This document shows positions 1 to 64,000 of a stretch of 64,000 bases of DNA, in pieces. Each line of letters starts with the position of its first letter. The first letter of the stretch is position 1. Location of the stretch: NCBI RefSeq assembly GCF_023023025.1, contig NZ_CP095481.1, positions 6,523,001-6,587,000 on the forward strand, given 5' to 3'. Made by a program: the position numbers and the translations under genes. This DNA comes from Amycolatopsis sp. WQ 127309. Lineage in GTDB: Bacteria > Actinomycetota > Actinomycetes > Mycobacteriales > Pseudonocardiaceae. A model generated the notes under the pieces. The model did not search any database, was not told the DNA's origin, and was given only the letters and a program-made list of their open reading frames with translations.

Positions 1-1030
1 ACCCACGCTGTACGAGCGTCGTCGGCAGGACCACCCGCCGTGGCCGTGAACGGTCGCCGTCCAGGCGGGCGAACAGCAGCTCGGCCGCCCTTTTGCCCAG
101 CTCGCGGGGGTCCTGGGCCACCACCGTCACGCCCAGCACCTGGGCCAGCTCCGAGTCGTCGAACGCGACCAGTGCCGTCCGCGGCGCGCTCGACTCGGCG
201 ATGGCCCGGGCCACCCCGCCGACGAGACGTGGGTTGTCGGCGAACAACGCCGTGGGGGCGTCGGGTGCGGCCAGCAGCTCGGCGGCGGCCCGGTGGGCGG
301 CCGGGGCGTCGACGGCGTCCGTGCGGACCGCGTGGGGTTCGAGACCCGCCTCGGCCAGCGTCGCGCGGAAGCCGCGCAGCCGCTCCCGGGCCGTGTGGAT
401 CACGGGGGAGTGGCCGACGTAGGCGATCGCGCGGTGGCCCTGCCCGAGCAGGTGCGCGACGGCCTGGCCGGCGCCCTCGGCGTGCGCGGCCAGCACGCAG
501 TCCACCGGCAGCCGCTGCGGCGGGCGGTCGGCGAACACGATCCGCGTGCCGACGTCCAGTTCCGGACGCAGGTGGTCGTGCCGGCGGTCGGCCGAAACCA
601 CGATGAGCCCGTCGAGGCGGCGCTCGACGAACGTGCCGAGCAGCCCGCGTTCGCGCGCGGGATCCTCGTCGGAGCCGGCGACGAGGGTGGTGAACGACCG
701 CGCCGTGCTGACCTGCTCGATCGCGCTGAGCATCCCGGCGTAGAACGGGTCGGCCAGGTCCGCGGTGAGCACGCCGATGCCGCCGGCAGGCCGGTCGGTC
801 CGCCTCAGGCCGACGGCGTTGCTGTTGGGCCGGAACCCGAGCCGGCGGATCTCGGCCTGGACGCGCCCGCGCACGTCGTCGCTGATGAACGGGTAGTTGT
901 GCACCACCCGCGACACCGTCTTGACGCTCACCGACGCGGCCGAAGCGACATCGCGCATGGTGGGCCGCCCGGTGGGCGCCGGTCCACGCCGGCCGCCGGT
1001 CGGCCGCTCCGCATCCGGGGCTCGCGTCAC
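1..1030 (-). CDS. LacI family transcriptional regulator (3' end cut by window)
   Basis: Sugar-responsive DNA-binding repressor or activator of the LacI/GalR family. Reading the minus strand from the GTG at 1030 gives 343 residues with no stop before the window edge. After a basic 24-residue lead comes the helix-turn-helix (MRDVASAASVSVKTVSRVV), the hinge region (RRLGFRPNSNAVGLRR), then a periplasmic-binding-protein-like sensor domain (GIGVLTADLADPFYAGML; FADRPPQRLPVDCV). The last visible residues, VVLPTTLVQRG, are those that normally end the family, so only a few residues are missing. The GTG start is preferred over the internal ATG at 958 because a TAGGGT hexamer lies exactly 7 nt upstream, as in leaderless actinobacterial transcripts. 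Its target is unknown. It could be the regulator of the operators near 39.7, 42.9 and 62.6 kb, but nothing here proves it. Confidence 0.9.
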   Translation of the reverse strand, partial: MTRAPDAERPTGGRRGPAPTGRPTMRDVASAASVSVKTVSRVVHNYPFISDDVRGRVQAEIRRLGFRPNSNAVGLRRTDRPAGGIGVLTADLADPFYAGMLSAIEQVSTARSFTTLVAGSDEDPARERGLLGTFVERRLDGLIVVSADRRHDHLRPELDVGTRIVFADRPPQRLPVDCVLAAHAEGAGQAVAHLLGQGHRAIAYVGHSPVIHTARERLRGFRATLAEAGLEPHAVRTDAVDAPAAHRAAAELLAAPDAPTALFADNPRLVGGVARAIAESSAPRTALVAFDDSELAQVLGVTVVAQDPRELGKRAAELLFARLDGDRSRPRRVVLPTTLVQRG

Positions 1031-1037
1031 GGCGGCG

Positions 1038-1043
1038 ACCCTA
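1038..1043 (-). promoter_or_regulatory. -10 element of a leaderless promoter for the LacI gene
   Basis: On the minus strand TAGGGT is followed by 7 nt and then the GTG start. Such spacing makes the start codon the transcription start. No Shine-Dalgarno sequence is visible. Confidence 0.5.
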
Positions 1044-1169
1044 CCTCAGCCGGGAGTCTTTGCCGGGCAACAGGATTCGCCCGGGACGCCGCGCCGCCGA
1101 GTGCGGACCGATCGCGGGTTCCGCGGCGCGAACCCGGCAGGGCCAGGCGAGCGGTGCGATGCTGGCGTG

Positions 1170-1505
1170 ATGAGCGATCCGCGGCGCGAACTCGAACGGG
1201 CCCGGGACGGTGGCGGCCCCGGTGCGGACCAGGCCCGGGTCGCCCTGACCGCCGACGCGCCGGACGACCAGCTGCGCGCCGCGATGCTCGGGCTGGCCAT
1301 CGGGCGCGGTGCGGGCAGCAGCACCTGTCCGTCCGACGCGGCGCGGGCCGTCGCCGACGACTGGCGGCCGTTGCTGCCGCGGGCCCGGGAGCTGGCGCGT
1401 GAACTCGCCCGGGCCGGTGAGGTGCGGCTCACCCAAGGCAGCCGGTCGCTCGATCCGGACGGCGAGTGGCGGGGACCGATCCGGATCCGGCGCGTCGATG
1501 GCTGA
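1170..1505 (+). CDS. DUF3253 domain protein
   Basis: A 111-residue cytosolic protein. The core (DDQLRAAMLGLAIGRG, then CPSDAARAVADDWRPLLPRA and the terminal RGPIRIRR) matches my memory of the DUF3253 family, a small winged-helix-like family of unknown function. The ATG at 1170 is chosen; a GTG directly before it is in frame. There is no clear ribosome site, and GATGCT six nt upstream could be a leaderless -10. It overlaps the next gene by 8 nt, so the two are co-translated. Family assignment is by pattern recognition; the biological role is unknown. Confidence 0.75.
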   Translation: MSDPRRELERARDGGGPGADQARVALTADAPDDQLRAAMLGLAIGRGAGSSTCPSDAARAVADDWRPLLPRARELARELARAGEVRLTQGSRSLDPDGEWRGPIRIRRVDG

Positions 1506-1797
1506 GCCGGAGCGGACGCCGGACGGGCGCTTCATCGTCGTCGACGGACGGCGGTGGCGGGCCACCGATCCGGAGATCCCGGAGGAAGACGCGGCCCGGT
1601 TGCGCAGCCTGCTGATGCGGGCCCGCCGGGACGTCGGCACGGCCCGCCGCGGCCAGGACGTCGACGCCGAACGCGAGGCCCGGTCTCGCGTGCACACCGC
1701 CAAGGTCGCGCTCGGTGAACGTGGCACGCCCTGGTGGGAGCAGGATTCCGCGCAGCGGCGGCAACGCTGGCAGGACGGCCTGGACGCGCTGGGCTGA
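1498..1797 (+). CDS. Small conserved actinobacterial protein
   Basis: A 99-residue soluble protein starting inside the 3' end of the DUF3253 gene (8-nt overlap). It has the recognisable pattern DGRFIVVDGRRWRATDP at the N-terminus and KVALGERGTPWWE near the C-terminus. Proteins of this kind are sometimes named biopolymer transporter Tol in databases, a label with no support from the sequence: there is no membrane segment and no TolB propeller. A charged helical middle (residues about 30-65) is evident. The ORF ends 5 nt before the stop of the convergent regulator. Function unknown; the pairing with DUF3253 is the only clue. Confidence 0.7.
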   Translation: MAEPERTPDGRFIVVDGRRWRATDPEIPEEDAARLRSLLMRARRDVGTARRGQDVDAEREARSRVHTAKVALGERGTPWWEQDSAQRRQRWQDGLDALG

Positions 1798-1802
1798 TCC
1801 GC

Positions 1803-2654
1803 TCAGGCCGGCTCCTCCGCACAGCGGTGCTGCGGGCCCAGCACACGCAGCACGTCCAGGGCGTCGGTGCCGCCGGGCGGCGGGGTGAAGACCCGCAGCC
1901 GCTGGTCCGCCGCGGGCGTCGCCAGCAGCTCGCAGTCGAACTCGATGGCGCCGAGCTCGGGGTGGCGCAGCCGGTACCGGTGGGCGCGGCGCACCGCGAC
2001 CTCGTGCCGGTCCCACAACGCCGTGAACTCGGCACTGGCCGCGCGCAGCCGGGCGACCAGCGCGCGTGACGCCTCGTCGTCGCCGCGGCGGGCGACCGCG
2101 GCACGCAGGTCGGCGACCAGCTCCCGGCCGTGTTCCTCGTGCTCTTCGGCCGTGAAGTGATCGCGGACGGCCGGCTCGGTGAACCAGCGCAGGACGACGT
2201 TGCGGTCCTCCGGGGCCACCGTGCACACGCACCCGAACAACGCCAGCGCCAGGTCGTTCTGCGCCAGCAGGTCGCCCAGGTCGCTCAGCACCTGGACCGG
2301 GACGCCGTCCAGCCGGTCGAGCAGGTACAGCAGGCTCGGCCGCAGGTACTCCCCTGCCCGCGCGCCCTCCGGCGGCCGGTGCCCGGCGAGCAGGTAGAGG
2401 TGGTCCCGCTCGTCGGCGGTCAGCCGCAGCGCCCGCGTCAGCGCGGCCAGCAGCTGGTCCGACGGCTGCGGGCTGCGCGCCTGCTCGAGCCGCATGTAGT
2501 AGTCGGCCGACATCCCGGCGAGCACCGCGACCTCCTCGCGGCGCAGCCCCGGCGTCCGCCGCCGCGGCCCCTCGACCAGCCCGACGTCGCGCGGGGTCAG
2601 CCGCTCCCGGGACCGGCGCAGGAAGTCGGCGAGCTCGCCGCGGTGCATTCCCAT
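1803..2654 (-). CDS. MmyB-like helix-turn-helix transcriptional regulator
   Basis: A 283-residue XRE-type regulator of the MmyB class. The N-terminal HTH carries the class signature (LRRSRERLTPRDVG, RRTPGLRREEVAVLAGMSADYYMRLEQ, residues about 8-60). The rest is the MmyB ligand-binding, PAS-like domain with VQVLSDLGDLLAQNDLALALFG and the C-terminal DCELLATPAADQRLRVFTPPPG; characterised MmyB domains bind fatty acids. It is divergent from the oxidoreductase at 2768, and this class very often controls the divergent oxidoreductase gene. The start at 2654 is chosen from the family N-terminus; an ATG at 2648 is equally possible. The inverted repeats at 2692-2714 are the obvious operator candidate. 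Confidence 0.88.
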   Translation of the reverse strand: MGMHRGELADFLRRSRERLTPRDVGLVEGPRRRTPGLRREEVAVLAGMSADYYMRLEQARSPQPSDQLLAALTRALRLTADERDHLYLLAGHRPPEGARAGEYLRPSLLYLLDRLDGVPVQVLSDLGDLLAQNDLALALFGCVCTVAPEDRNVVLRWFTEPAVRDHFTAEEHEEHGRELVADLRAAVARRGDDEASRALVARLRAASAEFTALWDRHEVAVRRAHRYRLRHPELGAIEFDCELLATPAADQRLRVFTPPPGGTDALDVLRVLGPQHRCAEEPA

Positions 2655-2691
2655 GTGTCCATGGATAGCACCGTTCGCCGGCCGCATCATC

Positions 2692-2714
2692 GGACCGCCG
2701 GTCCTAGGTGGACC
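2692..2714. promoter_or_regulatory. Overlapping inverted repeats in the divergent promoter region
   Basis: GGACC (2692-2696), GGTCC (2700-2704) and GGACC (2710-2714) form two inverted repeats sharing their central arm, with 3- and 5-nt spacers. They lie between the MmyB-like regulator and the MDR gene, a natural position for an operator controlling both. No binding data are implied. Confidence 0.4.
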
Positions 2715-2767
2715 GCTCCGTTCCCGGATCGCCGGAACCGGGGCACGGTCGTGGGGTGAGCGAAACG

Positions 2768-3685
2768 ATGAAAGCGGTGCGGTTCCACGCCTACGGCGGG
2801 ATCGACGTCCTGCGGGTGGACGAGGTGGCGCGCCCGGTGCCCGGCCCCGGCCAGGTGCTGGTCGAGGTCCGCGCGGCCGGGATCCAGCCCGGCGAGGTGA
2901 TGATCCGGGAAGGCGCGCGGCACGGGCGCTGGCCGGCGACGTTCCCGTCCGGGCAGGGCAGCGACCTGGCCGGCGTCGTCGTGCGGGCCGGGCCGGAGGT
3001 GCGCGGGTTCGCGGTGGGCGACGAGGTCCTCGGCTTCACCCACGACCGGGCGAGCCACGCGGAGTACGTCGCCGTCGACGACGTGCGGCTGACCCCGCGG
3101 CCGAAGGGGCTGCCCTGGGACGTCGCCGGGTCGCTGTACGTGGCGGGCACGACCGCCTACGCCACGGTGTTCACCGTCGACCCCGGACCGGCCGACACGG
3201 TCGTCGTGTCCGGCGCGGCGGGCGGGGTCGGGTCCCTGGCCGTGCAGCTCGCGCGCCGCCGCGGCGCCACCGTGATCGGGCTGGCGAGCGCGCCGAACCA
3301 CGCCTGGCTGAGCGGCCACGGCGTCATCCCGGTCGCGTACGGCGACGGCGTGGCCGACCGGATCCGGCAGGTCGCCGGTGGGCAGGTCGACGCGTTCATC
3401 GACACGGCCGGCGACGGCTACGTCGACCTGGCCGTCGAGCTGGGCGTGCGGCCCGAGCGGATCGACACGATCCGCGACTGGCCGGCCGCGGCCCGGGTCG
3501 GCGCGCGCACCGCCGGGGAGGGCGCGGCGGCCTGCGCGGTCGTCGTCGGCGAACTGGCCCGGCTCGCCGCGCGCGGCGAGCTCGAGGTGACGATCGCCCG
3601 GACCTACCCCCTGGAGCGCGTCCGGGACGCCTTCCGCGAGCTGGAGCGGGGGCACACCCACGGCAAGATCGTGCTCAAGCCTTGA
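2768..3685 (+). CDS. NADP-dependent quinone oxidoreductase-like MDR protein
   Basis: A 305-residue medium-chain dehydrogenase/reductase, predicted to reduce quinones or enones with NADPH in the cytosol. It has the N-terminal GroES-like fold (MKAVRFHAYGGIDVL...PGPGQVLVEVRAAGIQPGE), a nucleotide-binding motif (VVVSGAAGGVGSLAVQLARR, residues about 149-168) and the family C-terminus GHTHGKIVLKP. The cysteine-rich structural-zinc loop of true alcohol dehydrogenases is absent, so this is a zinc-free member. ATG 2768 fits the family start; an in-frame GTG lies four codons upstream. It is divergent from the MmyB-like gene, which probably regulates it. Its TGA directly abuts the stop of the convergent hydrolase gene, forming TGATCA. 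Confidence 0.88.
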   Translation: MKAVRFHAYGGIDVLRVDEVARPVPGPGQVLVEVRAAGIQPGEVMIREGARHGRWPATFPSGQGSDLAGVVVRAGPEVRGFAVGDEVLGFTHDRASHAEYVAVDDVRLTPRPKGLPWDVAGSLYVAGTTAYATVFTVDPGPADTVVVSGAAGGVGSLAVQLARRRGATVIGLASAPNHAWLSGHGVIPVAYGDGVADRIRQVAGGQVDAFIDTAGDGYVDLAVELGVRPERIDTIRDWPAAARVGARTAGEGAAACAVVVGELARLAARGELEVTIARTYPLERVRDAFRELERGHTHGKIVLKP

Positions 3686-4435
3686 TCAGCCGCCGGCCAG
3701 GGTGCGGTGCAGGAGGGGGAGCAGGCGGTCCCAGTGGCGTTGCAGCGCCACCGGGTTGAAGGCGTCGGTGTCCGACATCGTGAAGCCGTGGACGCTGCCG
3801 GGGTAGATCTCGGTGGCGTAGCCGACGCCGGTGGCGGCCAGGGCCTCGTTGAGCTGGTCGACGGCCTCGGGCCGCATGTCGTTCTCGGACAGCCCGAGGT
3901 GGACCTCGGCGGTGAGGTCCGAGAGCAGGCGGTGCGGGCTGTCGGGCGCGTCGGTGACGAGGAAGCCCGGGTGGAACCCGGCGACCGCGGCCACCCGGGC
4001 GGGGAACGCCGCCGCGGTCCGCAGCGCCAGGGCACCGCCGATGCAGTAGCCCAGCACCGCGGCCGGCCCGGCGGCGACTTCGGGCTGAGCGGCGAGGAAC
4101 CCGAGGTAGGCGTCGGCGTCGCGCAGGATCCGCTCGGTGGTGTGCTCCTCGAGCAGCGGCATCAGCCGGGCGATGATCGCGGGCCGGACCTCTTCGCCGA
4201 TGTGCTCGGGCAGTTCGATCACCGGCGCCGGGCCGTGGCGGTAGTAGAGGTGGGGGACGAGCACGTAGTACCCGTGCCCGGCCAGCTCGCGGGCCTTGCT
4301 CTCCAGTTCGGGCCGCAGGCCGAAGGCGTCGGTGTAGAGCAGCACACCCGGGTGCCGCTCGCCGTCGCCGGGGAAGGCGGCGAAGGCGTCGGCCTGGCCG
4401 TCCGGGGTGGGAATCCGCAGGGTGGTGCTGGGCAT
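3686..4435 (-). CDS. Dienelactone hydrolase family protein
   Basis: A 249-residue alpha/beta hydrolase of the dienelactone hydrolase family. Characterised members open dienelactones in chlorocatechol breakdown with a Cys-Asp-His triad. The nucleophile motif GYCIGG (residues about 120-125) and the catalytic histidine in GSVHGF (about 214-219) are present. PGVLLYTDAFGLRPELESKA near residue 30 is the typical oxyanion segment. A good AGGAG lies 6 nt before the ATG. The gene is convergent with the MDR gene with no bases between the stop codons. A short ORF at 4504-4560 lies upstream in the same direction. The true substrate cannot be read from sequence. Confidence 0.9.
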   Translation of the reverse strand: MPSTTLRIPTPDGQADAFAAFPGDGERHPGVLLYTDAFGLRPELESKARELAGHGYYVLVPHLYYRHGPAPVIELPEHIGEEVRPAIIARLMPLLEEHTTERILRDADAYLGFLAAQPEVAAGPAAVLGYCIGGALALRTAAAFPARVAAVAGFHPGFLVTDAPDSPHRLLSDLTAEVHLGLSENDMRPEAVDQLNEALAATGVGYATEIYPGSVHGFTMSDTDAFNPVALQRHWDRLLPLLHRTLAGG

Positions 4436-4503
4436 GGCTTCTCCTGTCGTGGTCGATGGGTGGAGCTGTGATCGACCCGACGGGGGCGGCGCCCGCGCGG
4501 CGC

Positions 4504-4560
4504 TCAGAAGAGCACCGGGTAACCGTTCCGTGTGTGGCGCGAGGCCGTCCCGGTAGTCAT
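4504..4560 (-). CDS. Possible 18-residue leader peptide upstream of the dienelactone hydrolase gene
   Basis: A short ORF (MTTGTASRHTRNGYPVLF) ends 68 nt before the hydrolase start. Its ATG is preceded at exactly 7 nt by TAGAGT, which fits a leaderless transcript start, and by TTACGC 18 nt further up as a weak -35. A leaderless transcript that begins with an ORF which ends shortly before the main gene suggests a regulatory upstream ORF. There is no run of a single codon type that would identify attenuation. I recognise no family; it may simply be chance. Confidence 0.35.
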   Translation of the reverse strand: MTTGTASRHTRNGYPVLF

Positions 4561-4567
4561 GGCCCCC

Positions 4568-4573
4568 ACTCTA
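4568..4573 (-). promoter_or_regulatory. -10 element of a leaderless promoter before the short ORF
   Basis: TAGAGT on the minus strand, followed by GGGGGCC and the ATG at 4560. It is the likely promoter for the short ORF and the dienelactone hydrolase gene. Confidence 0.45.
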
Positions 4574-4735
4574 GCCTGCCGGACAATTCGGGCGTAACTC
4601 GGACGAGTGACGACGTACCGGCGTCCAGGTGACGGTAAAGCGAAACGGTCATCGCCGGAGCGGGTGTCCACCATTTCGCCGCGGTCACGAATTGCGCCGA
4701 AGGAGTCGGCCCGGTCGGCGCCCGGGTGTCGTCCC

Positions 4736-4786
4736 TTCAACGGTTTCCCCGCGCGGCATACGATTTTCCTCCGGCCCGGAAAATCG
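4736..4786 (+). promoter_or_regulatory. Putative promoter and 5'-UTR hairpin of the large secreted protein gene
   Basis: TTCAAC (4736-4741) and TACGAT (4759-4764) are 17 nt apart and could be the -35 and -10. CGATTTTCC (4761-4769) pairs perfectly with GGAAAATCG (4778-4786) around an 8-nt loop, ending 21 nt before the start codon. The hairpin overlaps the proposed -10, so if that promoter is right the hairpin acts as DNA rather than RNA. Confidence 0.35.
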
Positions 4787-4807
4787 GAAAAGAATCGAGG
4801 AACGTTC

Positions 4808-7249
4808 ATGCGAAGACGCATGCGTGCGCGCCGCCTGGGGGCGGCCACCCTGCCCCTCGTGCTCATGGCCGCCGCCTTCCCCCTGCCCGCGACGGCGGCC
4901 GCCGCCGCCCCGCCTCTTTCGGGACTGACCAAATCGGTGCAGGGCACCGGATCCCCGGCGGACCACGGCGCCACCGCGAACTGGGTCGTCGGCTACGACG
5001 ACCGCGCGAGCACCACCGGCCCCGCGACCATCACCGACGCCGTCGCCGCGGGACAGGCCTACCAGAGCGGCTCCCTGCACGCGCCGCCCGGCTGGACGCC
5101 GTCGTGGTCCACCGACGGAAGCGCTTTCACGGGCACCGAACCCGCCTCCGGCGTGACGGCCGTGCGCGCGACGAACCCACGCTCCGGTGCGGACGCGACC
5201 GCGTTGACCGGCAACCTCACCCCGCCCGTGCAGGCGGTCACGACGGCGACCGGCGGTGACGGTTTCACCCCGCTGCTGAACCGCACGCCCGACGGCACGC
5301 TGCAGGCGTGGAACGTCTTCCACCACGTCAACACCACCAACCCGAAGCTGGTGTGCACCGACGTCGGCACCGGCCAGCGCTGCCCGGGTGGCCCGTGGCC
5401 GAAGCCGCTCAACACCACGCCCGGCCCGCTCGGCAGCGGCGCCACCGGCGACATCGCCAGCACCCTGACCCCGCAGTACGTCCGCAACCCGGCCGCGCCC
5501 GCGCAGGTCTACTACCCGGCCCTGACGGCCACGTCGGTCGGGGTCGGCTGCCTCGACCTGGCCGCCGCGGCGAACTGCGGGTACTGGCCGCTGACCGCGA
5601 CCGGCGGCTCCCCGTCCGCCGTCAACAGCATCGCGGGTCTCGTGGAGAGCGGCGGCAACCTGTACGGCGTCGTGAGCACCGGCGCGGTCGTCTGCTGGAC
5701 CATCGCCACGAAGAGCGCGTGCGGCGGCCAGCCGTACGCGCCGATCGTGCCGCCCAGCAACAACCAGCCGGGAAACACCCTCGCCCACATCTACGGCTCG
5801 ATGACCGTCGTGGCGGGCAAGGTGTTCGCGTCGTCCTCCGTCCCCGGCGTCGGCCGGCCCGCGCTGGGCTGCTTCGACCCCGCGACGGCGACGGCGTGCG
5901 CCGGCTGGGCGGCGTCGAAACCGACCGGCCCGCCCGGGAACTACACCTACAACGCCTACACCTTCTTCAGCACGGCGAGTGTCCCCGTGGGCGCGTGCTC
6001 GACGACGAACGGCGCCACGGAGGTCACCACCTGCTTCGCGCTGGACGGCTCGGCGCTCCCGGCGCCGCCGGTCGCGGCGGCGCTGCCGGCCGGGGTGTGG
6101 GTCTTCAACCCGGAGGTGGTCACCGACTCGGCCGGCCACCTGCGCAGCTACCTCGCGATCTGGAACGGCGGGTTCGCCGGGGCGGCGCTGTGCCACGACT
6201 GGACGACCGGCGCCGCGTGCGCGGGCCTGTCCGGCCCGATCACGCACCCGGCGGCCAACGGCGGCAACACGCGGGACTACGGCTACACCTACGACCCGCC
6301 CACGGGCTGCCTCATCGGCCTGGGTGACGCGGGTGTGCTGTTCTCGATGGACCCGGCGACCGGCGCCACGCCGTGCGTCCGGTCCGGCGGGCAGGTGACG
6401 CTGAAACCCGGTGACTTCTACTGCGACGGCGGCACCGGGCACGTCCAGGGCTACACGGCCGCGCGGCTGACCGGCATCACACCGTCCAATGTGGACCTGG
6501 CCGCGTCGCGGGTCACCGTCGTCGACCAGAGCGGCACGGTCGTCCCGACGCCCGGCTTCGCCCCGGACGGCTCCGTCGACCTCACCGGCGTCTCGGCCGC
6601 AGCGCACCCGTCGATCACGGTGACGACGTCGCTGGTGCTCACCAGCGCGGCCGACTTCGGCGGCGGCAACCAGCCGCAGCTGGTCGTCGACTACGCGGGC
6701 GACGCGCCGCAGCTGTGCTTCTCGACGAAGATCGCGGCGGACTGCGCGGTGACGTCGGTGGCGAACACGGCCACCGGCACCGACACGACGGGCGCGTTCA
6801 CCTCCAACACGGTGACGCTCCCGGTCGCGCCGGGCGCCGCGTGCACGCCGAAGGTGGTGGTGCAGAAAGAGATCTGCGCCTCGGCGACGGCGTCGAAGTG
6901 TGGACCCGGCGGGGTGGGACCGTGGGCCAAGCAGGCCCCGGTCGGTCTCCTGGGCCTGCTGAACGCGACGGCGTACTGGCGGATCACGGTGACGAACCAG
7001 GGTCCGGTCGGCATCACGGCCGGCCAGGTGGTGGACAGCGTGGAGCCGTCGTGCCAGACGGGTCCGTTCACGCTGGCGGCCGGAACGTCCAAGCAGGTGT
7101 ACTGCTCGACGTACGCGCTGCTGAGCCTGTTCCCGCTCACCAACCGCGCGAAGGCGAGTTACGTGCCGGTGAACGTCCCGCCCGGGACGCCGCCGACACA
7201 ATCGGAGTGGTCCTCGGCGACGGCGTGTTCGTTGCTCTGCATCCTCTGA
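4808..7249 (+). CDS. Large secreted propeller-like protein with DUF11-like ends
   Basis: An 813-residue exported protein of unknown role. Residues 1-39 are a Sec signal peptide (basic MRRRMRARR, hydrophobic LPLVLMAAAFPLP, alanine-rich cleavage region). The start has a GAGG ribosome site. Residues about 42-140 resemble a DUF11 beta-sandwich (LTKSVQGTGSPADHGATANW). The centre holds about six or seven repeats in which two cysteines flank a D-x-x-T turn (CTDVGTGQRC, CLDLAAAANC, CWTIATKSAC, CFDPATATAC, CHDWTTGAAC). This suggests a beta-propeller with one disulphide per blade. The C-terminal part again looks DUF11-like (YWRITVTNQGPVGITAGQVVD) and ends in a cysteine pair (CSLLCIL). No sortase motif or membrane anchor is visible, so it is probably released. 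I recognise no characterised homologue. Confidence 0.85.
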   Translation: MRRRMRARRLGAATLPLVLMAAAFPLPATAAAAAPPLSGLTKSVQGTGSPADHGATANWVVGYDDRASTTGPATITDAVAAGQAYQSGSLHAPPGWTPSWSTDGSAFTGTEPASGVTAVRATNPRSGADATALTGNLTPPVQAVTTATGGDGFTPLLNRTPDGTLQAWNVFHHVNTTNPKLVCTDVGTGQRCPGGPWPKPLNTTPGPLGSGATGDIASTLTPQYVRNPAAPAQVYYPALTATSVGVGCLDLAAAANCGYWPLTATGGSPSAVNSIAGLVESGGNLYGVVSTGAVVCWTIATKSACGGQPYAPIVPPSNNQPGNTLAHIYGSMTVVAGKVFASSSVPGVGRPALGCFDPATATACAGWAASKPTGPPGNYTYNAYTFFSTASVPVGACSTTNGATEVTTCFALDGSALPAPPVAAALPAGVWVFNPEVVTDSAGHLRSYLAIWNGGFAGAALCHDWTTGAACAGLSGPITHPAANGGNTRDYGYTYDPPTGCLIGLGDAGVLFSMDPATGATPCVRSGGQVTLKPGDFYCDGGTGHVQGYTAARLTGITPSNVDLAASRVTVVDQSGTVVPTPGFAPDGSVDLTGVSAAAHPSITVTTSLVLTSAADFGGGNQPQLVVDYAGDAPQLCFSTKIAADCAVTSVANTATGTDTTGAFTSNTVTLPVAPGAACTPKVVVQKEICASATASKCGPGGVGPWAKQAPVGLLGLLNATAYWRITVTNQGPVGITAGQVVDSVEPSCQTGPFTLAAGTSKQVYCSTYALLSLFPLTNRAKASYVPVNVPPGTPPTQSEWSSATACSLLCIL

Positions 7250-7566
7250 TGGGCTCAATGGAGCAAGGTGCTGACCCGTCGCCTTGAGTGACGGTTTCGA
7301 AAACCGGGGTGCCGCCCGTGGTCGTGGTTTGTTTCCGCGATCCCGCGGGCGGCATTTCGGCTCTTCACGGCCGGTTCCCGGGAGTTTGAAACCACCGATT
7401 CACCGTGCGCGTGATCAATCGACGGCAATCGATCCGGTCGAAATCGCCGTTGTTACGAAACCGGCAGTCGATTCACTCGATCGTGTAACTCTCGTCGGGG
7501 TCTTCCGGAGTCGATAGGCGAAAAGTGGTGCCGACGGTATGGTCTGCCGTCGGAAGAGCGATCCGA
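7250..7566. other. Intergenic region with a hairpin before the roadblock operon
   Basis: No convincing coding sequence. The stretch is less GC-rich than its surroundings, as expected for a promoter region. CCGACGG (7531-7537) and CCGTCGG (7547-7553) form a perfect 7-bp hairpin with a 9-nt loop that ends 13 nt before the roadblock ATG. No clear terminator for the upstream gene was found, and no -35/-10 pair stands out. Confidence 0.4.
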
Positions 7567-7983
7567 ATGGCTGATCGCCCGGATCTTCTGCCATTTCGGA
7601 AGAAAGAACGCACTGTGGACTTCGACGCATTGGCCGGCGAACTGCGGAATTTGCGCGAAAACGTCGCCGGGGTGACCGACACCGTGCTGGCCGCGGTCGA
7701 CGGGATACCGATTCTCGCCGACGCGGCCGACACCGTCGACCCGGCGAAGATCTCCGCCCTCGCGGCCGCCGACCTCGGGATCGCGCGCCAGGCCGCGCAG
7801 ATCACCGGGCAGGGCACGCTGCACCAGACCGTGGTGTTCAGCAGCGAGGGCTACATGGCCGTCTACGCCATCGGCCGGCTGGCGCTGATGGTCGTGCTGG
7901 GGGACAAGGGACTCAACGTCGGGCGGCTCCTGTTCGAGTGCCGGCCCGTCATCGAGCGGATCAGCTCGATCCTGGCCGCATGA
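7567..7983 (+). CDS. Roadblock/LC7 domain protein
   Basis: A 138-residue cytosolic protein with a roadblock/LC7 fold (residues about 17-135): FDALAGELRNLRENVAGVTDTVLAAVDGIPI, then LHQTVVFSSEGYMAVYAIG and LALMVVLGDKGLNVGRLL. In actinomycetes roadblock proteins usually sit in conservons next to a sensor kinase, a DUF742 protein and a small GTPase, where they are thought to regulate the GTPase. Here none of those is adjacent; instead three unfamiliar genes follow in the same direction. ATG 7567 has a GGAAG element upstream, while an internal GTG at 7615 would shorten the protein by 16 residues. Confidence 0.88.
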   Translation: MADRPDLLPFRKKERTVDFDALAGELRNLRENVAGVTDTVLAAVDGIPILADAADTVDPAKISALAAADLGIARQAAQITGQGTLHQTVVFSSEGYMAVYAIGRLALMVVLGDKGLNVGRLLFECRPVIERISSILAA

Positions 7984-8045
7984 AGCACGGCGCCCACCGG
8001 GACCGCGAGGCCGTCGACCACCATTTCACAGAAGGAAGTGACGTC

Positions 8046-8420
8046 ATGACGAACATCGACACCGCACTGAAGGAAGCCATGTCGATCGCCGGCGCCGTCG
8101 GCGTCGCGCTGGTCGACTACGAAAGCGGGATGTCACTCGGCACGAGCGGCAGCGGCGAATGGCTGGACCTGGAGGTCGCCGCGGCCGGCAACACCGAGGT
8201 CGTGCGGGCGAAGCTGCGGGTGATGTCCTCGCTCGCGCTCAACGACAACATCGAGGACATCCTGATCACGCTGCACCGCCAGTACCACCTGATCCGGCTG
8301 CTGAACACCGTGTCGTCGCGCGAATCCCTGTTCCTGTACCTGGTGCTGGACCGGGAGCGGGCGAACCTGGCGCTGGCCCGGCACTACCTCAAGCGCATCG
8401 AAGCGGACCTGCAGGTATAG
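8046..8420 (+). CDS. Small roadblock-like protein
   Basis: A 124-residue soluble protein with a strong GAAGGAAG ribosome site. The pattern GVALVDYESGMSLGT, LDLEVAAAGNTEVVRAKLRV, EDILITLHRQYHLIRLL and LFLYLVLDRERANLALARHYLKRIEADL gives alternating strands and helices in roadblock order, so it is probably a divergent second roadblock protein able to pair with the preceding gene product. This is a fold-level inference. It lies 62 nt downstream of the first roadblock gene in the same apparent operon. Confidence 0.75.
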   Translation: MTNIDTALKEAMSIAGAVGVALVDYESGMSLGTSGSGEWLDLEVAAAGNTEVVRAKLRVMSSLALNDNIEDILITLHRQYHLIRLLNTVSSRESLFLYLVLDRERANLALARHYLKRIEADLQV

Positions 8421-8453
8421 GCGGCCGCGCGGCCACCGGGGGAGGAGGCGGCG

Positions 8454-9107
8454 TTGACCGGCGGTTCCAGCGCCGCGCTCGTCATCGGCTCGGCGTTCAT
8501 GGACGACCTCGGGCCCCTGTTCCCGGTGCGGATGAGCCTCGCCGGCGAAGACCTGGAGTTCACGTTCGTGCTGTCGGAACACCCGCCCGGCGGCGTGACG
8601 CAGTGGGTGCGGACGTGGTCCGGCACCGGGGTGGCCGGCCGGGTGCCGCGGTTCTTCGCCGACGCGGGTGGCCGCCGGATCCGCGTCGAGCTGGCCGGGA
8701 CGGCGGTCCGGGCCGTCATCGTCGTGCCGGCGGGCGAGCCGGCCGCCCCGCACCCCGGCCGCTGGCAGGACCAGGTGCCCACGGCGCTGAAGATCACACT
8801 GGAGGAGATCGCGCGGATGCTCTCGCGGTGCCACCACCACGCCGGCGGCGCCGAGCCGCTGATCGACCTGGAGCTCGGCTACCGCCCGGCGGCCGGCTAC
8901 GAGACCCGGCTCGCCGCGGCCCACGAGCCGGCGCGGGGCTGGGTGCCGCCGGTCCGCCCGGCGCTGACCCTGCGCTGGCGCGCGGCGACCGCGGCCCAGC
9001 GCAAGGCGTTCGCCGACGAACTGCCCGAGACGACGACCGCCCGCCGCTGGATCCGCCGTCGGCACACCGCCCGGATCATGGGCCTCGAGGTGGAACTGCC
9101 TTCATGA
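8454..9107 (+). CDS. Unknown protein of the roadblock operon
   Basis: A 217-residue protein with no signal peptide or membrane segment. It begins with TTG behind a very strong GGGGGAGGAGG ribosome site. The first half is beta-rich (LVIGSAFMDDLGPLFPVRMSL, LEFTFVLSEHPPGG, VPRFFADAGGRRIRVELAGTAVRAVIVVPAG). A helical segment carries a histidine cluster (RMLSRCHHHAG), and the C-terminus is arginine-rich. I do not recognise the family. Its position 33 nt after the second roadblock gene suggests that it is an effector or partner of the roadblock pair. Confidence 0.7.
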   Translation: MTGGSSAALVIGSAFMDDLGPLFPVRMSLAGEDLEFTFVLSEHPPGGVTQWVRTWSGTGVAGRVPRFFADAGGRRIRVELAGTAVRAVIVVPAGEPAAPHPGRWQDQVPTALKITLEEIARMLSRCHHHAGGAEPLIDLELGYRPAAGYETRLAAAHEPARGWVPPVRPALTLRWRAATAAQRKAFADELPETTTARRWIRRRHTARIMGLEVELPS

Positions 9108-9173
9108 ATGTCACGGCGGTGTCGTGACGTGGTGACACTGCCGGCCGGCCGCGAGGACGGCTGGAATCGAGGC

Positions 9174-9848
9174 ATGACTTCGACGGCCAAGAAGCTCGGA
9201 CGGCGCTTTCGGCTCGGCAGGGTGCGGCCCGGGGACGGGAGCGCGCTTCGCGACTACCGTCCCTGGCAGCTCTTCTCCCGGTCGCTGTTCTTCCTCGACC
9301 TCGCCGACAGCCACGCGTACGCGGTCGACGTCCGGTACCTCGCCGATGCGAAGAGCCGGCGACAGCACGAAAGGGGCGCCGGGAAGAGCCCGGCCGCGCT
9401 GTACCGGGACGGCGTCCAGGTCGCGCGCTCCAACCTGCCGGCGACCTTCCCGGTGCCCGGCGGGGTGATCGAGGTCGCCACCAGCGCGTTCGGCCTGAAG
9501 CGCCTGCGGTTCGTGGCCGACGACGGCACCGAGCACGCGCTGCGGCCGCACCGGCGGTCCCAAGAAGGACTGCGGGCGCGGTTCGGGCAGCGCTACCCGC
9601 GCGCCAGCGCCGTCGTCGGGGCCGTGTCCCTCGTCGTCCTCCTGGTCGCGCTCGCCGTCAGCCTGCTCCACGGCGCGGAGGCCCTCACCCGGATCCCGCT
9701 CGTCGCCGAGCACGTCGGCGCGTTCACCTCGCCGATCCACCTGCCGACGTGGGCGAAGATCGCCATGGGCGGCGCCGGGATCCTCGCCGGGGTCGAACGT
9801 GCCTCGCGGCTCCGGTTCAACCGGCTGATCGACTCCGTCGCCTCCTGA
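9174..9848 (+). CDS. Unknown protein with two membrane segments, end of the roadblock operon
   Basis: A 224-residue protein with a basic N-terminus (KKLGRRFRLGRVR), a soluble beta-rich domain of about 110 residues (FSRSLFFLDLADSHAYAVDVRYL; ALYRDGVQVARSNLPATFPV; RLRFVADDGTEHALRPH), then a membrane segment at about 145-165 (SAVVGAVSLVVLLVALAVSLL) and a weaker hydrophobic segment near 195-212 (AKIAMGGAGILAGVERA). It could anchor the other products of the operon at the membrane. No family recognised. The gene is followed after 12 nt by a long perfect hairpin. Confidence 0.7.
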   Translation: MTSTAKKLGRRFRLGRVRPGDGSALRDYRPWQLFSRSLFFLDLADSHAYAVDVRYLADAKSRRQHERGAGKSPAALYRDGVQVARSNLPATFPVPGGVIEVATSAFGLKRLRFVADDGTEHALRPHRRSQEGLRARFGQRYPRASAVVGAVSLVVLLVALAVSLLHGAEALTRIPLVAEHVGAFTSPIHLPTWAKIAMGGAGILAGVERASRLRFNRLIDSVAS

Positions 9849-9860
9849 TCGTCACGACGG

Positions 9861-9901
9861 CCGGTGGTGGGCGCCACCCCCAGTGCCACGCCCACCACCG
9901 G
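9861..9901 (+). terminator. Hairpin terminator of the roadblock operon
   Basis: CCGGTGGTGGGCG (9861-9873) pairs perfectly with CGCCCACCACCGG (9889-9901), a 13-bp stem with a 15-nt loop. There is no T-run, as usual for actinomycete terminators. Confidence 0.7.
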
Positions 9902-10021
9902 GTCGCCCCGGCAACCCCCTCGGTCACCGGGCCTCCAGGGTTCCGGACGCCGTCCTCGTTTCGTCCTCGCGCCGGCATCCCGCGCGCCACCAGCGCGTTT
10001 CGAGGTCCGGACGCCGGGCGC

Positions 10022-10027
10022 TAGCCT
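10022..10027 (+). promoter_or_regulatory. Putative -10 of the SARP-NACHT gene
   Basis: TAGCCT lies 20 nt before the ATG, with a weak TTCGAG 17 nt further up. The resulting 5' leader would be short and contain the GAGGGGGG ribosome site. Confidence 0.3.
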
Positions 10028-10047
10028 GGAGGACGAGGGGGGAAACG

Positions 10048-12762
10048 ATGAGGTTCCGTGTTCTCGGGACACTGGAAGCGCGGGTGCACGGGGATCGGGT
10101 CACGTTGGCGAGCCCGCGTGAACAGCGCGCGCTCGCCACCCTTCTGCTCAACCCCAACGCCGTCGTCCCGGTGGAGCGCCTGATCGACGCGCTCTGGGAG
10201 GACGAGCCGCCCGCGACGGCCGTGAAGCAGGTGCGCAACTGCGTCTCCGCGCTGCGCGGCCGGCTCGGCGAGACCGGCGGGATGATCGTCACCGACGGCC
10301 CCGGCTACCGCCTGCAGACCGGGATCGACGATCTCGACTCGCTGCGCTTCCGCCGTCACGTCACGGTGGCCCGGGGGCTCGCCGGGCAGGCGAAGCTCGC
10401 CGACGCCGTCAAGGAGATCCGCGACGCGCTCGCCCTGTGGCGGGGCCCGGCGCTCGACGGGCTGCGGACGTCCGCGCTGGCCGGCCGGGCCGCGGCACTC
10501 GACGAACAGCGTTTCGACGCCGTGGAGCTGTGCGCCGACTGGCAGCTGCGGCTCGGCGAGACGGGTGAGGTCGTGCGCGAGCTGACCGAGTTCTGCGGCG
10601 AGCACCCGATGCGCGAGCTGTCCCACCTGCTCCTGATGCGCGCCCTCGCGAAGGAGGGCCGCTACGCCGAAGCCTCGACGTTGTTCCACGGCCTGCGCCG
10701 GCGGCTGGCCGACGAGCTGGGCGTCGACCCGAACCCCGGTCTGCGACGGCTCCACGAGCAGATCCTGACCGAGGCCACGCCCAGCGCCCCGGCCGACGTC
10801 GCCCCCGAGGCGGCGGCCACGCCGGATCGCCACCTCGGCCGGGCGGTCACCGAGCTGGCCGAAGCCGTCACGTGGCAGTGGCGCGCGGAAGCCGAGCTGC
10901 GGTCGCTGCACCGGCCGCAGCCCATCGCCCTGCGCTGGTCGGCCGCCGCCCGGCCGGGAAAGCCCGCGCTGCGGGGCGACCTCGACGACATCGCCGGGAC
11001 GTACACCGCGCTGCCGGTGCCGCAGCTGGTCGTGCTGGGCGATCCCGGGTCCGGCAAGTCCGTGCTCGCCCTGATGCTGACGCTGGAGCTGCTGCGTACC
11101 CGCGCTCCGGGTACCCCGGTCCCGGTCCTGCTGTCGCTGGCCTCCTGGGACCCGCGGCGGGAACACCTCGACCGGTGGCTGGCCGACCGGCTCGCCGACA
11201 ACCACCCGGCCCTGCTCACCGCCGGGGAGTACGGGCCCGGCGCGCCCACCCGGCTCGTCCTCGGCGGCCACGTCGTCCCGGTCCTCGACGGCCTCGACGA
11301 GATGCCGCCCGACCTGCGCGTCGCGGCGCTCGACGCGCTGGACCAGACCATGGCCCGGGGCCGCTCGCTGGTGCTGACCTGCCGCTCGGCCGAGTACGAG
11401 CAGGTCACGCGCGAGTCCGGCGCGGTCCTGGGCGCCGCCACCGTCGTGCGGCTCGAACCCGTGGCCCGGCAGGAGGCGATCACCTACCTGTCCGCGCGGG
11501 CGGGCGCCGGCCAGGACCGCTGGCTCCCGGTGGCCGACCGGCTGCGCCGGGAGCCGGACGCGGCACTGGCCCGGGTGCTGCGGACGCCGTTGATGGTCGA
11601 CCTCGCGCGGATCGGCTACGGCCGGCTCGGCGCGGATCCCGCCGAGCTGCTCGGCGCGGACGACGCGGCCGTCCTCGAAGGGCAGCTGCTCGACTCGTTC
11701 GTCCCCAACGCCTACGCCCGGGTGCCGCAGCCGCCGGGGCGCAACCCGAAGACCAGCCCGTCCGGGCGGTACACCACGGCGCAGGCGGAGCGCTGGCTGG
11801 GGTTCCTGGCCCGGCACCTCGAGCAGACGCGCAGCCGTGACCTGGCCTGGTGGCGGCTGTACCGGGCGGTGCCGGCCGGGACGCGCTCGGGCCTGGTCGG
11901 GCTGCTGATCGCGGTGTTGTTCGTCGTCACCGGCTGGGTCGACGACGGCCCGGCGCTGGCGGCGATCTACGCCCTTTCGTTCGGTGGCGCCGGCTACTTG
12001 ACCCACCGCTTCGCGCGTCCGCCGGAACCACTGCGCACCGAACTGCGCTTCGCCGGGGCCACCCGCAAGTTCGCCGGCCGGTTCGCGATCGGGGCCGTCG
12101 TGGGTGTCCTGCTCGGGCTGGGCTGGTCGCTGGCCACCGGCCTGGTCGTCTTCCTGGCGCTCGTGTTCGGGCTGGTGTTCGCGGTGCACGTGTGGCTCGC
12201 GAAACCGGTCGACGCCAGCCGCGTGTCGAGCCCGCGGATGATCCTGCGCAACGAGCGGACCGGCGCGATCGCGTTGTCCGTCTCGTTCCTGGTGTCGCTG
12301 GGGCTGTTCGACGGGATGGCGTTCGCGTTCACCGCGCAGACGCGGTTCCTGCCGGTGCTGGGCGGCCGCTACGACGTGGCGCTGGGCGTCGCCGGCGGGC
12401 TGGCGGGCGCGTTGTTCGGCTGGTTCATGGCCCGCGGCGTCGCGGCCGTGTGCTACGGCCTCGCGGGCGCGATCGCCGGCGGCCAGGTGTTCCCGGCGGC
12501 GACGAACCCGGTCCTGCCGTTCGTGGTCGGCGTGTGCTTCGGTGGCGGCATCGGCCTGGCCGTCCTGGTGACACGAGCGTGGGGCAACTACTTCGTCCAC
12601 CACGCCTGGCTCGCCGCGACCGGCCGCCTCCCGTGGCGCCTGATGCACTTCCTCGACGACGCCCACCGCCGCGGCGTGCTGAGGCAGGCGGGCGGGGTCT
12701 ACCAGTTCCGCCACGCCCGCGTCCAGGAGCGGCTGGCCGAAGCCAGGTCCGACGAGCGGTAG
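10048..12762 (+). CDS. SARP regulator fused to a NACHT ATPase and a multi-pass membrane domain
   Basis: A 904-residue fusion. Residues 1-95 are an OmpR-type winged helix of the SARP family (MRFRVLGTLEARVHGDRVTL; REQRALATLLLNPNAVVPVERLIDALW; VKQVRNCVSALRGRL). Residues about 100-250 are the BTAD helical domain. A NACHT-type NTPase follows with Walker A GDPGSGKS (331-338) and Walker B VLDGLDEMP (about 412-420). From about residue 614 on there are roughly seven or eight hydrophobic segments (GLVGLLIAVLFVVTGWV; AIGAVVGVLLGLGWSLATGL; VLPFVVGVCFGGGIGLAVLV). SARPs activate secondary-metabolite genes in the cytosol. Joining one to a STAND-type switch and a membrane domain suggests a membrane-tethered, signal-gated regulator. 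No biosynthetic cluster is adjacent, so the target is open. Confidence 0.85.
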   Translation: MRFRVLGTLEARVHGDRVTLASPREQRALATLLLNPNAVVPVERLIDALWEDEPPATAVKQVRNCVSALRGRLGETGGMIVTDGPGYRLQTGIDDLDSLRFRRHVTVARGLAGQAKLADAVKEIRDALALWRGPALDGLRTSALAGRAAALDEQRFDAVELCADWQLRLGETGEVVRELTEFCGEHPMRELSHLLLMRALAKEGRYAEASTLFHGLRRRLADELGVDPNPGLRRLHEQILTEATPSAPADVAPEAAATPDRHLGRAVTELAEAVTWQWRAEAELRSLHRPQPIALRWSAAARPGKPALRGDLDDIAGTYTALPVPQLVVLGDPGSGKSVLALMLTLELLRTRAPGTPVPVLLSLASWDPRREHLDRWLADRLADNHPALLTAGEYGPGAPTRLVLGGHVVPVLDGLDEMPPDLRVAALDALDQTMARGRSLVLTCRSAEYEQVTRESGAVLGAATVVRLEPVARQEAITYLSARAGAGQDRWLPVADRLRREPDAALARVLRTPLMVDLARIGYGRLGADPAELLGADDAAVLEGQLLDSFVPNAYARVPQPPGRNPKTSPSGRYTTAQAERWLGFLARHLEQTRSRDLAWWRLYRAVPAGTRSGLVGLLIAVLFVVTGWVDDGPALAAIYALSFGGAGYLTHRFARPPEPLRTELRFAGATRKFAGRFAIGAVVGVLLGLGWSLATGLVVFLALVFGLVFAVHVWLAKPVDASRVSSPRMILRNERTGAIALSVSFLVSLGLFDGMAFAFTAQTRFLPVLGGRYDVALGVAGGLAGALFGWFMARGVAAVCYGLAGAIAGGQVFPAATNPVLPFVVGVCFGGGIGLAVLVTRAWGNYFVHHAWLAATGRLPWRLMHFLDDAHRRGVLRQAGGVYQFRHARVQERLAEARSDER

Positions 12763-12792
12763 CGCCACAGTCCGATGTGGACACGATGATCC

Positions 12793-12816
12793 GTGCCGCG
12801 GGCGGACCTGCGGCAC
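12793..12816 (+). terminator. Weak hairpin after the SARP-NACHT gene
   Basis: GTGCCGC (12793-12799) and GCGGCAC (12810-12816) form a 7-bp stem with a 10-nt loop 30 nt after the stop codon. It is the only candidate terminator in this 243-nt gap; the rest should hold the promoter of the next gene. Confidence 0.4.
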
Positions 12817-13005
12817 CGGGTCATTGTGACACTTTCGATCGCGTCGCCCAACCTTGCGGCATTCGCCGGAGACTAAGAGGCAAGCCCGGCGGTAACCGTG
12901 GGCAGCGCGGGCGCGACGTGGATCACCCTGCGCTAACGTCGAAATCATCGACATCACGCATATTCCGGGCATATCACGGCACCGGAATCGGGGAAAGGAA
13001 TCGCC

Positions 13006-13554
13006 ATGACGAACAACTGGAAGAGAATCGCCGCGACGGCCGCGGCCGCGACGACGGCGGCGGTGGTGAGTGCCGCTCCGGCGGGTGCCGCCGACGTCGC
13101 ACGGCACTGCGTGCTGAACTCGGAAACCGGTACACAGCAGTGCTTTACCGACTACCAACAGGTGATTTCCTATGCCTCGCAAGGCGCGATCACCACGGCG
13201 CCGGCCGACGCGCGTGCGGCGGCACGTGATCTGACGCTGCGCTCGGAGCTCGCCGCGCAGCCGCAGGGCGACGTCATCCAGGGCACGTTCTTCGACGGCG
13301 CGGACTACACCGGCGATTCGCTGACGATCACCGGACCCGAGCTGTGCAAGAAGGACGGCTGGGTGAACTGGCAGTTCGACCTCGGCGACGACTGGAAGAA
13401 CCGGATCACGTCCGTGCAGCCGTGGGGTGACTGCTGGCTCTGGCTCTACCCGGAACCGAATCTCGGCGGTGACCGGGACGGCCCGTTCAAGGAGAACAAC
13501 GGCAACATCGGGTCCTACATGGACAACCGCACCCAGTCCATCGGTTTCAGCTGA
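13006..13554 (+). CDS. Secreted beta/gamma-crystallin-like (I36-type) protein
   Basis: A 182-residue exported protein. A Sec signal peptide covers residues 1-28 (NNWKRIAATAAAATTAAVVS, then APAGAA). The mature part has a short cysteine-containing lead, then about 85 residues with Greek-key features: VIQGTFFDGADYTGDSLTI, DWKNRITSVQPWGDCWLWLY, PNLGGDRDGPF and the final MDNRTQSIGFS. Peptidase inhibitors of family I36 and small crystallin-like killer-toxin folds share this pattern, so inhibitor, toxin or structural protein are all possible. The start follows a GGGGAAAGGAA ribosome site. It is 25 nt upstream of the aerolysin-like gene, so they are probably co-transcribed. Confidence 0.82.
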   Translation: MTNNWKRIAATAAAATTAAVVSAAPAGAADVARHCVLNSETGTQQCFTDYQQVISYASQGAITTAPADARAAARDLTLRSELAAQPQGDVIQGTFFDGADYTGDSLTITGPELCKKDGWVNWQFDLGDDWKNRITSVQPWGDCWLWLYPEPNLGGDRDGPFKENNGNIGSYMDNRTQSIGFS

Positions 13555-13579
13555 TCGTCCGACGAAAGGAATGCCGACC

Positions 13580-14197
13580 ATGACCGGCAAGCGCACGGCA
13601 CTGACGGCGGCGGGCATCGGCCTGCTGACCGCCGCCGGACTCTTCGTCACCGCCCCGGGGGCCTCGGCCGAGGGCCAGCCCACCCCGCGGGAACTGCTCG
13701 ACAAGTGCGGCAACGGCACCGACTCCTGCGTGTTCCACCCGGCCGGGCCGCCGGAGGAGCACACCGGCGACGGCCACCAGGTCGGCGAGGCGGCCTACAA
13801 CTGCACGCAGGACCTGCAGCGCAGCACGGTGAACTGGTCGGACACGACCGGCGAGTCGAACAGCTTCGGGGTGTCGCTCTCGGCCGAGTACGGCTTCTCG
13901 GAAGTGTTCAAGGTGTCCATCGAGACGTCGTACCAGCACACCTGGGAGTCGTCGCACACCGAAGGGCAGGCGACCAACGTCGACGTCCGGCCGGGGGAGA
14001 AGGGCTGGGTGGAGCGCGCGCCGAAGCTGCAGCGGGTGCACGGCACCTACGAGATGCACTTCGGTGACCGGTTCTACGACCACTACATCTGGTACCAGGA
14101 CTTCGACGCGGACGGCCCGGTGCCCGGCTCCACCGGCGACATCACGCAGCACACGGCGGCGATGACCGACCAGGAGCGCACCGAACACTGCGGCTGA
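13580..14197 (+). CDS. Secreted aerolysin-like protein, putative beta-pore former
   Basis: A 205-residue exported protein. The signal peptide (residues 1-30) ends in APGASA. The mature region has a short cysteine-containing N-terminus, then an alternating Ser/Thr and hydrophobic stretch, STVNWSDTTGESNSFGVSLS, AEYGFSEVFKVSIETSY, HTWESSHTEGQATNVDV, followed by GEKGWVERAPKLQRVHGTYE and YDHYIWYQDF. This pattern is typical of the aerolysin/ETX-MTX2 fold, where a Ser/Thr-rich hairpin inserts into membranes. Functional pore formation is inference. ATG 13580 is preferred over the in-frame ATG at 13571 because the GAAAGGA site would touch the earlier codon. A strong terminator follows. Confidence 0.75.
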   Translation: MTGKRTALTAAGIGLLTAAGLFVTAPGASAEGQPTPRELLDKCGNGTDSCVFHPAGPPEEHTGDGHQVGEAAYNCTQDLQRSTVNWSDTTGESNSFGVSLSAEYGFSEVFKVSIETSYQHTWESSHTEGQATNVDVRPGEKGWVERAPKLQRVHGTYEMHFGDRFYDHYIWYQDFDADGPVPGSTGDITQHTAAMTDQERTEHCG

Positions 14198-14205
14198 GGC
14201 CACGA

Positions 14206-14246
14206 CCCACCGGCCACCGCCCCGCAACCGGGCGGCGGCCGGTGGG
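14206..14246 (+). terminator. Long hairpin terminator
   Basis: CCCACCGGCCACCGCCC (14206-14222) pairs with GGGCGGCGGCCGGTGGG (14230-14246) over 17 positions with one mismatch and a 7-nt loop. It ends the crystallin/aerolysin operon, just one base before the MITE-like element. Confidence 0.8.
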
Positions 14247-14247
14247 C

Positions 14248-14487
14248 CTAGTGTCGCGCGTCTGAGGTTCGTTGACGGGTCCGGGCGATGCGCCCCAATG
14301 TGGCGTTGGGTGCGTTGGACGCACCGAACGCCACATTGGGTGCGTTGGACGCACCCAACGCCACATTGGGGCGTTTGGGGGCCGGGACGCTCCCGGAAAC
14401 ATCGCGGCCCGGCTGGGAAAGTGAGCTTCAAGGGCGACCCTGGACTGGCCTCCTGGCCGTCAGGGGACTTACGACGCGCGACACTAG
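14248..14487. mobile_element. 240-bp MITE-like element with CTAG ends
   Basis: CTAGTGTCGCGCGTC (14248-14262) is perfectly repeated in inverse orientation as GACGCGCGACACTAG (14473-14487). The similarity extends imperfectly inward to about 30 nt (TGACG recurs at the same offset). There is no open reading frame of note between the ends. Both ends are CTAG, the preferred target of IS630-type elements, which duplicate the central TA. On that reading the element is 14251-14484 and non-autonomous. It contains a nested palindrome at 14291-14373. The right-hand CTAG supplies the TAG stop codon of the methyltransferase gene. No related transposase is in the window. Confidence 0.7.
14291..14373. repeat. 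Three-armed palindromic repeat inside the element
   Basis: The first arm (14291-14315, including AATGTGGCGTTGGGTGCGT) pairs with 14319-14340 with a single mismatch and a 3-nt loop (TGG). It also pairs perfectly over 25 nt with 14349-14373. A second TGG loop (14346-14348) lies before the third arm. The two hairpins are mutually exclusive. I associate similar AATGTGGCGTT palindromes with intergenic repeats of Amycolatopsis genomes; this is memory, not a search. Confidence 0.75.
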
Positions 14488-16139
14488 CTCGTCCGGACCG
14501 CGCGCAGGACGTACGCGTCCAGCGCCAGCGGGCGGACGTCGGCCAGGTCGAAGCCCGCGCCGGCCAGCAGCGCGCGGTAGTGGGACTCGGTGCGTTCGCG
14601 GCCGCCGACGTTGCACAGCATGTGGATGTCCCACGGCACCGCCAGCGACGCCGTCCCGTCCTCCTCGGGCAGCAGGCGCTCGACGATCAGGAGTTCGGCG
14701 CCCGCGGGCATGCCGGCGGCGCAGGTCGTGAGGATCGTGTGGCACCGCTCGTCGTCCCAGTCGTGCAGCACGCGGGACAGCAGGTAGACGTCGCCGTCAC
14801 CGGGAACGGCTTTCGTGAAGTCGCCGGGCACGAGGGTGCAGCGCGTCGCGTGCTTCGCCAGCGCCGGGCCGGCGACGGCCAGGGCTTCCGGGCGGTCCAT
14901 CAGCACGCCGGTGACCGCCGGGTGGGCGTCGAGGACGCGGGACAGCAGCGCGCCGTTGCCGCCGGCCACGTCGACGACGACGCCGACGGCCGAGAGGTCG
15001 ACGACGCGGGTGAGCTCGGCGAACATCGCGTTGCTGGCCGCCATCGACCGGTGGAACAGGTCCGCCAGCTCGGGATTCGCGGCCAGGTGGGCGAAGTGGT
15101 GCGCGCCGAAGACCTTCGCGAACGACTCTTCGCCGGTGCGGACGGCGTCGGTGAGCGCGGCGAAGGAGCGGTAGAACGGGCCGCCGTACATCAGAGCGAT
15201 CGCGCTCATGCCCCCTTCGACGTCCGTTCGCAGCAGCGCTCCGACGTCGGTGAGCACGTGCCCCGCGGGCGTCGCGCGGACGACGCCGAGGGTGGCCAGG
15301 TACCGCAGGAGCCGGCCCAGGCTCTCGCGGTCGGTGCCGGTCGCGGTGGCCAGCGCGTCGAGGCCGGCGGTCGTGGCCAGGTGGTCCGGCAGGCGCAGCT
15401 CGACGGCCGTGGCGACGGCTTGGGTGGCCCAGGCGCCGGTCAGCAGCCCGAGCAGTTCCGTGCCGGGCTCGGACGCGCGCTGGTGCGCGGCGAGCACCCG
15501 CGGGAACTCGCCCGTGCACAGGAGTTCCAGCCGCCGGTAGGCCGGCGCGGGGTGGTGCGCGTCGCGGAAGTAGAGCACGGTGGCGTCTTCGTGGCCGTTG
15601 TAACCCCCGCCGTCCGGGCGCAGCTGCCCGGCGATCGCCGCGCACAGTCCACTGAGGACGATCGGGTCGGCCCGGGGCACGGCGAGCGCGAAGTGGTCTT
15701 CCCGGCCGTGGCGGCGTTCGTCGGCGGCGATGTGGGCCAGGTCCGGCGGCGTGACGAGGACGAAGATCTCCAGCGCGCACGGCCGGCCGGCGCGGTCGGT
15801 CACCGGGGCGCGCAGGATGCCGACCGTCAGGTCGTCGGCGGGCACGCCGTAGCGGCGGGCGAGCCGCTCCCGGACGACGACGCTGTGGCTCATCAGCCCG
15901 GTTTCGAGGCCGTGGCGGGCCAGTTCCGCACCGAGCCCGTCCAGCGTGGCCGGGAAGACGAGCAGCCCGACGTGGGAGAAGGGCGCGTGCGCCGCCAGCG
16001 CGGCACGCTCGGCGGCAGGCAGCGAAGGTAGGGCCGCCGCGAGCACCGAGGCGGTGTCGACGGCCCGGACGAGGTCCCGCGCCGCGGTGAGGCGGGCGAG
16101 GTCCTCCGGGGCGAGCGTGGGGACGAGCGTCGCGGTCAT
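14484..16139 (-). CDS. O-methyltransferase with an extra N-terminal domain
   Basis: A 551-residue two-part protein. Residues about 225-551 are a SAM-dependent O-methyltransferase of the plant/actinomycete type that acts on phenols and polyketides: dimerisation winged helix (TQAVATAVELRLPDHLA; LGRLLRYLATLGVVR), SAM motif VVDVAGGNGALLSRVL, and the catalytic-base segment LHDWDDERCHTIL. Residues 1-215 form a separate soluble domain (FSHVGLLVFPATLDGLGAEL; LTVGILRAPVTDRAGRP; EIFVLVTPPDLAHIAADERR) that I cannot assign. Stand-alone enzymes of this family are about 340 residues. The ATG at 16139 has AGGAG five nt upstream. It lies 15 nt after the hydroxylase gene, so hydroxylation and methylation of the same aromatic substrate is likely. 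The stop codon lies in the right CTAG of the mobile element. Confidence 0.85.
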   Translation of the reverse strand: MTATLVPTLAPEDLARLTAARDLVRAVDTASVLAAALPSLPAAERAALAAHAPFSHVGLLVFPATLDGLGAELARHGLETGLMSHSVVVRERLARRYGVPADDLTVGILRAPVTDRAGRPCALEIFVLVTPPDLAHIAADERRHGREDHFALAVPRADPIVLSGLCAAIAGQLRPDGGGYNGHEDATVLYFRDAHHPAPAYRRLELLCTGEFPRVLAAHQRASEPGTELLGLLTGAWATQAVATAVELRLPDHLATTAGLDALATATGTDRESLGRLLRYLATLGVVRATPAGHVLTDVGALLRTDVEGGMSAIALMYGGPFYRSFAALTDAVRTGEESFAKVFGAHHFAHLAANPELADLFHRSMAASNAMFAELTRVVDLSAVGVVVDVAGGNGALLSRVLDAHPAVTGVLMDRPEALAVAGPALAKHATRCTLVPGDFTKAVPGDGDVYLLSRVLHDWDDERCHTILTTCAAGMPAGAELLIVERLLPEEDGTASLAVPWDIHMLCNVGGRERTESHYRALLAGAGFDLADVRPLALDAYVLRAVRTS

Positions 16140-16154
16140 GGGCACTCCTGGTGA

Positions 16155-17315
16155 TCAGATGCCGACGTAGTTCTCGGCGAAGAAGTCTTGGTGCGCGCGG
16201 GAATCACGCAGGTTGTCGAGCCGGGTCCGGCGGAGCGCGGACCCGAAGGACCCGGCGCCCGTCCGGTCGTGGAGGAGGCCGATCATCCAGTGGGAGAACT
16301 CCTGCGCCCGCCAGATGCGGGGCAGGCAGGTGCGCGAGTAAGCGGCCAAGGCCTGCTCGTCGTCGCGCAGCAGCGCGTCGGTGAGCGCGGCGGCCAGCAC
16401 CTCGGCCGCCATGATCGCCAGGTTGGCACCCTTGGCGGCCGACGGGCTGATCAGGCTGGCGGCGTCGCCGGCGAGGAACAGCCGGCCGTGCCGCAGCGGG
16501 TCGACGACGTCGGAGCGCAGGCGCACGATCCGGCGTTCGGTGACGGGTCCCTGGCGCAGCGCGCCGAACTCGCCGGTGCGCATCCGGACGGCCAGCTCGG
16601 CCCAGATCCGCTCGTCGGTCCAGGCCGCGGCGTCGTCGCCGGGCGGGACCTGGAGGTAGTAGCGCGTCACCGTGGGGCTGCGCGCCATGTGCCCGGCGAA
16701 CCCGCGCTCGTGCAGGGCGTAGGTGACCGCCGGCATGCTCTGGGGCGCCTCGGCGAGCACGGCCAGCCAGGAGATGCCGTGGTCACGCGCGCAGTGCGCC
16801 GGCGCCGGGACGGCCTTGCGGGTGGCGCCGTTGCTGCCGTCGCAGCCCGCGAGGAACCGGGCGTTCACCTGCCCGGTTTTCCCGTGCTCGTCGCGGAACC
16901 CGACGGTCGCGGTCTCGGCGTCGACGTCCGTGACGGTCACGCCGAAGCGCAGTTCGCCGCCGCGGGCGAGGTACTCCTCGACGAGGTCGGTGACGAGCCG
17001 GTGCTGCGGGTAGACGGTGTGCTGCTCGCCGCGGCCGAGCCGGTCGTACCGCAGCTCGAACTCGCCGCCTTCGTCGCGGAAGGCGCACGTGCCGTGGGTG
17101 CTGCCGTCGCGCAGCATCCCGGAGCCGAGGCCGTGCTCGGTCAGCACCCGCGCGCTGTTGGCGCCGAGGAACCCGGCCCGCGCCCGGGCCTGCACCTGGT
17201 CCCGGCCGCCGCGTTCGAGGACGAGCGTGTCGATCCCGGCGGCGCGCAGCAGGTTGCCCAGCACCAGCCCGGCCGGCCCCGCGCCGACGATGAGCACCGA
17301 TGTCCGATCGGCCAT
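16155..17315 (-). CDS. PobA-like FAD-dependent aromatic hydroxylase
   Basis: A 386-residue flavoprotein monooxygenase related to 4-hydroxybenzoate 3-monooxygenase (PobA). It would add an ortho hydroxyl to a phenol using NAD(P)H and O2. The FAD motif is at the N-terminus (VLIVGAGPAGLVLGNLLRAAG), a second flavin motif near 155 (FLAGCDGSNGATRK), and the GD motif near 280 (GRLFLAGDAASLISPSAAKG). The C-terminus FFAENYVGI resembles the end of PobA. The usual GDAAHxxPPxGAKG is changed to GDAASLISPSAAKG, so substrate choice may differ. ATG 17315 is chosen by family alignment. It is followed by the O-methyltransferase gene; together they resemble a tailoring pair rather than the protocatechuate pathway. 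Confidence 0.85.
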   Translation of the reverse strand: MADRTSVLIVGAGPAGLVLGNLLRAAGIDTLVLERGGRDQVQARARAGFLGANSARVLTEHGLGSGMLRDGSTHGTCAFRDEGGEFELRYDRLGRGEQHTVYPQHRLVTDLVEEYLARGGELRFGVTVTDVDAETATVGFRDEHGKTGQVNARFLAGCDGSNGATRKAVPAPAHCARDHGISWLAVLAEAPQSMPAVTYALHERGFAGHMARSPTVTRYYLQVPPGDDAAAWTDERIWAELAVRMRTGEFGALRQGPVTERRIVRLRSDVVDPLRHGRLFLAGDAASLISPSAAKGANLAIMAAEVLAAALTDALLRDDEQALAAYSRTCLPRIWRAQEFSHWMIGLLHDRTGAGSFGSALRRTRLDNLRDSRAHQDFFAENYVGI

Positions 17316-17346
17316 GAGTTCCCGGCCCGTTCCCTTCCCGAAGAAG

Positions 17347-17366
17347 GGCGGCCCGCCCGGGCCGCC
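17347..17366 (-). promoter_or_regulatory. GC hairpin in the leader of the hydroxylase gene
   Basis: GGCGGCCC and GGGCCGCC form a perfect 8-bp stem around GCCC, about 32 nt before the hydroxylase ATG. It might be a leader structure; no regulator can be named. No clear -35/-10 pair was found in the 162-nt gap. Confidence 0.3.
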
Positions 17367-17477
17367 CGGGGCCAGACCTAACCAGGCCCGCGCCCGCCGG
17401 CCCCGCGTGTCGGCCCTCGTGGCGCGATTGATCACCCATACGGGATCTTCCGCCCGAAGAGGACCGGCCGGGCGGGG

Positions 17478-18047
17478 TTACATCCGGGACGGGCTTTCGT
17501 CGAGGACGCCGGAGCGGTCGGGCAGGCCGACGGCCGCGCGCATCTTGGCGAACTCCGCGGCGAGCGCCACGGGCGGGTAGTGCGCGTTGAGGCCGCTGGG
17601 GTTGGGGACGATCCAGACGCGCGCGCCGCCGATCGGTTCCGGCTGCGGGCCGAGCTGGGCTTTCGGAGCGCCGAAAGCCGCCCGGTAGCCCGTCACGCCC
17701 AGCATCGCCAGCCACTGCGGGCGGATCGCCGCGATCCGCTCGGCCAGGTCCTGCCCGCCGGCGACGAATTCCGCGCGGGACAGCTGCGAGGCGCGGGCCG
17801 TGGGGCGGCGCACGATGCTCGTGATGCCCATGCCCCAGCCCAGCAGGAGCCGTTCCTCTTCCGCGCGCAGCAGCCTCGGTGTGAACCCGGAGCGGTACAG
17901 GGCGGGCCAGAACCGGTTGCCCGCGCTGTGAAAACTGTGCCCGGCCGCCACCGAGCCGCCGCCGGGGTTGATGCCGACGAACACCACCCGCAGGCCGTCG
18001 GCGAGCACGTCCGGGAGGAGGGCGGCGGGCGGATCGGCGTCGGGCAC
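17478..18047 (-). CDS. mug: G:T/U mismatch-specific DNA glycosylase
   Basis: A 189-residue base-excision repair enzyme of the Mug/TDG branch of the uracil-DNA glycosylase superfamily. It removes uracil or related bases paired with guanine. The active-site motif VVFVGINPGGGSVAAGHSF (residues about 21-39) and the second motif VPNPSGLNAHY (about 149-159) are intact, as is the conserved FWPALY segment. The NPSGLNAHY loop is typical of Mug. The length is normal for actinobacteria. It is divergent from the MarR gene across 68 bp, so its promoter may overlap the MarR operator. Confidence 0.92.
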   Translation of the reverse strand: MPDADPPAALLPDVLADGLRVVFVGINPGGGSVAAGHSFHSAGNRFWPALYRSGFTPRLLRAEEERLLLGWGMGITSIVRRPTARASQLSRAEFVAGGQDLAERIAAIRPQWLAMLGVTGYRAAFGAPKAQLGPQPEPIGGARVWIVPNPSGLNAHYPPVALAAEFAKMRAAVGLPDRSGVLDESPSRM

Positions 18048-18091
18048 GGCTTCGGACTCTACGCAGGGCGCTCGCGGCGGACGGCGGTGGG

Positions 18092-18107
18092 TGACGTGTC
18101 ATGTAAT
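18092..18107. promoter_or_regulatory. MarR operator 1, overlapping the leaderless marR promoter
   Basis: TGACGTGTCATGTAAT is near-identical (14 of 16) to operator 2 before the target gene. It overlaps the TAATCT -10 (18104-18109) that lies 6 nt before the GTG of the MarR gene. Binding here would block RNA polymerase and autorepress the gene. Confidence 0.65.
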
Positions 18108-18115
18108 CTGCGGGC

Positions 18116-18607
18116 GTGACGGATGACCGCTGGCTCGACCGGGAGCAGAGCCGCGCGTGGCTGGCTTTCGTCCGGCTCCAGCTGCGCCTCACCTACGAGA
18201 TCAACCGGCAGCTGCAGGCGGACGACGACCTCTCGCTCGCCGACTACGACGTCCTCACCGCGCTGGGGAACGCACCCGATGCCCGGATGCCGATCACCGC
18301 GCTGGCCGCACTGCTCGGCTGGGAGCGCAGCCGGCTGTCGCACCAGGCCAAGCGGATGGGGAACCGCGGCCTGGTCGACAGCGGCGCGAGTCCCGGCGAC
18401 CGGCGCGTGACCGAGGTCTTCCTGACGTCGCGGGGGCGGGACGCGCTGGCGGCCGCGGCGCCCGGGCACGTCGACCTCGTCAAGCGCCTGTTCTTCGGCG
18501 GCCTGCCCGAGCACCTGCTGACACCGCTCACCGAAGCGCTGGAGCGGGTCTACGAGAACGTCCTCGACCACGGGACCCTGCCGGCTCCGCGGACGCTGGG
18601 GGAATAG
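18116..18607 (+). CDS. MarR family transcriptional regulator
   Basis: A 163-residue winged-helix regulator. It shows the MarR order: N-terminal dimer helices (WLAFVRLQLRLTYEINRQLQ), LADYDVLTALGNAPDARMPITALAAL, recognition helix LGWERSRLSHQAKRMGNRGL, and the wing with the family DRR signature (ASPGDRRVTEVFLTSRG). MarR proteins usually repress their own gene and a neighbouring detoxification gene until a phenolic or oxidant ligand binds. The GTG at 18116 lies 6 nt after a TAATCT -10, a leaderless arrangement. A matching operator sits at its own promoter and before the oxidoreductase gene that follows. Confidence 0.92.
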   Translation: MTDDRWLDREQSRAWLAFVRLQLRLTYEINRQLQADDDLSLADYDVLTALGNAPDARMPITALAALLGWERSRLSHQAKRMGNRGLVDSGASPGDRRVTEVFLTSRGRDALAAAAPGHVDLVKRLFFGGLPEHLLTPLTEALERVYENVLDHGTLPAPRTLGE

Positions 18608-18629
18608 CCGCGGCCCCTCCTCGCTTGCA

Positions 18630-18645
18630 TGACATGTCACGTAAT
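18630..18645. promoter_or_regulatory. MarR operator 2, before the oxidoreductase gene
   Basis: TGACATGTCACGTAAT contains the perfect palindrome TGACATGTCA and matches operator 1 at 14 of 16 positions. A further GACATGTC palindrome (18661-18668) covers the start codon at 18664. The three sites point to direct control of the oxidoreductase by the adjacent MarR protein. Confidence 0.65.
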
Positions 18646-18663
18646 GCGGTGGAAGGAGCGGAC

Positions 18664-19569
18664 ATGTCGAACGCGGTGGTCATGACCGGATTCGGAGGGC
18701 CCGAGGTGCTGCGCTGGTCGCCGGTGGCGACGCCGGAGCCGGGCCCGGGGCAGATCCGGATCGAGGTGGCGGCGGCCGGGATCAGCCCGACGGACCTGCC
18801 GCTGCGCTCGGGCCTGCTCAAGGCGTTCGCGCTGCCGGCGGTCCCGGTGCTGGGCTTCGAGGTGGCCGGGACGGTCGACGCGCTCGGGCCGGGGACGACC
18901 GGCGTGGCCGTCGGCGACGAGGTGGCGGCCTTCCTGCTCGACCTGGGCGGTTACGCCGAGCACGTCCTCGCGTCGATCTGGACGCCGAAGCCCGCGTCGG
19001 TCTCGTGGGCCGACGCGGCGGCGCTGCCCAGCTCGGCCGAGGCCGCCGTCCGCACGCTGAACGAGCTGGCCGTGCCCGCCGGCGGCACGCTGCTGGTGTT
19101 CGGCGGCGGTGGCGCGGTCGGCGTCGTCGCCACGCAGCTGGCGGTGGCCCGCGGGATCAAGGTGCTCAGCGTGGTCGGCGCCCACGACGAAGCCCTGGCG
19201 CTGGAGCTGGGCGCGACGCCGGTCCGGTACGGCCCCGGCGTCACCACGCGGGTGCGGGAGCTGGGCGAGGTCGACGCCGTCCTGGACGCGGCGGGCAAGG
19301 GCGTGCTGGCCGACGCGGTCGAGCTGACGGGTGACCCGGGCCGGGTCGTCACCCTCTCCGACCCGGCCGCCGGTGACTTCGGCGTCCGCCTGTCGGGCCC
19401 GGACGCGGCGAAGGCGCCGGCTGCTCTGGAAGAGGTGATGACGTTGCTGGCCAAGGGAAAGCTGCGGCTGCGTGCGCACCGCGAGCTGCCGATGGCGGAC
19501 GCGGCCGAGGCGCACCGCCTGCTGGAGGCGGGCGGGGTGCGCGAACGGCTGGTGCTGATGGCCGGCTGA
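18664..19569 (+). CDS. MarR-controlled NADP-dependent quinone oxidoreductase-like protein
   Basis: A 301-residue zinc-free medium-chain reductase, probably reducing quinones or reactive enones. Features are the GroES-like start (MTGFGGPEVLRWSPVATPEP), the AAGISPTDLPLRSG segment, the cofactor motif LLVFGGGGAVGVVATQLAV (about residues 142-160) and the C-terminal helper region PMADAAEAHRLLEAGGVRER. The catalytic zinc ligands of alcohol dehydrogenases are missing. GGAAGGAG gives a clear ribosome site for ATG 18664. The gene follows the MarR gene after 56 nt that contain operator 2, so it can be transcribed both by read-through and from its own promoter. It is a distant paralogue of the gene at 2768. 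Confidence 0.9.
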   Translation: MSNAVVMTGFGGPEVLRWSPVATPEPGPGQIRIEVAAAGISPTDLPLRSGLLKAFALPAVPVLGFEVAGTVDALGPGTTGVAVGDEVAAFLLDLGGYAEHVLASIWTPKPASVSWADAAALPSSAEAAVRTLNELAVPAGGTLLVFGGGGAVGVVATQLAVARGIKVLSVVGAHDEALALELGATPVRYGPGVTTRVRELGEVDAVLDAAGKGVLADAVELTGDPGRVVTLSDPAAGDFGVRLSGPDAAKAPAALEEVMTLLAKGKLRLRAHRELPMADAAEAHRLLEAGGVRERLVLMAG

Positions 19570-19586
19570 CGCTTCAGGGCTGCGGA

Positions 19587-19622
19587 ACCGTGGTGACCCC
19601 GGCACGCCGGGGCCACCACGGT
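19587..19622. terminator. Bidirectional hairpin terminator between convergent genes
   Basis: ACCGTGGTG (19587-19595) and CCCCGGC (19597-19603) pair with GCCGGGG (19606-19612) and CACCACGGT (19614-19622). This gives a 16-bp stem with one A-C mismatch and a 2-nt loop, placed between the two stop codons. Confidence 0.8.
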
Positions 19623-19632
19623 CGTCACCGGG

Positions 19633-21237
19633 TCAGCCCTGGTGCCACTTCTGGTTCGCTCCGCCGGTGCAGTCCCACAGCGCGAGGGCCGCTCCGTCGT
19701 TGCCGTTCCAGCCCTGGATGTCCACGCACTTGTTGGCCTGCGGGTTGACGAGGTCGCCCGCCGCGCTCAGGACGAACTGCTGGGCGGCGTTGCCGCTGCA
19801 CGTGGCGATCTGGATGACCGCCCCGTTCGCCGTGCCGCCCCAGGCGACGTCCATGCACATGTTGTTCTGCGTCTTCAGCGTGCCGCCGGTGAAGGTCCAG
19901 TTCTGGGCCACGGTGTTGTTGCACCCCCAGGTCTGGAGGTGGACGCCGTCGGCGAAGTTCTGGCTCGGCACGTCGATGCACTTGCCGTTCCAGTTGCTGA
20001 TGAGCCGGTTGCCCGACGTCGGGGGCGGGGTCGTCCCGCCGCCGCCGGTGAAGCTGTTCAGCGTGATGCCCGCGGCCCGGGGGCTGCCGTCGTTCACCAG
20101 GGACTCGAAGTTGCCGACGTCGTCGAAGGCGAACGCGTAGGCCTTGCCGTCGGCCATGTTCGCGTGCACCAGCCGCGCGTACTGGTTGGTCGGGCTGTTC
20201 TTGTAGAAGTCGCCGGCGTTGGTGCTCGGCTGGGTGTCGATCGTGCCCAGCGTGCCGCGGTTGAGCGCGGCGCACAGCGTCCGCGAGATCGGGCCGACGA
20301 CCTGGTCGTTCGGGGCGGCCAGCGCGCCGTCACAACCCCAGACGTTGGCGGAGGACGGCTTCTGGAACGACGCCACCTGCTGCCCGGCGCTGTTCGTGAA
20401 GTTCATGACGTTGCCGGAGGTGCGGCCGAAGTACTTGGTGTTCGGCTGGTCCCCGAACGGCACGACGGTCAGCGTCTTGCCGGTGTAGGCGTTCCACGCG
20501 GAGGTGATGTACGGGTCGAGGTAGGTGCTGCTGAGCTGACCCGCGTCGGCCGCCTTGCCGGGCGCGAGGACGCGCAGGACCGTGCCGTCGGAGCGGGTGT
20601 AGACGGAACCGCCCCAGCCGGACTGGCCCTTGATGCCGTTGATGACGTTGTCCCGGCCGTTCGCGACGAGCGTGCCGGTCGAGTTCACCGCGCCGGCCCC
20701 GGTCGTGACGCTCACCGTGTGCGGGATGGCGAACATGTCCACCTGGGAACTGTTCAGCCAGAGACCGGCGTCGTTGTAGGTGAACTCGCTCCAGTCGAAC
20801 AGGATGTCGCGGTTCGAGTCGCCGCCGGCCCACGGCGCCGGCTGGACCAGGCCGTCGGGCGTGAGGTAGAAGTTCAGGCGCTGGCCCATCGAGAAGTACA
20901 CGCGGCCGGAGATGTTGCGCGGCACCTGGATCGTCGTGCTGCCGCCGTTGCCCGGCCCGGCGATGGAGACGTCGGGCGCCGGGGTCGGGGGGTTGCCGCC
21001 GGGGCTCCACGCGGTGAAGGTGCCGCCGGCGTTGACGTACCCGAGCCGGCCGGTGCTGAGGTTGACGCCCAGCACGTACAGGTAGACGGCGTCGCCGCGG
21101 CCGGTGTTGTTGGTGATGGACAACGGCAGGAGCGCGGGACCGGAGGCGGCGGCGGGGGTGGCGCCGCCCCACACGGCCGTCGCCGCGACCGCCGCGAGCG
21201 CGGCGACGATCGCGGTCAGCTTTCTTCGAGTTCGCAT
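19633..21237 (-). CDS. Secreted GH64 endo-beta-1,3-glucanase with ricin-type lectin domain
   Basis: A 534-residue exported enzyme that cleaves beta-1,3-glucan, such as fungal cell wall or laminarin, probably releasing laminaripentaose. The signal peptide ends near residue 32 (TPAAAS). The GH64 domain covers about 33-395 with ISGRVYFSMGQRLNFYL and the catalytic segment DWSEFTYNDAGLWLNSSQVD. E151 and D167 are 16 apart, the same spacing as the catalytic Glu154/Asp170 of the Streptomyces matutuensis enzyme. A GGGGTTPPPTSG linker leads to a C-terminal ricin B/CBM13 trefoil (about 405-534) with its QxW-like repeats (CIDVPSQNFADGVHLQTW; CVDIQGWNGNDGAALALWDC). The ribosome site is AAAGGAG. A long hairpin terminates transcription. 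Confidence 0.93.
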   Translation of the reverse strand: MRTRRKLTAIVAALAAVAATAVWGGATPAAASGPALLPLSITNNTGRGDAVYLYVLGVNLSTGRLGYVNAGGTFTAWSPGGNPPTPAPDVSIAGPGNGGSTTIQVPRNISGRVYFSMGQRLNFYLTPDGLVQPAPWAGGDSNRDILFDWSEFTYNDAGLWLNSSQVDMFAIPHTVSVTTGAGAVNSTGTLVANGRDNVINGIKGQSGWGGSVYTRSDGTVLRVLAPGKAADAGQLSSTYLDPYITSAWNAYTGKTLTVVPFGDQPNTKYFGRTSGNVMNFTNSAGQQVASFQKPSSANVWGCDGALAAPNDQVVGPISRTLCAALNRGTLGTIDTQPSTNAGDFYKNSPTNQYARLVHANMADGKAYAFAFDDVGNFESLVNDGSPRAAGITLNSFTGGGGTTPPPTSGNRLISNWNGKCIDVPSQNFADGVHLQTWGCNNTVAQNWTFTGGTLKTQNNMCMDVAWGGTANGAVIQIATCSGNAAQQFVLSAAGDLVNPQANKCVDIQGWNGNDGAALALWDCTGGANQKWHQG

Positions 21238-21296
21238 CGGCGACTCCTTTGTCCGGGGTGGGGTGACTCCGATCGGAAAACGCGAAGGCGGAACGC

Positions 21297-21308
21297 GACA
21301 ACGTTGTC
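21297..21308. promoter_or_regulatory. Palindrome GACAACGTTGTC in the GH64 leader
   Basis: A perfect 12-bp palindrome with a central ACGT, of the kind bound by LacI-family repressors, about 85 nt after the predicted transcription start and 60 nt before the start codon. A weaker TGAA-N6-TTCA repeat is at 21355-21368. Confidence 0.4.
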
Positions 21309-21398
21309 AGCGCGCGCCGTCGCGAAGGGCGCGGACACCTCGGACAGGAACGGCTGAACTCGTTTTCACGGGCCGACGATCGTCGACGGAGTAGCGCG

Positions 21399-21428
21399 AC
21401 GGTAGGCCTGTGCCACTCACCGGGTCAA
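21399..21428 (-). promoter_or_regulatory. Promoter of the GH64 gene
   Basis: On the minus strand TTGACC (21428-21423) and TACCGT (21404-21399) are 18 nt apart, a good sigma-70 type promoter. The -35 overlaps the stop codon of the preceding giant-protein gene. The predicted leader is about 155 nt long. Confidence 0.6.
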
Positions 21429-23281
21429 TGGTCCAGACATATTGAGAGCTTCTCGTGCAGCGCCGTTGCCCTGGTGACCGTTGACGGCGCGGACCCGGCC
21501 GGCGGCCGGGTCCGCGCCGGCCACTCCGGCGTCTCGACCAGGTCGTCGAAACGCAGGCCGCTGGAGCGCTCGCCGCGGCCGGCGTCGCGGCGCACGCTCA
21601 GCCACACCGCGACCCGCCCGGTCTTCGTCCGGGTCCGGTTGTAGGCCACCGTCAGCCGGGTGCCGGCGCGCGGGACCTCCTCCTCGTTGACGTGGTACGA
21701 GTTCCCGGCGTCCAGGCCCTCCCGCAGCAACGCCGTCCGCGGCCGGACCGGCGTGCCGTCGACCTCGCTCGGCATCGTGGCCCGCTGCAGCTGCACGGTC
21801 CGGTTGTCGCCCGGCACGTGCACCGGGACGAACGGGATCCAGTTCTCCGGCACCGAACCCATGAGCTCGTAGGCGATCGGGGCGTGCGGGTCGGTCACGG
21901 TCCCGGGCGGGTGCACCCGGCGGCGGAACGCGAGCGACTCGGCCGCGACCTCGTCGCCCGCCCGCCCCTCACCGCTCGCCATCCGCACGGTCTGCTCGAT
22001 GCCCCACACCAGGTTCGCGCTCTCGTCACGGACCAGCGTGACCTCCTCCAGCGCCGGGCCCGTGGCGACCTTCGGGGTGCCCGGCGGCAGGAGCAGCCCG
22101 GCGTCCCCGTCGAGGGTGTACATCGACCACTGCCGCTCGCTGCCCGCGGCTGCGGGCGTGATCCAGCGCCGCTCGCCGAAGACGTCGGTCACGGCCAGGC
22201 CCTGGACCTTCGCGAGCGTGCCGGCGGGCAGGTCGCACGGCAACTGGTACCAGTCGTTGCCGAACACCAGCGCGAACTCGAGGAAGATCAGCCGCGCCAG
22301 GTCGGTGCTGTCCGGGGTGACGGCGGCGAAGTTGGTCCGCCCGTCCTCGACCGCCCACCACCGCGGCAGCGGCATGCCGGAGAACCGGACGGGCGCCGGG
22401 AACACGGTGCGGTTCAGCGCGGCCGGCGCCGCGGCGGTGCCGCCGAGCGAACCGCCGCCGACGGAGAACGCGTGCCAGTCCAGTTCGCCGCCGGGGTACT
22501 CGGGCGCCGTCAGCACCCGCTCGCCGTCGGGTGCCGGGGCGGAGACGGCGAACCGGTGCTCCAGCCGCCGCGGGTCCCACGCCGACTCGGCGCCCGGCTG
22601 GTCGATGAGGTCGTCGAACCAGCCGGTCAGCCGGAGCCCGAGCGCGTCGAGGGCGTCGCGGTCCTTGCGCTGCAGGCCGGAGATGCCGTCGGAGGCGTGC
22701 CCGCCGCCCTTGACGTGCTGGTAGAGCAGGTAGCCGTCCATCCGCCGGCCCGCCACCGCCTGCGTGGCCGCCCACACCTCGGGGTGCGCGGTCGCCGGGG
22801 CGCTCGGCCCGGGCAGGGCGATCGGGTAGTCGTGGACGTACTCCCCGGCGACGTCGCGGCGGTCCCGCACCGCCGACCCGGCGACCAGCTTCAGCCAGCG
22901 ACGGCCGAGCGAAAGCCGCAGGTCGAACGAGATCGGCTCGGTGCCGAACGCGAACGGCAGCGGCCGCCGTTCCGCCACCGTCTCGAGTGGACGGTCGGTG
23001 GGCAGCGGTCCGGCCGGCCCGTCGCCCGGCCGGAACCGGGTCGGCGGGCTCGCGGTGACCGAGTACGTCGCGGTGACCGGCGAGCCGCCGTCCGTGCCGC
23101 GGAACTCGCCGAGCTGCCACTGCCGGGCCAGCAGCCACAGCGGATCGCGGATCTCGGCGCGCAGCGCGCGGTCGAAGCCGGTGGTGCGGGGCCGGCCCTC
23201 CAGCCGGTTCCACACACCGACGGCCGGGTGCTCGCGGCGCAGCAGCGCGCCGGCGAGGTCCGGGATGCGGGGCTCAGTCAT
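21425..23281 (-). CDS. Giant-protein cassette, gene F: unknown 618-residue protein
   Basis: Last gene of the six-gene cassette; it starts inside the end of gene E (8-nt overlap). It is a soluble, signal-less protein of a family I cannot name. The N-terminal segment RDPLWLLARQWQLGEFRGTD (about residues 45-64) is the most motif-like stretch. Others are the basic FDLRLSLGRRWLKLV, DWYQLPCDLPAGTLAKVQGL (about 345-364) and, near the end, GRVAVWLSVRRDAGRGERS. Predicted structure is mixed with many strands and few cysteines. There is no catalytic motif that I recognise. Conservation of the RQWQ-like motif suggests a structural role with the other cassette products; this is inference. Confidence 0.85.
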   Translation of the reverse strand: MTEPRIPDLAGALLRREHPAVGVWNRLEGRPRTTGFDRALRAEIRDPLWLLARQWQLGEFRGTDGGSPVTATYSVTASPPTRFRPGDGPAGPLPTDRPLETVAERRPLPFAFGTEPISFDLRLSLGRRWLKLVAGSAVRDRRDVAGEYVHDYPIALPGPSAPATAHPEVWAATQAVAGRRMDGYLLYQHVKGGGHASDGISGLQRKDRDALDALGLRLTGWFDDLIDQPGAESAWDPRRLEHRFAVSAPAPDGERVLTAPEYPGGELDWHAFSVGGGSLGGTAAAPAALNRTVFPAPVRFSGMPLPRWWAVEDGRTNFAAVTPDSTDLARLIFLEFALVFGNDWYQLPCDLPAGTLAKVQGLAVTDVFGERRWITPAAAGSERQWSMYTLDGDAGLLLPPGTPKVATGPALEEVTLVRDESANLVWGIEQTVRMASGEGRAGDEVAAESLAFRRRVHPPGTVTDPHAPIAYELMGSVPENWIPFVPVHVPGDNRTVQLQRATMPSEVDGTPVRPRTALLREGLDAGNSYHVNEEEVPRAGTRLTVAYNRTRTKTGRVAVWLSVRRDAGRGERSSGLRFDDLVETPEWPARTRPPAGSAPSTVTRATALHEKLSICLDH

Positions 23282-26200
23282 GGGTGGCCTTCCAGCGCAG
23301 GTTCGCGATCGCGAGATCGGTGCTGATGGTGATCGGGCGGCGGGTCGCCGAGAGCACGGTCGCCGGCAGCAGCTGCGCGTACCCGGTGTCGTCCAGGTGC
23401 GCCGGTTCGACCAGCCGCGTCCGCGCCAGTGCGAAGGTCTCGGTGACGGCGGCGACGAGGTCGGCGACGTCCCAGGTGCCGGTCCGCACCGGCGGGGCGA
23501 CGAGCAGCATGCTCTGCGGCGGCTCGGAGTCCGGGCTGTCGGCGTGCACCGCGAGCCCGGTCGTCTCCCGGTCGGCGGGGATCACTTCGGTCCACTCGTC
23601 GAACAGCAGCCCGCACTCGGTGTCGTCGCCGCTCGACGGCTGGTCGGCGTAGTGCGCGGTGAACAGCACACGGTCCTCGACGAGGTCCGCGCCGGGGGCG
23701 AACTCCATCCCGAGCCAGTGGTCGTCGTCGCGGAACGGCAGCTGGATCGGCACCAGCGCCGGTTCGTCGTCCGCGTCGCCGGACAGCAGGCCGTCCTCGC
23801 CCCGCAGCGCGTCGCTGAGCAGCACGACCCGCTCCCACAGCCGCGGCATGTCGCGCACCCGGGCGACGCCGTGCAGCCAGTCGTCGACCGGGAAGTCCCG
23901 CCGGAACGGTGCCTGGGTCAGGTGCCGGACGAGGGCTTCCCGGTCGTCGAATGCGTCGTCCAGGTCGTGGGCGAGGTCGTCGGAGATCTTGTACTCGGGC
24001 ACGACCAGGACGTCCGGGCCGAGCAGTGCCCGCAGCGCGTCGAGCGCGGCCTGCGCGTCGTCGGACGCCGTCGCCCCGGGGAGGCCGACGCGGGCCAGCG
24101 CCGCCGCGCTCGCGGCCAGCCGGTCCTCGATCTCGGCGAGCAGGGCCTGGGCCCGCGCCAGCAGCTCGGCGCCGAACCCGACGACCCGGTCCTGCACGGC
24201 GGTCAGGTCGAGGCCGGTGGCGTCGATGTCGGTCAGCGGCTGCTGGTGGGCGACGGCGTCCAGCAGGCCGCCGAGCGTTTTTTCGTTCGTCCCGGCCAAG
24301 TTCCGCAGTGTGGTCACCCGCCCGGCGAACTGGTTGCGCGCCCGGCGCAGGGCCGAGAGGAAGTCGTTCGGCCGCGGCGGGTCGTCGTCCGGGGTGGTGG
24401 TGAGCAGGTGCTCGATCCGGCGCAGCAGCCGCAGCCGCTCGGCGTCCGGAGTGGACCTCGGCAGCCTGTCGTACGCGGCGAGCAGCACGTCGGCGTCGGC
24501 GAGCGCTTTTCCCAGCCGGGCGGCGAGCACGGCCACCGCCGCGAGGACGTCCGCGTAGACACCGCGCCGCCACGCGGCCAGCTCGCTCCAGCCGCTGCGG
24601 GCGATGCCGAAGCCGCCCGCAACGCCGGCCAGCTCGGCGTACCGGGTGAGGAACACGTCGATCCGGTCCAGCACGTCGCCACGCCGGGGCGGAGCCGGCG
24701 CCAGCGGGTAGAGCCGCGCGAGGTCGTCCACGTAGTCGTCGACGTCGTCGGCCAGGTCGGAGAGCGCGTCGCGGACCTCCTCCGGCCGTCTCTTCGACAC
24801 GCTGACGCCGTCGTCGATCGACCGGTCCGGGGTCGCCGGTCCGGCCGCCGGCACCAGGTCGGTCGGCTTCAGGGGCCGGCCGGTGGTCAGCAGCGTCCGC
24901 AACGCCGTGAGCAACGGCGACAGCTCGAAGAAGCTGACCTTGCCCGGGATCCGCTCGGTGTACCGGATGCTCAGCTCGGCGTCCGGCCGCGGCTCGTCGT
25001 CGTCGAGCACCGCGCCGATGATCCGGTCGTCGAGCCCGGCCATCGCCGCGTCCCCGGCCGGCCGCACAGCCCACAGCAGGTCGATCGCCGTCAGGCCGAG
25101 ATCGTCTTGCGTGACAACGCTTTCCTGGGCGTCGCCCTCGTCGTCGGTCCACCTGACCACCACGGCGACGTCCCGCGGCGCCGGCAGCAGGGACGGCAGC
25201 CAGTCGTCGACGGCCGGCTCGGCCTTGGCCCGGGGCGAGCGCCGCCCGGCCGGGTTCAGCCCGGTCTTCAGGCGGAGCCCGAACCGGTGGGTGAGCGTGG
25301 TCCCGCTGCGCGGCGTCTCGATCACCGCCGGCTCCGGCGGCAGGCCGTCCTTGGCGTAGGAGTCGAGGGTCGCCGCGGCGCGGTCGACGTTGCCGGCGAG
25401 GGCCTGGTGCGCCGACTCGGCGACGGCGAGGTCGGCGACGGCGTCGTTGGCGTCCAGCAGCGCGGCCGCTTCCTCGGTGAGCGCCGTGGTCCGGTCCGGA
25501 TCGGCGTCCGGCAGCCCGGGCAGGTCGAAGGGGTAGGTCCGCGAGACGTCGTTGCGGGTCAGGTGCCGGACCAGCGCCAGGCCGTCGACGACGTTGCCGG
25601 CCTCGACCTGCCCGATCGCGACCTCATCGTCGTCCGCCGCCACCGCCGTCTGCTCGATCTTCCCGGCCCGCAACGGGAACCGGAGGCGCAACGCCGCGAT
25701 GAACGCGTCGACCTCGGCCTCGTCGTGCCGGTCGTGGAGGCCGCGTTCGAACCGGTAGCCCAGCAGCGCGCCGAGGGACTGGCCCTGCCGCAGACCGTCC
25801 AGGATGGACAGTGCGACGCGGACGCGGCCGGCGTCGAGGTTCACCGCGAACGCGCCGGGGTTGCCGGGCGTGCGGTTGGCGGCGTACCCGGCCCGCAGGA
25901 CAGCGGCCGTGCGGGCGTGGGCGGGTGAGGGCGTGTGCACGAACCCCTCGTTGCGCGGATCGTGCAGCAGCGGCTTGCCGCCGGCGAACACCGTCGCGAG
26001 CGGCCCGGTCAGCGTGACCGGTTCGAGCGGCACCGTGCTGGGCCGGACGTCTTCCAGCCAGCCGTACGCGCCGAGGTGCAGCCCGGTGCGCGCGGGCGCG
26101 GTGCCGTCGGGGCCGAACCGCAGCTCGGACAGCCGCTCGGTGGCCAGGCCGAGCCGCCACGCGTCCAGCCGGTAAGTGGCCAGGTCGAGGTGTTCGGCGA

Positions 26201-28487
26201 GCACCCGTTCCAGCCGGGCGGTCGGCAGGTCCGCGAGCACGTCGAGGGCCTTGACCTGCTCGGCGAGCGCGGCGGTCGGCCCCGGCCGGCCCAAGACGTC
26301 CGGGATGAAGTCGGCGAGCAGCCGATCCGGGTCGCCGGTGACGGCGGGCGCCGGGGAGTACAGCAGCCGGAAGCGGCTCTCGCTCGGCGCGGGGGCGACG
26401 CCGACGTGGACGAACGGCGCGTCCGCCGGGGACGGCACGGGGACCCCGGCCGCGGCCGCGAGCGCGCGGGCCGCGTCGTCCCAGCCGAGCAGCACCGCGT
26501 GCCGCAGCACCAGGTACAGCAGCGTCGGCGGGGGAGCGTCGCCGGCGAACCCGAGCTCCAGCCGGATGGCGTCGAGGTCGGTCCGCCCCGGGTCCGCACC
26601 GGCCAGATCGGCCAGCCAGCGGACGTAGTTCTTCCCGTCCGCGGTGTACGGCCGGATCGGGTCGGTCTCCGACAGCGGCCGGTCGTCGACCAGCGGGGCC
26701 AGGAAGGGCTGCTGGAAGTCGGCGAACAACCGGCGCAGCTGGTCCGGGTCCACGCCGGCCGCGGCGCCGAACCGGGCCAGCAACGCGCGCACCGGCTGCG
26801 GCTCGTTCAGCGCGTCCAGGGCCGGCCGCACGGTCGCGCCCCGCCCGCCCAGGTTCTCCCGGTTGAAGAAGTCCTCGACGCTGTGGGCGTACCGCTGGTG
26901 GTACTCGGCCGACGTCGGGTGCAGCGCGAGGACGTCCAGCAGCAGCTGGTGCGGGTCGGCGGCGGCCGGGTCGAGCCGCGGCACCCGGGCGGTGGCCGCG
27001 GCCCAGTCCTGGCCCACGGCGTCCAGGACCTTCTGCAACGCGCGTCGGTGCGTCGCCGCCGGGGGATAGGCGAGCCGGGAGAACGCCGTCGTCGGCAGGA
27101 TCCCGTACGGCTGCCGCCCGATTTTCACCGCCGGCAGCGGGCCGCGGCCGGAGACGTACTTCAGGAAGAAGTCGCGGGTCGCCGCGACGGCGGCCGGGCC
27201 GAGCAGCGGGTTCAGCGCGGTCTGCAGGAACGAGCCCCAGGTCGCCGGCCACAGGGCGGTGTTGGCGGCCCGCGCGTCACGCTGGTCGGTGCCGTCGGCG
27301 TTCGGCATCCCGGTCAGCACGGCGGGATCCAGGCCGAGCAGCTCGGCGAACTGCCGCCCGTCCGTGCGGCCGGTCCAGTCCGCCGTCGCCGCGAACGCCG
27401 TCGGAGCGGCGTTCCGCAGCACGGCGTCGGCCTCCTGGTCCGCGTCGACGCCCGCCGGTGCCGCCTCGGAGTTGTTGGTCGGCGTTCCTTGCGGCAGCAG
27501 GGAAAAGCCGTCCGAGCCACGCAGCTGCCGGGTCACGAGATCGGCCAGGTCGAGCGCGGTCTGCGCCGGCGTGGACTGCTCGCGCAGGCCGAGCACGACC
27601 AGCCGGTCGAGCCCGCCGCGCAGCTGGTCGGTCAGCGGGATCCGCACGCCCATCCCGACCGCGACCGCCCGGTCGAAGTCGGTGAGCCAGCGCAGGTCGT
27701 CCGGGACGTGCAGCACCCCGGTCTTCTCGTCGACGCTGATCTTGTCGGCGGCGGCCGGGTCCGGGCTCACCGCCAGCGTCGCCGGGACCGCGGCGCCGGT
27801 CACCGACACCACCTGCGCGCCACCGGCGAACCCGAGCACCCGGAAGCGGTCCGGCAGCAGCCGCGCCCGCGCGGCGCCGGTCCACGAATCCGTCGCGACG
27901 GTGCCCGCCGCGGGCGCCGGCAGCACGAGGAACGCGACCACGACGTCGTCGACCGCGCTCACCGCGGCACCGTCCACTCCGGACGGACGCCGGGCGCGGA
28001 TCGCGGCGGCGCGGTCGGCCTTCACGGCGGTGGTGAGGGCGACGTCCGCCTGCCGGATCGCCTCCCGGTCGCCGTGGGCGCGCCAGACGGCGCTCCAGTA
28101 GGTGACCGACGGCTGCCGGTCGGCCGGGACGGGCGCGGTGGTGCCGCGGACGACGAGCACCACGGCGCCGTCCCGGACGCCGGTGGGTTCGTCCGCCGGG
28201 TTCGTGGGTTTCCGGGTCCGCAGCAGCCAGGCCGCGCGCCCGGGCGACACCCGCCCGGCCAGCTCCCGCCAGGCGGCCTGGAGCCGGGCGGCCCGGCCGC
28301 CCGCGGCCCAGCGGGCGGTCCAGTAGGCGTCGAGCGCGGCGATCTCGGCGTCGGCCGGCTTCGCCTCGAACTTCTCCACGGCCCAGTCGTCGGGGAACAC
28401 CCGGACCAGCAGTTCGGTGGCGGTGAAGCGGGTTTCGACGCGGACCGGCGCCAGCAGCACCGGGAAGTCGTCGCTCAACGCGGTCAT
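23274..28487 (-). CDS. Giant-protein cassette, gene E: unknown 1737-residue protein
   Basis: The largest protein in the window, without signal peptide or membrane segment. It opens with LLAPVRVETRFTATELLVRV and FPDDWAVEKFEAK, a start I associate with uncharacterised very large bacterial proteins. Motif-like stretches are ANTALWPATWGSFLQTALNP (about residues 408-427), the basic VKIGRQPYGILPTTAFSRL (about 455-473) and RYAHSVEDFFNRENLG. The last 500 residues include long helices that may be coiled (AAVAVLAARLGKALADADVL) and a beta-rich C-terminal domain (LVPIQLPFRDDDHWLGMEF). The ATG overlaps the stop of gene D (ATGA). No nucleotide-binding or hydrolase motif was found. Its size suggests a scaffold or machine part. 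Confidence 0.85.
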   Translation of the reverse strand: MTALSDDFPVLLAPVRVETRFTATELLVRVFPDDWAVEKFEAKPADAEIAALDAYWTARWAAGGRAARLQAAWRELAGRVSPGRAAWLLRTRKPTNPADEPTGVRDGAVVLVVRGTTAPVPADRQPSVTYWSAVWRAHGDREAIRQADVALTTAVKADRAAAIRARRPSGVDGAAVSAVDDVVVAFLVLPAPAAGTVATDSWTGAARARLLPDRFRVLGFAGGAQVVSVTGAAVPATLAVSPDPAAADKISVDEKTGVLHVPDDLRWLTDFDRAVAVGMGVRIPLTDQLRGGLDRLVVLGLREQSTPAQTALDLADLVTRQLRGSDGFSLLPQGTPTNNSEAAPAGVDADQEADAVLRNAAPTAFAATADWTGRTDGRQFAELLGLDPAVLTGMPNADGTDQRDARAANTALWPATWGSFLQTALNPLLGPAAVAATRDFFLKYVSGRGPLPAVKIGRQPYGILPTTAFSRLAYPPAATHRRALQKVLDAVGQDWAAATARVPRLDPAAADPHQLLLDVLALHPTSAEYHQRYAHSVEDFFNRENLGGRGATVRPALDALNEPQPVRALLARFGAAAGVDPDQLRRLFADFQQPFLAPLVDDRPLSETDPIRPYTADGKNYVRWLADLAGADPGRTDLDAIRLELGFAGDAPPPTLLYLVLRHAVLLGWDDAARALAAAAGVPVPSPADAPFVHVGVAPAPSESRFRLLYSPAPAVTGDPDRLLADFIPDVLGRPGPTAALAEQVKALDVLADLPTARLERVLAEHLDLATYRLDAWRLGLATERLSELRFGPDGTAPARTGLHLGAYGWLEDVRPSTVPLEPVTLTGPLATVFAGGKPLLHDPRNEGFVHTPSPAHARTAAVLRAGYAANRTPGNPGAFAVNLDAGRVRVALSILDGLRQGQSLGALLGYRFERGLHDRHDEAEVDAFIAALRLRFPLRAGKIEQTAVAADDDEVAIGQVEAGNVVDGLALVRHLTRNDVSRTYPFDLPGLPDADPDRTTALTEEAAALLDANDAVADLAVAESAHQALAGNVDRAAATLDSYAKDGLPPEPAVIETPRSGTTLTHRFGLRLKTGLNPAGRRSPRAKAEPAVDDWLPSLLPAPRDVAVVVRWTDDEGDAQESVVTQDDLGLTAIDLLWAVRPAGDAAMAGLDDRIIGAVLDDDEPRPDAELSIRYTERIPGKVSFFELSPLLTALRTLLTTGRPLKPTDLVPAAGPATPDRSIDDGVSVSKRRPEEVRDALSDLADDVDDYVDDLARLYPLAPAPPRRGDVLDRIDVFLTRYAELAGVAGGFGIARSGWSELAAWRRGVYADVLAAVAVLAARLGKALADADVLLAAYDRLPRSTPDAERLRLLRRIEHLLTTTPDDDPPRPNDFLSALRRARNQFAGRVTTLRNLAGTNEKTLGGLLDAVAHQQPLTDIDATGLDLTAVQDRVVGFGAELLARAQALLAEIEDRLAASAAALARVGLPGATASDDAQAALDALRALLGPDVLVVPEYKISDDLAHDLDDAFDDREALVRHLTQAPFRRDFPVDDWLHGVARVRDMPRLWERVVLLSDALRGEDGLLSGDADDEPALVPIQLPFRDDDHWLGMEFAPGADLVEDRVLFTAHYADQPSSGDDTECGLLFDEWTEVIPADRETTGLAVHADSPDSEPPQSMLLVAPPVRTGTWDVADLVAAVTETFALARTRLVEPAHLDDTGYAQLLPATVLSATRRPITISTDLAIANLRWKATHD

Positions 28488-31400
28488 CGGGGCACCATTT
28501 CCTGTGCGTGCACGGCCACCAGGACCGGGACTTGGAAGAGGATGTAGGCCAGGTCGGCGGAGCTGAGCCCCGCGGACCACACCGGCAGCTGCACGTCTTC
28601 GGCGCGCTGGTCCAGCTTCTCCGCGTCGTCGGTCCCGTCGAAGCCGGCCAGCGGCACCGTGACGGCCGGGTCGAGGTCGAGGAAGCCGCGCCGGGCCGGG
28701 TCGACGTCGTCCCAGGTGAGGTCGTTCCAGACCTCGAGGTGGGTCGGCGGCCCGTCGTCGACGCCGAACCGCGGGTCGCCGGGGCGCTCCTTCAGCACGA
28801 AGAACCAGCCCGCGTCGACGCCCGGCCGGCCGAGCGCCTGATCGGTGTCGAGGTCGAAGCCGAGCAGGTAGATGTCCGGCTCGACCTTTGCTTCGTACAA
28901 CGGCAGCTGGACCTGCTCCGGCGACGGCAGGCCGGTCGCCGGCAGCTCGACGAGCCGTCGCGGCCGGGTCGGGTCGGGCCGCCCGTCCGCGCCCGGCGGC
29001 CACTCCGCCTTGTGCGCGTAGATCGCCGCCGTCGGGTACTTCTTCAGCAGCTCGCCGCGGATCACCAGGACGAGGTCGTCGCCCTGCGGCCGGACGTCCA
29101 CGCGGTTGTCGTTGCCGCCGAGGCGGGCGTCGAGGGGCCACTCGTGGATCGGCGGGATGTCGTAGCCCCGCTCACGCCGCGCCGCCGCGGTCTCGCGCGG
29201 CCGCGGCAACGCCGTGACCGGGTCCCAGAACTGCCGGAACGGCGTCCCGCGCTGGTCGGTCGGGTACTCCCGCCAGAGCAGCTCGCGCGCCATCTCGTGG
29301 TTGAGCCCGACGAGGTAGGACTCGATGAACTCGCGGTTGTTCGCCAGCAGGGTGATCGAGTTCGGCGGCAGCAGGTTGAGGTTCGGGACGAACGCGTCGA
29401 CCGAGAGGTCCAGCAGCGTCCGGTACACCGGCAGGTCGAACACCGGGTACGCCATGGCTTCGACGAACGCGGCCGCGAACGGGCGCAGCCGCTCGGGCAG
29501 GCTGACCGAGCCTTCGAACAGGGTGCGGGGCACGGTCTCGTCGGACCGCAGCCCGGCGAGCACGGACGTGGTCGTGCCGAGCAGGTCGAGCCGGGGCGGG
29601 CGCGGGGCGTGCCCGACCGCGACCCCCGCGTCGAGCCCCTGGTACAGCTCGCGCAGCGCGGCCTTGAAGCGCGTCGCCTCTTCGCTGTCGGTGGTGCCGG
29701 GGTGCGGCACGGTCGTTTCGTCCAGGCCGCGGAGCACGAAGTCCGGGCTGTGCGCCAAGACGTCGACCGGGTCGGCGCCGGGCGGCCGGTCCGGGTGCAG
29801 CGTGGCGGCCAGGTCGGCCGGCGTCACGAGCGCGCCGGGCGTCACCTTGACCGGCGCCGCGGTGACCGGCGCGACGGGATCGTCCATTCTGGACAGCAGC
29901 GCGTCCGCCCTGGCGCCGTCGAACGGCAGGGTCCGCATCAGCCGCGAGCCCGGCCGGGTGATGCGCCGCATCGCCGGGGACACCGGCGCCGTCGCGACCT
30001 GGCTGGTCGCCACCCGGAAGCCGACCGCGACCTGGTCCGCGCCGTCCGCGACCAGGCCGGGGGTGGTGCCGCCGGCCGCGGTGGTGGTGACGCGGGAGTG
30101 GGCCGGCGCGGTCAGCGTCAGCGACCGGCCCGACAACGCGGGTGCCGCCGCCAGCGCGGCCGGGCTGCCCCCGGTCGGCGGGTCGACGTGCTTGGTCTGC
30201 AGCACGTGCCCGACCTCGCGGGCCAGCTGGGCGGCCCGGATCCGGCCGTTCGCGACCAGGACGTCGCCGACCTGCGCCCACGCGGCCGCCATCAGCTCCT
30301 CGTCGCGGGCCTTCACCACACGGGTACCCAGGTTCGCGGCGACCCGGAACCGCGGGTCGAGGTTCAGCCGGTGCACCCAGTTGTGGCTGATCGCGGGCGG
30401 GACGCGCACGCCGTCCTCGCCGGTCAGCAGCCGCGTGGTCAACGCGTGCCACCGGCCGTACAGCGGCGGCGTGATGACCGGGTCGGGGCCGACGTCGGCC
30501 AGGGGAGTGCCGGCGTGGGCCACGGCCGGTTCGTGGCGCTGGTAGTCGTCGGCCAGGTTCACCACCGCGGCCAGCGCCTCCTCGAACGGGTGCGGGTACG
30601 GCGGCGCCGACGGCGTGTCCAGGAAGTTGTCCCAGTTCTCGGCCGGGTCGACCGGCGCGTCCCGCCGCGCGGGCACCTTGAGTGCCCCGCCGAGCGGCAG
30701 CACCCCGCCCAGCTCGGCGGGTGTGGTGATGCCGTCCAGCCCGAGACCGGGGGAGTTGTGCGCGTCCATCCCGCGACGGCCGACGCGCGGGTCCGCGGCC
30801 TGCGGCTTCAGCAGCCGGACGAGGAACTCGAAGTCGCCCGCGGTGCCGGTGCCGAACGCCCACCGGTGGTAGTAGGGCAGCTGCCCTTCGGCCGCCCGGT
30901 TCGGGTAGTGCGGGCCCCAGCTCGAGTACAGCGCGCCCGGCGACGCCGCCGGGTCGAGCCCGAGGCCCGCGAGCCGCCCGGTCTCGAAGGCCGGCACCAG
31001 GAACGCCTCGTACGCGGTGCCGGGCCGCAGCCGCCGCGGGCAGATCAGCCGGGCGCACGCGCTGTCGGCGTTGGTGCGCAGCACTTCGCCGAGCGCGGCC
31101 AGCGCGCCGGCGGTGTCGTCGGTCGCGACCGGGGCGGCCAGCGCGCCGTTGACGTGGACGTGCGCCCACGCGCCGAGCTGCTCGGGCCGCGGCAGCGTGC
31201 CGGCCGGGTCGGCCACGACGATGGCGGGCAGCGGGTGCGGCGTCCCCGGCACCTCGGTGAACTCCGTGCCGGTGGCCAGCACCACGAGCGCCAGCCACGG
31301 CGCGAGCCGCCGGGTGCCCGCGTCCGGGGCGGCCGGGCTGTAGCGCCAGGGAAAGTCCTCCTCGGAGAACTCGATGTGGGCCAGGAAGTTCGGTTCCACA

Positions 31401-31645
31401 GTGGACACCCCGGGCCGCGGCTCGGTCCGCGAGATCGCCCGCGGGTCCACCCCGACGACGTCGCCGGGCCCGTAGAGCTGGACGTCCTTCGACACGGGCA
31501 GGCTGATCGTGCCGCCGCCGAGCGCGTCGCCGACGACCTGCAGCCGCACCGGGACGGAGGCGCGTTCGGCGGTCTGCGGGTTCTCGGTGATCCGGGTGCT
31601 GATGCCGGTGCGCAGCCACGGCAGGAAGGAGTACGCGCTGGTCAC
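28484..31645 (-). CDS. Giant-protein cassette, gene D: unknown 1053-residue protein
   Basis: A GTG-initiated gene whose start overlaps the stop of the kelch gene C (GTGA) and whose stop overlaps the start of gene E (ATGA), so all three are translationally coupled. No signal peptide. Recognisable stretches are SAYSFLPWLRTGISTRI at the N-terminus, HIEFSEEDFPWRYSPAAPD and RLAPWLALVVLATGTEF (about residues 88-125). In the C-terminal third come NREFIESYLVGLNHEMAREL and LLWREYPTDQRGTPFRQFWD (about 770-810). The last is very distinctive and should be an excellent search seed. No known enzyme motif was seen. Similar proteins exist in distant bacteria as far as I recall, always uncharacterised. Confidence 0.85.
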   Translation of the reverse strand: MTSAYSFLPWLRTGISTRITENPQTAERASVPVRLQVVGDALGGGTISLPVSKDVQLYGPGDVVGVDPRAISRTEPRPGVSTVEPNFLAHIEFSEEDFPWRYSPAAPDAGTRRLAPWLALVVLATGTEFTEVPGTPHPLPAIVVADPAGTLPRPEQLGAWAHVHVNGALAAPVATDDTAGALAALGEVLRTNADSACARLICPRRLRPGTAYEAFLVPAFETGRLAGLGLDPAASPGALYSSWGPHYPNRAAEGQLPYYHRWAFGTGTAGDFEFLVRLLKPQAADPRVGRRGMDAHNSPGLGLDGITTPAELGGVLPLGGALKVPARRDAPVDPAENWDNFLDTPSAPPYPHPFEEALAAVVNLADDYQRHEPAVAHAGTPLADVGPDPVITPPLYGRWHALTTRLLTGEDGVRVPPAISHNWVHRLNLDPRFRVAANLGTRVVKARDEELMAAAWAQVGDVLVANGRIRAAQLAREVGHVLQTKHVDPPTGGSPAALAAAPALSGRSLTLTAPAHSRVTTTAAGGTTPGLVADGADQVAVGFRVATSQVATAPVSPAMRRITRPGSRLMRTLPFDGARADALLSRMDDPVAPVTAAPVKVTPGALVTPADLAATLHPDRPPGADPVDVLAHSPDFVLRGLDETTVPHPGTTDSEEATRFKAALRELYQGLDAGVAVGHAPRPPRLDLLGTTTSVLAGLRSDETVPRTLFEGSVSLPERLRPFAAAFVEAMAYPVFDLPVYRTLLDLSVDAFVPNLNLLPPNSITLLANNREFIESYLVGLNHEMARELLWREYPTDQRGTPFRQFWDPVTALPRPRETAAARRERGYDIPPIHEWPLDARLGGNDNRVDVRPQGDDLVLVIRGELLKKYPTAAIYAHKAEWPPGADGRPDPTRPRRLVELPATGLPSPEQVQLPLYEAKVEPDIYLLGFDLDTDQALGRPGVDAGWFFVLKERPGDPRFGVDDGPPTHLEVWNDLTWDDVDPARRGFLDLDPAVTVPLAGFDGTDDAEKLDQRAEDVQLPVWSAGLSSADLAYILFQVPVLVAVHAQEMVPR

Positions 31646-32808
31646 GGGGTGCTCCCGTCGAAGATTTCCGTGGTGGCGGCCAGTTCGAGGGCCGCCGGGT
31701 CCGCGGCCGCGAGGCCGGAGCGGACCACACCGCCGGTGACGAGCACCCGGTCGTCGGCGAGCGCGGTGGCGGCGAACGACCACCGCCCGGCGGTGAGCCC
31801 GGCCGCCGTCAGCCACCGATCCGCGGTGACGTCGTAGACGAACGCGCTGCGGTACCCGGCCTCGTCGCGGTCGCTCGCGGCCCCGCCGGCCACCAGGACC
31901 CGGTCGTCGCCGATCGCGATCGCGCGGTGGAACGCCCGCCCCGACGGCATTTCCGCCCGGGTCGTCCACACGCCGGTGTCCAGGTCGTAGCGCTCGACGG
32001 TCCGCTGGCTGAACGGGTCGAACGGCGCGACGCCGGGGGAGCCGGGCGCGGTGCCGCCGGTGACGAGCACGGTCTTGCCGGACAGGCGGGTGGCCCGGTG
32101 CTGGTGGCGGGCGCGCAGCAGGGTGCCGGTCGGCGTCCACTCGTCCGCGCCCGCGTCGTACAGCTCGCAGAACGCGAGGGCCGGGGCGTCGGCCGCGCCG
32201 GTCGGGACGACGCCGCCGGCGACCAGGACGACCCCGCCGGCCAGCACGACCGCCGGGTGGCCGGTCCGCGCGTCGGTCATGGGGGCGACGGTGTGCCACT
32301 CGCCGCCGTGGCCGGGGGTGTAGCGCTCCACCGACCGCACGGCGGTGGTGCCGCCGCCGGGTCGGGCCACGCTGCCGCCGGCGACGAGGACCGAGCCGTC
32401 CGGCAGCAGCACTGCGCTGTGGCCCCAGCGGGCCGTTTCCGGCTGGCCGGCGGGCGTCCAGTGGCGGGTGTCCGGGTGGTAGAGCTCGGCGGCCGGCACG
32501 GCGGCCGAGCCGTTGAGCCCGCCGACGGCGAGGACGGTGCCGTCGGCCAGCCGGGTGAGGGAGTGCAGCTGCCGCGGTGTGTGCAGGGCGTCCACGGGTT
32601 GCCAGGCCCCGCCGGTGCCCGTCGTCGCGGGGGTGAAGACGGCCGCGTCGGCGATGGCCGTCGCGGTGGCGTCCGTGCCGCCGGCGACCAGGACGGTGCC
32701 GTCGTCGAGCAGGACGGGCCCGTCGTGCTGGCCGTACCAGGCGGCCGGGGCGGGCAGGCCGGGGGCGGCGGTCCACGTCCCGACGGCCGTCTCGATGGTG
32801 GTGGTCAT
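31642..32808 (-). CDS. Giant-protein cassette, gene C: kelch-type beta-propeller
   Basis: A 388-residue protein made almost entirely of kelch repeats, about seven. Each has the pattern hydrophobic-LxDGxVLVAGG, a variable loop, then ELYxPxxxxWTxxG with conserved aromatic and glycine pairs (DGTVLVAGGTDAT; DGTVLAVGGLNG; DGSVLVAGGSVARP; GKTVLVTGGTAPG). Kelch propellers bind proteins or, in galactose oxidase, form the catalytic domain; the oxidase copper ligands are not evident. No signal peptide. It is paralogous to the C-terminal domain of gene B, lies 23 nt after it, and overlaps gene D by 4 nt. Confidence 0.9.
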   Translation of the reverse strand: MTTTIETAVGTWTAAPGLPAPAAWYGQHDGPVLLDDGTVLVAGGTDATATAIADAAVFTPATTGTGGAWQPVDALHTPRQLHSLTRLADGTVLAVGGLNGSAAVPAAELYHPDTRHWTPAGQPETARWGHSAVLLPDGSVLVAGGSVARPGGGTTAVRSVERYTPGHGGEWHTVAPMTDARTGHPAVVLAGGVVLVAGGVVPTGAADAPALAFCELYDAGADEWTPTGTLLRARHQHRATRLSGKTVLVTGGTAPGSPGVAPFDPFSQRTVERYDLDTGVWTTRAEMPSGRAFHRAIAIGDDRVLVAGGAASDRDEAGYRSAFVYDVTADRWLTAAGLTAGRWSFAATALADDRVLVTGGVVRSGLAAADPAALELAATTEIFDGSTP

Positions 32809-32831
32809 GGTGTCGTTCCTCCTGAGCCGGG

Positions 32832-35800
32832 TCACGGGATGAGCACTTCGGCGGGATCGGTGGTGCCCGCCGCGACGAGCACGCGGTCGTCCGCCAGTTC
32901 GGTCACGGCGTGGCCGGCGCGCCCGTGGCCGAGGCCGGCGAAGGTGACCCAGCTGTCGTCGCCGGGCCGGTAGGCCAAGGTGGCGCGGAAGCCGGCGGTG
33001 AGTTCCGGCGCGCCGGTGCCGCCGGTCACCAGGACGACGCCCGAGCGCAGCACCAGGCTCCGGTGTCCGCTGCGGCCCCCGCCCGGCATGGCCGCCGCGG
33101 CGGTCCACCGCCCGGTCGCCGGGTGGTACCGCTCGGCGGTCGCCAGACTGTGCGGGTCGAACGTCCCGTCGTCGCCGATCACCGCGTCGCCACCGGTGAC
33201 GAGCACCGTGCCGTCCGGCAGCAGCGTCGCCTGGTGGCCGTGGCGCGCCTCGGCGAGGCTGCCGGTGGGGGACCAGCCGAGGACCGGGTCGTACAGCTCG
33301 CACCGGGTCAGCGCGTCCGCCCGCCCGTTGCCGGCCGGCGTCGCACCGCCGACGACCAGCACCCGGCCGCCGGGCAGCGGCACCGCCTGGTGCCCGGTCC
33401 GCGCCTCGGTCATCGGCGGGGTGGCGGTCCAGGTCCGGGTGGCCGGGTCGTACAGCTCGGCCGACGCGAGCGCGCCGTCCTCCTGCCCGGCCCGCACTCC
33501 CGAGCCGCCGGCGACCAGCACCCGGCCGTCGGGCAGCCGGGTCGCCGAGTGGCCGTACCGGGCGGTGCCCAGGTCCGCCGCCGGCGTCCAGGCTCCCGCG
33601 GCCGGGTCGAAGACCGCCGCCGAGGCGAGCACGGCGTCGGCGCCGCGGCCGCCCGCGACGAGCACCCGGCCGTCGGCGAGGCCGGTCGTGGTGTGCCGCC
33701 GCCGGGCGGCGGCCAGCGGCGGGCCGGGCGCCCACGAGTCGGCGGTGGGGTCGAACAACGCGGTCGCGGCGACCGGCGCACCGGCCGGGTCGGTGCCGCC
33801 GGCGAGCAGCGTCCGGCCGGTGGCCAGCGCCACCAAGTCCACTTCGGACACCGGCACCGGCAGCACACCGGCGTCGGACCAGGTGCCCGGGACGCCGGGC
33901 GTGACCGCCGCCTCGGACGCCGGGATCACGTGCAGCCGCCCGGTGAGACCGGGGTCGTCGGCGGTGAAGTCCGCGAGCGCGTCCGCCGCCGTGCCCCGGC
34001 TGCGGAACGTCGCCGGGATGTCCCGCGACGGCCGCCCGGGCACCCGCGGCGGGAACGCCTGCCGGTTGCTCTTGACGTAGGCGACGACGAACCGCTGCTC
34101 GGTGACGCGGACGGTGTCGGCGGCCGCGAACGGCTGCTTCTGCTGCGCCTGCCGGACCGACAGCGCCGCGCGGCTGGTGCTGCTGCCGTTCAGCAGCTGG
34201 TCGAACACCGGCCCGCTGACCGTGTGGAAGCGCTTCACCGGCGCGGTGGCGGCGAACGCGGCCGCCGGCGCCGCGCTGTCGCCGCTGTCGCCGCTGTCGA
34301 CGATGTGCAGCTCGTAGCGGGCGCTGCGGCGCACGACCCGGGCGGTGGCCATGGCCTGGTCGGCGACCAGTTCGAGGCCGGCGTCCTGCGTCTCGTAGGA
34401 CGGGCGGGACAGCTTCGCGGCGTCGGAGAAGTCCTGGAACTGCCCCATCGCGAACCGGTCGGCGGTGTCGTCGCCCCGGCTGAGCCCGCTGTTCTCGACC
34501 GGCGCGACGCGGAAGCGCCGTCCGTCGCCGGCCCGCTGACCGCCGATCCGGTCCACCCGCACGTTCAGCGGCAGCACCCGCTGCCGGACGAACAACCGGC
34601 CGAGCGGGTGCAGCACCAGCTCGCCGGTGTCCGGCAGGTCACGCAGGTTGACCAGTGTCCGGTTGCCGCCGGTGGGCAGCCGGGTCTCCCAGCCCTCGTT
34701 CTTGCCGAACTCGGTGGTCAGCAAGGGAAGCACCGCGACCGGCGGCAGCGTGGTGTCCCGGCTTTCACCCCACGTGATGTCGAAATCGGCCGAGATCGAG
34801 AAGAACAGGAAGCCGATCGAGCCCCGTCCGTGGGCCCGCCACGGCGCCGGGCCTTCGAGCTGGAAGTCCAGGTCGATGCCGAACGCGCCGACGCCGAACG
34901 CCTTGAGCGTCACGTGGGCGGAGATGTGGACTGCGAACCGGAACGGCGAGAACTGGAACAGGCCGTCGAACCCGAGGTGGCCTTCGACGCCGAAACCGCT
35001 GAACCCCAGCCGGATCTCGGCCGCGGCCCCGAACTGCACGGTGTTGCTCGTGATCGCGAAGTAGCCGGCGATCCGGATCAGCTGGTTGCGCCGGTTGAGC
35101 AGGTCCACCGACAGCCGGTCGGGGATCGGGAACGGCAGCGGCGGCGGCCGGTAGGACGGGTGGAACCCGCCGACCGTCAGCACCAGGTCCGGGTTGTCGC
35201 CCCAGGCCACCAGCACGCCCATGCCGCCGTCGATCGTCATGGCGAGGATCCGCGAGTCGAACAGCTTCGCGAAGAACCACAGCCGGGACTTGTCCAGCTC
35301 CAGCGCGCCCACGAACTGCGCCTGCACGACCAGCAGCGGATCGTCCACAGTGGGCAGTGCCGCGCGCAGCACGCCGAGCACGGCGATGTTCCCGGGGACC
35401 TCGATGATCACGCCGAGCGAGATGCTCACCAGGGTCGGGGTGCCCCAGCCGATCTTCGCCATCGGCCCGATCAGGAACGTGCCCTGCTCCGGCGGGAAGA
35501 ACCGCGCCAGGTCCGACAGGATGCGCGGCGCGTTCGCGACGACGTCCTTGGGGAACGCCACCGACTCGATCGCGCCGGTCCGCACCCCTTCGACCAGCGC
35601 CTGCAGGTTCATCCCGCGGTTCAACCCGACCAGACCGCCGACGGCCAGCAGCCGGAACCCGTACCCCAGCTGGATCCCGCTGCCGAACTCGGCGGTGAGG
35701 ACCAGCAGCAGGGAGAAACCCGGTGCCCCGTCCGGCTGGCGCGTCGTGATCAACCCGATCGCCTTCAGCGCGAGGAAGTCCGCGAACTCCAGTTCCAGTG

Positions 35801-37373
35801 CGCCCGAGTACTCCCCGCGACCGGGGTCGAACGCGAGGAACCCGCCGCCCGAGATCCCGCCGGCGTCGATCGTCAGCCCGACGCCGCCGGGCGGCTTGAA
35901 CTCGACGGAGAAGTCGGCGAGCCCCAGGCTGCCGCCGTCGTCCGGCTGCGAGAGCCGCAGCACCACACCGGTCCGTTCGACCGCCGCGAAGACCGGGCCG
36001 AGCCGGGCGCTGACCGAGCTCGACGCCTCGAGCGTGACGCCCCCGGCCGCCAGCAGCAGCGCGAGGTGCAGGCTGCTGATCGTCACCGGGCCGGCGGTGA
36101 GGTCGACCGGGACGTCGACCTCCGCCCCGGCGGCGCCGGTGAACCGCAGCCCGCCGGCCGACGACCACGTCAGCGCGAGGTCGACGTCCAGCTCGAGGGA
36201 CCGGGACGGCAGGATCGTGCCGAGGAAACCGTCGGCGTCGGCCAGGTTCAGGACGACCTTGCCGCCCTCGATGGCCGCCTCGAGCACGAACTCACCCTCG
36301 GCGTGGCCCGCGGCGGGGTTCCATTCGAGGTCCGCGCCGGCGGTCGCGCGCAGCTTGCGCGCCTCGATCCGCGAACCGCCGGCGGTGCCCAGCACGACGA
36401 TCGGCGGCGCGCCGTCGGCGTGCGGGGCCTGGAAGCCGAACCGCACCCCGCCGCGCACCTCGCCCGACGGCGGGACGACCCGGAGATCGGCCGGCGGCAG
36501 CAGGGCGACGGCGGTGTCCTCCGCCAGCGCCGCGTCCGACGTCACGACGAGCGCCACCGTGTCGTTGATCGGCAGCACCAGGTTCAGGTTCTCGGTGGCG
36601 GCGAGCCGCAGCAGCGCCCGGACGCCGGGCACCGGGTCGTCGGTGACGCCGATGTCGACCCCCGCGACCCGCAGGAACGGCGGCGGCCCGGACTGCACGA
36701 ACGCGAAGTCCGTGACCGCGACGAGGAAGATCGACAGCCGCCGCAGCAGCAGGTCCCAGTCGAACGCGGGCGTGCCCCAGCCGTAGAGCTGCGCGAGGAC
36801 GCCGACCGGGTCGTGGAGCAGCGCGTTCACCCGGTCGATGTGCAGCAGGCGGCGCACGTGGGTGGGTGTGGCGGCGGTGGCGGCCTGCGGCGCCGACTCG
36901 ATGATCCCGAGCAGCTCCAGCGTGTAGCCGGCCATCGGTTTCTGCGCTTCGAGGTAGGTCGCGAGGGCGAAGCCGAACAGCCGTTGCGCCAGCTCGGCGG
37001 CGAACGCCTCGACCTCGGCCTGGTGCGTCCCGGCCGTCCGCGCCGCCGTCCTGATCGCGCCGGACACCACGTCCACGGCCGCGGCGACGGACTCCACGAT
37101 CCGCGCCACGGCGGCCACCGCCGCGGTGACCCGGCCGGCGTCCCGCGCGTCGATCGCCGCGGCCAGCTCCGGCACCACGCCGGACAGCGCGCTGAGCGAC
37201 GTCGCCGCGCCGCCGATCGCCGTCCCGACGGCCTGGGTGCCGAGGACGACCTCGGACGACGGCAGCCCGATTTCGGCGAACAGCAACGGGATTTCCCCGC
37301 CACGCAGCCGTTGTTCGAGCGGCGCGAACGCGCGGCCGATCTCGAGCAGCAGGGATTCGAGGGTCAGTGCCAT
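32832..37373 (-). CDS. Giant-protein cassette, gene B: DUF6603 protein fused to a kelch propeller
   Basis: A 1513-residue protein. Residues 1-210 are mostly helical. Residues about 230-900 are long alternating strands of the DUF6603 type (GYGFRLLAVGGLVGLNRGMN; LVSISLGVIIEVPGNIAVLG; FDGLFQFSPFRFAVHISAHV). Alternation of polar and hydrophobic residues suggests an elongated amphipathic sheet, which could line a groove or barrel. Residues about 930-1150 are a linker domain, and 1160-1513 a kelch propeller closely similar to gene C. DUF6603 has no known function. There is no signal peptide or clear transmembrane helix. It starts 28 nt after the peptidase gene and is followed after 23 nt by gene C. 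Confidence 0.85.
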   Translation of the reverse strand: MALTLESLLLEIGRAFAPLEQRLRGGEIPLLFAEIGLPSSEVVLGTQAVGTAIGGAATSLSALSGVVPELAAAIDARDAGRVTAAVAAVARIVESVAAAVDVVSGAIRTAARTAGTHQAEVEAFAAELAQRLFGFALATYLEAQKPMAGYTLELLGIIESAPQAATAATPTHVRRLLHIDRVNALLHDPVGVLAQLYGWGTPAFDWDLLLRRLSIFLVAVTDFAFVQSGPPPFLRVAGVDIGVTDDPVPGVRALLRLAATENLNLVLPINDTVALVVTSDAALAEDTAVALLPPADLRVVPPSGEVRGGVRFGFQAPHADGAPPIVVLGTAGGSRIEARKLRATAGADLEWNPAAGHAEGEFVLEAAIEGGKVVLNLADADGFLGTILPSRSLELDVDLALTWSSAGGLRFTGAAGAEVDVPVDLTAGPVTISSLHLALLLAAGGVTLEASSSVSARLGPVFAAVERTGVVLRLSQPDDGGSLGLADFSVEFKPPGGVGLTIDAGGISGGGFLAFDPGRGEYSGALELEFADFLALKAIGLITTRQPDGAPGFSLLLVLTAEFGSGIQLGYGFRLLAVGGLVGLNRGMNLQALVEGVRTGAIESVAFPKDVVANAPRILSDLARFFPPEQGTFLIGPMAKIGWGTPTLVSISLGVIIEVPGNIAVLGVLRAALPTVDDPLLVVQAQFVGALELDKSRLWFFAKLFDSRILAMTIDGGMGVLVAWGDNPDLVLTVGGFHPSYRPPPLPFPIPDRLSVDLLNRRNQLIRIAGYFAITSNTVQFGAAAEIRLGFSGFGVEGHLGFDGLFQFSPFRFAVHISAHVTLKAFGVGAFGIDLDFQLEGPAPWRAHGRGSIGFLFFSISADFDITWGESRDTTLPPVAVLPLLTTEFGKNEGWETRLPTGGNRTLVNLRDLPDTGELVLHPLGRLFVRQRVLPLNVRVDRIGGQRAGDGRRFRVAPVENSGLSRGDDTADRFAMGQFQDFSDAAKLSRPSYETQDAGLELVADQAMATARVVRRSARYELHIVDSGDSGDSAAPAAAFAATAPVKRFHTVSGPVFDQLLNGSSTSRAALSVRQAQQKQPFAAADTVRVTEQRFVVAYVKSNRQAFPPRVPGRPSRDIPATFRSRGTAADALADFTADDPGLTGRLHVIPASEAAVTPGVPGTWSDAGVLPVPVSEVDLVALATGRTLLAGGTDPAGAPVAATALFDPTADSWAPGPPLAAARRRHTTTGLADGRVLVAGGRGADAVLASAAVFDPAAGAWTPAADLGTARYGHSATRLPDGRVLVAGGSGVRAGQEDGALASAELYDPATRTWTATPPMTEARTGHQAVPLPGGRVLVVGGATPAGNGRADALTRCELYDPVLGWSPTGSLAEARHGHQATLLPDGTVLVTGGDAVIGDDGTFDPHSLATAERYHPATGRWTAAAAMPGGGRSGHRSLVLRSGVVLVTGGTGAPELTAGFRATLAYRPGDDSWVTFAGLGHGRAGHAVTELADDRVLVAAGTTDPAEVLIP

Positions 37374-37401
37374 CGGGAGCCTCCGGTCGATCCGGCGGGG
37401 T

Positions 37402-39366
37402 TCACGTCAGTGCTCCGGTCACGACCAGCGCATAGCCCTGCTTGCCGAAGACCACCGTGCCCCGGAGGGTGATCTTCCAGCTGCCGGAAACCGGCTTGTC
37501 GACGATCACCATCTGGACGTTGTTGAGCAGGTCCTGGGCACCGGTGGCCCCGGGCCTGGAGAAACCGGTCGCGGGGTCGAAGTCGTTCCCGAGGTACCGG
37601 GTGCCCCCGGAGTCCTCCACCTCCAGCCGGAGCACGTTCCGCGACGCGTGGGTGGAGGCCTCGGCCGCCGGCGGGTCCGTCCACACGAGAGTGATCTTGA
37701 GCTGCTGGGGGTTGTTGACGAACACGTGCTGCGACGTCGCCACGGCCAGCGTCAGCCCGGCGTCGTGCTTCACGTCGTTCACGAGCAGCCGGCGGGGGCT
37801 GCGCGGATCCTTGAAGAAGAGGGTGCGGTCGAGCTGGATCAGGCCCCAGCCTTCGGTGTCGGACGGGTAGCCGGCGATGCCGGTCATGTCGACGGCCGAG
37901 TTGAGCAGCACGGCCCGGATCAGGGCCCCGGTGGGGGTGAAGCCGCGGTTCTTCTCCTTCGCGCCGTGGGGGTACCACCCCTCGGTGAAGTACTGGCGCA
38001 CGAGCACGGCCGCGGCCGCGGCGCTCGGCGTCGCCCAGCTCGTGGCGGCCAGCGTCGGGGACTTCACGTAGGGACCGACGTCGCAGAACGGGCCGGTCGA
38101 CCCCCTCGGCCGCTGCAGGGCGGACTGGATGCCGTTGCCCACGGCCATGAGATCGGGTTTGCGCCGCCCGTCCGCGGTCGGCCCCGGCTTCCCGCTGCCG
38201 AAGCTCATCTGGTCGGGAGGCCCCTGCGCGGCGGCCACGCAGAGCACGTTCTTCGCGATGCCGGGCGCGCCGTTGCCGGCGGCCCGGTCGTTCGTGTTCG
38301 CCGCGGCGGCGATCACCACGTGTTCCTCGTTCTTGAAGCTGAACGTGTCCGCGTTCACCGCGTCGACGTTGTACTTCGGGACGCCGCCGGCCCAGCTGTT
38401 GCTGTGGACGGTCGCCCCCAGCTTCTTCGCCATGTCGAGGACCTGCAGGAAGCTGAGCCCCATCGGCGGGAACAGGTCGTCGACGCTGCGGGAGGTGAGC
38501 TTGGCTTCGTACGCGCCACCGCGGTGCGGGTGGAGGGTGCTGGACTTGCCGTCGGCGCTGCGCTGGTCGCCGGCCGCGATGCCGGCGACGAACATGAAGT
38601 GGTCGGTGACGTCCGGGAAGTTCTGGTCGAACATGCCGAGGACCTTGCGGTGGTCCTCGCCCGCCTTCGCGTGCTCGGGATCGGTGAAGAAGCAGTGCTC
38701 GAGGTCGAGGTGCCCCTTGTCGATGAGCCCCAGGACCTGACCCTCGCCGTGCAGTCCGTGGTCCCAGATCGGTTCGCTGCCCGCGCCGGTCCGGCCCGAC
38801 TGGAACACCTCGGCCGCGGGGACGTCGGTCTCCACGCGATCCGGCACCGGCTCGACCAGGACGATCTCGCCGATCGCCGCGACCTGGGGCAGCTTCGTCC
38901 GGTCGTCCAGGGTGAACCCGGCGTACTGGTGGCCGCCGACGGGCCGGTCGTCGGTGAGCAGGACGTCACGGGCGCCGAGCGCGCTCAAGGCCGTCCCGAC
39001 GGCCGGCGCGTCCGCGTCGGCGAACAGGGTCGCGATCAGGGTGAGCGTGCCGGTGGCGGGAATCCACGACGCGAGCTTCGACGCCGGATCGAACGGGATG
39101 ACCGAGCGCACCAGGAAGTCGGCGCGCAGCCTCGTGACCGTCGCGTCGTCGAGCCGTTCGAGGAACGCCAGGTTCGGGACGAACCGGTCGAGGACCAGGC
39201 CGTAGGCGGCGCGGACCCGGACGGCGTCGGGCTCGCTCAACGCGGCCGCGAACTGGACGACCACGGCCTTCCGGGCCGCGGCGAGGCCGGCGGGCGCGGG
39301 TGGCACGTCGAGGGGGTCGAACGGCTCGTCGCCGATCATCAGGCGGAAGTCCTGGTGCTGGATCAT
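37402..39366 (-). CDS. Giant-protein cassette, gene A: S8 (subtilisin) family peptidase
   Basis: A 654-residue serine peptidase, first gene of the cassette. The triad is intact: Asp216 in GQVLGLIDKG, His256 in DVTDHFMFVAGIAAGD, Ser443 in AATSWATPSAAAA (normally GTSMATP). The oxyanion Asn is probably in VIAAAANTND. Residues 1-190 are a non-catalytic N-terminal region without a signal peptide, and residues about 520-654 form a beta-sandwich like that of proprotein convertases (QLKITLVWTDPPAAEASTHA; NVQMVIVDKPVSGSWKITL). Most bacterial subtilases are exported; lack of a Sec or Tat signal here means it acts inside the cell or leaves by another route. It probably processes or activates cassette partners. 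GGGGAGG precedes the ATG. Confidence 0.9.
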   Translation of the reverse strand: MIQHQDFRLMIGDEPFDPLDVPPAPAGLAAARKAVVVQFAAALSEPDAVRVRAAYGLVLDRFVPNLAFLERLDDATVTRLRADFLVRSVIPFDPASKLASWIPATGTLTLIATLFADADAPAVGTALSALGARDVLLTDDRPVGGHQYAGFTLDDRTKLPQVAAIGEIVLVEPVPDRVETDVPAAEVFQSGRTGAGSEPIWDHGLHGEGQVLGLIDKGHLDLEHCFFTDPEHAKAGEDHRKVLGMFDQNFPDVTDHFMFVAGIAAGDQRSADGKSSTLHPHRGGAYEAKLTSRSVDDLFPPMGLSFLQVLDMAKKLGATVHSNSWAGGVPKYNVDAVNADTFSFKNEEHVVIAAAANTNDRAAGNGAPGIAKNVLCVAAAQGPPDQMSFGSGKPGPTADGRRKPDLMAVGNGIQSALQRPRGSTGPFCDVGPYVKSPTLAATSWATPSAAAAAVLVRQYFTEGWYPHGAKEKNRGFTPTGALIRAVLLNSAVDMTGIAGYPSDTEGWGLIQLDRTLFFKDPRSPRRLLVNDVKHDAGLTLAVATSQHVFVNNPQQLKITLVWTDPPAAEASTHASRNVLRLEVEDSGGTRYLGNDFDPATGFSRPGATGAQDLLNNVQMVIVDKPVSGSWKITLRGTVVFGKQGYALVVTGALT

Positions 39367-39450
39367 GGTGTGGGTACCTCCCCGGTTCGCGCGGCGCGGC
39401 TGCGGCGTCGGACCCCTCTGCCGGCCCGCCGGGCGCCACGCTGGCAGAGC

Positions 39451-39471
39451 CCGTCGACAATCCGTCGACAA
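39451..39471. promoter_or_regulatory. Tandem repeat upstream of the giant-protein cassette
   Basis: CCGTCGACAA occurs twice with an 11-bp period (39451-39460 and 39462-39471), that is once per helical turn, 85 nt upstream of gene A. Downstream of it, toward gene A, CTCTGCC (39416-39422) and GGCAGAG (39443-39449) form an inverted repeat. These could be regulator sites for the cassette; no promoter boxes are clear. Confidence 0.35.
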
Positions 39472-39571
39472 CGGCACAATCGCCCTGGTCAGGAGCGTTG
39501 CCGGGGGAGTTGACGCCGGATCCGGGCTGGTTCGGCGGTCGGCGCGGGGGCTTCGGCCGCTGGGCGAGGTG

Positions 39572-39685
39572 TTGAAACGTCACAACTCACGCCGTCAGGC
39601 TGCGAAGTCGTGTTGTGCCGGTTCATTGACTTCGCGTTCAGGTGCGTTGTAGCGTCACCGCGTCGAGTTTGTGAAACCTTTCAAT
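39572..39685 (+). promoter_or_regulatory. lut promoter with two LacI-type operators
   Basis: This 331-nt gap between divergent gene A and lutA has no coding sequence. TTGACT (39626-39631) and TAGCGT (39650-39655) with an 18-nt spacer form the promoter. TGAAACCTTTCA (39672-39683), a perfect inverted repeat apart from its CC centre, begins 17 nt after the -10, a position that blocks elongation or initiation. TTGAAACGTCACAA (39572-39585) is a weaker upstream copy, possibly an auxiliary operator. Confidence 0.65.
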
Positions 39686-39697
39686 GCGGAGGGCGCG

Positions 39698-40441
39698 ATG
39701 GTGCGGCGGCCGGGGCTGAACGTCGCCGTCATGGTCACCTGCGTCAACGACTCGCTGTTCCCCGACACCGGCAAGTCGGTGTTCCGGCTGCTGCGCCGCC
39801 TCGGCGTCGACGCGGACTTCCCGGCCGGGCAGACCTGCTGCGCGCAGCCGATGGTCAACACCGGCTACCTCGACGAGGCCGTGCCGGTGGTGCGGACGTT
39901 CGTCGACGCCTTCGCGGGCTACGACGCGATCGTCACGCCGTCCGGCTCGTGCGCGGGGTCGATCCGCCACCAGCACTCCATCGTCGCGCGCCGCGTGGGC
40001 GACGAGCGGCTCGCGTCGGCGGCGCCGAAGGTGTACGAGCTGAGCGAGTTCCTCGTCGACGTGCTCGGCGTGACCGACGTGCGCGCCTACTTCCCGCACC
40101 GCGTCACCTACCACCCGACCTGCCACTCGCTGCGGCTGCTCGGCGTCGGCGACAGGCCGCTGCGCTTGCTGCGCGAGGTGCGCGGGCTGGACCTCGTCGA
40201 GCTGCCCGCCGCCGAGGAGTGCTGCGGTTTCGGCGGCACGTTCGCGGTGAAGAACGCCGAGACGTCGACGGCGATGGGCGCGGACAAGGCCCGGCACGTC
40301 CGCGGCACCGGCGCGGAAGTGCTGGTGGCGGGGGACAACTCGTGCCTGCTGCACATCGGCGGCCTGCTCTCGCGCGAACGCGGCGGCGTGCGCGTGATGC
40401 ACCTGGCCGACGTGCTCGCTTCGACCGAGGAGGACGCGTGA
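39698..40441 (+). CDS. lutA: Lactate utilization protein A (Fe-S oxidoreductase subunit)
   Basis: A 247-residue subunit of the LutABC complex, which oxidises L-lactate to pyruvate in the cytosol. It consists of two cysteine-rich CCG domains that bind an iron-sulphur cluster: the first near residue 40 (AGQTCCAQPMVNTG) and the second near 180 (EECCGFGGTFAVKN), plus single cysteines in SGSCAG and YHPTCHS. ATG 39698 has GGAGGG just upstream; an in-frame GTG at 39671 lies within the operator and is unlikely. The stop overlaps the lutB start (GTGA). The LacI-type operator before it and the rhamnosidase genes after it suggest that the lactate comes from rhamnose breakdown. Confidence 0.93.
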   Translation: MVRRPGLNVAVMVTCVNDSLFPDTGKSVFRLLRRLGVDADFPAGQTCCAQPMVNTGYLDEAVPVVRTFVDAFAGYDAIVTPSGSCAGSIRHQHSIVARRVGDERLASAAPKVYELSEFLVDVLGVTDVRAYFPHRVTYHPTCHSLRLLGVGDRPLRLLREVRGLDLVELPAAEECCGFGGTFAVKNAETSTAMGADKARHVRGTGAEVLVAGDNSCLLHIGGLLSRERGGVRVMHLADVLASTEEDA

Positions 40442-41898
40442 GCGCGACGTTCGTCGGCATGCCGGCCTTTCCCGAGGCGGCCCGGAAAGCGCTTGCCGAC
40501 ACCCAGCTGCGCCGCAACCTCGCGCACGCCACCGGCACCATCCGCGCCAAGCGCGCGGCCGTCGTCGGCGAGGTCGGGGAGTGGGAGGAGCTGCGGCTGG
40601 CCGGCGCGGCGATCAAGGACAACACCCTGCGCCGCCTCGACGAGTACCTGCTGCAGCTGGAAGCGTCCCTGCAGGCACGCGGCGCGACCGTGCACTGGGC
40701 GCGTGACGCCGCGGAGGCGTGCGCGGTCGTCGCGAAGATCGCGCACACGCACGGCGTCGACGAGGTCGTGAAGGTCAAGTCGATGGCCACGCAGGAGATC
40801 GGGCTCAACGAGGCGCTCGCCGAGCGGGGCGTCACCGCGTGGGAGACCGACCTCGCGGAGCTGATCGTCCAGCTGGGCGACGACCTGCCGAGCCACATCC
40901 TGGTGCCCGCCATCCACCGCAACCGCGCGGAGATCCGGGAGATCTTCCGCCGGAACATGGCCGACGCGCCGCCGGGCCTGTCGGACGAGCCCGCCGACCT
41001 GGCCGCCGCCGCGCGCTCGCACCTGCGGGAGAAGTTCCTGCGGGCGCGGATGGCCGTGTCCGGCGCCAACTTCGCGGTCGCCGACAGCGGCACCCTGGTC
41101 GTCGTTGAGTCCGAGGGCAACGGCCGGATGTGCCTGACGCTGCCCGAGGTGCTCGTCTCCGTCGTCGGCATCGAGAAGATCGTGCCGACCTGGTCCGACC
41201 TGGACGTCTTCCTGCAGCTGCTGCCGCGCTCCAGCACGGGGGAGCGGATGAACCCGTACACCTCGACGTGGTCGGGCGTCACGCCCGGCGACGGGCCGCA
41301 GGAGATGCACGTGGTGCTGCTGGACAACGGGAGAACCCGCGCGCTGGCCGACGAGGTCGGCCGCCAGGCGCTGCGCTGCATCCGCTGCTCGGCGTGCCTG
41401 AACGTCTGCCCGGTGTACGAGCGGACGGGCGGCCACGCGTACGGCTCGGTCTACCCGGGCCCGATCGGCGCGATCCTGAACCCGCTGCTGAAGGGCGTCG
41501 GCGTCGATGAGCAGACGGACTCGCTGCCGTACGCCTCCAGCCTGTGCGGCGCGTGTTTCGAGGCCTGCCCGGTGCGCATCGACATCCCCGAGGTCCTGGT
41601 CCACCTGCGCGCGAAGGTCGTCGACGCCCACCGCGAGGGCGCCCCGAAACCCGAGGCGCTGGCGATGAAGTCGGCATCCTGGCTGCTGTCGGACGCCCGA
41701 CGCCTGGGCGTCGCGGAACGCGGCCTGAGCGTCGCGAACCGGGCGTTGACCCGCTTCGGCAAGCGAGTGCTCCCGGGCGGCCGCCGAGCGGTGAGCCGCC
41801 TCCCGTGGCCGGGTTCCCTGTGGACGAACGCCCGCGACCTGCCGGCACCGCCACGAGAGTCGTTCCGGGCGTGGTGGCGCAGGGAAGGCCGCCCATGA
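40438..41898 (+). CDS. lutB: Lactate utilization protein B (4Fe-4S ferredoxin-type subunit)
   Basis: A 486-residue protein beginning with GTG that overlaps the lutA stop. The N-terminal LUD domain (residues about 60-290) includes EVVKVKSMATQEIGLNEAL and ADSGTLVVVESEGNGRM. Two [4Fe-4S] ferredoxin motifs follow: CIRCSACLNVCPVY (about 313-326) and SLCGACFEACPVRIDIP (about 364-380). This is the standard LutB architecture and length. It passes electrons from lactate oxidation onward with LutA and LutC. The final 60 residues are basic and rich in proline. It ends in an ATGA overlap with lutC. Confidence 0.94.
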   Translation: MSATFVGMPAFPEAARKALADTQLRRNLAHATGTIRAKRAAVVGEVGEWEELRLAGAAIKDNTLRRLDEYLLQLEASLQARGATVHWARDAAEACAVVAKIAHTHGVDEVVKVKSMATQEIGLNEALAERGVTAWETDLAELIVQLGDDLPSHILVPAIHRNRAEIREIFRRNMADAPPGLSDEPADLAAAARSHLREKFLRARMAVSGANFAVADSGTLVVVESEGNGRMCLTLPEVLVSVVGIEKIVPTWSDLDVFLQLLPRSSTGERMNPYTSTWSGVTPGDGPQEMHVVLLDNGRTRALADEVGRQALRCIRCSACLNVCPVYERTGGHAYGSVYPGPIGAILNPLLKGVGVDEQTDSLPYASSLCGACFEACPVRIDIPEVLVHLRAKVVDAHREGAPKPEALAMKSASWLLSDARRLGVAERGLSVANRALTRFGKRVLPGGRRAVSRLPWPGSLWTNARDLPAPPRESFRAWWRREGRP

Positions 41899-42473
41899 CC
41901 GCGCGCGAAGAGATCCTGGCCGCCGTCCGAGGCGCCCTGCAGAACGCGGACCGCACGGAGGCGCCGGTACCACGCGGCTACCGAACGGTGGCACCACCGG
42001 ACACAGTGGACTTGTTCGCCGAGCGAGTGGTCGACTACCGAGCGGCGCTGACCCGCTGCACAGCGGCCGAGCTGCCCGAAGCCATCCGAAAAGCCCTGGG
42101 CGCAGCACAGAACGTCCTGGTACCAAAGGGTTTCCCGATCAGTGTGAACGGAACCCCCGACGCACCGGACCTGACCACGTTCGACGCGGTCGTCACCACG
42201 GCAACACTGGGCATAGCCACGACGGGCACCCTGGTCCTGGACCACGGCCCCGGCCAGGGTCGCAGAGCACTGACCCTGGTCCCGGACGTCCACGTGTGCG
42301 TACTGCGGGAGAGCGACATCGTCCCAGGCGTCCCGCAAGCGACAGCGGCACTGGACCCGACGAGCCCGCAGACGTGGATCAGCGGCCCAAGCGCGACGAG
42401 CGACATCGAGCTGACGAGGGTGGAGGGCGTACACGGCCCGAGAACCCTGCACGTCATCGTCGTAGCGGAGTGA
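41895..42473 (+). CDS. lutC: Lactate utilization protein C
   Basis: A 192-residue LUD-domain protein, third subunit of the L-lactate oxidation system. The LUD core is seen in FDAVVTTATLGIATTGTLVL, GRRALTLVPDVHVCVL and SPQTWISGPSATSDIELTRV, the last with the family GPSxTxDIE signature; VHGPRTLHVIVV ends the protein. The start overlaps the lutB stop by ATGA, so synthesis is coupled. The gene uses noticeably more A-ending codons (gca, cca, aca, cga) than the rest of the window, a feature it shares with the flanking 1.7 kb. A small HTH gene follows after 12 nt. Confidence 0.93.
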   Translation: MTAREEILAAVRGALQNADRTEAPVPRGYRTVAPPDTVDLFAERVVDYRAALTRCTAAELPEAIRKALGAAQNVLVPKGFPISVNGTPDAPDLTTFDAVVTTATLGIATTGTLVLDHGPGQGRRALTLVPDVHVCVLRESDIVPGVPQATAALDPTSPQTWISGPSATSDIELTRVEGVHGPRTLHVIVVAE

Positions 42474-42485
42474 GGGCGGTGGGTC

Positions 42486-42686
42486 ATGGTGAAGGCGCCA
42501 TTGGAGCGCGAAGAGCTGGACCTGCTGAGACTCCTGGCCGAAGGCCTGTCGGTGGAAGCGATAGCAAGACGCCTGGACTTGTCGGACAGAACGGTCCGCC
42601 GCAGGCTGCGATCCATTTGCGACACACTGGGCTGCACAACTCCCATCCAGGCAGTGGTGTGGGCCGCGAGAAGAGGCCTGGTGTGA
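42486..42686 (+). CDS. Stand-alone LuxR-type HTH protein
   Basis: A 66-residue protein that is just a GerE/LuxR C-terminal DNA-binding domain: REELDLLRLLAEGLSVEAIA, RRLDLSDRTVRRRLRSICDT, and TPIQAVVWAARRGLV. There is no receiver or ligand-binding part. It follows lutC by 12 nt and is followed by two hairpins, so it belongs to the lut transcript. Small HTH-only LuxR proteins are frequent in actinomycetes; their targets are mostly unknown. It might fine-tune the locus, but the operators seen are of LacI type, not LuxR type. Confidence 0.8.
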   Translation: MVKAPLEREELDLLRLLAEGLSVEAIARRLDLSDRTVRRRLRSICDTLGCTTPIQAVVWAARRGLV

Positions 42687-42772
42687 CGGCAAAACCGCGG
42701 CCGACCCACCACATCCGAGGGCGCCCGGCTCCCGCCCGGCACCCCGATCCGAAGCGGGAGTCACCATCCGGC

Positions 42773-42814
42773 TTCGGGGTGCGCACCCCGAAACCCTGTC
42801 CGATCCCGGACAGG
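42773..42814. terminator. Two consecutive hairpins between the lut and rhamnosidase transcripts
   Basis: TTCGGGGTGCGCACCCCGAA (42773-42792) is a perfect 20-bp palindrome. CCTGTCCG (42795-42802) pairs with CGGACAGG (42807-42814) around ATCC. They end just upstream of the next -35 box, isolating the two operons. Confidence 0.6.
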
Positions 42815-42818
42815 ATCC

Positions 42819-42872
42819 TTGTCCGGCAAGGACGACCGACGTAGCGTCCCAGGCAACGATTGAAACGATTCA
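42819..42872 (+). promoter_or_regulatory. Promoter and LacI-type operator of the rhamnosidase operon
   Basis: TTGTCC (42819-42824), a 17-nt spacer and TAGCGT (42842-42847) form the promoter; the -10 is identical to that of lut. TGAAACGATTCA (42861-42872) starts 14 nt after the -10 and matches the consensus TGAAACGTTTCA at 11 of 12 positions. A LacI-family repressor bound here would block the whole four-gene operon. Confidence 0.7.
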
Positions 42873-42917
42873 CCGTCGAATCCGGGCCACACCCCACCGG
42901 CCGCCCCAGGAGTTGCT

Positions 42918-45900
42918 GTGCGCCACAGACCCCGTCGCCTCCTCACGGTCCTCTCCCTGGCGTCCCTGACGATCGCCGGCATCGCCGTACCAGCCGAAGC
43001 CGATCGGGGAAGCCGCGCCACCGATCTCCGGGCGAACCACCTGGACCGTCCACTGGGGACAGACGACACGACCCCGGAACTCACCTGGCGCAACACCGGA
43101 GAACAAACGGCGTACGAAGTCCAAGCAGCAACCTCGGAAGCAAAACTGGCCCACCCGGACCTCTGGGACACCGGCCGCACCGAAGGCGCAACAACCCGGC
43201 TCGACTACGCGGGAAGGCCGCTGGGCAGCCGCCGGCGGGTCTACTGGCGAGTCCGCACCTGGTCCGGCACCACACCGACACCGTGGAGCACCCCGGCCTG
43301 GTTCGAAACCGGCCTCACGACCCAGAAGGACTGGTCCGCGGGCTGGGTGACGAACAAGAACTGGCAGCTGGGCACCAAACCCACCCAGCCGGTAGTGGTC
43401 ACCCTGCCGAAGCAGGAAGCCCAGTACGTGAAACTGGACGTCACCAAGCTGGGCCTCCCACTGGCCGAACAACCCCTGGACGCCCAGAACCGCATGGTCA
43501 CGACCGGTGACACCCGCCGCTTCCCCGATGTCACGTACCGCCTCCAGCTCGCCGAACTCCAGGTCCGCGACTCGGCGAACCCGACGGTGAACCTGGCCGA
43601 CGGCCGCCAGAAGTTCGTCACGGCATCGGAAACCCAGACCGTCCGCAAGGAGTGGGAACCCGGCCTGGTCGCCGACGGCCTCACGACGTCCAACCCCGAG
43701 GACGCCGGGAACGCCGGCTATCAGAGCGCCACCCACCCCACCCCGGACGCCGACGTCTCCCTGACCATCGACCTCGGCGCCGCGCACACGTTCGACCAGG
43801 TCGTGCTCTACCCGCGGACCGACACCCTCACCGCCGACGGCAGAACGCCGAACTTCCCGGTCGACTACACGGTCCAGACGGCCACGGACAGCACGTTCAC
43901 CGTCGCCAAGACCGTCACCGACCAGCCCACGCCCGCCACCTGGCTGCCGCCCGCGCTGCCGGTGTTCGCCAAGGACTTCGCGGTCCACGGCCGCGTCACG
44001 AGCGCCCGGCTGTACGTCAGCGGCCTCGGTGTCTACGTGCCCAGCCTCAACGGCGCCCGCGTCGGCGACGCCGTCCTGGAGCCCGGCGACAGCGACTACG
44101 CCGACCGCGTCACGTACGCGGCCTACGACGTCACCGACGAGGTCCACGGGGGAGCGAACACGATCGGCATCGCGGTCGGCAACGGCACCGCGGACGCGCT
44201 GCACACCTCCGGCCGCTACCGCAAGTTCGCCCGCACGGCGAGCGACCCGCAGGTGATCGCGCAGCTGGAAGTCACCATGGCCGACGGCACCGTGCAGCGG
44301 AGCGGCACCGATTCCAGCTGGCGCACCACGCTCGGCGCCACCACGGCGTCGTACTGGTACGGCGGCGAGGACTACGACGCCCGTCGCGAGATCCCCGGCT
44401 GGGACCAGCCCGGCACCGACCGCCGGACCTGGGACGCGGTGGTGCCCGCGACGAGCACCGCGAAGCCGACCGGCCGCCGGACCGAGCCCGTCCGCGTCGT
44501 GGAGCAGTTGCCGGGCAAGGAGATCTCCCGGCCCGCGCCCGGCATCCGCGTCTACGACCTGGGCCGCAACATCGCCGGCCTGCCGCAGGTGACACTCACC
44601 GCGCCCGCCGGGACGAGCACGAGGATCTATCCGGCCGAAGCGTTGCGCGACGGGCACGTCGACCAGTCCATCAGCAACGTCGGCGCGCCGATCTGGGACA
44701 GCTTCACGAGCAAGGGCGGCAAGCAGACCTGGCACCCCGACTTCACCTACCACGGCTTCCGCTACCTCGAGGTCGTCGGCGTGCCGGAGACCGCGCAGCT
44801 CTCGGTCACCGGCCTGCGCACGATGGCGGACAACACCTCCGCCGGTGACTTCGACTCCTCGGACGCCACCCTCGACGGCATCCACCGGCTGACCCGGGCC
44901 GCCGTCGAGAACAACATGCAGAGCATCCTCACCGACTGCCCGAGCCGCGAGAAGCTCGGCTGGCTGGAGCAGGACCACCTCGCGTTCGACGCGATCGCCC
45001 GCAACTACGACGTCGAGGCCTACCTCGGCAAGATCGTCCAGGACATGGCCGACGGCCAGGAGGCGTCCGGCCTGGTGCCCAGCACCGTGCCCGACCACGT
45101 GACGCTCGCCGGTGCCTACCGCGACGACCCGAACTGGGGCGGCGCCCTGGTCCAGGTGCCGCTCAAGGCGTACCAGACCTACGGCGACAAGGAACTCCTC
45201 GCGCGGTACTACCCGGCGATGCAGCGCTACCTCGCCTACCTGCAGGGCCAGACCACCCGGTGGGTCGACGGCGTCTACGACTACGGCCTCGGCGACTGGA
45301 TCACCACCGAGTCCCCGGTGATGCCGCGCCCGATCGTCAGCTCGTTCGGCGTCTGGGCGGTCGCCGACGGCCTCGCGAAGGTGGCGACGGCCCTCGGCCA
45401 GGACGCCACGGCGTACCGTGCGCAGGCCGACACGCTGGCCGAGGCCGTCTGGACGAAGTACTACAACCCGGCGACCGGCCTCTTCGGCGGCGGCGGGCAA
45501 GGTGCGACGGCGCTGGCGCTCGACATGGGCGCGGTGCCCGCCGACCTGCGGGCCGGCCAGACCCAGCACCTGGTCGACGTCATCGAGGCCGCCGGCTGGC
45601 ACCTCGTGATGGGGGAGATCTCGTTCCCGTCCGTGCTGCGGGTGCTCTCGGCCGCGGGCCGCGACGACGTCGTCCACCGGATCGCCACGCAGACGACCAG
45701 CCCCAGCCTCGGGTACCAGGTGCAGGCCGGGCTGACCGCGCTCGGCGAGACCTGGGACGGCGGCAGCGGCCAGTCGCAGGACCACTTCATGCTCGGCGCG
45801 CTGGACGGCTGGCTGACCACCCGGCTGACCGGCATCGGCCAGGCGGCCGGTTCCGCGGGCTTCAAGAACCTGGTGATCGACCCGGCGGTGGTCGGCGACC

Positions 45901-46097
45901 TGACGTCCGCGTCCGGCAGCTACGACAGCCCGCAAGGCCGCATCAGCACGGCGTGGACGAAGTCCGGCCGCGACTACCGGCTGACCGTCACCGTGCCACC
46001 CGGCAGTACGGCCGAAGTGCACCTGCCGCAGGGCGGGGCCGTCTTCCACGTCGGTCCGGGCACTCACACCTTCCGTTCCTCCATTCCGCGCGGCTGA
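42918..46097 (+). CDS. Secreted GH78 alpha-L-rhamnosidase
   Basis: A 1059-residue exported enzyme that releases terminal alpha-L-rhamnose from pectin, glycosides or other plant polysaccharides. GTG 42918 has AGGAG 7 nt upstream; the signal peptide spans about 1-27 (RRLLTVLSLASLTIAGIAVP). Fibronectin-like and carbohydrate-binding beta domains fill residues about 35-430, with an inserted discoidin-like segment (SLTIDLGAAHTFDQVVLYPR). The (alpha/alpha)6 catalytic domain follows with the GH78 acid motif DCPSREKLGWLEQDH (about 673-687) and GETWDGGSGQSQDHFMLG near residue 950 containing the probable general base. A C-terminal beta-sandwich ends in GPGTHTFRSS. First gene of a four-gene operon. Codon use in its first 600 nt resembles lutC more than the rest of the gene. 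Confidence 0.92.
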   Translation: MRHRPRRLLTVLSLASLTIAGIAVPAEADRGSRATDLRANHLDRPLGTDDTTPELTWRNTGEQTAYEVQAATSEAKLAHPDLWDTGRTEGATTRLDYAGRPLGSRRRVYWRVRTWSGTTPTPWSTPAWFETGLTTQKDWSAGWVTNKNWQLGTKPTQPVVVTLPKQEAQYVKLDVTKLGLPLAEQPLDAQNRMVTTGDTRRFPDVTYRLQLAELQVRDSANPTVNLADGRQKFVTASETQTVRKEWEPGLVADGLTTSNPEDAGNAGYQSATHPTPDADVSLTIDLGAAHTFDQVVLYPRTDTLTADGRTPNFPVDYTVQTATDSTFTVAKTVTDQPTPATWLPPALPVFAKDFAVHGRVTSARLYVSGLGVYVPSLNGARVGDAVLEPGDSDYADRVTYAAYDVTDEVHGGANTIGIAVGNGTADALHTSGRYRKFARTASDPQVIAQLEVTMADGTVQRSGTDSSWRTTLGATTASYWYGGEDYDARREIPGWDQPGTDRRTWDAVVPATSTAKPTGRRTEPVRVVEQLPGKEISRPAPGIRVYDLGRNIAGLPQVTLTAPAGTSTRIYPAEALRDGHVDQSISNVGAPIWDSFTSKGGKQTWHPDFTYHGFRYLEVVGVPETAQLSVTGLRTMADNTSAGDFDSSDATLDGIHRLTRAAVENNMQSILTDCPSREKLGWLEQDHLAFDAIARNYDVEAYLGKIVQDMADGQEASGLVPSTVPDHVTLAGAYRDDPNWGGALVQVPLKAYQTYGDKELLARYYPAMQRYLAYLQGQTTRWVDGVYDYGLGDWITTESPVMPRPIVSSFGVWAVADGLAKVATALGQDATAYRAQADTLAEAVWTKYYNPATGLFGGGGQGATALALDMGAVPADLRAGQTQHLVDVIEAAGWHLVMGEISFPSVLRVLSAAGRDDVVHRIATQTTSPSLGYQVQAGLTALGETWDGGSGQSQDHFMLGALDGWLTTRLTGIGQAAGSAGFKNLVIDPAVVGDLTSASGSYDSPQGRISTAWTKSGRDYRLTVTVPPGSTAEVHLPQGGAVFHVGPGTHTFRSSIPRG

Positions 46098-46108
46098 AGG
46101 GGAATCCC

Positions 46109-49100
46109 ATGCGCAGAACCCTGACGTCCCTGGTGCTCGCGGCCGCGACGGCGATCGCCGTCGCCACCCCGGCCACCGCCGACCACGACCGCGGCCCGGC
46201 CGAGACGACGAACCTCGCCCGGTTCGACCCGGCCGCCTTCGCGAACCCGCCGAAGGACAGCAGCCCGGCGATCTACTGGTACTGGAACAACACCATCACC
46301 AGCGACATCACCGACAAGCAGATGGCCGAGATGCGCGCCAAGGGCGTGTACGAGGCGGTGATCTTCCCGCTCGGCGGCGACTCGATGAAGCCGGTGTTCC
46401 TCAGCGAGGACTGGTTCACGCTCGTCGGGCACGTGCTGCGCGAGGCGCAGCGCACCGGTATGAAGATGTGGCTGTTCAACGACAACAACTTCCCGAGCGG
46501 CCGCGGCGCGAACTACGTCGTCAACGGCGGCACCCTCGGCACCCGCACCATCGCCGCGCGCCCGGACCTGCGGCTGAAGGGCCTGTTGCGCTCGACGCGA
46601 ATCGTCGACGGGCCGTCGACCCTGCCGCTCGCCGAGACGTCGGGGCTCAGCGTGGACACCGGCAAGCTGGTCGTCGACCCGGCCACCCGGCCGGGCATGG
46701 CGCCACTCACGCCCGGTGCCGGCTGGACCGACTACACCGTGAGCGGCAAGGTCACGCTGACCGCCGGTGGCGTCCAGCTGGCGGTGCGCTCGGACGGCAC
46801 CCACGGCTACCTCGTGGACGTGGACGCGAAGGGCGCGGCCAGTGTGTACAAAGTGGACGGTGCGACCCGGACGCGGCTGACCACCGGCGTCAACACCCCG
46901 GGCTTCACCCCGACCCACGTCCAGACGATCAACGTCACAGTCTCCGGGAACACGATCACGCCGAAGATCAACAACACCGTGCAGCCCGCGGCCACCGACG
47001 TGAGCTTCCCGACGGGTGCGGCGGCGGTGTCGGCCGAGGGCACGCAGCGCACGCTGTGGGACGACCTGACCGTCACCGCACCCGACAGCACGAAGCTGTG
47101 GACGTCGACCTTCGACAACGCCACCGCGCTCGCGGACTTCCCGCAGAACCGCGTGAACCTCGCCGGGGTCACGGCGGCGGCCGCGCGGCCGGTCGGCACG
47201 AACGCCGCCGTCGAACTCGAGGGCAGCACCTGGCAGGTGCCCGCGGGCCGGTGGCAGGTCGACGTCTACTCGCAGGTCCTGCTGCAGGACGACTCCAGCG
47301 GCTACACCCGCGGGTACCTCGACCTGCTCGACCCGAAGGCGACGGACGCCTTCCTGAGCATCGCGCCCGAGGAGTACGCGCGCCGCTTCCCGTGGGCGAT
47401 GGGCACGGTCGTGCCCGGCTTCTGGGACGACGAGCCGTTCATCGCCGACGCCCAGCCGCACCCGTTCAAGCGCCTGCCGTCCTCGCCCGGGCTCGCCGAC
47501 GCCGTCCGCGCGGCCGGTGGCACCCCCGGCGTCGCCTACACCGCGGCGGCCGACGGTCTCGACGCCGTCGCCGACCAGGCCGCCGGGACGTACTGGCGGG
47601 CCGTGGACAACCTGTTCTCCACCAGTTACTACAAGCGCGAAGCCGACTGGATGGCCAAGCACGGCCTGAAGCTGATCTCCAACCCGCTGCTCGACGAACA
47701 GGGCCCGCAGCAGCGGATGAACTCGACGGGTGACCTGTCGAAGGACAACCAGTGGGCGCAGGTCCCCGGCAGTGACATGATCACGACCGACTACACCGCC
47801 GGCCGGCAGACCACGCTGGGCCGCAACGCTTCCTCGGCCGCCCACCAGAGCGGCGCCCCGCGGACGCTGATGGAGACGTTCGGCAACGCGGGCTGGCAGG
47901 TGGCGCCGGACTACATGCACGCCACCGTCGGCGCGCTGGCCACCCGCGGCGTCAACCTCACCTTCCTGCACGCGATGTACACCGACGAGGTCTCGGTGAC
48001 GTTCGCGCCGCCGTTCGGGCCGCGCAGCACGTTCTGGGAGGACATGCCCGACGTCGACGCGTGGATCGGCCGCGTGATGGAGCTGGGCCGCGGTGAGAAC
48101 CTCGCGAAGACGGCGCTCGTGCAGCCGCAGCGGGCCGCCGAGCAGACCCGCGTGGCCGATGCGTCTCATCAGCTGGACGCCGACTTCTCGGCGACGGCGT
48201 ACGCGCTGGAACGCGGGCAGGTCGACTTCGACCTGCTGAGCGACTCGTCGCTCTCGGGCGACCCGGCCGCGCGCTTCCAGGCCGTCTCGCACGGCGGCAC
48301 CCTGCAGGTCGGCCAAGCGGGCTACCAGCTCGCGGTGCTGCCGCGTACGCCCGTGCTCGACCTCGCGACCGCGCGTTCGCTGGCGAAGTTCGTCCAGACC
48401 GGTGGCCACGTCGTCGCGGTCGGCCCGCTGCCGACGCGGGAGGCGACCGGCCGCGACGCCGATCTGGCCCGTGAGCTGCGGAACCTGTTCGGCAACGCGG
48501 GCTCCTCGTGGGCTCGGCGCGGGGCCGGCGCGGTCGCGCTGGTGACCGACGTCGACGCGATCGCGGGCCTGGCGCAGAACGCCGGGGACGGCGCGGCCCG
48601 GCTGCAGCCCGCGGCGGACGCCGTCCGGGTGCAGCGGACCGGCCGCGGCGCCGACACGGCGTTCCTGCTGAACAACGAGAGCGACGCGGTCGTCACCACC
48701 ACGGCGACCTTCCCGGTCGACGGCACCCCCGAGATCTGGGACCCGCGCACCGGGACGACGAAGGTCGCCACGGCGTACGCGACCGGCCGGAGCACCACCG
48801 GCTTCCCGGTCACGCTCCAGCCGTACGAGACGCTGGGCGTGGTGTTCCGCAAGGGCGTCCACGACACCGCCCACCTGACCGACGGGACCCTGCCCACGAC
48901 CGCGGTCACGCAGAGCGGGCGCGACCTGCAGGCCGCGGTGACCGCGACGGCGTCCGGCAGCTACACCCTCACCGGGCAGGCGAACGGCCGCACCTACCGC
49001 GGCACGGTGAAGGTCACCGATCCCTTGGCGCCGATCGCGCTGAACGGGCCGTGGACCGTCAAGCTGGAGCAGGACGGCGCCGTCGCCACCGAACGCCCGC

Positions 49101-49450
49101 TCGGCTCCTGGACCACTTTCGCGCCGACGTTCTCCGGCAGCGCCGTCTACTCGACGACGGTGACGCTCACGGCCGCGGACCTCGCGAAACGCAAGCTGGT
49201 GCTCGACCTCGGCGAGGTCCACGACCTCGCCACGGCGACGGTGAACGGCACGCAGCTGCCCGCCGCGCTCTGGCACCCGTACACCGTGGACGCCACCAAG
49301 GCGCTGCACCCGGGCGTCAACACGATCAGCGTGCGCGTCACCAACACCCTGGCCAACGAGCGCAACAAGATCCTGGCGTCGGGCCTCGTCGGCCCGGTCG
49401 CGCTGCGCCCGCAGGCCGCCGTCACCGCCCGGCTGGAGGCCACCCGATGA
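46109..49450 (+). CDS. Secreted GH106-type alpha-L-rhamnosidase
   Basis: A 1113-residue exported protein of the GH106 group, alpha-L-rhamnosidases that act on rhamnogalacturonans. The signal peptide is residues 1-24 (TLTSLVLAAATAIAVATPAT). The family start of the catalytic barrel is clear: AIYWYWNNTITSDITDKQMA followed by GVYEAVIFPLGG. An inserted sandwich of about 180 residues (WTDYTVSGKVTLTAGGVQLA) resembles a family-16-type or laminin-G-like carbohydrate-binding domain. The barrel resumes with SPGLADAVRAAGGTP and MHATVGALATRGVNLTFLHA. Beta-domains and a jelly-roll (LVLDLGEVHDLATATVNGTQ) end it. AAGGGGAA precedes the ATG, and the stop overlaps the next gene by ATGA. Confidence 0.88.
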   Translation: MRRTLTSLVLAAATAIAVATPATADHDRGPAETTNLARFDPAAFANPPKDSSPAIYWYWNNTITSDITDKQMAEMRAKGVYEAVIFPLGGDSMKPVFLSEDWFTLVGHVLREAQRTGMKMWLFNDNNFPSGRGANYVVNGGTLGTRTIAARPDLRLKGLLRSTRIVDGPSTLPLAETSGLSVDTGKLVVDPATRPGMAPLTPGAGWTDYTVSGKVTLTAGGVQLAVRSDGTHGYLVDVDAKGAASVYKVDGATRTRLTTGVNTPGFTPTHVQTINVTVSGNTITPKINNTVQPAATDVSFPTGAAAVSAEGTQRTLWDDLTVTAPDSTKLWTSTFDNATALADFPQNRVNLAGVTAAAARPVGTNAAVELEGSTWQVPAGRWQVDVYSQVLLQDDSSGYTRGYLDLLDPKATDAFLSIAPEEYARRFPWAMGTVVPGFWDDEPFIADAQPHPFKRLPSSPGLADAVRAAGGTPGVAYTAAADGLDAVADQAAGTYWRAVDNLFSTSYYKREADWMAKHGLKLISNPLLDEQGPQQRMNSTGDLSKDNQWAQVPGSDMITTDYTAGRQTTLGRNASSAAHQSGAPRTLMETFGNAGWQVAPDYMHATVGALATRGVNLTFLHAMYTDEVSVTFAPPFGPRSTFWEDMPDVDAWIGRVMELGRGENLAKTALVQPQRAAEQTRVADASHQLDADFSATAYALERGQVDFDLLSDSSLSGDPAARFQAVSHGGTLQVGQAGYQLAVLPRTPVLDLATARSLAKFVQTGGHVVAVGPLPTREATGRDADLARELRNLFGNAGSSWARRGAGAVALVTDVDAIAGLAQNAGDGAARLQPAADAVRVQRTGRGADTAFLLNNESDAVVTTTATFPVDGTPEIWDPRTGTTKVATAYATGRSTTGFPVTLQPYETLGVVFRKGVHDTAHLTDGTLPTTAVTQSGRDLQAAVTATASGSYTLTGQANGRTYRGTVKVTDPLAPIALNGPWTVKLEQDGAVATERPLGSWTTFAPTFSGSAVYSTTVTLTAADLAKRKLVLDLGEVHDLATATVNGTQLPAALWHPYTVDATKALHPGVNTISVRVTNTLANERNKILASGLVGPVALRPQAAVTARLEATR

Positions 49451-52356
49451 CCGTCACCAGACGCACCGTGCTCACGGTCGGCGCGGCGCTCGGCGTGGGC
49501 GCCACCCTCTCGTGGACCCCGCCCGCCCTCGCCTCGGGCGGGAAGTCCTTCGCCCGGCAGTTCGCCCAGCCCGATGCGAGTACGGCCGCCAAGTTCCGCT
49601 GGTGGTGGCCGCACGGCCTGGTCGACCTCGGCGAGATCGCGCGTGAGGTCGACCAGATCGCCGACGCCGGCTTCGGCGGCGTCGAGATCCAGGACGTCCA
49701 CCACAGCGTCCAGACCGTGCTGGACCCGGAACACCACGGCTGGGGCACGCCCGCGTGGCTCGCCGCGGTGGAGACGGCGCTGCGCCGGGCCAAGGCGCGC
49801 GGGCTGACCGTCGACCTCGCGATGGGCCCGTGCTGGCCGACCGCGGTCCCGACGATCACGCCCGACGACGTCGCGGCGAGCAAGGAACTCGCGCACGGCG
49901 TCGTCACGGTCGAGGGCCGCTACACCGGGCCGCCGCCGGCCGCGGTGGTGCCCGCCGAGGACGGCGTGGGCAAGCAGGAGCTGATCGCGGTCCAGGCCGC
50001 TCTGGTGGTCGGTTCCCCGACGGCGGCGACGGTGACGCTGGACCCGGCGTCGGTGCGCACGGTGGACGTCCACAACGGACAGATCGACTGGACGGCGCCC
50101 GAGGGCACGTGGGTGCTGTTCGCGTACTGGGCCCGCGGCTCGGCGCAGCAGCCCGAAGCGGGCCCGCACACCACGCCGCTCGCGTACGTCGTCGACCACT
50201 TCAGCGCGGCGGGCACGCGCGTCGTCCTGGACGAGTGGAACTCGACCATCCTCACCCGCGCCATCCGGAGCCTGCTGCAGGAGGTCGGCGGCGACCTGTT
50301 CGAGGACTCGCTGGAGATCGAGACCGACGCGACGATCTGGACGCCGTCCTTCCTCGCCGAGTTCCGCAAGCGGGCGGGTTACGACCTGTTGCCGTACCTG
50401 CCGGTGGTCGTGCAGAAGAAGGGCAAGTACCTGTACGCGTTCGACGCCGACACGTCGAACCACGTGCGTGACGACTACAACCAGGTGCTCTCGGACCTCT
50501 ACCACGAGAACCACCTGATCCCGGTCCGCGACTTCGCGCACCGCCTCGGCATGACGCTGCGCGTCCAGCCCTACGGCCTGCAGACCGACGCCATCCGCAG
50601 CGCCGCGCTGCTGGACGTCCCGGAGAGCGAGTCGCTGGGGTTCAAGAACCTCGACGACTACCGCGTGCTCGCGTCGGGCCGCGACATGGGCGGGCGGAAG
50701 CTGCTGTCGTGCGAGTCCGCGGCGTACGCCAACGGTGCGTACAACACCACCTGGGACAAGGTGCTGCAGACGATGGGCAGCGTGTTCGCGGGCGGCGTCA
50801 ACCAGGCCGTGCTGCACGGCTTCGCCTACGCGACGGCGCCCGGCGCGCAGTGGCCCGGGTTCGCGGCGTTCTCGCCCTACGGCGGCACCGGCATCGGGTA
50901 CGCCGAGGCGTGGGGCCCCCGGCAGCCGACGTGGGGGCACGTGCCGGACATCGCCGGCTGGTTCGCCCGCACGCAGCTGGTGCTGCGCACCGGAAAACCG
51001 CAGGTGGACATCGCGTTCTACCGGCAGAAGGGCTGGACGTCCACCGGCATCGGCGCACCGTGGGCGACCAACGACGGCATCCCGGCCGGCTGGACGCACG
51101 GCTTCCTCAGCGAGGCCGTGCTGGAGCTGCCCAGCGCCGTCGTCCGCCGCGGTCGCCTGGCCCCCGACGGCCCGGCTTACAAGGCGATGATCCTCGGCGG
51201 CGACCAGTTCCACGGCAGCGAGCACACGCTGTCCGTCCGCGCGGCCCAGCGCCTGCTGGACTTCGCACGGGCGGGCCTGCCGACGATCGTCATCGGCACC
51301 TGGACCGCCGACGTCCACGCCGAGGGCCTCGCCCAGCCGGGTGCGAACGACCGGCTTCGCGCCCTGGTCACGGCGTTGGTCGCGCAGCGTTCCGTCCGCG
51401 TCGTCGCGGACGCCACGGGCATCCCGGCCGCGCTCGCCGACCTGGGCGTCACGCGCGATGTGGAGCACGACCCGTCGACCGTGATGAGCGTCCACCGCAT
51501 CGACGGCGACACCGACTACTACTACCTCTGCAACGCCCGGCACGCGGAGAACCGCAAGATCACGGCCGTCACGCAGGACGTCTGGCTGACCGCGCAGGAC
51601 CGTGACGCGCAGCCGGTCGTGTACAACGCGTGGACCGGCGAGACCGAACGGCTCGGTGTGTTCACCCGCTCGGGCAACCAGATCCGCGTCTCGGTGTCGC
51701 TGAACCCGGGGCAGTCGGTGATCGTCGCCCTCGCGGCCGGCCGGGGACCGTACGCGGTGTCTTCCGACGCTGAAGTGCGCTACCTCGACGGCAAGCTGGT
51801 GGTGCGCTCGTCGGCCGCGGGCACGTACTCGACGACGTTGTCGACCGGCCGGGTCGCACGCACGGTCGTCGCGGCACCGCCCGCGCCGATCGCACTGTCC
51901 ACTTGGGACTTGGAGGTCGAGGACTGGCAGCCGGGTGCGACGCCGACGTCCACGATCAAGCCGAAGCGGCAGTTCTCGCCGGCGGCGCTCGCGGCGTGGT
52001 CGTCGATCCCCGGCCTGGAGGACGTCTCGGGGGTCGGCCGCTACCGCACCACCGTCGACCTGGGCCGGTGGGACCGCGGGCTGGGCGCGTACCTGGACCT
52101 CGGGGAGGTGTTCGACACCTACCGCGTGCGGGTGAACGGCACCGCGCTGCCGCCGTCGGACGTGCTGGACACGGTGGTCGACGTCGGGCCGTGGCTGCGG
52201 TCCGGACGCAACAGCATCGAGGTGGAGATCGCCACCACGCTCAACAACCGGCTCCGCGTGAGCCGTCCCGAGGTGTTCGCGATCGCGGCCCGCCAGGCGT
52301 ACGGCCTGGTCGGCCCGGTGCGCCTGACGCCGTACCGGCAGGTGGAGGTCCGATGA
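49447..52356 (+). CDS. Second GH106-like glycosidase, Tat-exported
   Basis: A 969-residue paralogue of the preceding gene product, without its inserted domain. The N-terminus TRRTVLTVGAALGVGATLSW carries the twin arginine of a Tat signal, so it is probably exported folded. The catalytic barrel shows FRWWWPHGLVDLGEIAREVD, GFGGVEIQDV, FEDSLEIETDATIWTPSFLA and ANGAYNTTWDKVLQTMGSVF, a layout shared with GH106. A C-terminal jelly-roll (AYLDLGEVFDTYRVRVNGTA) matches the end of the other GH106 protein. The exact linkage cleaved is open; GH106-like proteins also include rhamnogalacturonan-II enzymes. Start and stop both overlap neighbours by ATGA. Confidence 0.85.
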   Translation: MTVTRRTVLTVGAALGVGATLSWTPPALASGGKSFARQFAQPDASTAAKFRWWWPHGLVDLGEIAREVDQIADAGFGGVEIQDVHHSVQTVLDPEHHGWGTPAWLAAVETALRRAKARGLTVDLAMGPCWPTAVPTITPDDVAASKELAHGVVTVEGRYTGPPPAAVVPAEDGVGKQELIAVQAALVVGSPTAATVTLDPASVRTVDVHNGQIDWTAPEGTWVLFAYWARGSAQQPEAGPHTTPLAYVVDHFSAAGTRVVLDEWNSTILTRAIRSLLQEVGGDLFEDSLEIETDATIWTPSFLAEFRKRAGYDLLPYLPVVVQKKGKYLYAFDADTSNHVRDDYNQVLSDLYHENHLIPVRDFAHRLGMTLRVQPYGLQTDAIRSAALLDVPESESLGFKNLDDYRVLASGRDMGGRKLLSCESAAYANGAYNTTWDKVLQTMGSVFAGGVNQAVLHGFAYATAPGAQWPGFAAFSPYGGTGIGYAEAWGPRQPTWGHVPDIAGWFARTQLVLRTGKPQVDIAFYRQKGWTSTGIGAPWATNDGIPAGWTHGFLSEAVLELPSAVVRRGRLAPDGPAYKAMILGGDQFHGSEHTLSVRAAQRLLDFARAGLPTIVIGTWTADVHAEGLAQPGANDRLRALVTALVAQRSVRVVADATGIPAALADLGVTRDVEHDPSTVMSVHRIDGDTDYYYLCNARHAENRKITAVTQDVWLTAQDRDAQPVVYNAWTGETERLGVFTRSGNQIRVSVSLNPGQSVIVALAAGRGPYAVSSDAEVRYLDGKLVVRSSAAGTYSTTLSTGRVARTVVAAPPAPIALSTWDLEVEDWQPGATPTSTIKPKRQFSPAALAAWSSIPGLEDVSGVGRYRTTVDLGRWDRGLGAYLDLGEVFDTYRVRVNGTALPPSDVLDTVVDVGPWLRSGRNSIEVEIATTLNNRLRVSRPEVFAIAARQAYGLVGPVRLTPYRQVEVR

Positions 52357-54785
52357 ACGTCACCCGGCGCACCGCACTCGGCCTCGGAGCCGCGCTCGGC
52401 CTGGCCGCCGTCGTCCCGTGGAGTGCCGCCGCTGCTTCGGAGAAGGTGCGGCCCGTCGCGCTCGGTGGCGTCCGGCTGCTGGAAAGCCGGTACCTCGCGA
52501 ACATGCGGCGGACCGTCGCGTACCTGAAGTTCGTCGACCTCGACCGGCTGCTGCACACCTTCCGGCTGAACGTCGGCCTCCCGACCTCCGCCGAGCCGTG
52601 CGGCGGCTGGGAAGCGCCCGGCATCCAGCTGCGCGGGCACACCACCGGGCACCTGCTCTCCGGCCTCGCCCTGGCGGCCGCGAACACCGGCGACGCCGAG
52701 CTGGCCGCGAAGGGCGCGCGGCTGGTGCACGAGCTGGCCGCGTGCCAGGCGGCGGCCCCGGCCGCCGGGTTCACCGAGGGCTACCTCTCGGCCTTCTCGG
52801 AGCAGGACTTCGTCAACCTCGAAGCCGGCAAGTCCGTGTGGGCGCCGTACTACACGATCCACAAGATCCTCGCCGGGCTCCTCGACCAGCACCGGCTGCT
52901 CGGCACCGCGGGCGCCCTCGACGTCGCCCGCGGCATCGCGCGCTGGATCGACGCCCGCACGGCACCGCTGTCCCACGACGCCATGCAGCAGGTCCTGCAC
53001 ACCGAGTTCGGCGGGATGAACGAAGCCCTGGCCAACCTCTACGCCATCACGAAAGACCCACTGCACCTCACGCTGGCCCGCCGCTTCGACCACGACGAGA
53101 TCTTCACGCCGCTCGCGGCGCGCACGGACACCCTCGCCGGCCGGCACGCCAACACCGACATCGCGAAGATCGTCGGCGCGGCGGCGGAGTACGACGTCAC
53201 GGGCGAGCAGCGCTACCGCACGATCGCGACGTACTTCTGGGACCAGGTCGTGCACCACCACAGCTACGTCATCGGCGGCAACGCCAACGCGGAGTTCTTC
53301 GGCCCGCCCGACCAGATCGTCAGCCAGCTCGGCGAGAACACCTGCGAGAACTGCAACAGCTACAACATGCTCAAGCTCGGCCGCCTGCTGTTCCTGCAGG
53401 ACCCGAGCCGCACCGGGTACTTCGACCACTACGAGTGGACGCTGCTCAACCAGCTGCTCGGCGAGCAGGACCCGGACTCGCCGCACGGGTTCGTCACCTA
53501 CTACACCGGGCTGACGCCGGGCACCGAGCGCAAGCCCAAGGAGGGCGTCACCTCCGACGCCGGCACGTACAGCAGCGACTACGGCAACTTCACCTGCGAC
53601 CACGGCACCGGCCTGGAAACCCACGTCAAGTACGCGGAGAACATCTACTTCGCGACGGGCGACACGTTGTCCGTCAACCTGTTCATCCCGTCCACAGTGG
53701 ACTTCCGCGGCGCGCGCGTGCGGCTGGAGACCGAGTACCCCTACGACGAGACGGTCCGGCTGCGCGTCGACGGCTCCGGCTCGTTCGATCTGCGCGTGCG
53801 CATTCCGTCGTGGGTCTCGAACCCCCGGCTGACGGTGAACCGCGCGCCGGTGGCCGCGTCGCCCGGGAGCTTCGCGTCGATCCGGCGGCGGTGGCGCGCG
53901 GGCGACGTCGTCGAGCTGCACCTGCCGATGGCCCCGCGGTGGCTGCCCGCGCCGGACAACCCGGCGGTGAAGGCGCTCACCCACGGCCCGCTGGTGCTCG
54001 CCGTCCGGCACGGCGCGGAAGGGCCGCCGGTCATCCCGACGGTGGACCCGCGCACCCTGCGGCGCGAGCCCGGACGGGCCGAGTTCAGCGTGCGGGCGGG
54101 GGAGCGGCGGCTGCGGCTGAGCCCGTTCCTCGACGTGCAGCACGAGCACTACAGCGTCTACCTCGCCTCGCCGCCGGACCGCCCGGCGCCGAAGAACGTC
54201 GCGCTGTACCCGCTCGGCCGGAACCTCGCCGAGAGCACCCGCCGCTGGCCCGACGCCGTCCTGGCCGGCGGCGCGACAGCGGGGGAGCGGGGCATCGAGC
54301 TGGACGGCGTCGACGGGCACGTGCGGCTGGCCCCGGGCCTGCCGGCGAACCTGACCGAGCTGACGGTGTCGATGTGGGTGCGCCCGGACACGATCGTCAA
54401 CTCGGCACGGGTGTTCGACCTCGGGTTCAACGCGCAGTCGTACCTGTTCCTGACCCCGCGCACGGGCCTCGGTGTCGCCCGCTGCGCGATGAAGCTGGGC
54501 GGCATGGAGACAGAGGACTTCGTGGACGCCGCCGTCGCGCTCCCGGCGGGCGTGTGGACGCACGTCGCGGTCACCGTGGGCGCCGGGATGCGCCTGTACT
54601 TCGACGGCGAGCCGACCGGCGCGAACCCGGCACCGCTGATGAGCCCGCTCCTGCTGGGCGCCACCCAGCTGAACTACCTGGGCCGCTCGCAGAACCCGAA
54701 GCATCCGTACCTGAAGGGCGCGGTCGCCGACTTCAGGCTGTACGGCCGGGCGTTGAGCGACGCGGAGGTGCAAGCGCTGAGCTGA
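52353..54785 (+). CDS. Tat-exported GH127-like beta-L-arabinofuranosidase with LamG domain
   Basis: An 810-residue exported enzyme. The Tat signal is TRRTALGLGAALGLAA. The GH127 (formerly DUF1680) barrel spans about 35-420 and a beta domain follows to about 620. In the characterised enzyme HypBA1, zinc is held by Glu338, Cys340, Cys417 and Cys418, with Cys417 as nucleophile. Here the matching residues are Glu332 and Cys334 (in TCENCNSYNMLKL) and Cys415 (in FTCDHGTG), but Asp416 stands where the second cysteine is expected. Residues about 640-810 are a laminin-G-like lectin domain (LTVSMWVRPDTIVNSARVFD; GVWTHVAVTVGAGMRLYFDG). It likely removes L-arabinose side chains. Last gene of the operon. 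Confidence 0.87.
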   Translation: MNVTRRTALGLGAALGLAAVVPWSAAAASEKVRPVALGGVRLLESRYLANMRRTVAYLKFVDLDRLLHTFRLNVGLPTSAEPCGGWEAPGIQLRGHTTGHLLSGLALAAANTGDAELAAKGARLVHELAACQAAAPAAGFTEGYLSAFSEQDFVNLEAGKSVWAPYYTIHKILAGLLDQHRLLGTAGALDVARGIARWIDARTAPLSHDAMQQVLHTEFGGMNEALANLYAITKDPLHLTLARRFDHDEIFTPLAARTDTLAGRHANTDIAKIVGAAAEYDVTGEQRYRTIATYFWDQVVHHHSYVIGGNANAEFFGPPDQIVSQLGENTCENCNSYNMLKLGRLLFLQDPSRTGYFDHYEWTLLNQLLGEQDPDSPHGFVTYYTGLTPGTERKPKEGVTSDAGTYSSDYGNFTCDHGTGLETHVKYAENIYFATGDTLSVNLFIPSTVDFRGARVRLETEYPYDETVRLRVDGSGSFDLRVRIPSWVSNPRLTVNRAPVAASPGSFASIRRRWRAGDVVELHLPMAPRWLPAPDNPAVKALTHGPLVLAVRHGAEGPPVIPTVDPRTLRREPGRAEFSVRAGERRLRLSPFLDVQHEHYSVYLASPPDRPAPKNVALYPLGRNLAESTRRWPDAVLAGGATAGERGIELDGVDGHVRLAPGLPANLTELTVSMWVRPDTIVNSARVFDLGFNAQSYLFLTPRTGLGVARCAMKLGGMETEDFVDAAVALPAGVWTHVAVTVGAGMRLYFDGEPTGANPAPLMSPLLLGATQLNYLGRSQNPKHPYLKGAVADFRLYGRALSDAEVQALS

Positions 54786-54786
54786 G

Positions 54787-54855
54787 TTCAGAAGCCGGTC
54801 GGCCGAGGCGCTGGCGGAGCTGGCTTCGCTGATCGGCGCACAGCTTCAGGAGTGA
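54787..54855 (+). other. Coding-like fragment, possible gene remnant
   Basis: The frame ending at the TGA of 54853-54855 reads FRSRSAEALAELASLIGAQL and then QE. It has codon-like GC bias and an amphipathic helix pattern but no start codon or upstream coding body. It could be the tail of a gene lost during rearrangement, or chance. Confidence 0.2.
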
Positions 54856-54958
54856 GCCCGTACCAGGCATCGCCGACACGGGCCGGTGCCGGTCACAACG
54901 CCCCGCCGGGGTGCGTCATAGGGGTGGCAAGACCGAGAACCGAAAGGAACGTCCACCC

Positions 54959-55453
54959 ATGACCACCGACCAGGACACCCCGCAGTCGCGCCTTTCCGAT
55001 CCCACCGAGCTCGTGCCCGAGCTGGGGCAGATCGGCGGAGCGCTGTTCAAAGCCACCGGCAACGGCGCGATCCCGCAGACCACCATCAGCCTGGTGCAGC
55101 TGCGGGCCGGGCAGATCGTCGGCAACACCTACCTGACCGCCTTCCACGCCGGAAACCTCCGCAAGGCCGGGGAGTCCGAGGCGCGCATCACCGCCGTCGC
55201 GTCCTGGTGGGACGCGCCGCACTTCACCGACGCCGAACGGGTCGCCTTCGCGCTCGCGGAAGCCGTCTTCACCGCGAGCCCGCACGGCGAACGCGTCCCC
55301 GACGAGCTGTACGCGCGGGCGTCCGCGCACTACGACGAGAAGGCGATCGCCACCCTCGCCGTCGCGCTCGGGCAGGTCGGCTTCTTCATCCCGCTCGCCC
55401 TCATCGGCAAGCCGCTCCCCGGCGTCTCACCCGCGGAGCAGTGGCGGGACTGA
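54959..55453 (+). CDS. Carboxymuconolactone decarboxylase/AhpD-like protein lacking the CxxC motif
   Basis: A 164-residue helical protein of the carboxymuconolactone decarboxylase family. The fold signature is visible in LVQLRAGQIVGNTYLTAFHA and the helical tail AIATLAVALGQVGFFIPLAL. AhpD-type members reduce peroxides through an ExxCxxC-H motif; here the region has valine, asparagine and threonine instead of the two cysteines, while the histidine in AFHAGNLRKAG is kept. A redox role is thus unlikely; a role as binding protein or decarboxylase remains. AAAGGAA lies before the ATG. It stands alone between the two arms of the hydrolase locus and ends 4 nt from the convergent GH78 gene. Confidence 0.82.
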   Translation: MTTDQDTPQSRLSDPTELVPELGQIGGALFKATGNGAIPQTTISLVQLRAGQIVGNTYLTAFHAGNLRKAGESEARITAVASWWDAPHFTDAERVAFALAEAVFTASPHGERVPDELYARASAHYDEKAIATLAVALGQVGFFIPLALIGKPLPGVSPAEQWRD

Positions 55454-55457
55454 GCCC

Positions 55458-58337
55458 TCACCCCTGGGACGCCACGAACGTGTAGTGCCCGCCGGTCGCC
55501 GTGTACGTCGCGTGACCGTCGGCGTACGTCCGGAACCGTGCGCCCCGGCCGCCGTTCACGCGGTTCGCCGACGCGGCCGGGACGTCGATCGTCGCGGTCG
55601 TGCCCGGCGGGACCGTGACGTCCAGCACGAGGTTCCGGCCGTCGAGCCGCCAGCTGCTGCCGATCGTGCCGTACCGCGTCCGCAGGCTCCCGGTGGCGTG
55701 CGTGAGCCCGCCACCGGGCTGCGGGCGCACCGAAAACCGCTGGTAACCAGGGTAGGCCGGATCGCCGGTGATGCCCGCGATGGTCGTGTACAGCCACGTC
55801 CCGACCGCGCCGTCCACCGCGTGGTTGAAGGAGTTGCCGTTCAGGTTCGGGTTGAAGCCGCCGCCGGGGACGATGCCGTCCCAGCGTTCCCAGACCGTGG
55901 TCGCGCCGTGCGCGATTTCGTAACCCCACGACGGGTAAGTGGTCTGTTCGAGCAGCGTGTAGGCGACGTCGGTGTGGCCCGTATCGGACAGCACCGGCAG
56001 CAGCCACTGGGTGCCGACGAACCCGGTCGTGAGGTGGTCGCCGGCCGCGTGGACCAGGCCCACGAGCCGGTCCGCCGCCGAAGCACGCTGCTGCTGCGGC
56101 AACAGTCCCAGGTGGAGCGCGAGCACGTACGCCGTCTGGCTGTTCCCGGCGATCGAGCCGTCAGCCGCGACGTACTTCGCTTGCCACGCGGCCGCTATCC
56201 GCGTGAACAGGCTGTCGTACGCGACGGCGTCGGCGTGGTTCCCGATCGCGTCGGCCATCCGCGCCAGGATCTGGGCGTCGTAGGCGAAGTAGGCCGTCGC
56301 GATCAGGTCGTTCGGCGTCGGCTGGTTCACGTTCATCCAGTCGCCCGCCGGGGCGAAGTCGGCGGGCAGGATCAGGCCCGTGCTCTTCGTCCGCATCGCG
56401 GCGACGTACTTCTGCATGGCCGGGTAGCTGGTCCGGACGATGTCGAGGTCGCCGTAGCTCTGCCATGTGACGTACGGGATCACGACGCCCGCGTCGCCCC
56501 AGCCGCCGCCGTAACCGCCGGGCGCGGTCCACAGTGGAGCGACGTTGCCGAAGATCCCGTCCGCGGTCTGGCTGTCGATCAGGTCGCGTTCCCACTTGGT
56601 GTAGAAGCCGTCGAGATCGCGGTTGAACGTCGCCGTCGGGGCGAAGAAGTCGGCGTCCCCGGCCCAGCCGAGCCGCTCGGTGCGCGCGTTGGTGTCCGTC
56701 GGGACGGAAAACAGGTTGTCCCGCTCGCTCCAGGTGATGTTCGACTGCAGCTGGTTGATCATCGGGTCGGACGTCGAGAAGCCGCCGATCACCGGCGCGT
56801 CCGTGCCTTCGACGACGCCGGTGACGTCGGCGAGGCTCGGTGCGCCGGGATAACCGGTCACCGCCACGTACCGGAACCCGTGGTAGGTGTAGTCCGGCTG
56901 GAACGTCTCCGCACCGCCGCCGCGCAGCGTGAAGGTGTCCGTCTGGGCGGCGTAGCGGTACGGCGCGGGCCCGGCGGCGAGGTTGGCCGTGTACAGCGTC
57001 CCGTCCGGGTTGACGGCCTGCGCGTGCTGGAGCGTGACGGTGGTCCCGGCGGCGCCGCGCACCCGCAACCGCACGACGCCCGAGATGTCCTGGCCGAGGT
57101 CGAAAACGTACGTCCCCGGCTTCGGCTGCGTGACGCGGACGGGCCTGACGGTGCCGGTCACCCGCACCGGCGGGCCGATCTGCGGCACCAGCGTGCTCGA
57201 CCGGCTCGGCTGGACGTCCACCGGCGACCAGCCGGCGGCGGCGAACCCGGGCCGGTCCCACCCCGGCTGCTCCTCGCGGGCGTCGTAGGACTCGCCCTGG
57301 TAGTTGTCGGCGGCGGTCACCGGGCCGGCGGTGCTGCCCCGCCAGGACTTGTCCGTGGTGACGAGCTTCGTCGAGCCGTCGGTGTAGGTGATCCGCAGCT
57401 GCGCCCACAGCGCCGGTGCCGAGCCGTACTGGCCGGGCCCGAACCAGCCGACGTCCCCGGCGTACCAGCCGGGCGCGAGCTGCGCGGCGATCGCGTTGCG
57501 GCCGCGGCTCAGCAGGCCGGTCACGTCGTGGCTCTGGTACTGGATCATCGTCCGGTAGTCGGTCCAGCCGGGCGCGAACAGGTCGTCGCCGACGCGCCGG
57601 CCGTCGATGCCGATCTCGTAGACGCCCAGCGCCGAGGAGAACAGCTGGGCGTTCCGGACCGGCTTGCGCAGCGTGAACTCGGCCCGCAGCCGCGGGGTCT
57701 GGTTGTCCGGCTTCAGCAGGGCATCGGCCCCCGTGACGGCCAGCCCGTCGGCGCCGATCGAGCCCGCGCTGAAGGCGTTCGGCTCGCCGGGGGTGAACGC
57801 GTCGTGGAAGAGCTGCGTCCCGGACAGCGACGACACAGTGAGCCCGCGGTAGGTCGCCTCCTCGGTGGGCGACTCGCGGAAGCCGATGCTTCCCTTGGTG
57901 TAGGCGGACTCCTGGGTCGTGTCGACCTGGACACCGTCCACAAAGGTCGTGATCGTGCTCCCGGCCGCCGTGATGCGCAGGTGGTGTGACGTGTGGAGCG
58001 CGTCGGGTCCGATGTCCAACGGCGTCTCCGTCACCGAGGAGACCCCGCCGCCGGCCCACACGTGCTTCTTGAGCACGGGCACCGCGCCGGTGACATTCAC
58101 CTGCCACATATAGGAGTTCGCGGCGTTGCCCTGCGTGCGGAGGTAGACGCTCGCCGCCTCGCGCACGACGGTGAAGTCGACGTCGACGGTGTAGTCGGCC
58201 CACGTCGCGTCGGTCGCGGGCAGGCCGACCCAGTCACTCCGCCCGAGATCCGGTCCGCTGACCGCCGCCGACGCCACCGGCTGGAGCGACGCCACGAGGA
58301 GCAAAGCGAGCGCGACGACGGACGTCCGGCGCCTCAT
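55458..58337 (-). CDS. Secreted GH78 alpha-L-rhamnosidase (second copy)
   Basis: A 959-residue exported alpha-L-rhamnosidase. The signal peptide is residues 1-25 (VVALALLLVASLQPVASA). A concanavalin-like beta domain at about 30-170 (YTVDVDFTVVREAASVYLRT; HHLRITAAGSTITTFVDG) is followed by the N-terminal GH78 sandwich (LGVYEIGIDGRRVGDDLFAP). The catalytic (alpha/alpha)6 domain has the acid-site motif TDTNARTERLGWAGDADFF (about 545-563), WNVNQP-like substrate residues in DWMNVNQPTPNDL, and the probable general base in TTVWERWDG (about 806-814). The start overlaps the stop of the GH3 gene by ATGA, so it depends on translation of the upstream gene for coupling. Only distantly similar to the GH78 at 42.9 kb, so not a recent duplicate. 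Confidence 0.91.
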   Translation of the reverse strand: MRRRTSVVALALLLVASLQPVASAAVSGPDLGRSDWVGLPATDATWADYTVDVDFTVVREAASVYLRTQGNAANSYMWQVNVTGAVPVLKKHVWAGGGVSSVTETPLDIGPDALHTSHHLRITAAGSTITTFVDGVQVDTTQESAYTKGSIGFRESPTEEATYRGLTVSSLSGTQLFHDAFTPGEPNAFSAGSIGADGLAVTGADALLKPDNQTPRLRAEFTLRKPVRNAQLFSSALGVYEIGIDGRRVGDDLFAPGWTDYRTMIQYQSHDVTGLLSRGRNAIAAQLAPGWYAGDVGWFGPGQYGSAPALWAQLRITYTDGSTKLVTTDKSWRGSTAGPVTAADNYQGESYDAREEQPGWDRPGFAAAGWSPVDVQPSRSSTLVPQIGPPVRVTGTVRPVRVTQPKPGTYVFDLGQDISGVVRLRVRGAAGTTVTLQHAQAVNPDGTLYTANLAAGPAPYRYAAQTDTFTLRGGGAETFQPDYTYHGFRYVAVTGYPGAPSLADVTGVVEGTDAPVIGGFSTSDPMINQLQSNITWSERDNLFSVPTDTNARTERLGWAGDADFFAPTATFNRDLDGFYTKWERDLIDSQTADGIFGNVAPLWTAPGGYGGGWGDAGVVIPYVTWQSYGDLDIVRTSYPAMQKYVAAMRTKSTGLILPADFAPAGDWMNVNQPTPNDLIATAYFAYDAQILARMADAIGNHADAVAYDSLFTRIAAAWQAKYVAADGSIAGNSQTAYVLALHLGLLPQQQRASAADRLVGLVHAAGDHLTTGFVGTQWLLPVLSDTGHTDVAYTLLEQTTYPSWGYEIAHGATTVWERWDGIVPGGGFNPNLNGNSFNHAVDGAVGTWLYTTIAGITGDPAYPGYQRFSVRPQPGGGLTHATGSLRTRYGTIGSSWRLDGRNLVLDVTVPPGTTATIDVPAASANRVNGGRGARFRTYADGHATYTATGGHYTFVASQG

Positions 58338-61300
58338 GCGACGGCCAGGGCGAACACGTGCAGCCGGGTACCGGCCTGGTCGCCGGTGACCGCGGTCGGC
58401 AGGGTCACGTACGCGACCGTCTTGCCTGCGGTCAGCGGCACCGGCGTCGCGTAGACGCTCACCGCGGTCTCCGCCGGGTACGGGCTGCCCGCGGGCCGGT
58501 TCCACCGGGACGCGGTGGCGACGAGTTCGTTGCCGGGCAGGGGAGTGCTCGGCGTCCAGTTGGTCAGCCCGAGCGTGAACGGCGCGGTGCTGCCGTCGGT
58601 GTAGGTGATCGTCCCGGCGCCCGACCCGCTCCCGTTGTTCGCCGAGCCGAGGAACCACAGCTGCGACCCGCTCTTGCCGACGGCGATGTGCTGGCCCGCC
58701 GCGACGACGTTGTCGGGCGCGGCCGACGGCCAGGTGAAGGTGACCGGTCCGTGCGTGACGGCTTTCCCGGCCGCGATACCGGCCTCGGCGAGCGCCTGGG
58801 CGGAGTAGCTGTAGCCCGAGCCGTCGAAGTTCGCGCTCTGCGGCGCCGCGTCGGCGCTGACGGCGGTGTTGTCGTACGCGTCGGCGAGCGACCCGAACAA
58901 CAACGGCAAGGCGAGGGAACTGCCTTGCAGCGGCCGGTCACGTCCCGACGAGCTGACGGTGCCGGACAGATCCAGGGACGCGGACTTCGCGCCGCTGCCG
59001 ACCGCGACGGTCAGCGGCGTGGTCGACGTCGACCGCGGGCGCAGCACCACCGGCACCTGCGCGGGCGTGACGGTCACCCCGGCCGGAGCGTCGATGCGCG
59101 CCGCCACCGTGACGGGCGCGTCGGTCGTGTTGCGCAAGGTCAGGGTGGCGCCGAAACTCGTGCCCGGCTGGGCCATCTTGGTCGCCGACGTGAACTGCGC
59201 CGCCACCAGCGGCCCCACGGTGACCTGGAGCCCGGACGTCGAGTGGAAGCCCCCGCTCGCGGTCGCCGAGGCGGTCAGCCGCCACAACCGGCTCTGCGCG
59301 TCGGCCGGCGGAGTCACCAGCCACGACGTCTGCAGCCGGGCGCCCGGGGTGACGAGGGGGAACGTCGCCGGGGTCAGCGGCTTCGCCTGCCAGCCGCTCG
59401 GCAGGTCGAGGCCGAGCTGGACGTGGGTCAGCAGCTGGGTCCCACCGGGGGTGAGCGTCGTGGTGACCACGTTGCCGTGCGCGGGATCGAGCGTCGGGGG
59501 CGCGGCCGCCGTGACGGTCCGCGCGCCGGTCGACTGGAGCAGCGTGTAGGACGACGTCAGCGGCAGGTTCCGGGACGAGTCGCCGACGAACAGCCGGTAG
59601 GTGCCGGGGTTCGTCGTCCAGGTGTGGGCCTTGCTGTCCCACGTCTGCAGGTCCGACGGCGCGACCGTGAAGGTGACGCGCTGGGACCGGCCCGGCTGGA
59701 GCGTGACGCGCTGGAACCCCTTGAGCTGCTTGGGTGGCTCACCGGCGCTCGCCGGGTCGCCGACGTAGAGCTGCGCGACCTCGGACGCCGTGCGCGTGCC
59801 GGTGTTCTTCACCGTCGCCGTGACCTTCACCGGGCCGGAGGTGAGCGCCAGACGCGGTGAGACGTCGAGGTCGCTGAAGGCGAACGACGAGTACGTCAGG
59901 CCGAAACCGAAGGGGAACAACGGCGTCAGGTTGTGGGCGTCGTACCAGCGGTAGCCGACGTCCAGGCCTTCGCTGTAGTGGAACGCGGTCGTGTTGGTCG
60001 CGACGTCGACGACGCCGGGGTAACGCGCCGGGTCGGCGGTCGGCAGCTGCGCCATACTCGCGGGCCACGTCTGCGGCAGCTTGCCCGACGGGTCGACGTC
60101 GCCGAACAGCACGGACGCGAGCGCGGCGCCGTTCTGCTGGCCGCCGTACCAGGACTCGAGCACGCCGCTCACCGAGCCGAGCCACGGCATGAGCACCGGC
60201 GCGCCGGTGTTGAGCACGACGATCGTGCGCGGGTTGGCCGCGGCGACGGCGGCGACCAGGTCGTCCTGGGCGCCGGGCAGGGTGAGGTTCTGCCGGTCGC
60301 CGTCCTCGCTCTCGTCGTCGTTGACCACGACGACGGCGACGCTGTCCTGCTTGGCCAGCGCCGCGGCGGCCGCGATCGCGGCGACGTCGGGGACCTGCCA
60401 GCCGAGGGTGACGGACCCGTTGCCGGGCGGGCTGGTCGGCGTCCCGGCCACCGGCCCGGTCGGGCCGTTCACCGGCTGGTAGTTCTCCACGGTGATGGGC
60501 GTCTTGACGCCGCCCTGCAGGCGGATCGCGGAGACGCCGGGGCCGTACTGCGCCCAGTCCTGGAAGACCGGCTGGCCACCCACCGTCATCCGGACGCCGC
60601 CGGTGTCGGCCATCGAGAAGGTGTAGGTGCCGGTGACGGGGGCGGTGAGGAAACCCCGCCACCGCACGGAGAACCCGGCCGGGTTGACGCCGGGCCCCGG
60701 GGCTTGGGTGTAGTGGTCGTCGACGTTCGGCTCGACGCGCGTCAGCGCCGGCTTGCCCGACAGGTCGAGGTTGTTGAAGTACTCGGTGGTCAGGCCCGGC
60801 TGCCCGCTTGTGGTGCTGAACTGCGCCGCCGGGACGGTCGGCAGCTTGTCGGTCACGCCCGGCACGGTGAGCCCGTTGTGCGCCAAGGGGGTGCCGCCGC
60901 TGTAGATGTTCAGTTCGGTGATCGACCACCAGCTGCTCGCCGTGCCGGTCTGCGCGACCTTGACGTACCGCGCCTGCTGGACCGGGAACGTCGCCGTGAT
61001 CAGCTGGCCGGTACCCGTGTCGGCCGCGACCGGGGCACCCCACGACGTCCCGTCGGTGGAGAGGGAGACCTCGTAGCCGCGGGCGTAGTCGGTGCCGTTG
61101 CCCGCGTCGATCGTGACCCGGTCGATCGGGTGGAGCGCGCCGGTGTCGACCGAAACCCACTGCCCGGGCGCCATCGGGACGCCGCTGGACCACCGGGTCG
61201 CCGGGTTGCCGTCGACCATGTTGCGCGGCTGGTCGCCCGCGCTCGCCGAGGACGACGCGCTCGCCGCCCAGGAACCGGCGTAGTCGACGCGGCCCGCGGT

Positions 61301-62564
61301 GCCCAGCCGGGCGGCGATGCCGTCGGCGACGGTGACGACCGCCGACGGGTCGACCGGGACGTGCGAACTGCCGCCACCGCCGGTGATCGGCGCGTCCCTT
61401 CGCGGCTGCCCCGAGCACCGCGACCGACGGCGTCGCCGAGGGGTTCAGCGGGAGGACGCCGCCCTGGTTCTTCATCAGGACGGTGCCCGCCGCCGCGATG
61501 TCGCGGGCCGTGGCGACGTGCTCGGGGGTGGTGGCCGTCGCGGCCGGCGATCCGGCGGCGGTGTCGAAGAGGCCGTAGGCGAACTCCTCGGTCAGCAGCC
61601 GGGCGACCTTGTCGTTGAGCACGGCCATGCTGACCGCTCCGGAGCGGACGGCGTCGGCCAGGGGCTGCCCGAAGTTGCCCGGGGTGGGCATGGTCAGGTC
61701 GAGTTCGGCGTTCGCCGCTTGCACGGTGCTGCGGGCGCCGTCCCAGTCGGTGACGACGAAGCCGTCGAAGCCCCAGTCCTGCTTGGCCGTGTCCTTGAGC
61801 AGGGTGGCGTTTTCGTTGGCGTGCACGCCGTTCACGAGACTGGTGGCGGCCATGATGGACGCCGCGTTGCCCTGCTGCACCGCCTGCTTGAACGCCGGGT
61901 AGTAGATCTCGTTGAGGGTGCGCTCGTCGATGATCGCGTCGGCGTTGTTGCGGTTCTGCTCGGTGTCGTTGGCCACCAGGTGCTTGAGGTCGGTCATCAC
62001 GTCGTGGGACTGCACGCCCTGGACGTATTGCGTCGCCATCGCGCCGGCCAGGTAGGGGTCCTCGCCCGCCATCTCGAAGACGCGCCCGCCGCGCGGGTCG
62101 CGCACGAGGTTGACGTCGGGCCCGAGGTTGACGCCGACGCCCTTCGTCTTGGCCTCGGCGCCGACGACCTTGCCGTAGGCCAGTTCGGCGGCCGGGTCCC
62201 AGCTCGCCGCGGCGGCCACCGGGGCCGGCAGCGCCGTCGTCCCGCCCATGACCACGCCGGCACCGCCGTCGTTCAGGTTCAGCGCGGGCACGCACAGCCG
62301 GGGGATCGGGGCCACCACACCGGCGTACCCGGGGAGCTGGGAGCCGTGCGTCATCGACAGCTTCTCGTCGGTGGTCATCTGCGCCAGCACCTGTGCGGCC
62401 CGCTCGGCCGGCGCGGCTGTGGATCCGAGCCACGGGCAGGCCGCCTGGGGTGATTCCGCCGCGGCCGCGGGCACAGCCGGGGTGAGGAGCAGCGCCGCCA
62501 GTACCCCAGCGGTCCAACGTCGCCGTGAACGGCCGGGCCGGTGCTCGCCGGTGAGCAGGGGCAT
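58334..62564 (-). pseudogene. GH3 glycoside hydrolase with F5/8C and PA14 inserts, frameshifted at 61396-61398
   Basis: A 4231-nt gene, one base too long for an open frame. The first frame gives a signal peptide (WTAGVLAALLLTPAVPAAAA) and the GH3 barrel with KHLVANDTEQNRNNADAI and nucleophile Asp273 in VVTDWDGARS, up to SVAVLGAAAKG. At a CCC run (GGG in the gene) at 61396-61398 the coding signal jumps to another frame: APITGGGGSSHVPVDPSAVV, an F5/8-type C domain (ATRWSSGVPMAPGQWVSVDT), PA14 (TEYFNNLDLSGKPALTRVEP), the rest of the GH3 C domain (VAVVVVNDDESEDGDRQNLT; FPFGFGLTYSSFAF), Fn3 and NEW3-like beta domains. Removing one G gives 1409 residues. It is probably a beta-glucosidase or beta-xylosidase. 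A sequencing error in the G run is as likely as real decay, since both halves look intact. Confidence 0.8.
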
Positions 62565-62617
62565 GCGTGATCCTCTCGGAATTCTGCGCGCGACGAACCC
62601 GCGTCCAGAACCGGACT

Positions 62618-62673
62618 TATAACGTTTCAATCGAAGTCCGCTGAGCCTACGACCCGGATCCGCGCAGGGTCAA
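62618..62673 (-). promoter_or_regulatory. Promoter and LacI-type operator of the GH3-GH78 operon
   Basis: On the minus strand TTGACC (62673-62668), an 18-nt spacer and TAGGCT (62649-62644) form the promoter. TGAAACGTTATA (62629-62618) starts 14 nt after the -10 and matches the consensus TGAAACGTTTCA at 10 of 12 positions. Layout and spacing equal those of the rhamnosidase operon. The ATG follows at 62564 behind AGAGGA. Confidence 0.65.
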
Positions 62674-62794
62674 GACGTGCTGATCGCCAGGCTTTTGTCA
62701 GGAACCGGACAGTCACCGGCGGCCCGTTACGGCGCGGAGCGGATGGGTAGTCCGTCAGAGCGGCAGTGCGCCGTTTCGCGGGAGAGGAGCACGC

Positions 62795-63658
62795 GTGTTC
62801 AGTGGCTTCACGCTGGAGACCGTCGACGTCGGGCCGGTGCGGTTGCGGGTGCGGCACGGCGGGTCGGGGACGCCGGTGGTCCTGGTCCACGGCCACCCCC
62901 GGACCCACACCACCTGGCACCGGGTCGCGCCGGAGCTGGCCGACGACCACTTCGTCGTCTGCCCCGACCTGCGCGGCTACGGGCAGTCGACGCTGCCGCC
63001 GGACGAGCCCGGGCACACGCAGTCGGCCAAGCGGGCGATGGCCGGCGACATCGTGGCCCTGATGCGCCACCTCGGGCACGAGCGGTTCTCGATCGTCGGC
63101 CACGACCGCGGTTCGCTCGTCGCCTTCCGGGCCGCGATGGACCACCCGGGCACCATCGACCGGCTCGTCGTGATGGACGGGCTGCCCGTCAGCGAGCACC
63201 TCGAACGGCTCAACGAGGACTTCGTCCGCGCGTGGTGGCACTGGTGGTTCCTGGCCCAGACCGACAAACCCGCCGAGCGGGTCATCAACGCCGACCCCGG
63301 CGCCTGGTACCGCACGCCGCTGCCGTACGAGATGGGCGAGGACAACCACGCCGACGTCTGGGCGGCGCTGCGGGACCCCGCCGTCGTCCACGGCATGTGC
63401 GAGGACTACCGCGCCGGCCTGCGGATCGACCGCGAGCACGAGGAGGCCGACCGCGCGGCCGGGCGCCAGGTGCGCTGCCCGACCCTGCTGCTGGCCGCGA
63501 CCGAGGACGACATCGACATCCACGGCGACCCCCTCGAGATCTGGCGCCCCTGGATCGCCGGCGAACTCCGCGGCGTCGACGTCCATTCCGGACACCACCA
63601 GGCCGAACAGGCACCGGGTGAGGTGGTCCGGGCCATCCGTGAGTTCCTTCGGGCATGA
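62795..63658 (+). CDS. Haloacetate dehalogenase-like alpha/beta hydrolase
   Basis: A 287-residue alpha/beta hydrolase. HGHPRTHTTWHRVAPELADD near residue 30 and the nucleophile elbow VGHDRGSLVAFR (Asp about 104-106) are typical of fluoroacetate or haloacetate dehalogenases and epoxide hydrolases, where Asp attacks the substrate. The cap domain has the aromatic run FVRAWWHWWFLAQTDKPAER that lines the halide pocket in that group, and the catalytic histidine is in GHHQAEQAP near the end. GTG 62795 is preceded by GAGGAG. Substrate cannot be fixed from sequence. It is divergent from the GH3 operon, with 230 nt between. Confidence 0.88.
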   Translation: MFSGFTLETVDVGPVRLRVRHGGSGTPVVLVHGHPRTHTTWHRVAPELADDHFVVCPDLRGYGQSTLPPDEPGHTQSAKRAMAGDIVALMRHLGHERFSIVGHDRGSLVAFRAAMDHPGTIDRLVVMDGLPVSEHLERLNEDFVRAWWHWWFLAQTDKPAERVINADPGAWYRTPLPYEMGEDNHADVWAALRDPAVVHGMCEDYRAGLRIDREHEEADRAAGRQVRCPTLLLAATEDDIDIHGDPLEIWRPWIAGELRGVDVHSGHHQAEQAPGEVVRAIREFLRA

Positions 63659-63665
63659 TGACGGC

Positions 63666-64000
63666 ATGGGGGAGTCGCGGGAATTGCTGCTGAGACCGTC
63701 GATCAAGGGACAGTTGCCGTCCCTCGGCCTGCTGATCGTGTTCCTCGCGTTCGAGGTCTTCATCGCGCTGCGCGGCCTGCTGGCACCGTGGCTGGCGATC
63801 GCGTGTCCCGCGGTGTTCGTCGTGGCGCTGGCTCTGAGCGGGGTTTCGCTGGTGCGGACCCGCGGCAAGCCGTGGCAGCTGCGGTGCGGCCCGGACGGCG
63901 TCGAAGCGCGGGGGTTCGCCACGGTGCCGTGGCCGGCGCTCGCGGAGGTGCGGATCAGCCGGCTCAAGCCCCGCTGGCTGTTCTTCCCGGCCCCGGCCCC
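63666..64000 (+). CDS. Small membrane protein, PH-like (3' end cut by window)
   Basis: The first 111 residues of a protein that runs off the window. After a short basic lead (RELLLRPSIKGQ) come two membrane segments (SLGLLIVFLAFEVFIALRGL and WLAIACPAVFVVALALSGVS). A soluble part follows, WQLRCGPDGVEARGFATVPW, whose pattern of strands and a WPALAEVRI motif resembles bacterial PH-like membrane proteins. It begins 7 nt after the hydrolase stop and may be co-transcribed. Function unknown. Confidence 0.65.
   Translation, partial: MGESRELLLRPSIKGQLPSLGLLIVFLAFEVFIALRGLLAPWLAIACPAVFVVALALSGVSLVRTRGKPWQLRCGPDGVEARGFATVPWPALAEVRISRLKPRWLFFPAPA

Follow-up and report, generated by a model that had tools for sequence, protein, structure and literature searches.

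A conserved DUF6603-D-E-F gene unit with an exchangeable enzyme gene in front, possibly encoding a signal-less enzyme-carrying assembly in bacteria and archaea

Do six closely packed genes for large proteins without visible export signals encode one system, and what might that system do? In this study, we addressed this question for a cassette in Amycolatopsis sp. WQ 127309, using a window of 64,000 nt (positions 6,523,001 to 6,587,000 of contig NZ_CP095481.1). A preliminary description of this DNA had placed six ORFs, A to F, on the minus strand; their positions and lengths hold, and the same six were picked by a codon-usage gene caller. Gene A (37402-39366, 654 aa) encodes an S8 subtilase, which we regard as the payload of this copy. 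Gene B (32832-37373, 1513 aa) encodes a DUF6603 protein with a C-terminal kelch propeller and gene C (31642-32808, 388 aa) a free kelch propeller, which we take as an accessory. Genes D (28484-31645, 1053 aa, GTG start), E (23274-28487, 1737 aa, or 1955 aa from an alternative upstream GTG) and F (21425-23281, 618 aa) have no family match and are, with B, the proposed chassis subunits. The spacing is also as described, with gaps of 28 and 23 nt followed by overlaps of 4, 4 and 8 nt.

Family matches confirmed the S8 peptidase in A, DUF6603 in B and the kelch repeats in B and C. Protein A scored 77.6 bits against PF00082 (Pfam cut-off 21.8), and motif search and family alignment located its catalytic Asp216, His256 and Ser443 and its oxyanion Asn357. 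Its residues 202-649 align with chains 1wmd, which we take to be KP-43, and 5fax (SubHal), the nearest solved relatives. These known enzymes are secreted; A differs in that hydropathy shows no signal peptide and that its gene is followed, after 28 nt, by the gene for a DUF6603 protein. The DUF6603 domain of B (residues 423-985; 34419..36107, minus strand) matched PF20248 over nearly its full length (404.5 bits, cut-off 27, model positions 1-501 of 502), and the kelch repeats occupy about residues 1172-1504 (32862..33860, minus strand). PF20248 is known as a name only, and a literature search that left most subscription papers and preprints outside its reach returned no paper with the words DUF6603 or PF20248. 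D, E and F match no known family: none scored above a Pfam or NCBIfam cut-off, and none matched PHROGs at E≤0.1.

The preliminary description had treated the six genes as parts of a single system. Among the genomes seen, D, E, F and DUF6603 are mostly found together and seldom singly, and the S8 gene and kelch propellers vary; the single-system view thus stands for DUF6603, D, E and F and fails for the peptidase and propellers as fixed parts. What stays constant is DUF6603-D-E-F and not the full sextet. Of 80 genome loci reached through F homologues, and therefore selected on F, all 80 had a match to E and 76 a match to D, and DUF6603 was present in 73 of the 75 distinct genomes reached in this way. 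A sample of 396 actinobacterial genomes that was not so selected contained DUF6603 in 12, F in 10, D in 9 and E in 8; every genome with D or E also had DUF6603, and the joint presence of D and F was far above chance (p=3e-14). The median overlap is 4 nt for D-E (71 pairs), for E-F (72 pairs) and for D with the gene before it (61 pairs). Gene order is conserved across actinobacteria, a cyanobacterium, Bacteroidota, Acidobacteria-type MAGs, Gemmatimonadota, proteobacteria and haloarchaea.

F relatives occur on 14 plasmid records, and nine of the 10 examined carry DUF6603-D-E-F; the tenth, a Streptomyces plasmid with F beside IS elements (L086), is the one case in which neither D nor E lies within 20 kb of F. 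Two of the 396 genomes (G344 and G383) have F only, and they were kept in the counts; their F contigs are short (3170 and 4865 bases), so that the partners could lie off the contig. Three others (G279, G321 and G336) have DUF6603 with no match to D, E or F and another large gene directly after it. Taken alone, this gene gives a match to D in one of the three, G336 (33 bits). When six proteins of this kind were aligned, two of them included by position and start alone, the alignment matched the first domain of D (hhalign 98.0%).

Of the 62 linked loci, 60 have a gene immediately in front of DUF6603, with a median gap of 1 nt and an overlap in 22 of the 55 cases measured; the other two loci have no adjacent front gene, and on a Nocardia plasmid an S8 gene follows F instead. 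When the 60 front genes were classified, by Pfam for representatives and by BLAST clusters for the remainder, they comprised peptidases (S8a 4, S8b 13, trypsin-like 10, M64 10, M14 1), PhoD (16), phospholipase D (PLD, 2), one tyrosinase, one galactose-oxidase-like protein and two of no known family; the trypsin type is trypsin/Nal1-like. Their active-site motifs are largely retained: GDSG is present in all 24 trypsin-type proteins and HExxH in all 11 of the M64 type, but in S8a copies Glu replaces the catalytic Asp in 6 of 12. The F tree, with 55 labelled rows, requires at least 19 changes of enzyme class, and some supported sister pairs differ in class. This suggests that the front gene is an exchangeable enzyme, represented in the window by the subtilase.

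Part of these enzymes have a domain in common. A C-terminal domain of about 120 residues is found in 6 of 13 S8b subtilases and in 21 trypsin-like payload proteins; comparing the two groups by hhalign gave 99.8% for this domain versus 0.8% for the catalytic parts. Profile comparison of eight class alignments matched S8a with S8b, the two trypsin sets with each other and the two PhoD sets likewise; beyond these related pairs, it unexpectedly joined S8b to both trypsin sets. As nothing else matched, we rejected the idea of one docking domain for every payload class. In 26 genomes, all 23 domain matches lay within 3.7 kb of DUF6603 and none elsewhere, with a profile trained on copies from these loci and, in most genomes, 150 of 200-400 candidates scored. 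A survey of 296 genomes, which scored 15 candidates per genome, found none, and without a positive genome among them this result is weak. Two single-sequence searches returned 27 proteins, 26 labelled S8 and one unlabelled, and 48 proteins, of which 11 carried a trypsin-type label, one Nal1 only and the others none. The domain has no clear relative among solved structures (best E 0.066). Its presence on unrelated protease folds and, in the 26 genomes, next to DUF6603 only makes it a candidate docking tag. No such domain was detected in S8a (the kind in the window), M64, PhoD or PLD payloads, and 7 of 13 S8b proteins lack it as well; docking through it would thus not be universal.

Other modules also vary between copies, namely kelch, WD40, LamG, lamin-tail, FG-GAP and peptidoglycan-binding modules. 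Kelch matches, which may be C or the tail of B, occur in 37 of the 80 F loci, each with an F at least 58% identical. Such propeller and lectin-like modules would aim or attach the chassis. Lamin tail domains are treated in general terms in PMC5118699.

For the core proteins we also considered predicted single-chain models of D (pLDDT 83.2) and F (pLDDT 78.5). Neither matched a solved fold, nor did F match a viral model, at E≤0.001. In F, 12 of 27 invariant residues fall in low-pLDDT segments of this single-chain model, an over-representation (p=0.0018) that would be expected of an interface; the signal is weaker when nearly invariant residues are added (19 of 70, p=0.05). The motif RQWQLGEF (residues 53-60; 23102..23125, minus strand), invariant in a 43-row alignment, lies in a low-confidence part of the model and is a possible subunit interface.

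Where would such proteins act? None of A to F has a visible export signal, in agreement with the preliminary description: in a crude scan their N-terminal hydropathy was 0.95-1.95, below threshold. In the same scan, six other window genes with signal-like N-termini reached 2.23-2.75, and two further window glycosidases, as called, scored 1.76 and 0.53. Among relatives, it flagged as signal-like 7 of 95 DUF6603/kelch matches, 1 of 75 E proteins and 6 of 60 payloads. The companion claim of no membrane helix is less sure: A and F stay below a crude 19-residue threshold, and B, C, D and E exceed it, C most of all. With four of six over the threshold, and helix-like stretches flagged in 24 of 73 D and 25 of 75 E proteins, this test is uninformative. 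The payload enzymes come mostly from families known in secreted proteins, and a loaded particle would therefore most likely act outside its producer.

The genomic pattern is strong; assembly, docking, release and extracellular action are our inference, as adjacent and coupled genes need not encode proteins that bind one another. B, D, E and F would be obligate partners in a single large assembly that forms without Sec or Tat signals, and the front-gene enzyme would be mounted on this chassis or packed in it, in part of the loci by means of the C-terminal domain shared by unrelated protease folds. The loaded particle would be released by lysis or another route. We give even chances to a multi-subunit chassis of DUF6603, D, E and F that carries an interchangeable enzyme and probably works extracellularly. 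The fuller proposal is more tentative and, in our judgement, somewhat less likely to be right than wrong: a four-protein chassis of undescribed families in bacteria and archaea, assembled in the cytoplasm without export signals, carrying at least eight exchangeable enzyme families, with a docking domain in part of them, and delivered outside to other cells or the surroundings.

An unlikely alternative, though the likeliest of the rivals, is an intracellular conflict or defence system, in which the chassis would sense a phage or other invader and activate an exchangeable toxic enzyme (protease, lipase, phosphatase or nuclease-like) inside the cell. A conserved core with exchangeable effectors is typical of defence systems, the proteins have no signal peptides by the crude test, A matches a generic 'subtilase' PADLOC model (44 bits), and the distribution is sporadic (12 of 396 genomes) and extends to the plasmid records above. 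However, B, C, D, E and F matched no PADLOC model at E≤0.01, and Pfam and NCBIfam searches of the core showed no NTPase, nucleotide-signalling or nucleic-acid-binding domain. Moreover, tyrosinase, galactose-oxidase-like, PhoD and M64 enzymes are not usual suicide effectors, and the LamG, lamin-tail and peptidoglycan-binding modules point to targets outside the cell. Polymorphic toxin and defence systems likewise combine a conserved scaffold, a repeatedly swapped enzyme and a domain common to unrelated enzymes; here, however, the effector has a gene of its own upstream, D, E and F match no described family, and an unsystematic look noticed no recurrent immunity-like gene.

It is improbable that the cassette belongs, as cargo or as an add-on, to a contractile injection system whose genes lie elsewhere in the genome. 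The preliminary description had found no sheath, tube or AAA+ gene, which is true of the cassette (no sheath or tube domain in its six genes by Pfam and NCBIfam) but not of the chromosome, which has, about 3.3 Mb from the cassette, one match to the phage sheath family and three to the gp19-type tube family. These matches favour the cargo reading, as do a divergent DUF6603 locus with two Hcp-family genes upstream and an F relative labelled 'Phage tail protein' by a source. Against it, such genes are missing from the cassette, Hcp-like genes were found by tblastn in 1 of 222 fetched loci and nowhere in the window's genome, and, as described above, the models of D and F matched no solved fold and that of F no viral model. 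In addition, chains of 1000-1700 residues would be bulky cargo for a tube lumen. The Hcp link, confined to the one divergent locus, was rejected. The gene content of the cassette agrees with the earlier view that it is not a standard contractile injection system. Like extracellular contractile injection systems (eCIS), which occur sporadically in environmental bacteria, it is a large set of genes without export signals that comes with an enzyme cargo; it differs in having no sheath, tube, baseplate or AAA+ gene and so rare an Hcp association. A phage origin was likewise rejected, as none of 35 pattern hits from an IMG/VR scan with the F alignment was confirmed as a relative. A GenBank 'Bacteriophage sp.' record from human faeces holds part of DUF6603 with D-E-F; judged by the first residues of their products, the remaining genes appear bacterial, and we take the record for a misassigned contig.

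Equally improbable is a dedicated role of the front enzyme in maturation, with the giant proteins as its substrates. Peptidases do fill the slot most often, but phosphatases, phospholipases and oxidases also occupy it beside homologous chassis genes, and close relatives differ in protease type. Of the two roles first offered for the peptidase, effector or maturation enzyme, effector or payload is therefore likelier. That the genes are unrelated and merely neighbours in some genomes, as the variable kelch and other modules and the lone F of one plasmid might suggest, is already contradicted by their joint presence in the 396 unselected genomes and by an order kept across several bacterial phyla and haloarchaea, and we give it almost no weight.

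If the proposed chassis with its exchangeable payload is real, thousands of large 'hypothetical proteins' (2607 F relatives alone at E≤0.001, among 7989 scored) would become one describable system. The front-gene enzyme would tell what each copy can act on and so provide an experimental handle, and the shared C-terminal domain would be a testable loading tag. If the particle is extracellular, it would give bacteria and archaea a means to deploy enzymes independently of signal peptides, with an evident use as a carrier.

The six genes A-F occupy positions 21425-39366 of the window on the minus strand, in a genome assembled as one contig of 11.13 Mb. The lengths, gaps and overlaps given in the preliminary description were all confirmed, and a codon-usage gene caller returned the same six genes. 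A is a subtilase of family S8, B combines DUF6603 with a kelch tail, and C consists of a kelch propeller. For D, E and F, no family scored above the cut-off in Pfam or NCBIfam, and nothing matched at E ≤ 0.1 in PHROGs. The gene that follows F after 187 nt on the same strand (19633-21237) encodes a GH64 beta-1,3-glucanase, which carries a ricin-type lectin domain and has a signal-like N-terminus, and a lactate-utilisation-type pair (CCG domain; LUD and 4Fe-4S domains) at 39698-41898 is divergent from A. Because of these flanks, the cassette is taken to end at A and F. The window also holds a BTAD transcriptional activator with a NACHT domain (10084-12762) and a large glycosidase cluster (42918-61219) comprising GH78-type and GH106 alpha-L-rhamnosidases, GH127, and GH3 with PA14 (the domain scan left out 49447-52356); in contrast to the cassette, the first four genes of this cluster have N-terminal hydrophobic stretches.

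The proposal that the cassette represents a single undescribed system was borne out by the co-occurrence of DUF6603, D, E and F. Among 396 unselected actinobacterial genomes, drawn four times alike with one draw per protein, DUF6603 was found in 12, F in 10, D in 9 and E in 8, the absences of D, E and F being soft since two or three candidates were scored per genome. DUF6603 was present in every D and every E genome and in 8 of the 10 F genomes; in the two F-only genomes, the contigs that carry F are 3.2 and 4.9 kb long. Joint counts expected by chance, computed for DUF6603, D and F, were 0.2-0.3 (hypergeometric p = 4e-16 for DUF6603-D, 2e-12 for DUF6603-F and 3e-14 for D-F).

F homologues numbered 2607 at E ≤ 0.001 among 7989 scored, and 80 of the 144 loci confirmed by an F scan of genome contigs were taken into comparison. 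Their hosts are actinobacteria, a cyanobacterium, Bacteroidota, Acidobacteria-type MAGs, Planctomycetota, proteobacteria and a Nitrososphaerales archaeon. Using the window proteins, tblastn detected E in 80/80, D in 76/80 and B in 64/80, many of these loci being cut off by the end of a contig or 10 kb ahead of F, and DUF6603 was present in 73 of the 75 distinct genomes reached (all except G050 and G063). The gene order is DUF6603-D-E-F, all on one strand, with a median overlap of 4 nt at D-E (71 pairs), at E-F (72 pairs, one value being a fused reading frame counted against itself) and between D and the gene before it (61 pairs, counted with a profile that cannot tell DUF6603 from kelch). F also matched 14 plasmid records; of ten opened, nine carry DUF6603-D-E-F, including plasmids of haloarchaea, Gemmatirosa, Paraburkholderia and Rhizobium (in the last, D and E are each split in two), and one carries F alone. 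This last locus, on a Streptomyces anthocyanicus plasmid (L086, 20001-21806), is perhaps a remnant: neither D nor E nor DUF6603 lies within 20 kb of F, and there are IS5-family transposases 4-6 kb upstream. A human faecal record labelled 'Bacteriophage sp.' (L082, MT835531.1), with a partial DUF6603 and D-E-F beside bacterial-looking genes, is probably a misassigned bacterial contig. E and F form a single 2168-aa reading frame in a Pyrinomonadaceae MAG (L061, 4656-11162), and in Leptolyngbya (L150) D-E-F is followed by a PhoD-like gene and then a DUF6603 gene, in what seem to be two cassettes head to tail.

The subtilase and kelch proteins, also proposed as fixed parts, did not prove to be so. 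We fetched 86 stretches upstream of DUF6603 and counted 62, assigned by eye to the front of an F locus on a contig of identical length; the remaining 24, from second copies or from different contigs, were left out of the count. DUF6603 is immediately preceded by a gene in 60 of the 62 loci (none in L071 and L075), with a median gap of 1 nt and an overlap in 22 of 55 measured. By Pfam on representatives and BLAST for the remainder, these payload genes comprise PhoD-like (16; weak Pfam scores of 23-50 bits, L146 at 23 bits being under the cut-off), subtilases of two kinds, S8b (13) and S8a (4, the window's A being one more), trypsin/Nal1-like (10, 8 as tandem pairs; only L127, as Nal1_C, and L090, as Trypsin_2, passed the cut-off among those scanned, the others being sub-threshold or without match), M64 (10; L136 at 24 bits is under and L185 at 39 bits over the cut-off), PLD (2), M14, tyrosinase and galactose-oxidase-like (1 each), and no known family (2). 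Of 48 relatives, however, 11 bear a trypsin-type label. DUF6603 loci outside the count add a VioB-type ferritin-like protein, LamG proteins and endonuclease/phosphatase-family proteins. Motifs were found as follows: GDSG in 24/24 trypsin-type, HExxH in 11/11 M64-type, HKD in 3/3 PLD and the PhoD-like pattern in 18/22 proteins, and the strict subtilase Ser pattern in 12/13 S8b and 6/12 S8a. On alignment, His and Ser are kept in all 12 S8a proteins and Glu replaces the catalytic Asp in six; in the window's copy Asp, His, Asn and Ser are all present. S8a genes stand in tandem, two or three, ahead of DUF6603 in L152, L159, L160 and L143.

A quick maximum-likelihood tree was built from F with 57 rows, 55 of them labelled (no usable F call in L015, L021, L038, L079, L066 and L041). 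It requires at least 19 changes of payload class, the minimum for 10 classes being 9; of 50 label shuffles, the ten that were listed needed 32-38 changes. Within the clade of the window's F (34 rows) there are 13 changes, and supported sister pairs carry unlike payloads (trypsin in L031 and M64 in L034, support 98; S8b in L033 and trypsin in L035, support 99). The payload is thus both inherited and repeatedly exchanged.

Profile comparison of eight payload classes gave a single unexpected match, between S8b and both trypsin-like sets. The common part, a candidate docking tag, covers about 120 residues at the C-terminus and includes a conserved WHR-type motif; these domains alone match at 99.8%, with up to 44% identity, and the catalytic parts at 0.8%, which is no match. 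The tag occurs in 6/13 S8b proteins and in 21/22 of the trypsin-type proteins that were clustered, and is missing from two additional short pieces and from the window's S8a. In 26 whole genomes, 16 chosen as tag carriers and 10 with other payload classes, all 23 matches fell in the carriers, at most 3.7 kb from DUF6603, and none in the other 10. Since one domain is found on unrelated enzymes, at one locus and nowhere else in the 26 genomes, the tag has the look expected of a loading or docking domain, for which it is a candidate.

In three DUF6603-only genomes of the 396, a large gene lies directly behind DUF6603, D-like on its own in one (33 bits). Six proteins following DUF6603, two of them picked by position and start, matched the first domain of D when aligned jointly (hhalign 98.0%). 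In L215-L219 and L222, DUF6603 is followed by a D-like protein, and some of these loci add a large protein opening with an 'LLVPV.LD.L'-type motif, in which similarity to E was not detectable. Such loci may have a second type of layout, in which E is replaced by a different partner protein. The divergent locus L218 has two Hcp-family genes (13912-14391 and 16701-17189; 55 and 122 bits) upstream of the gene for a DUF6603 protein of 3233 aa; no such genes were detected in the 221 further loci that were fetched. Some 3.3 Mb away from the cassette, the window's chromosome carries one match to a sheath family and three to tube families (G000:C1:9923967-9931910; L223, L224 and L225), which probably mark a contractile injection locus.

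Among solved structures there was no convincing match to the AlphaFold model of either F (pLDDT 78.5) or D (83.2). Invariant residues of F are over-represented in low-confidence segments of its model (12/27 versus 118/618 residues overall; p = 0.0018; with nearly invariant residues added, 19/70, p = 0.05), and these conserved segments may, cautiously, be read as an interface needing partners. A crude N-terminal hydropathy test was positive for 0/73 D, 1/75 E, 0/74 F, 7/95 DUF6603/kelch matches (including fragments at contig edges) and 6/60 payloads, these six looking like strands rather than signals. Add-on modules include lamin tail, LamG, FG-GAP, peptidoglycan-binding and WD40 domains, as well as a BGTF surface domain annotated in the E protein of haloarchaea. 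Except for WD40, which is uninformative on place of action, these are kinds known from exported or surface proteins, and because of this resemblance our leading guess is that the system acts extracellularly.

The literature library searched returned no paper naming DUF6603 or PF20248. Taken together, the co-occurrence of the core genes and the swapping of payloads are well established, and a physical complex between the payload and a chassis of DUF6603, D, E and F is likely.
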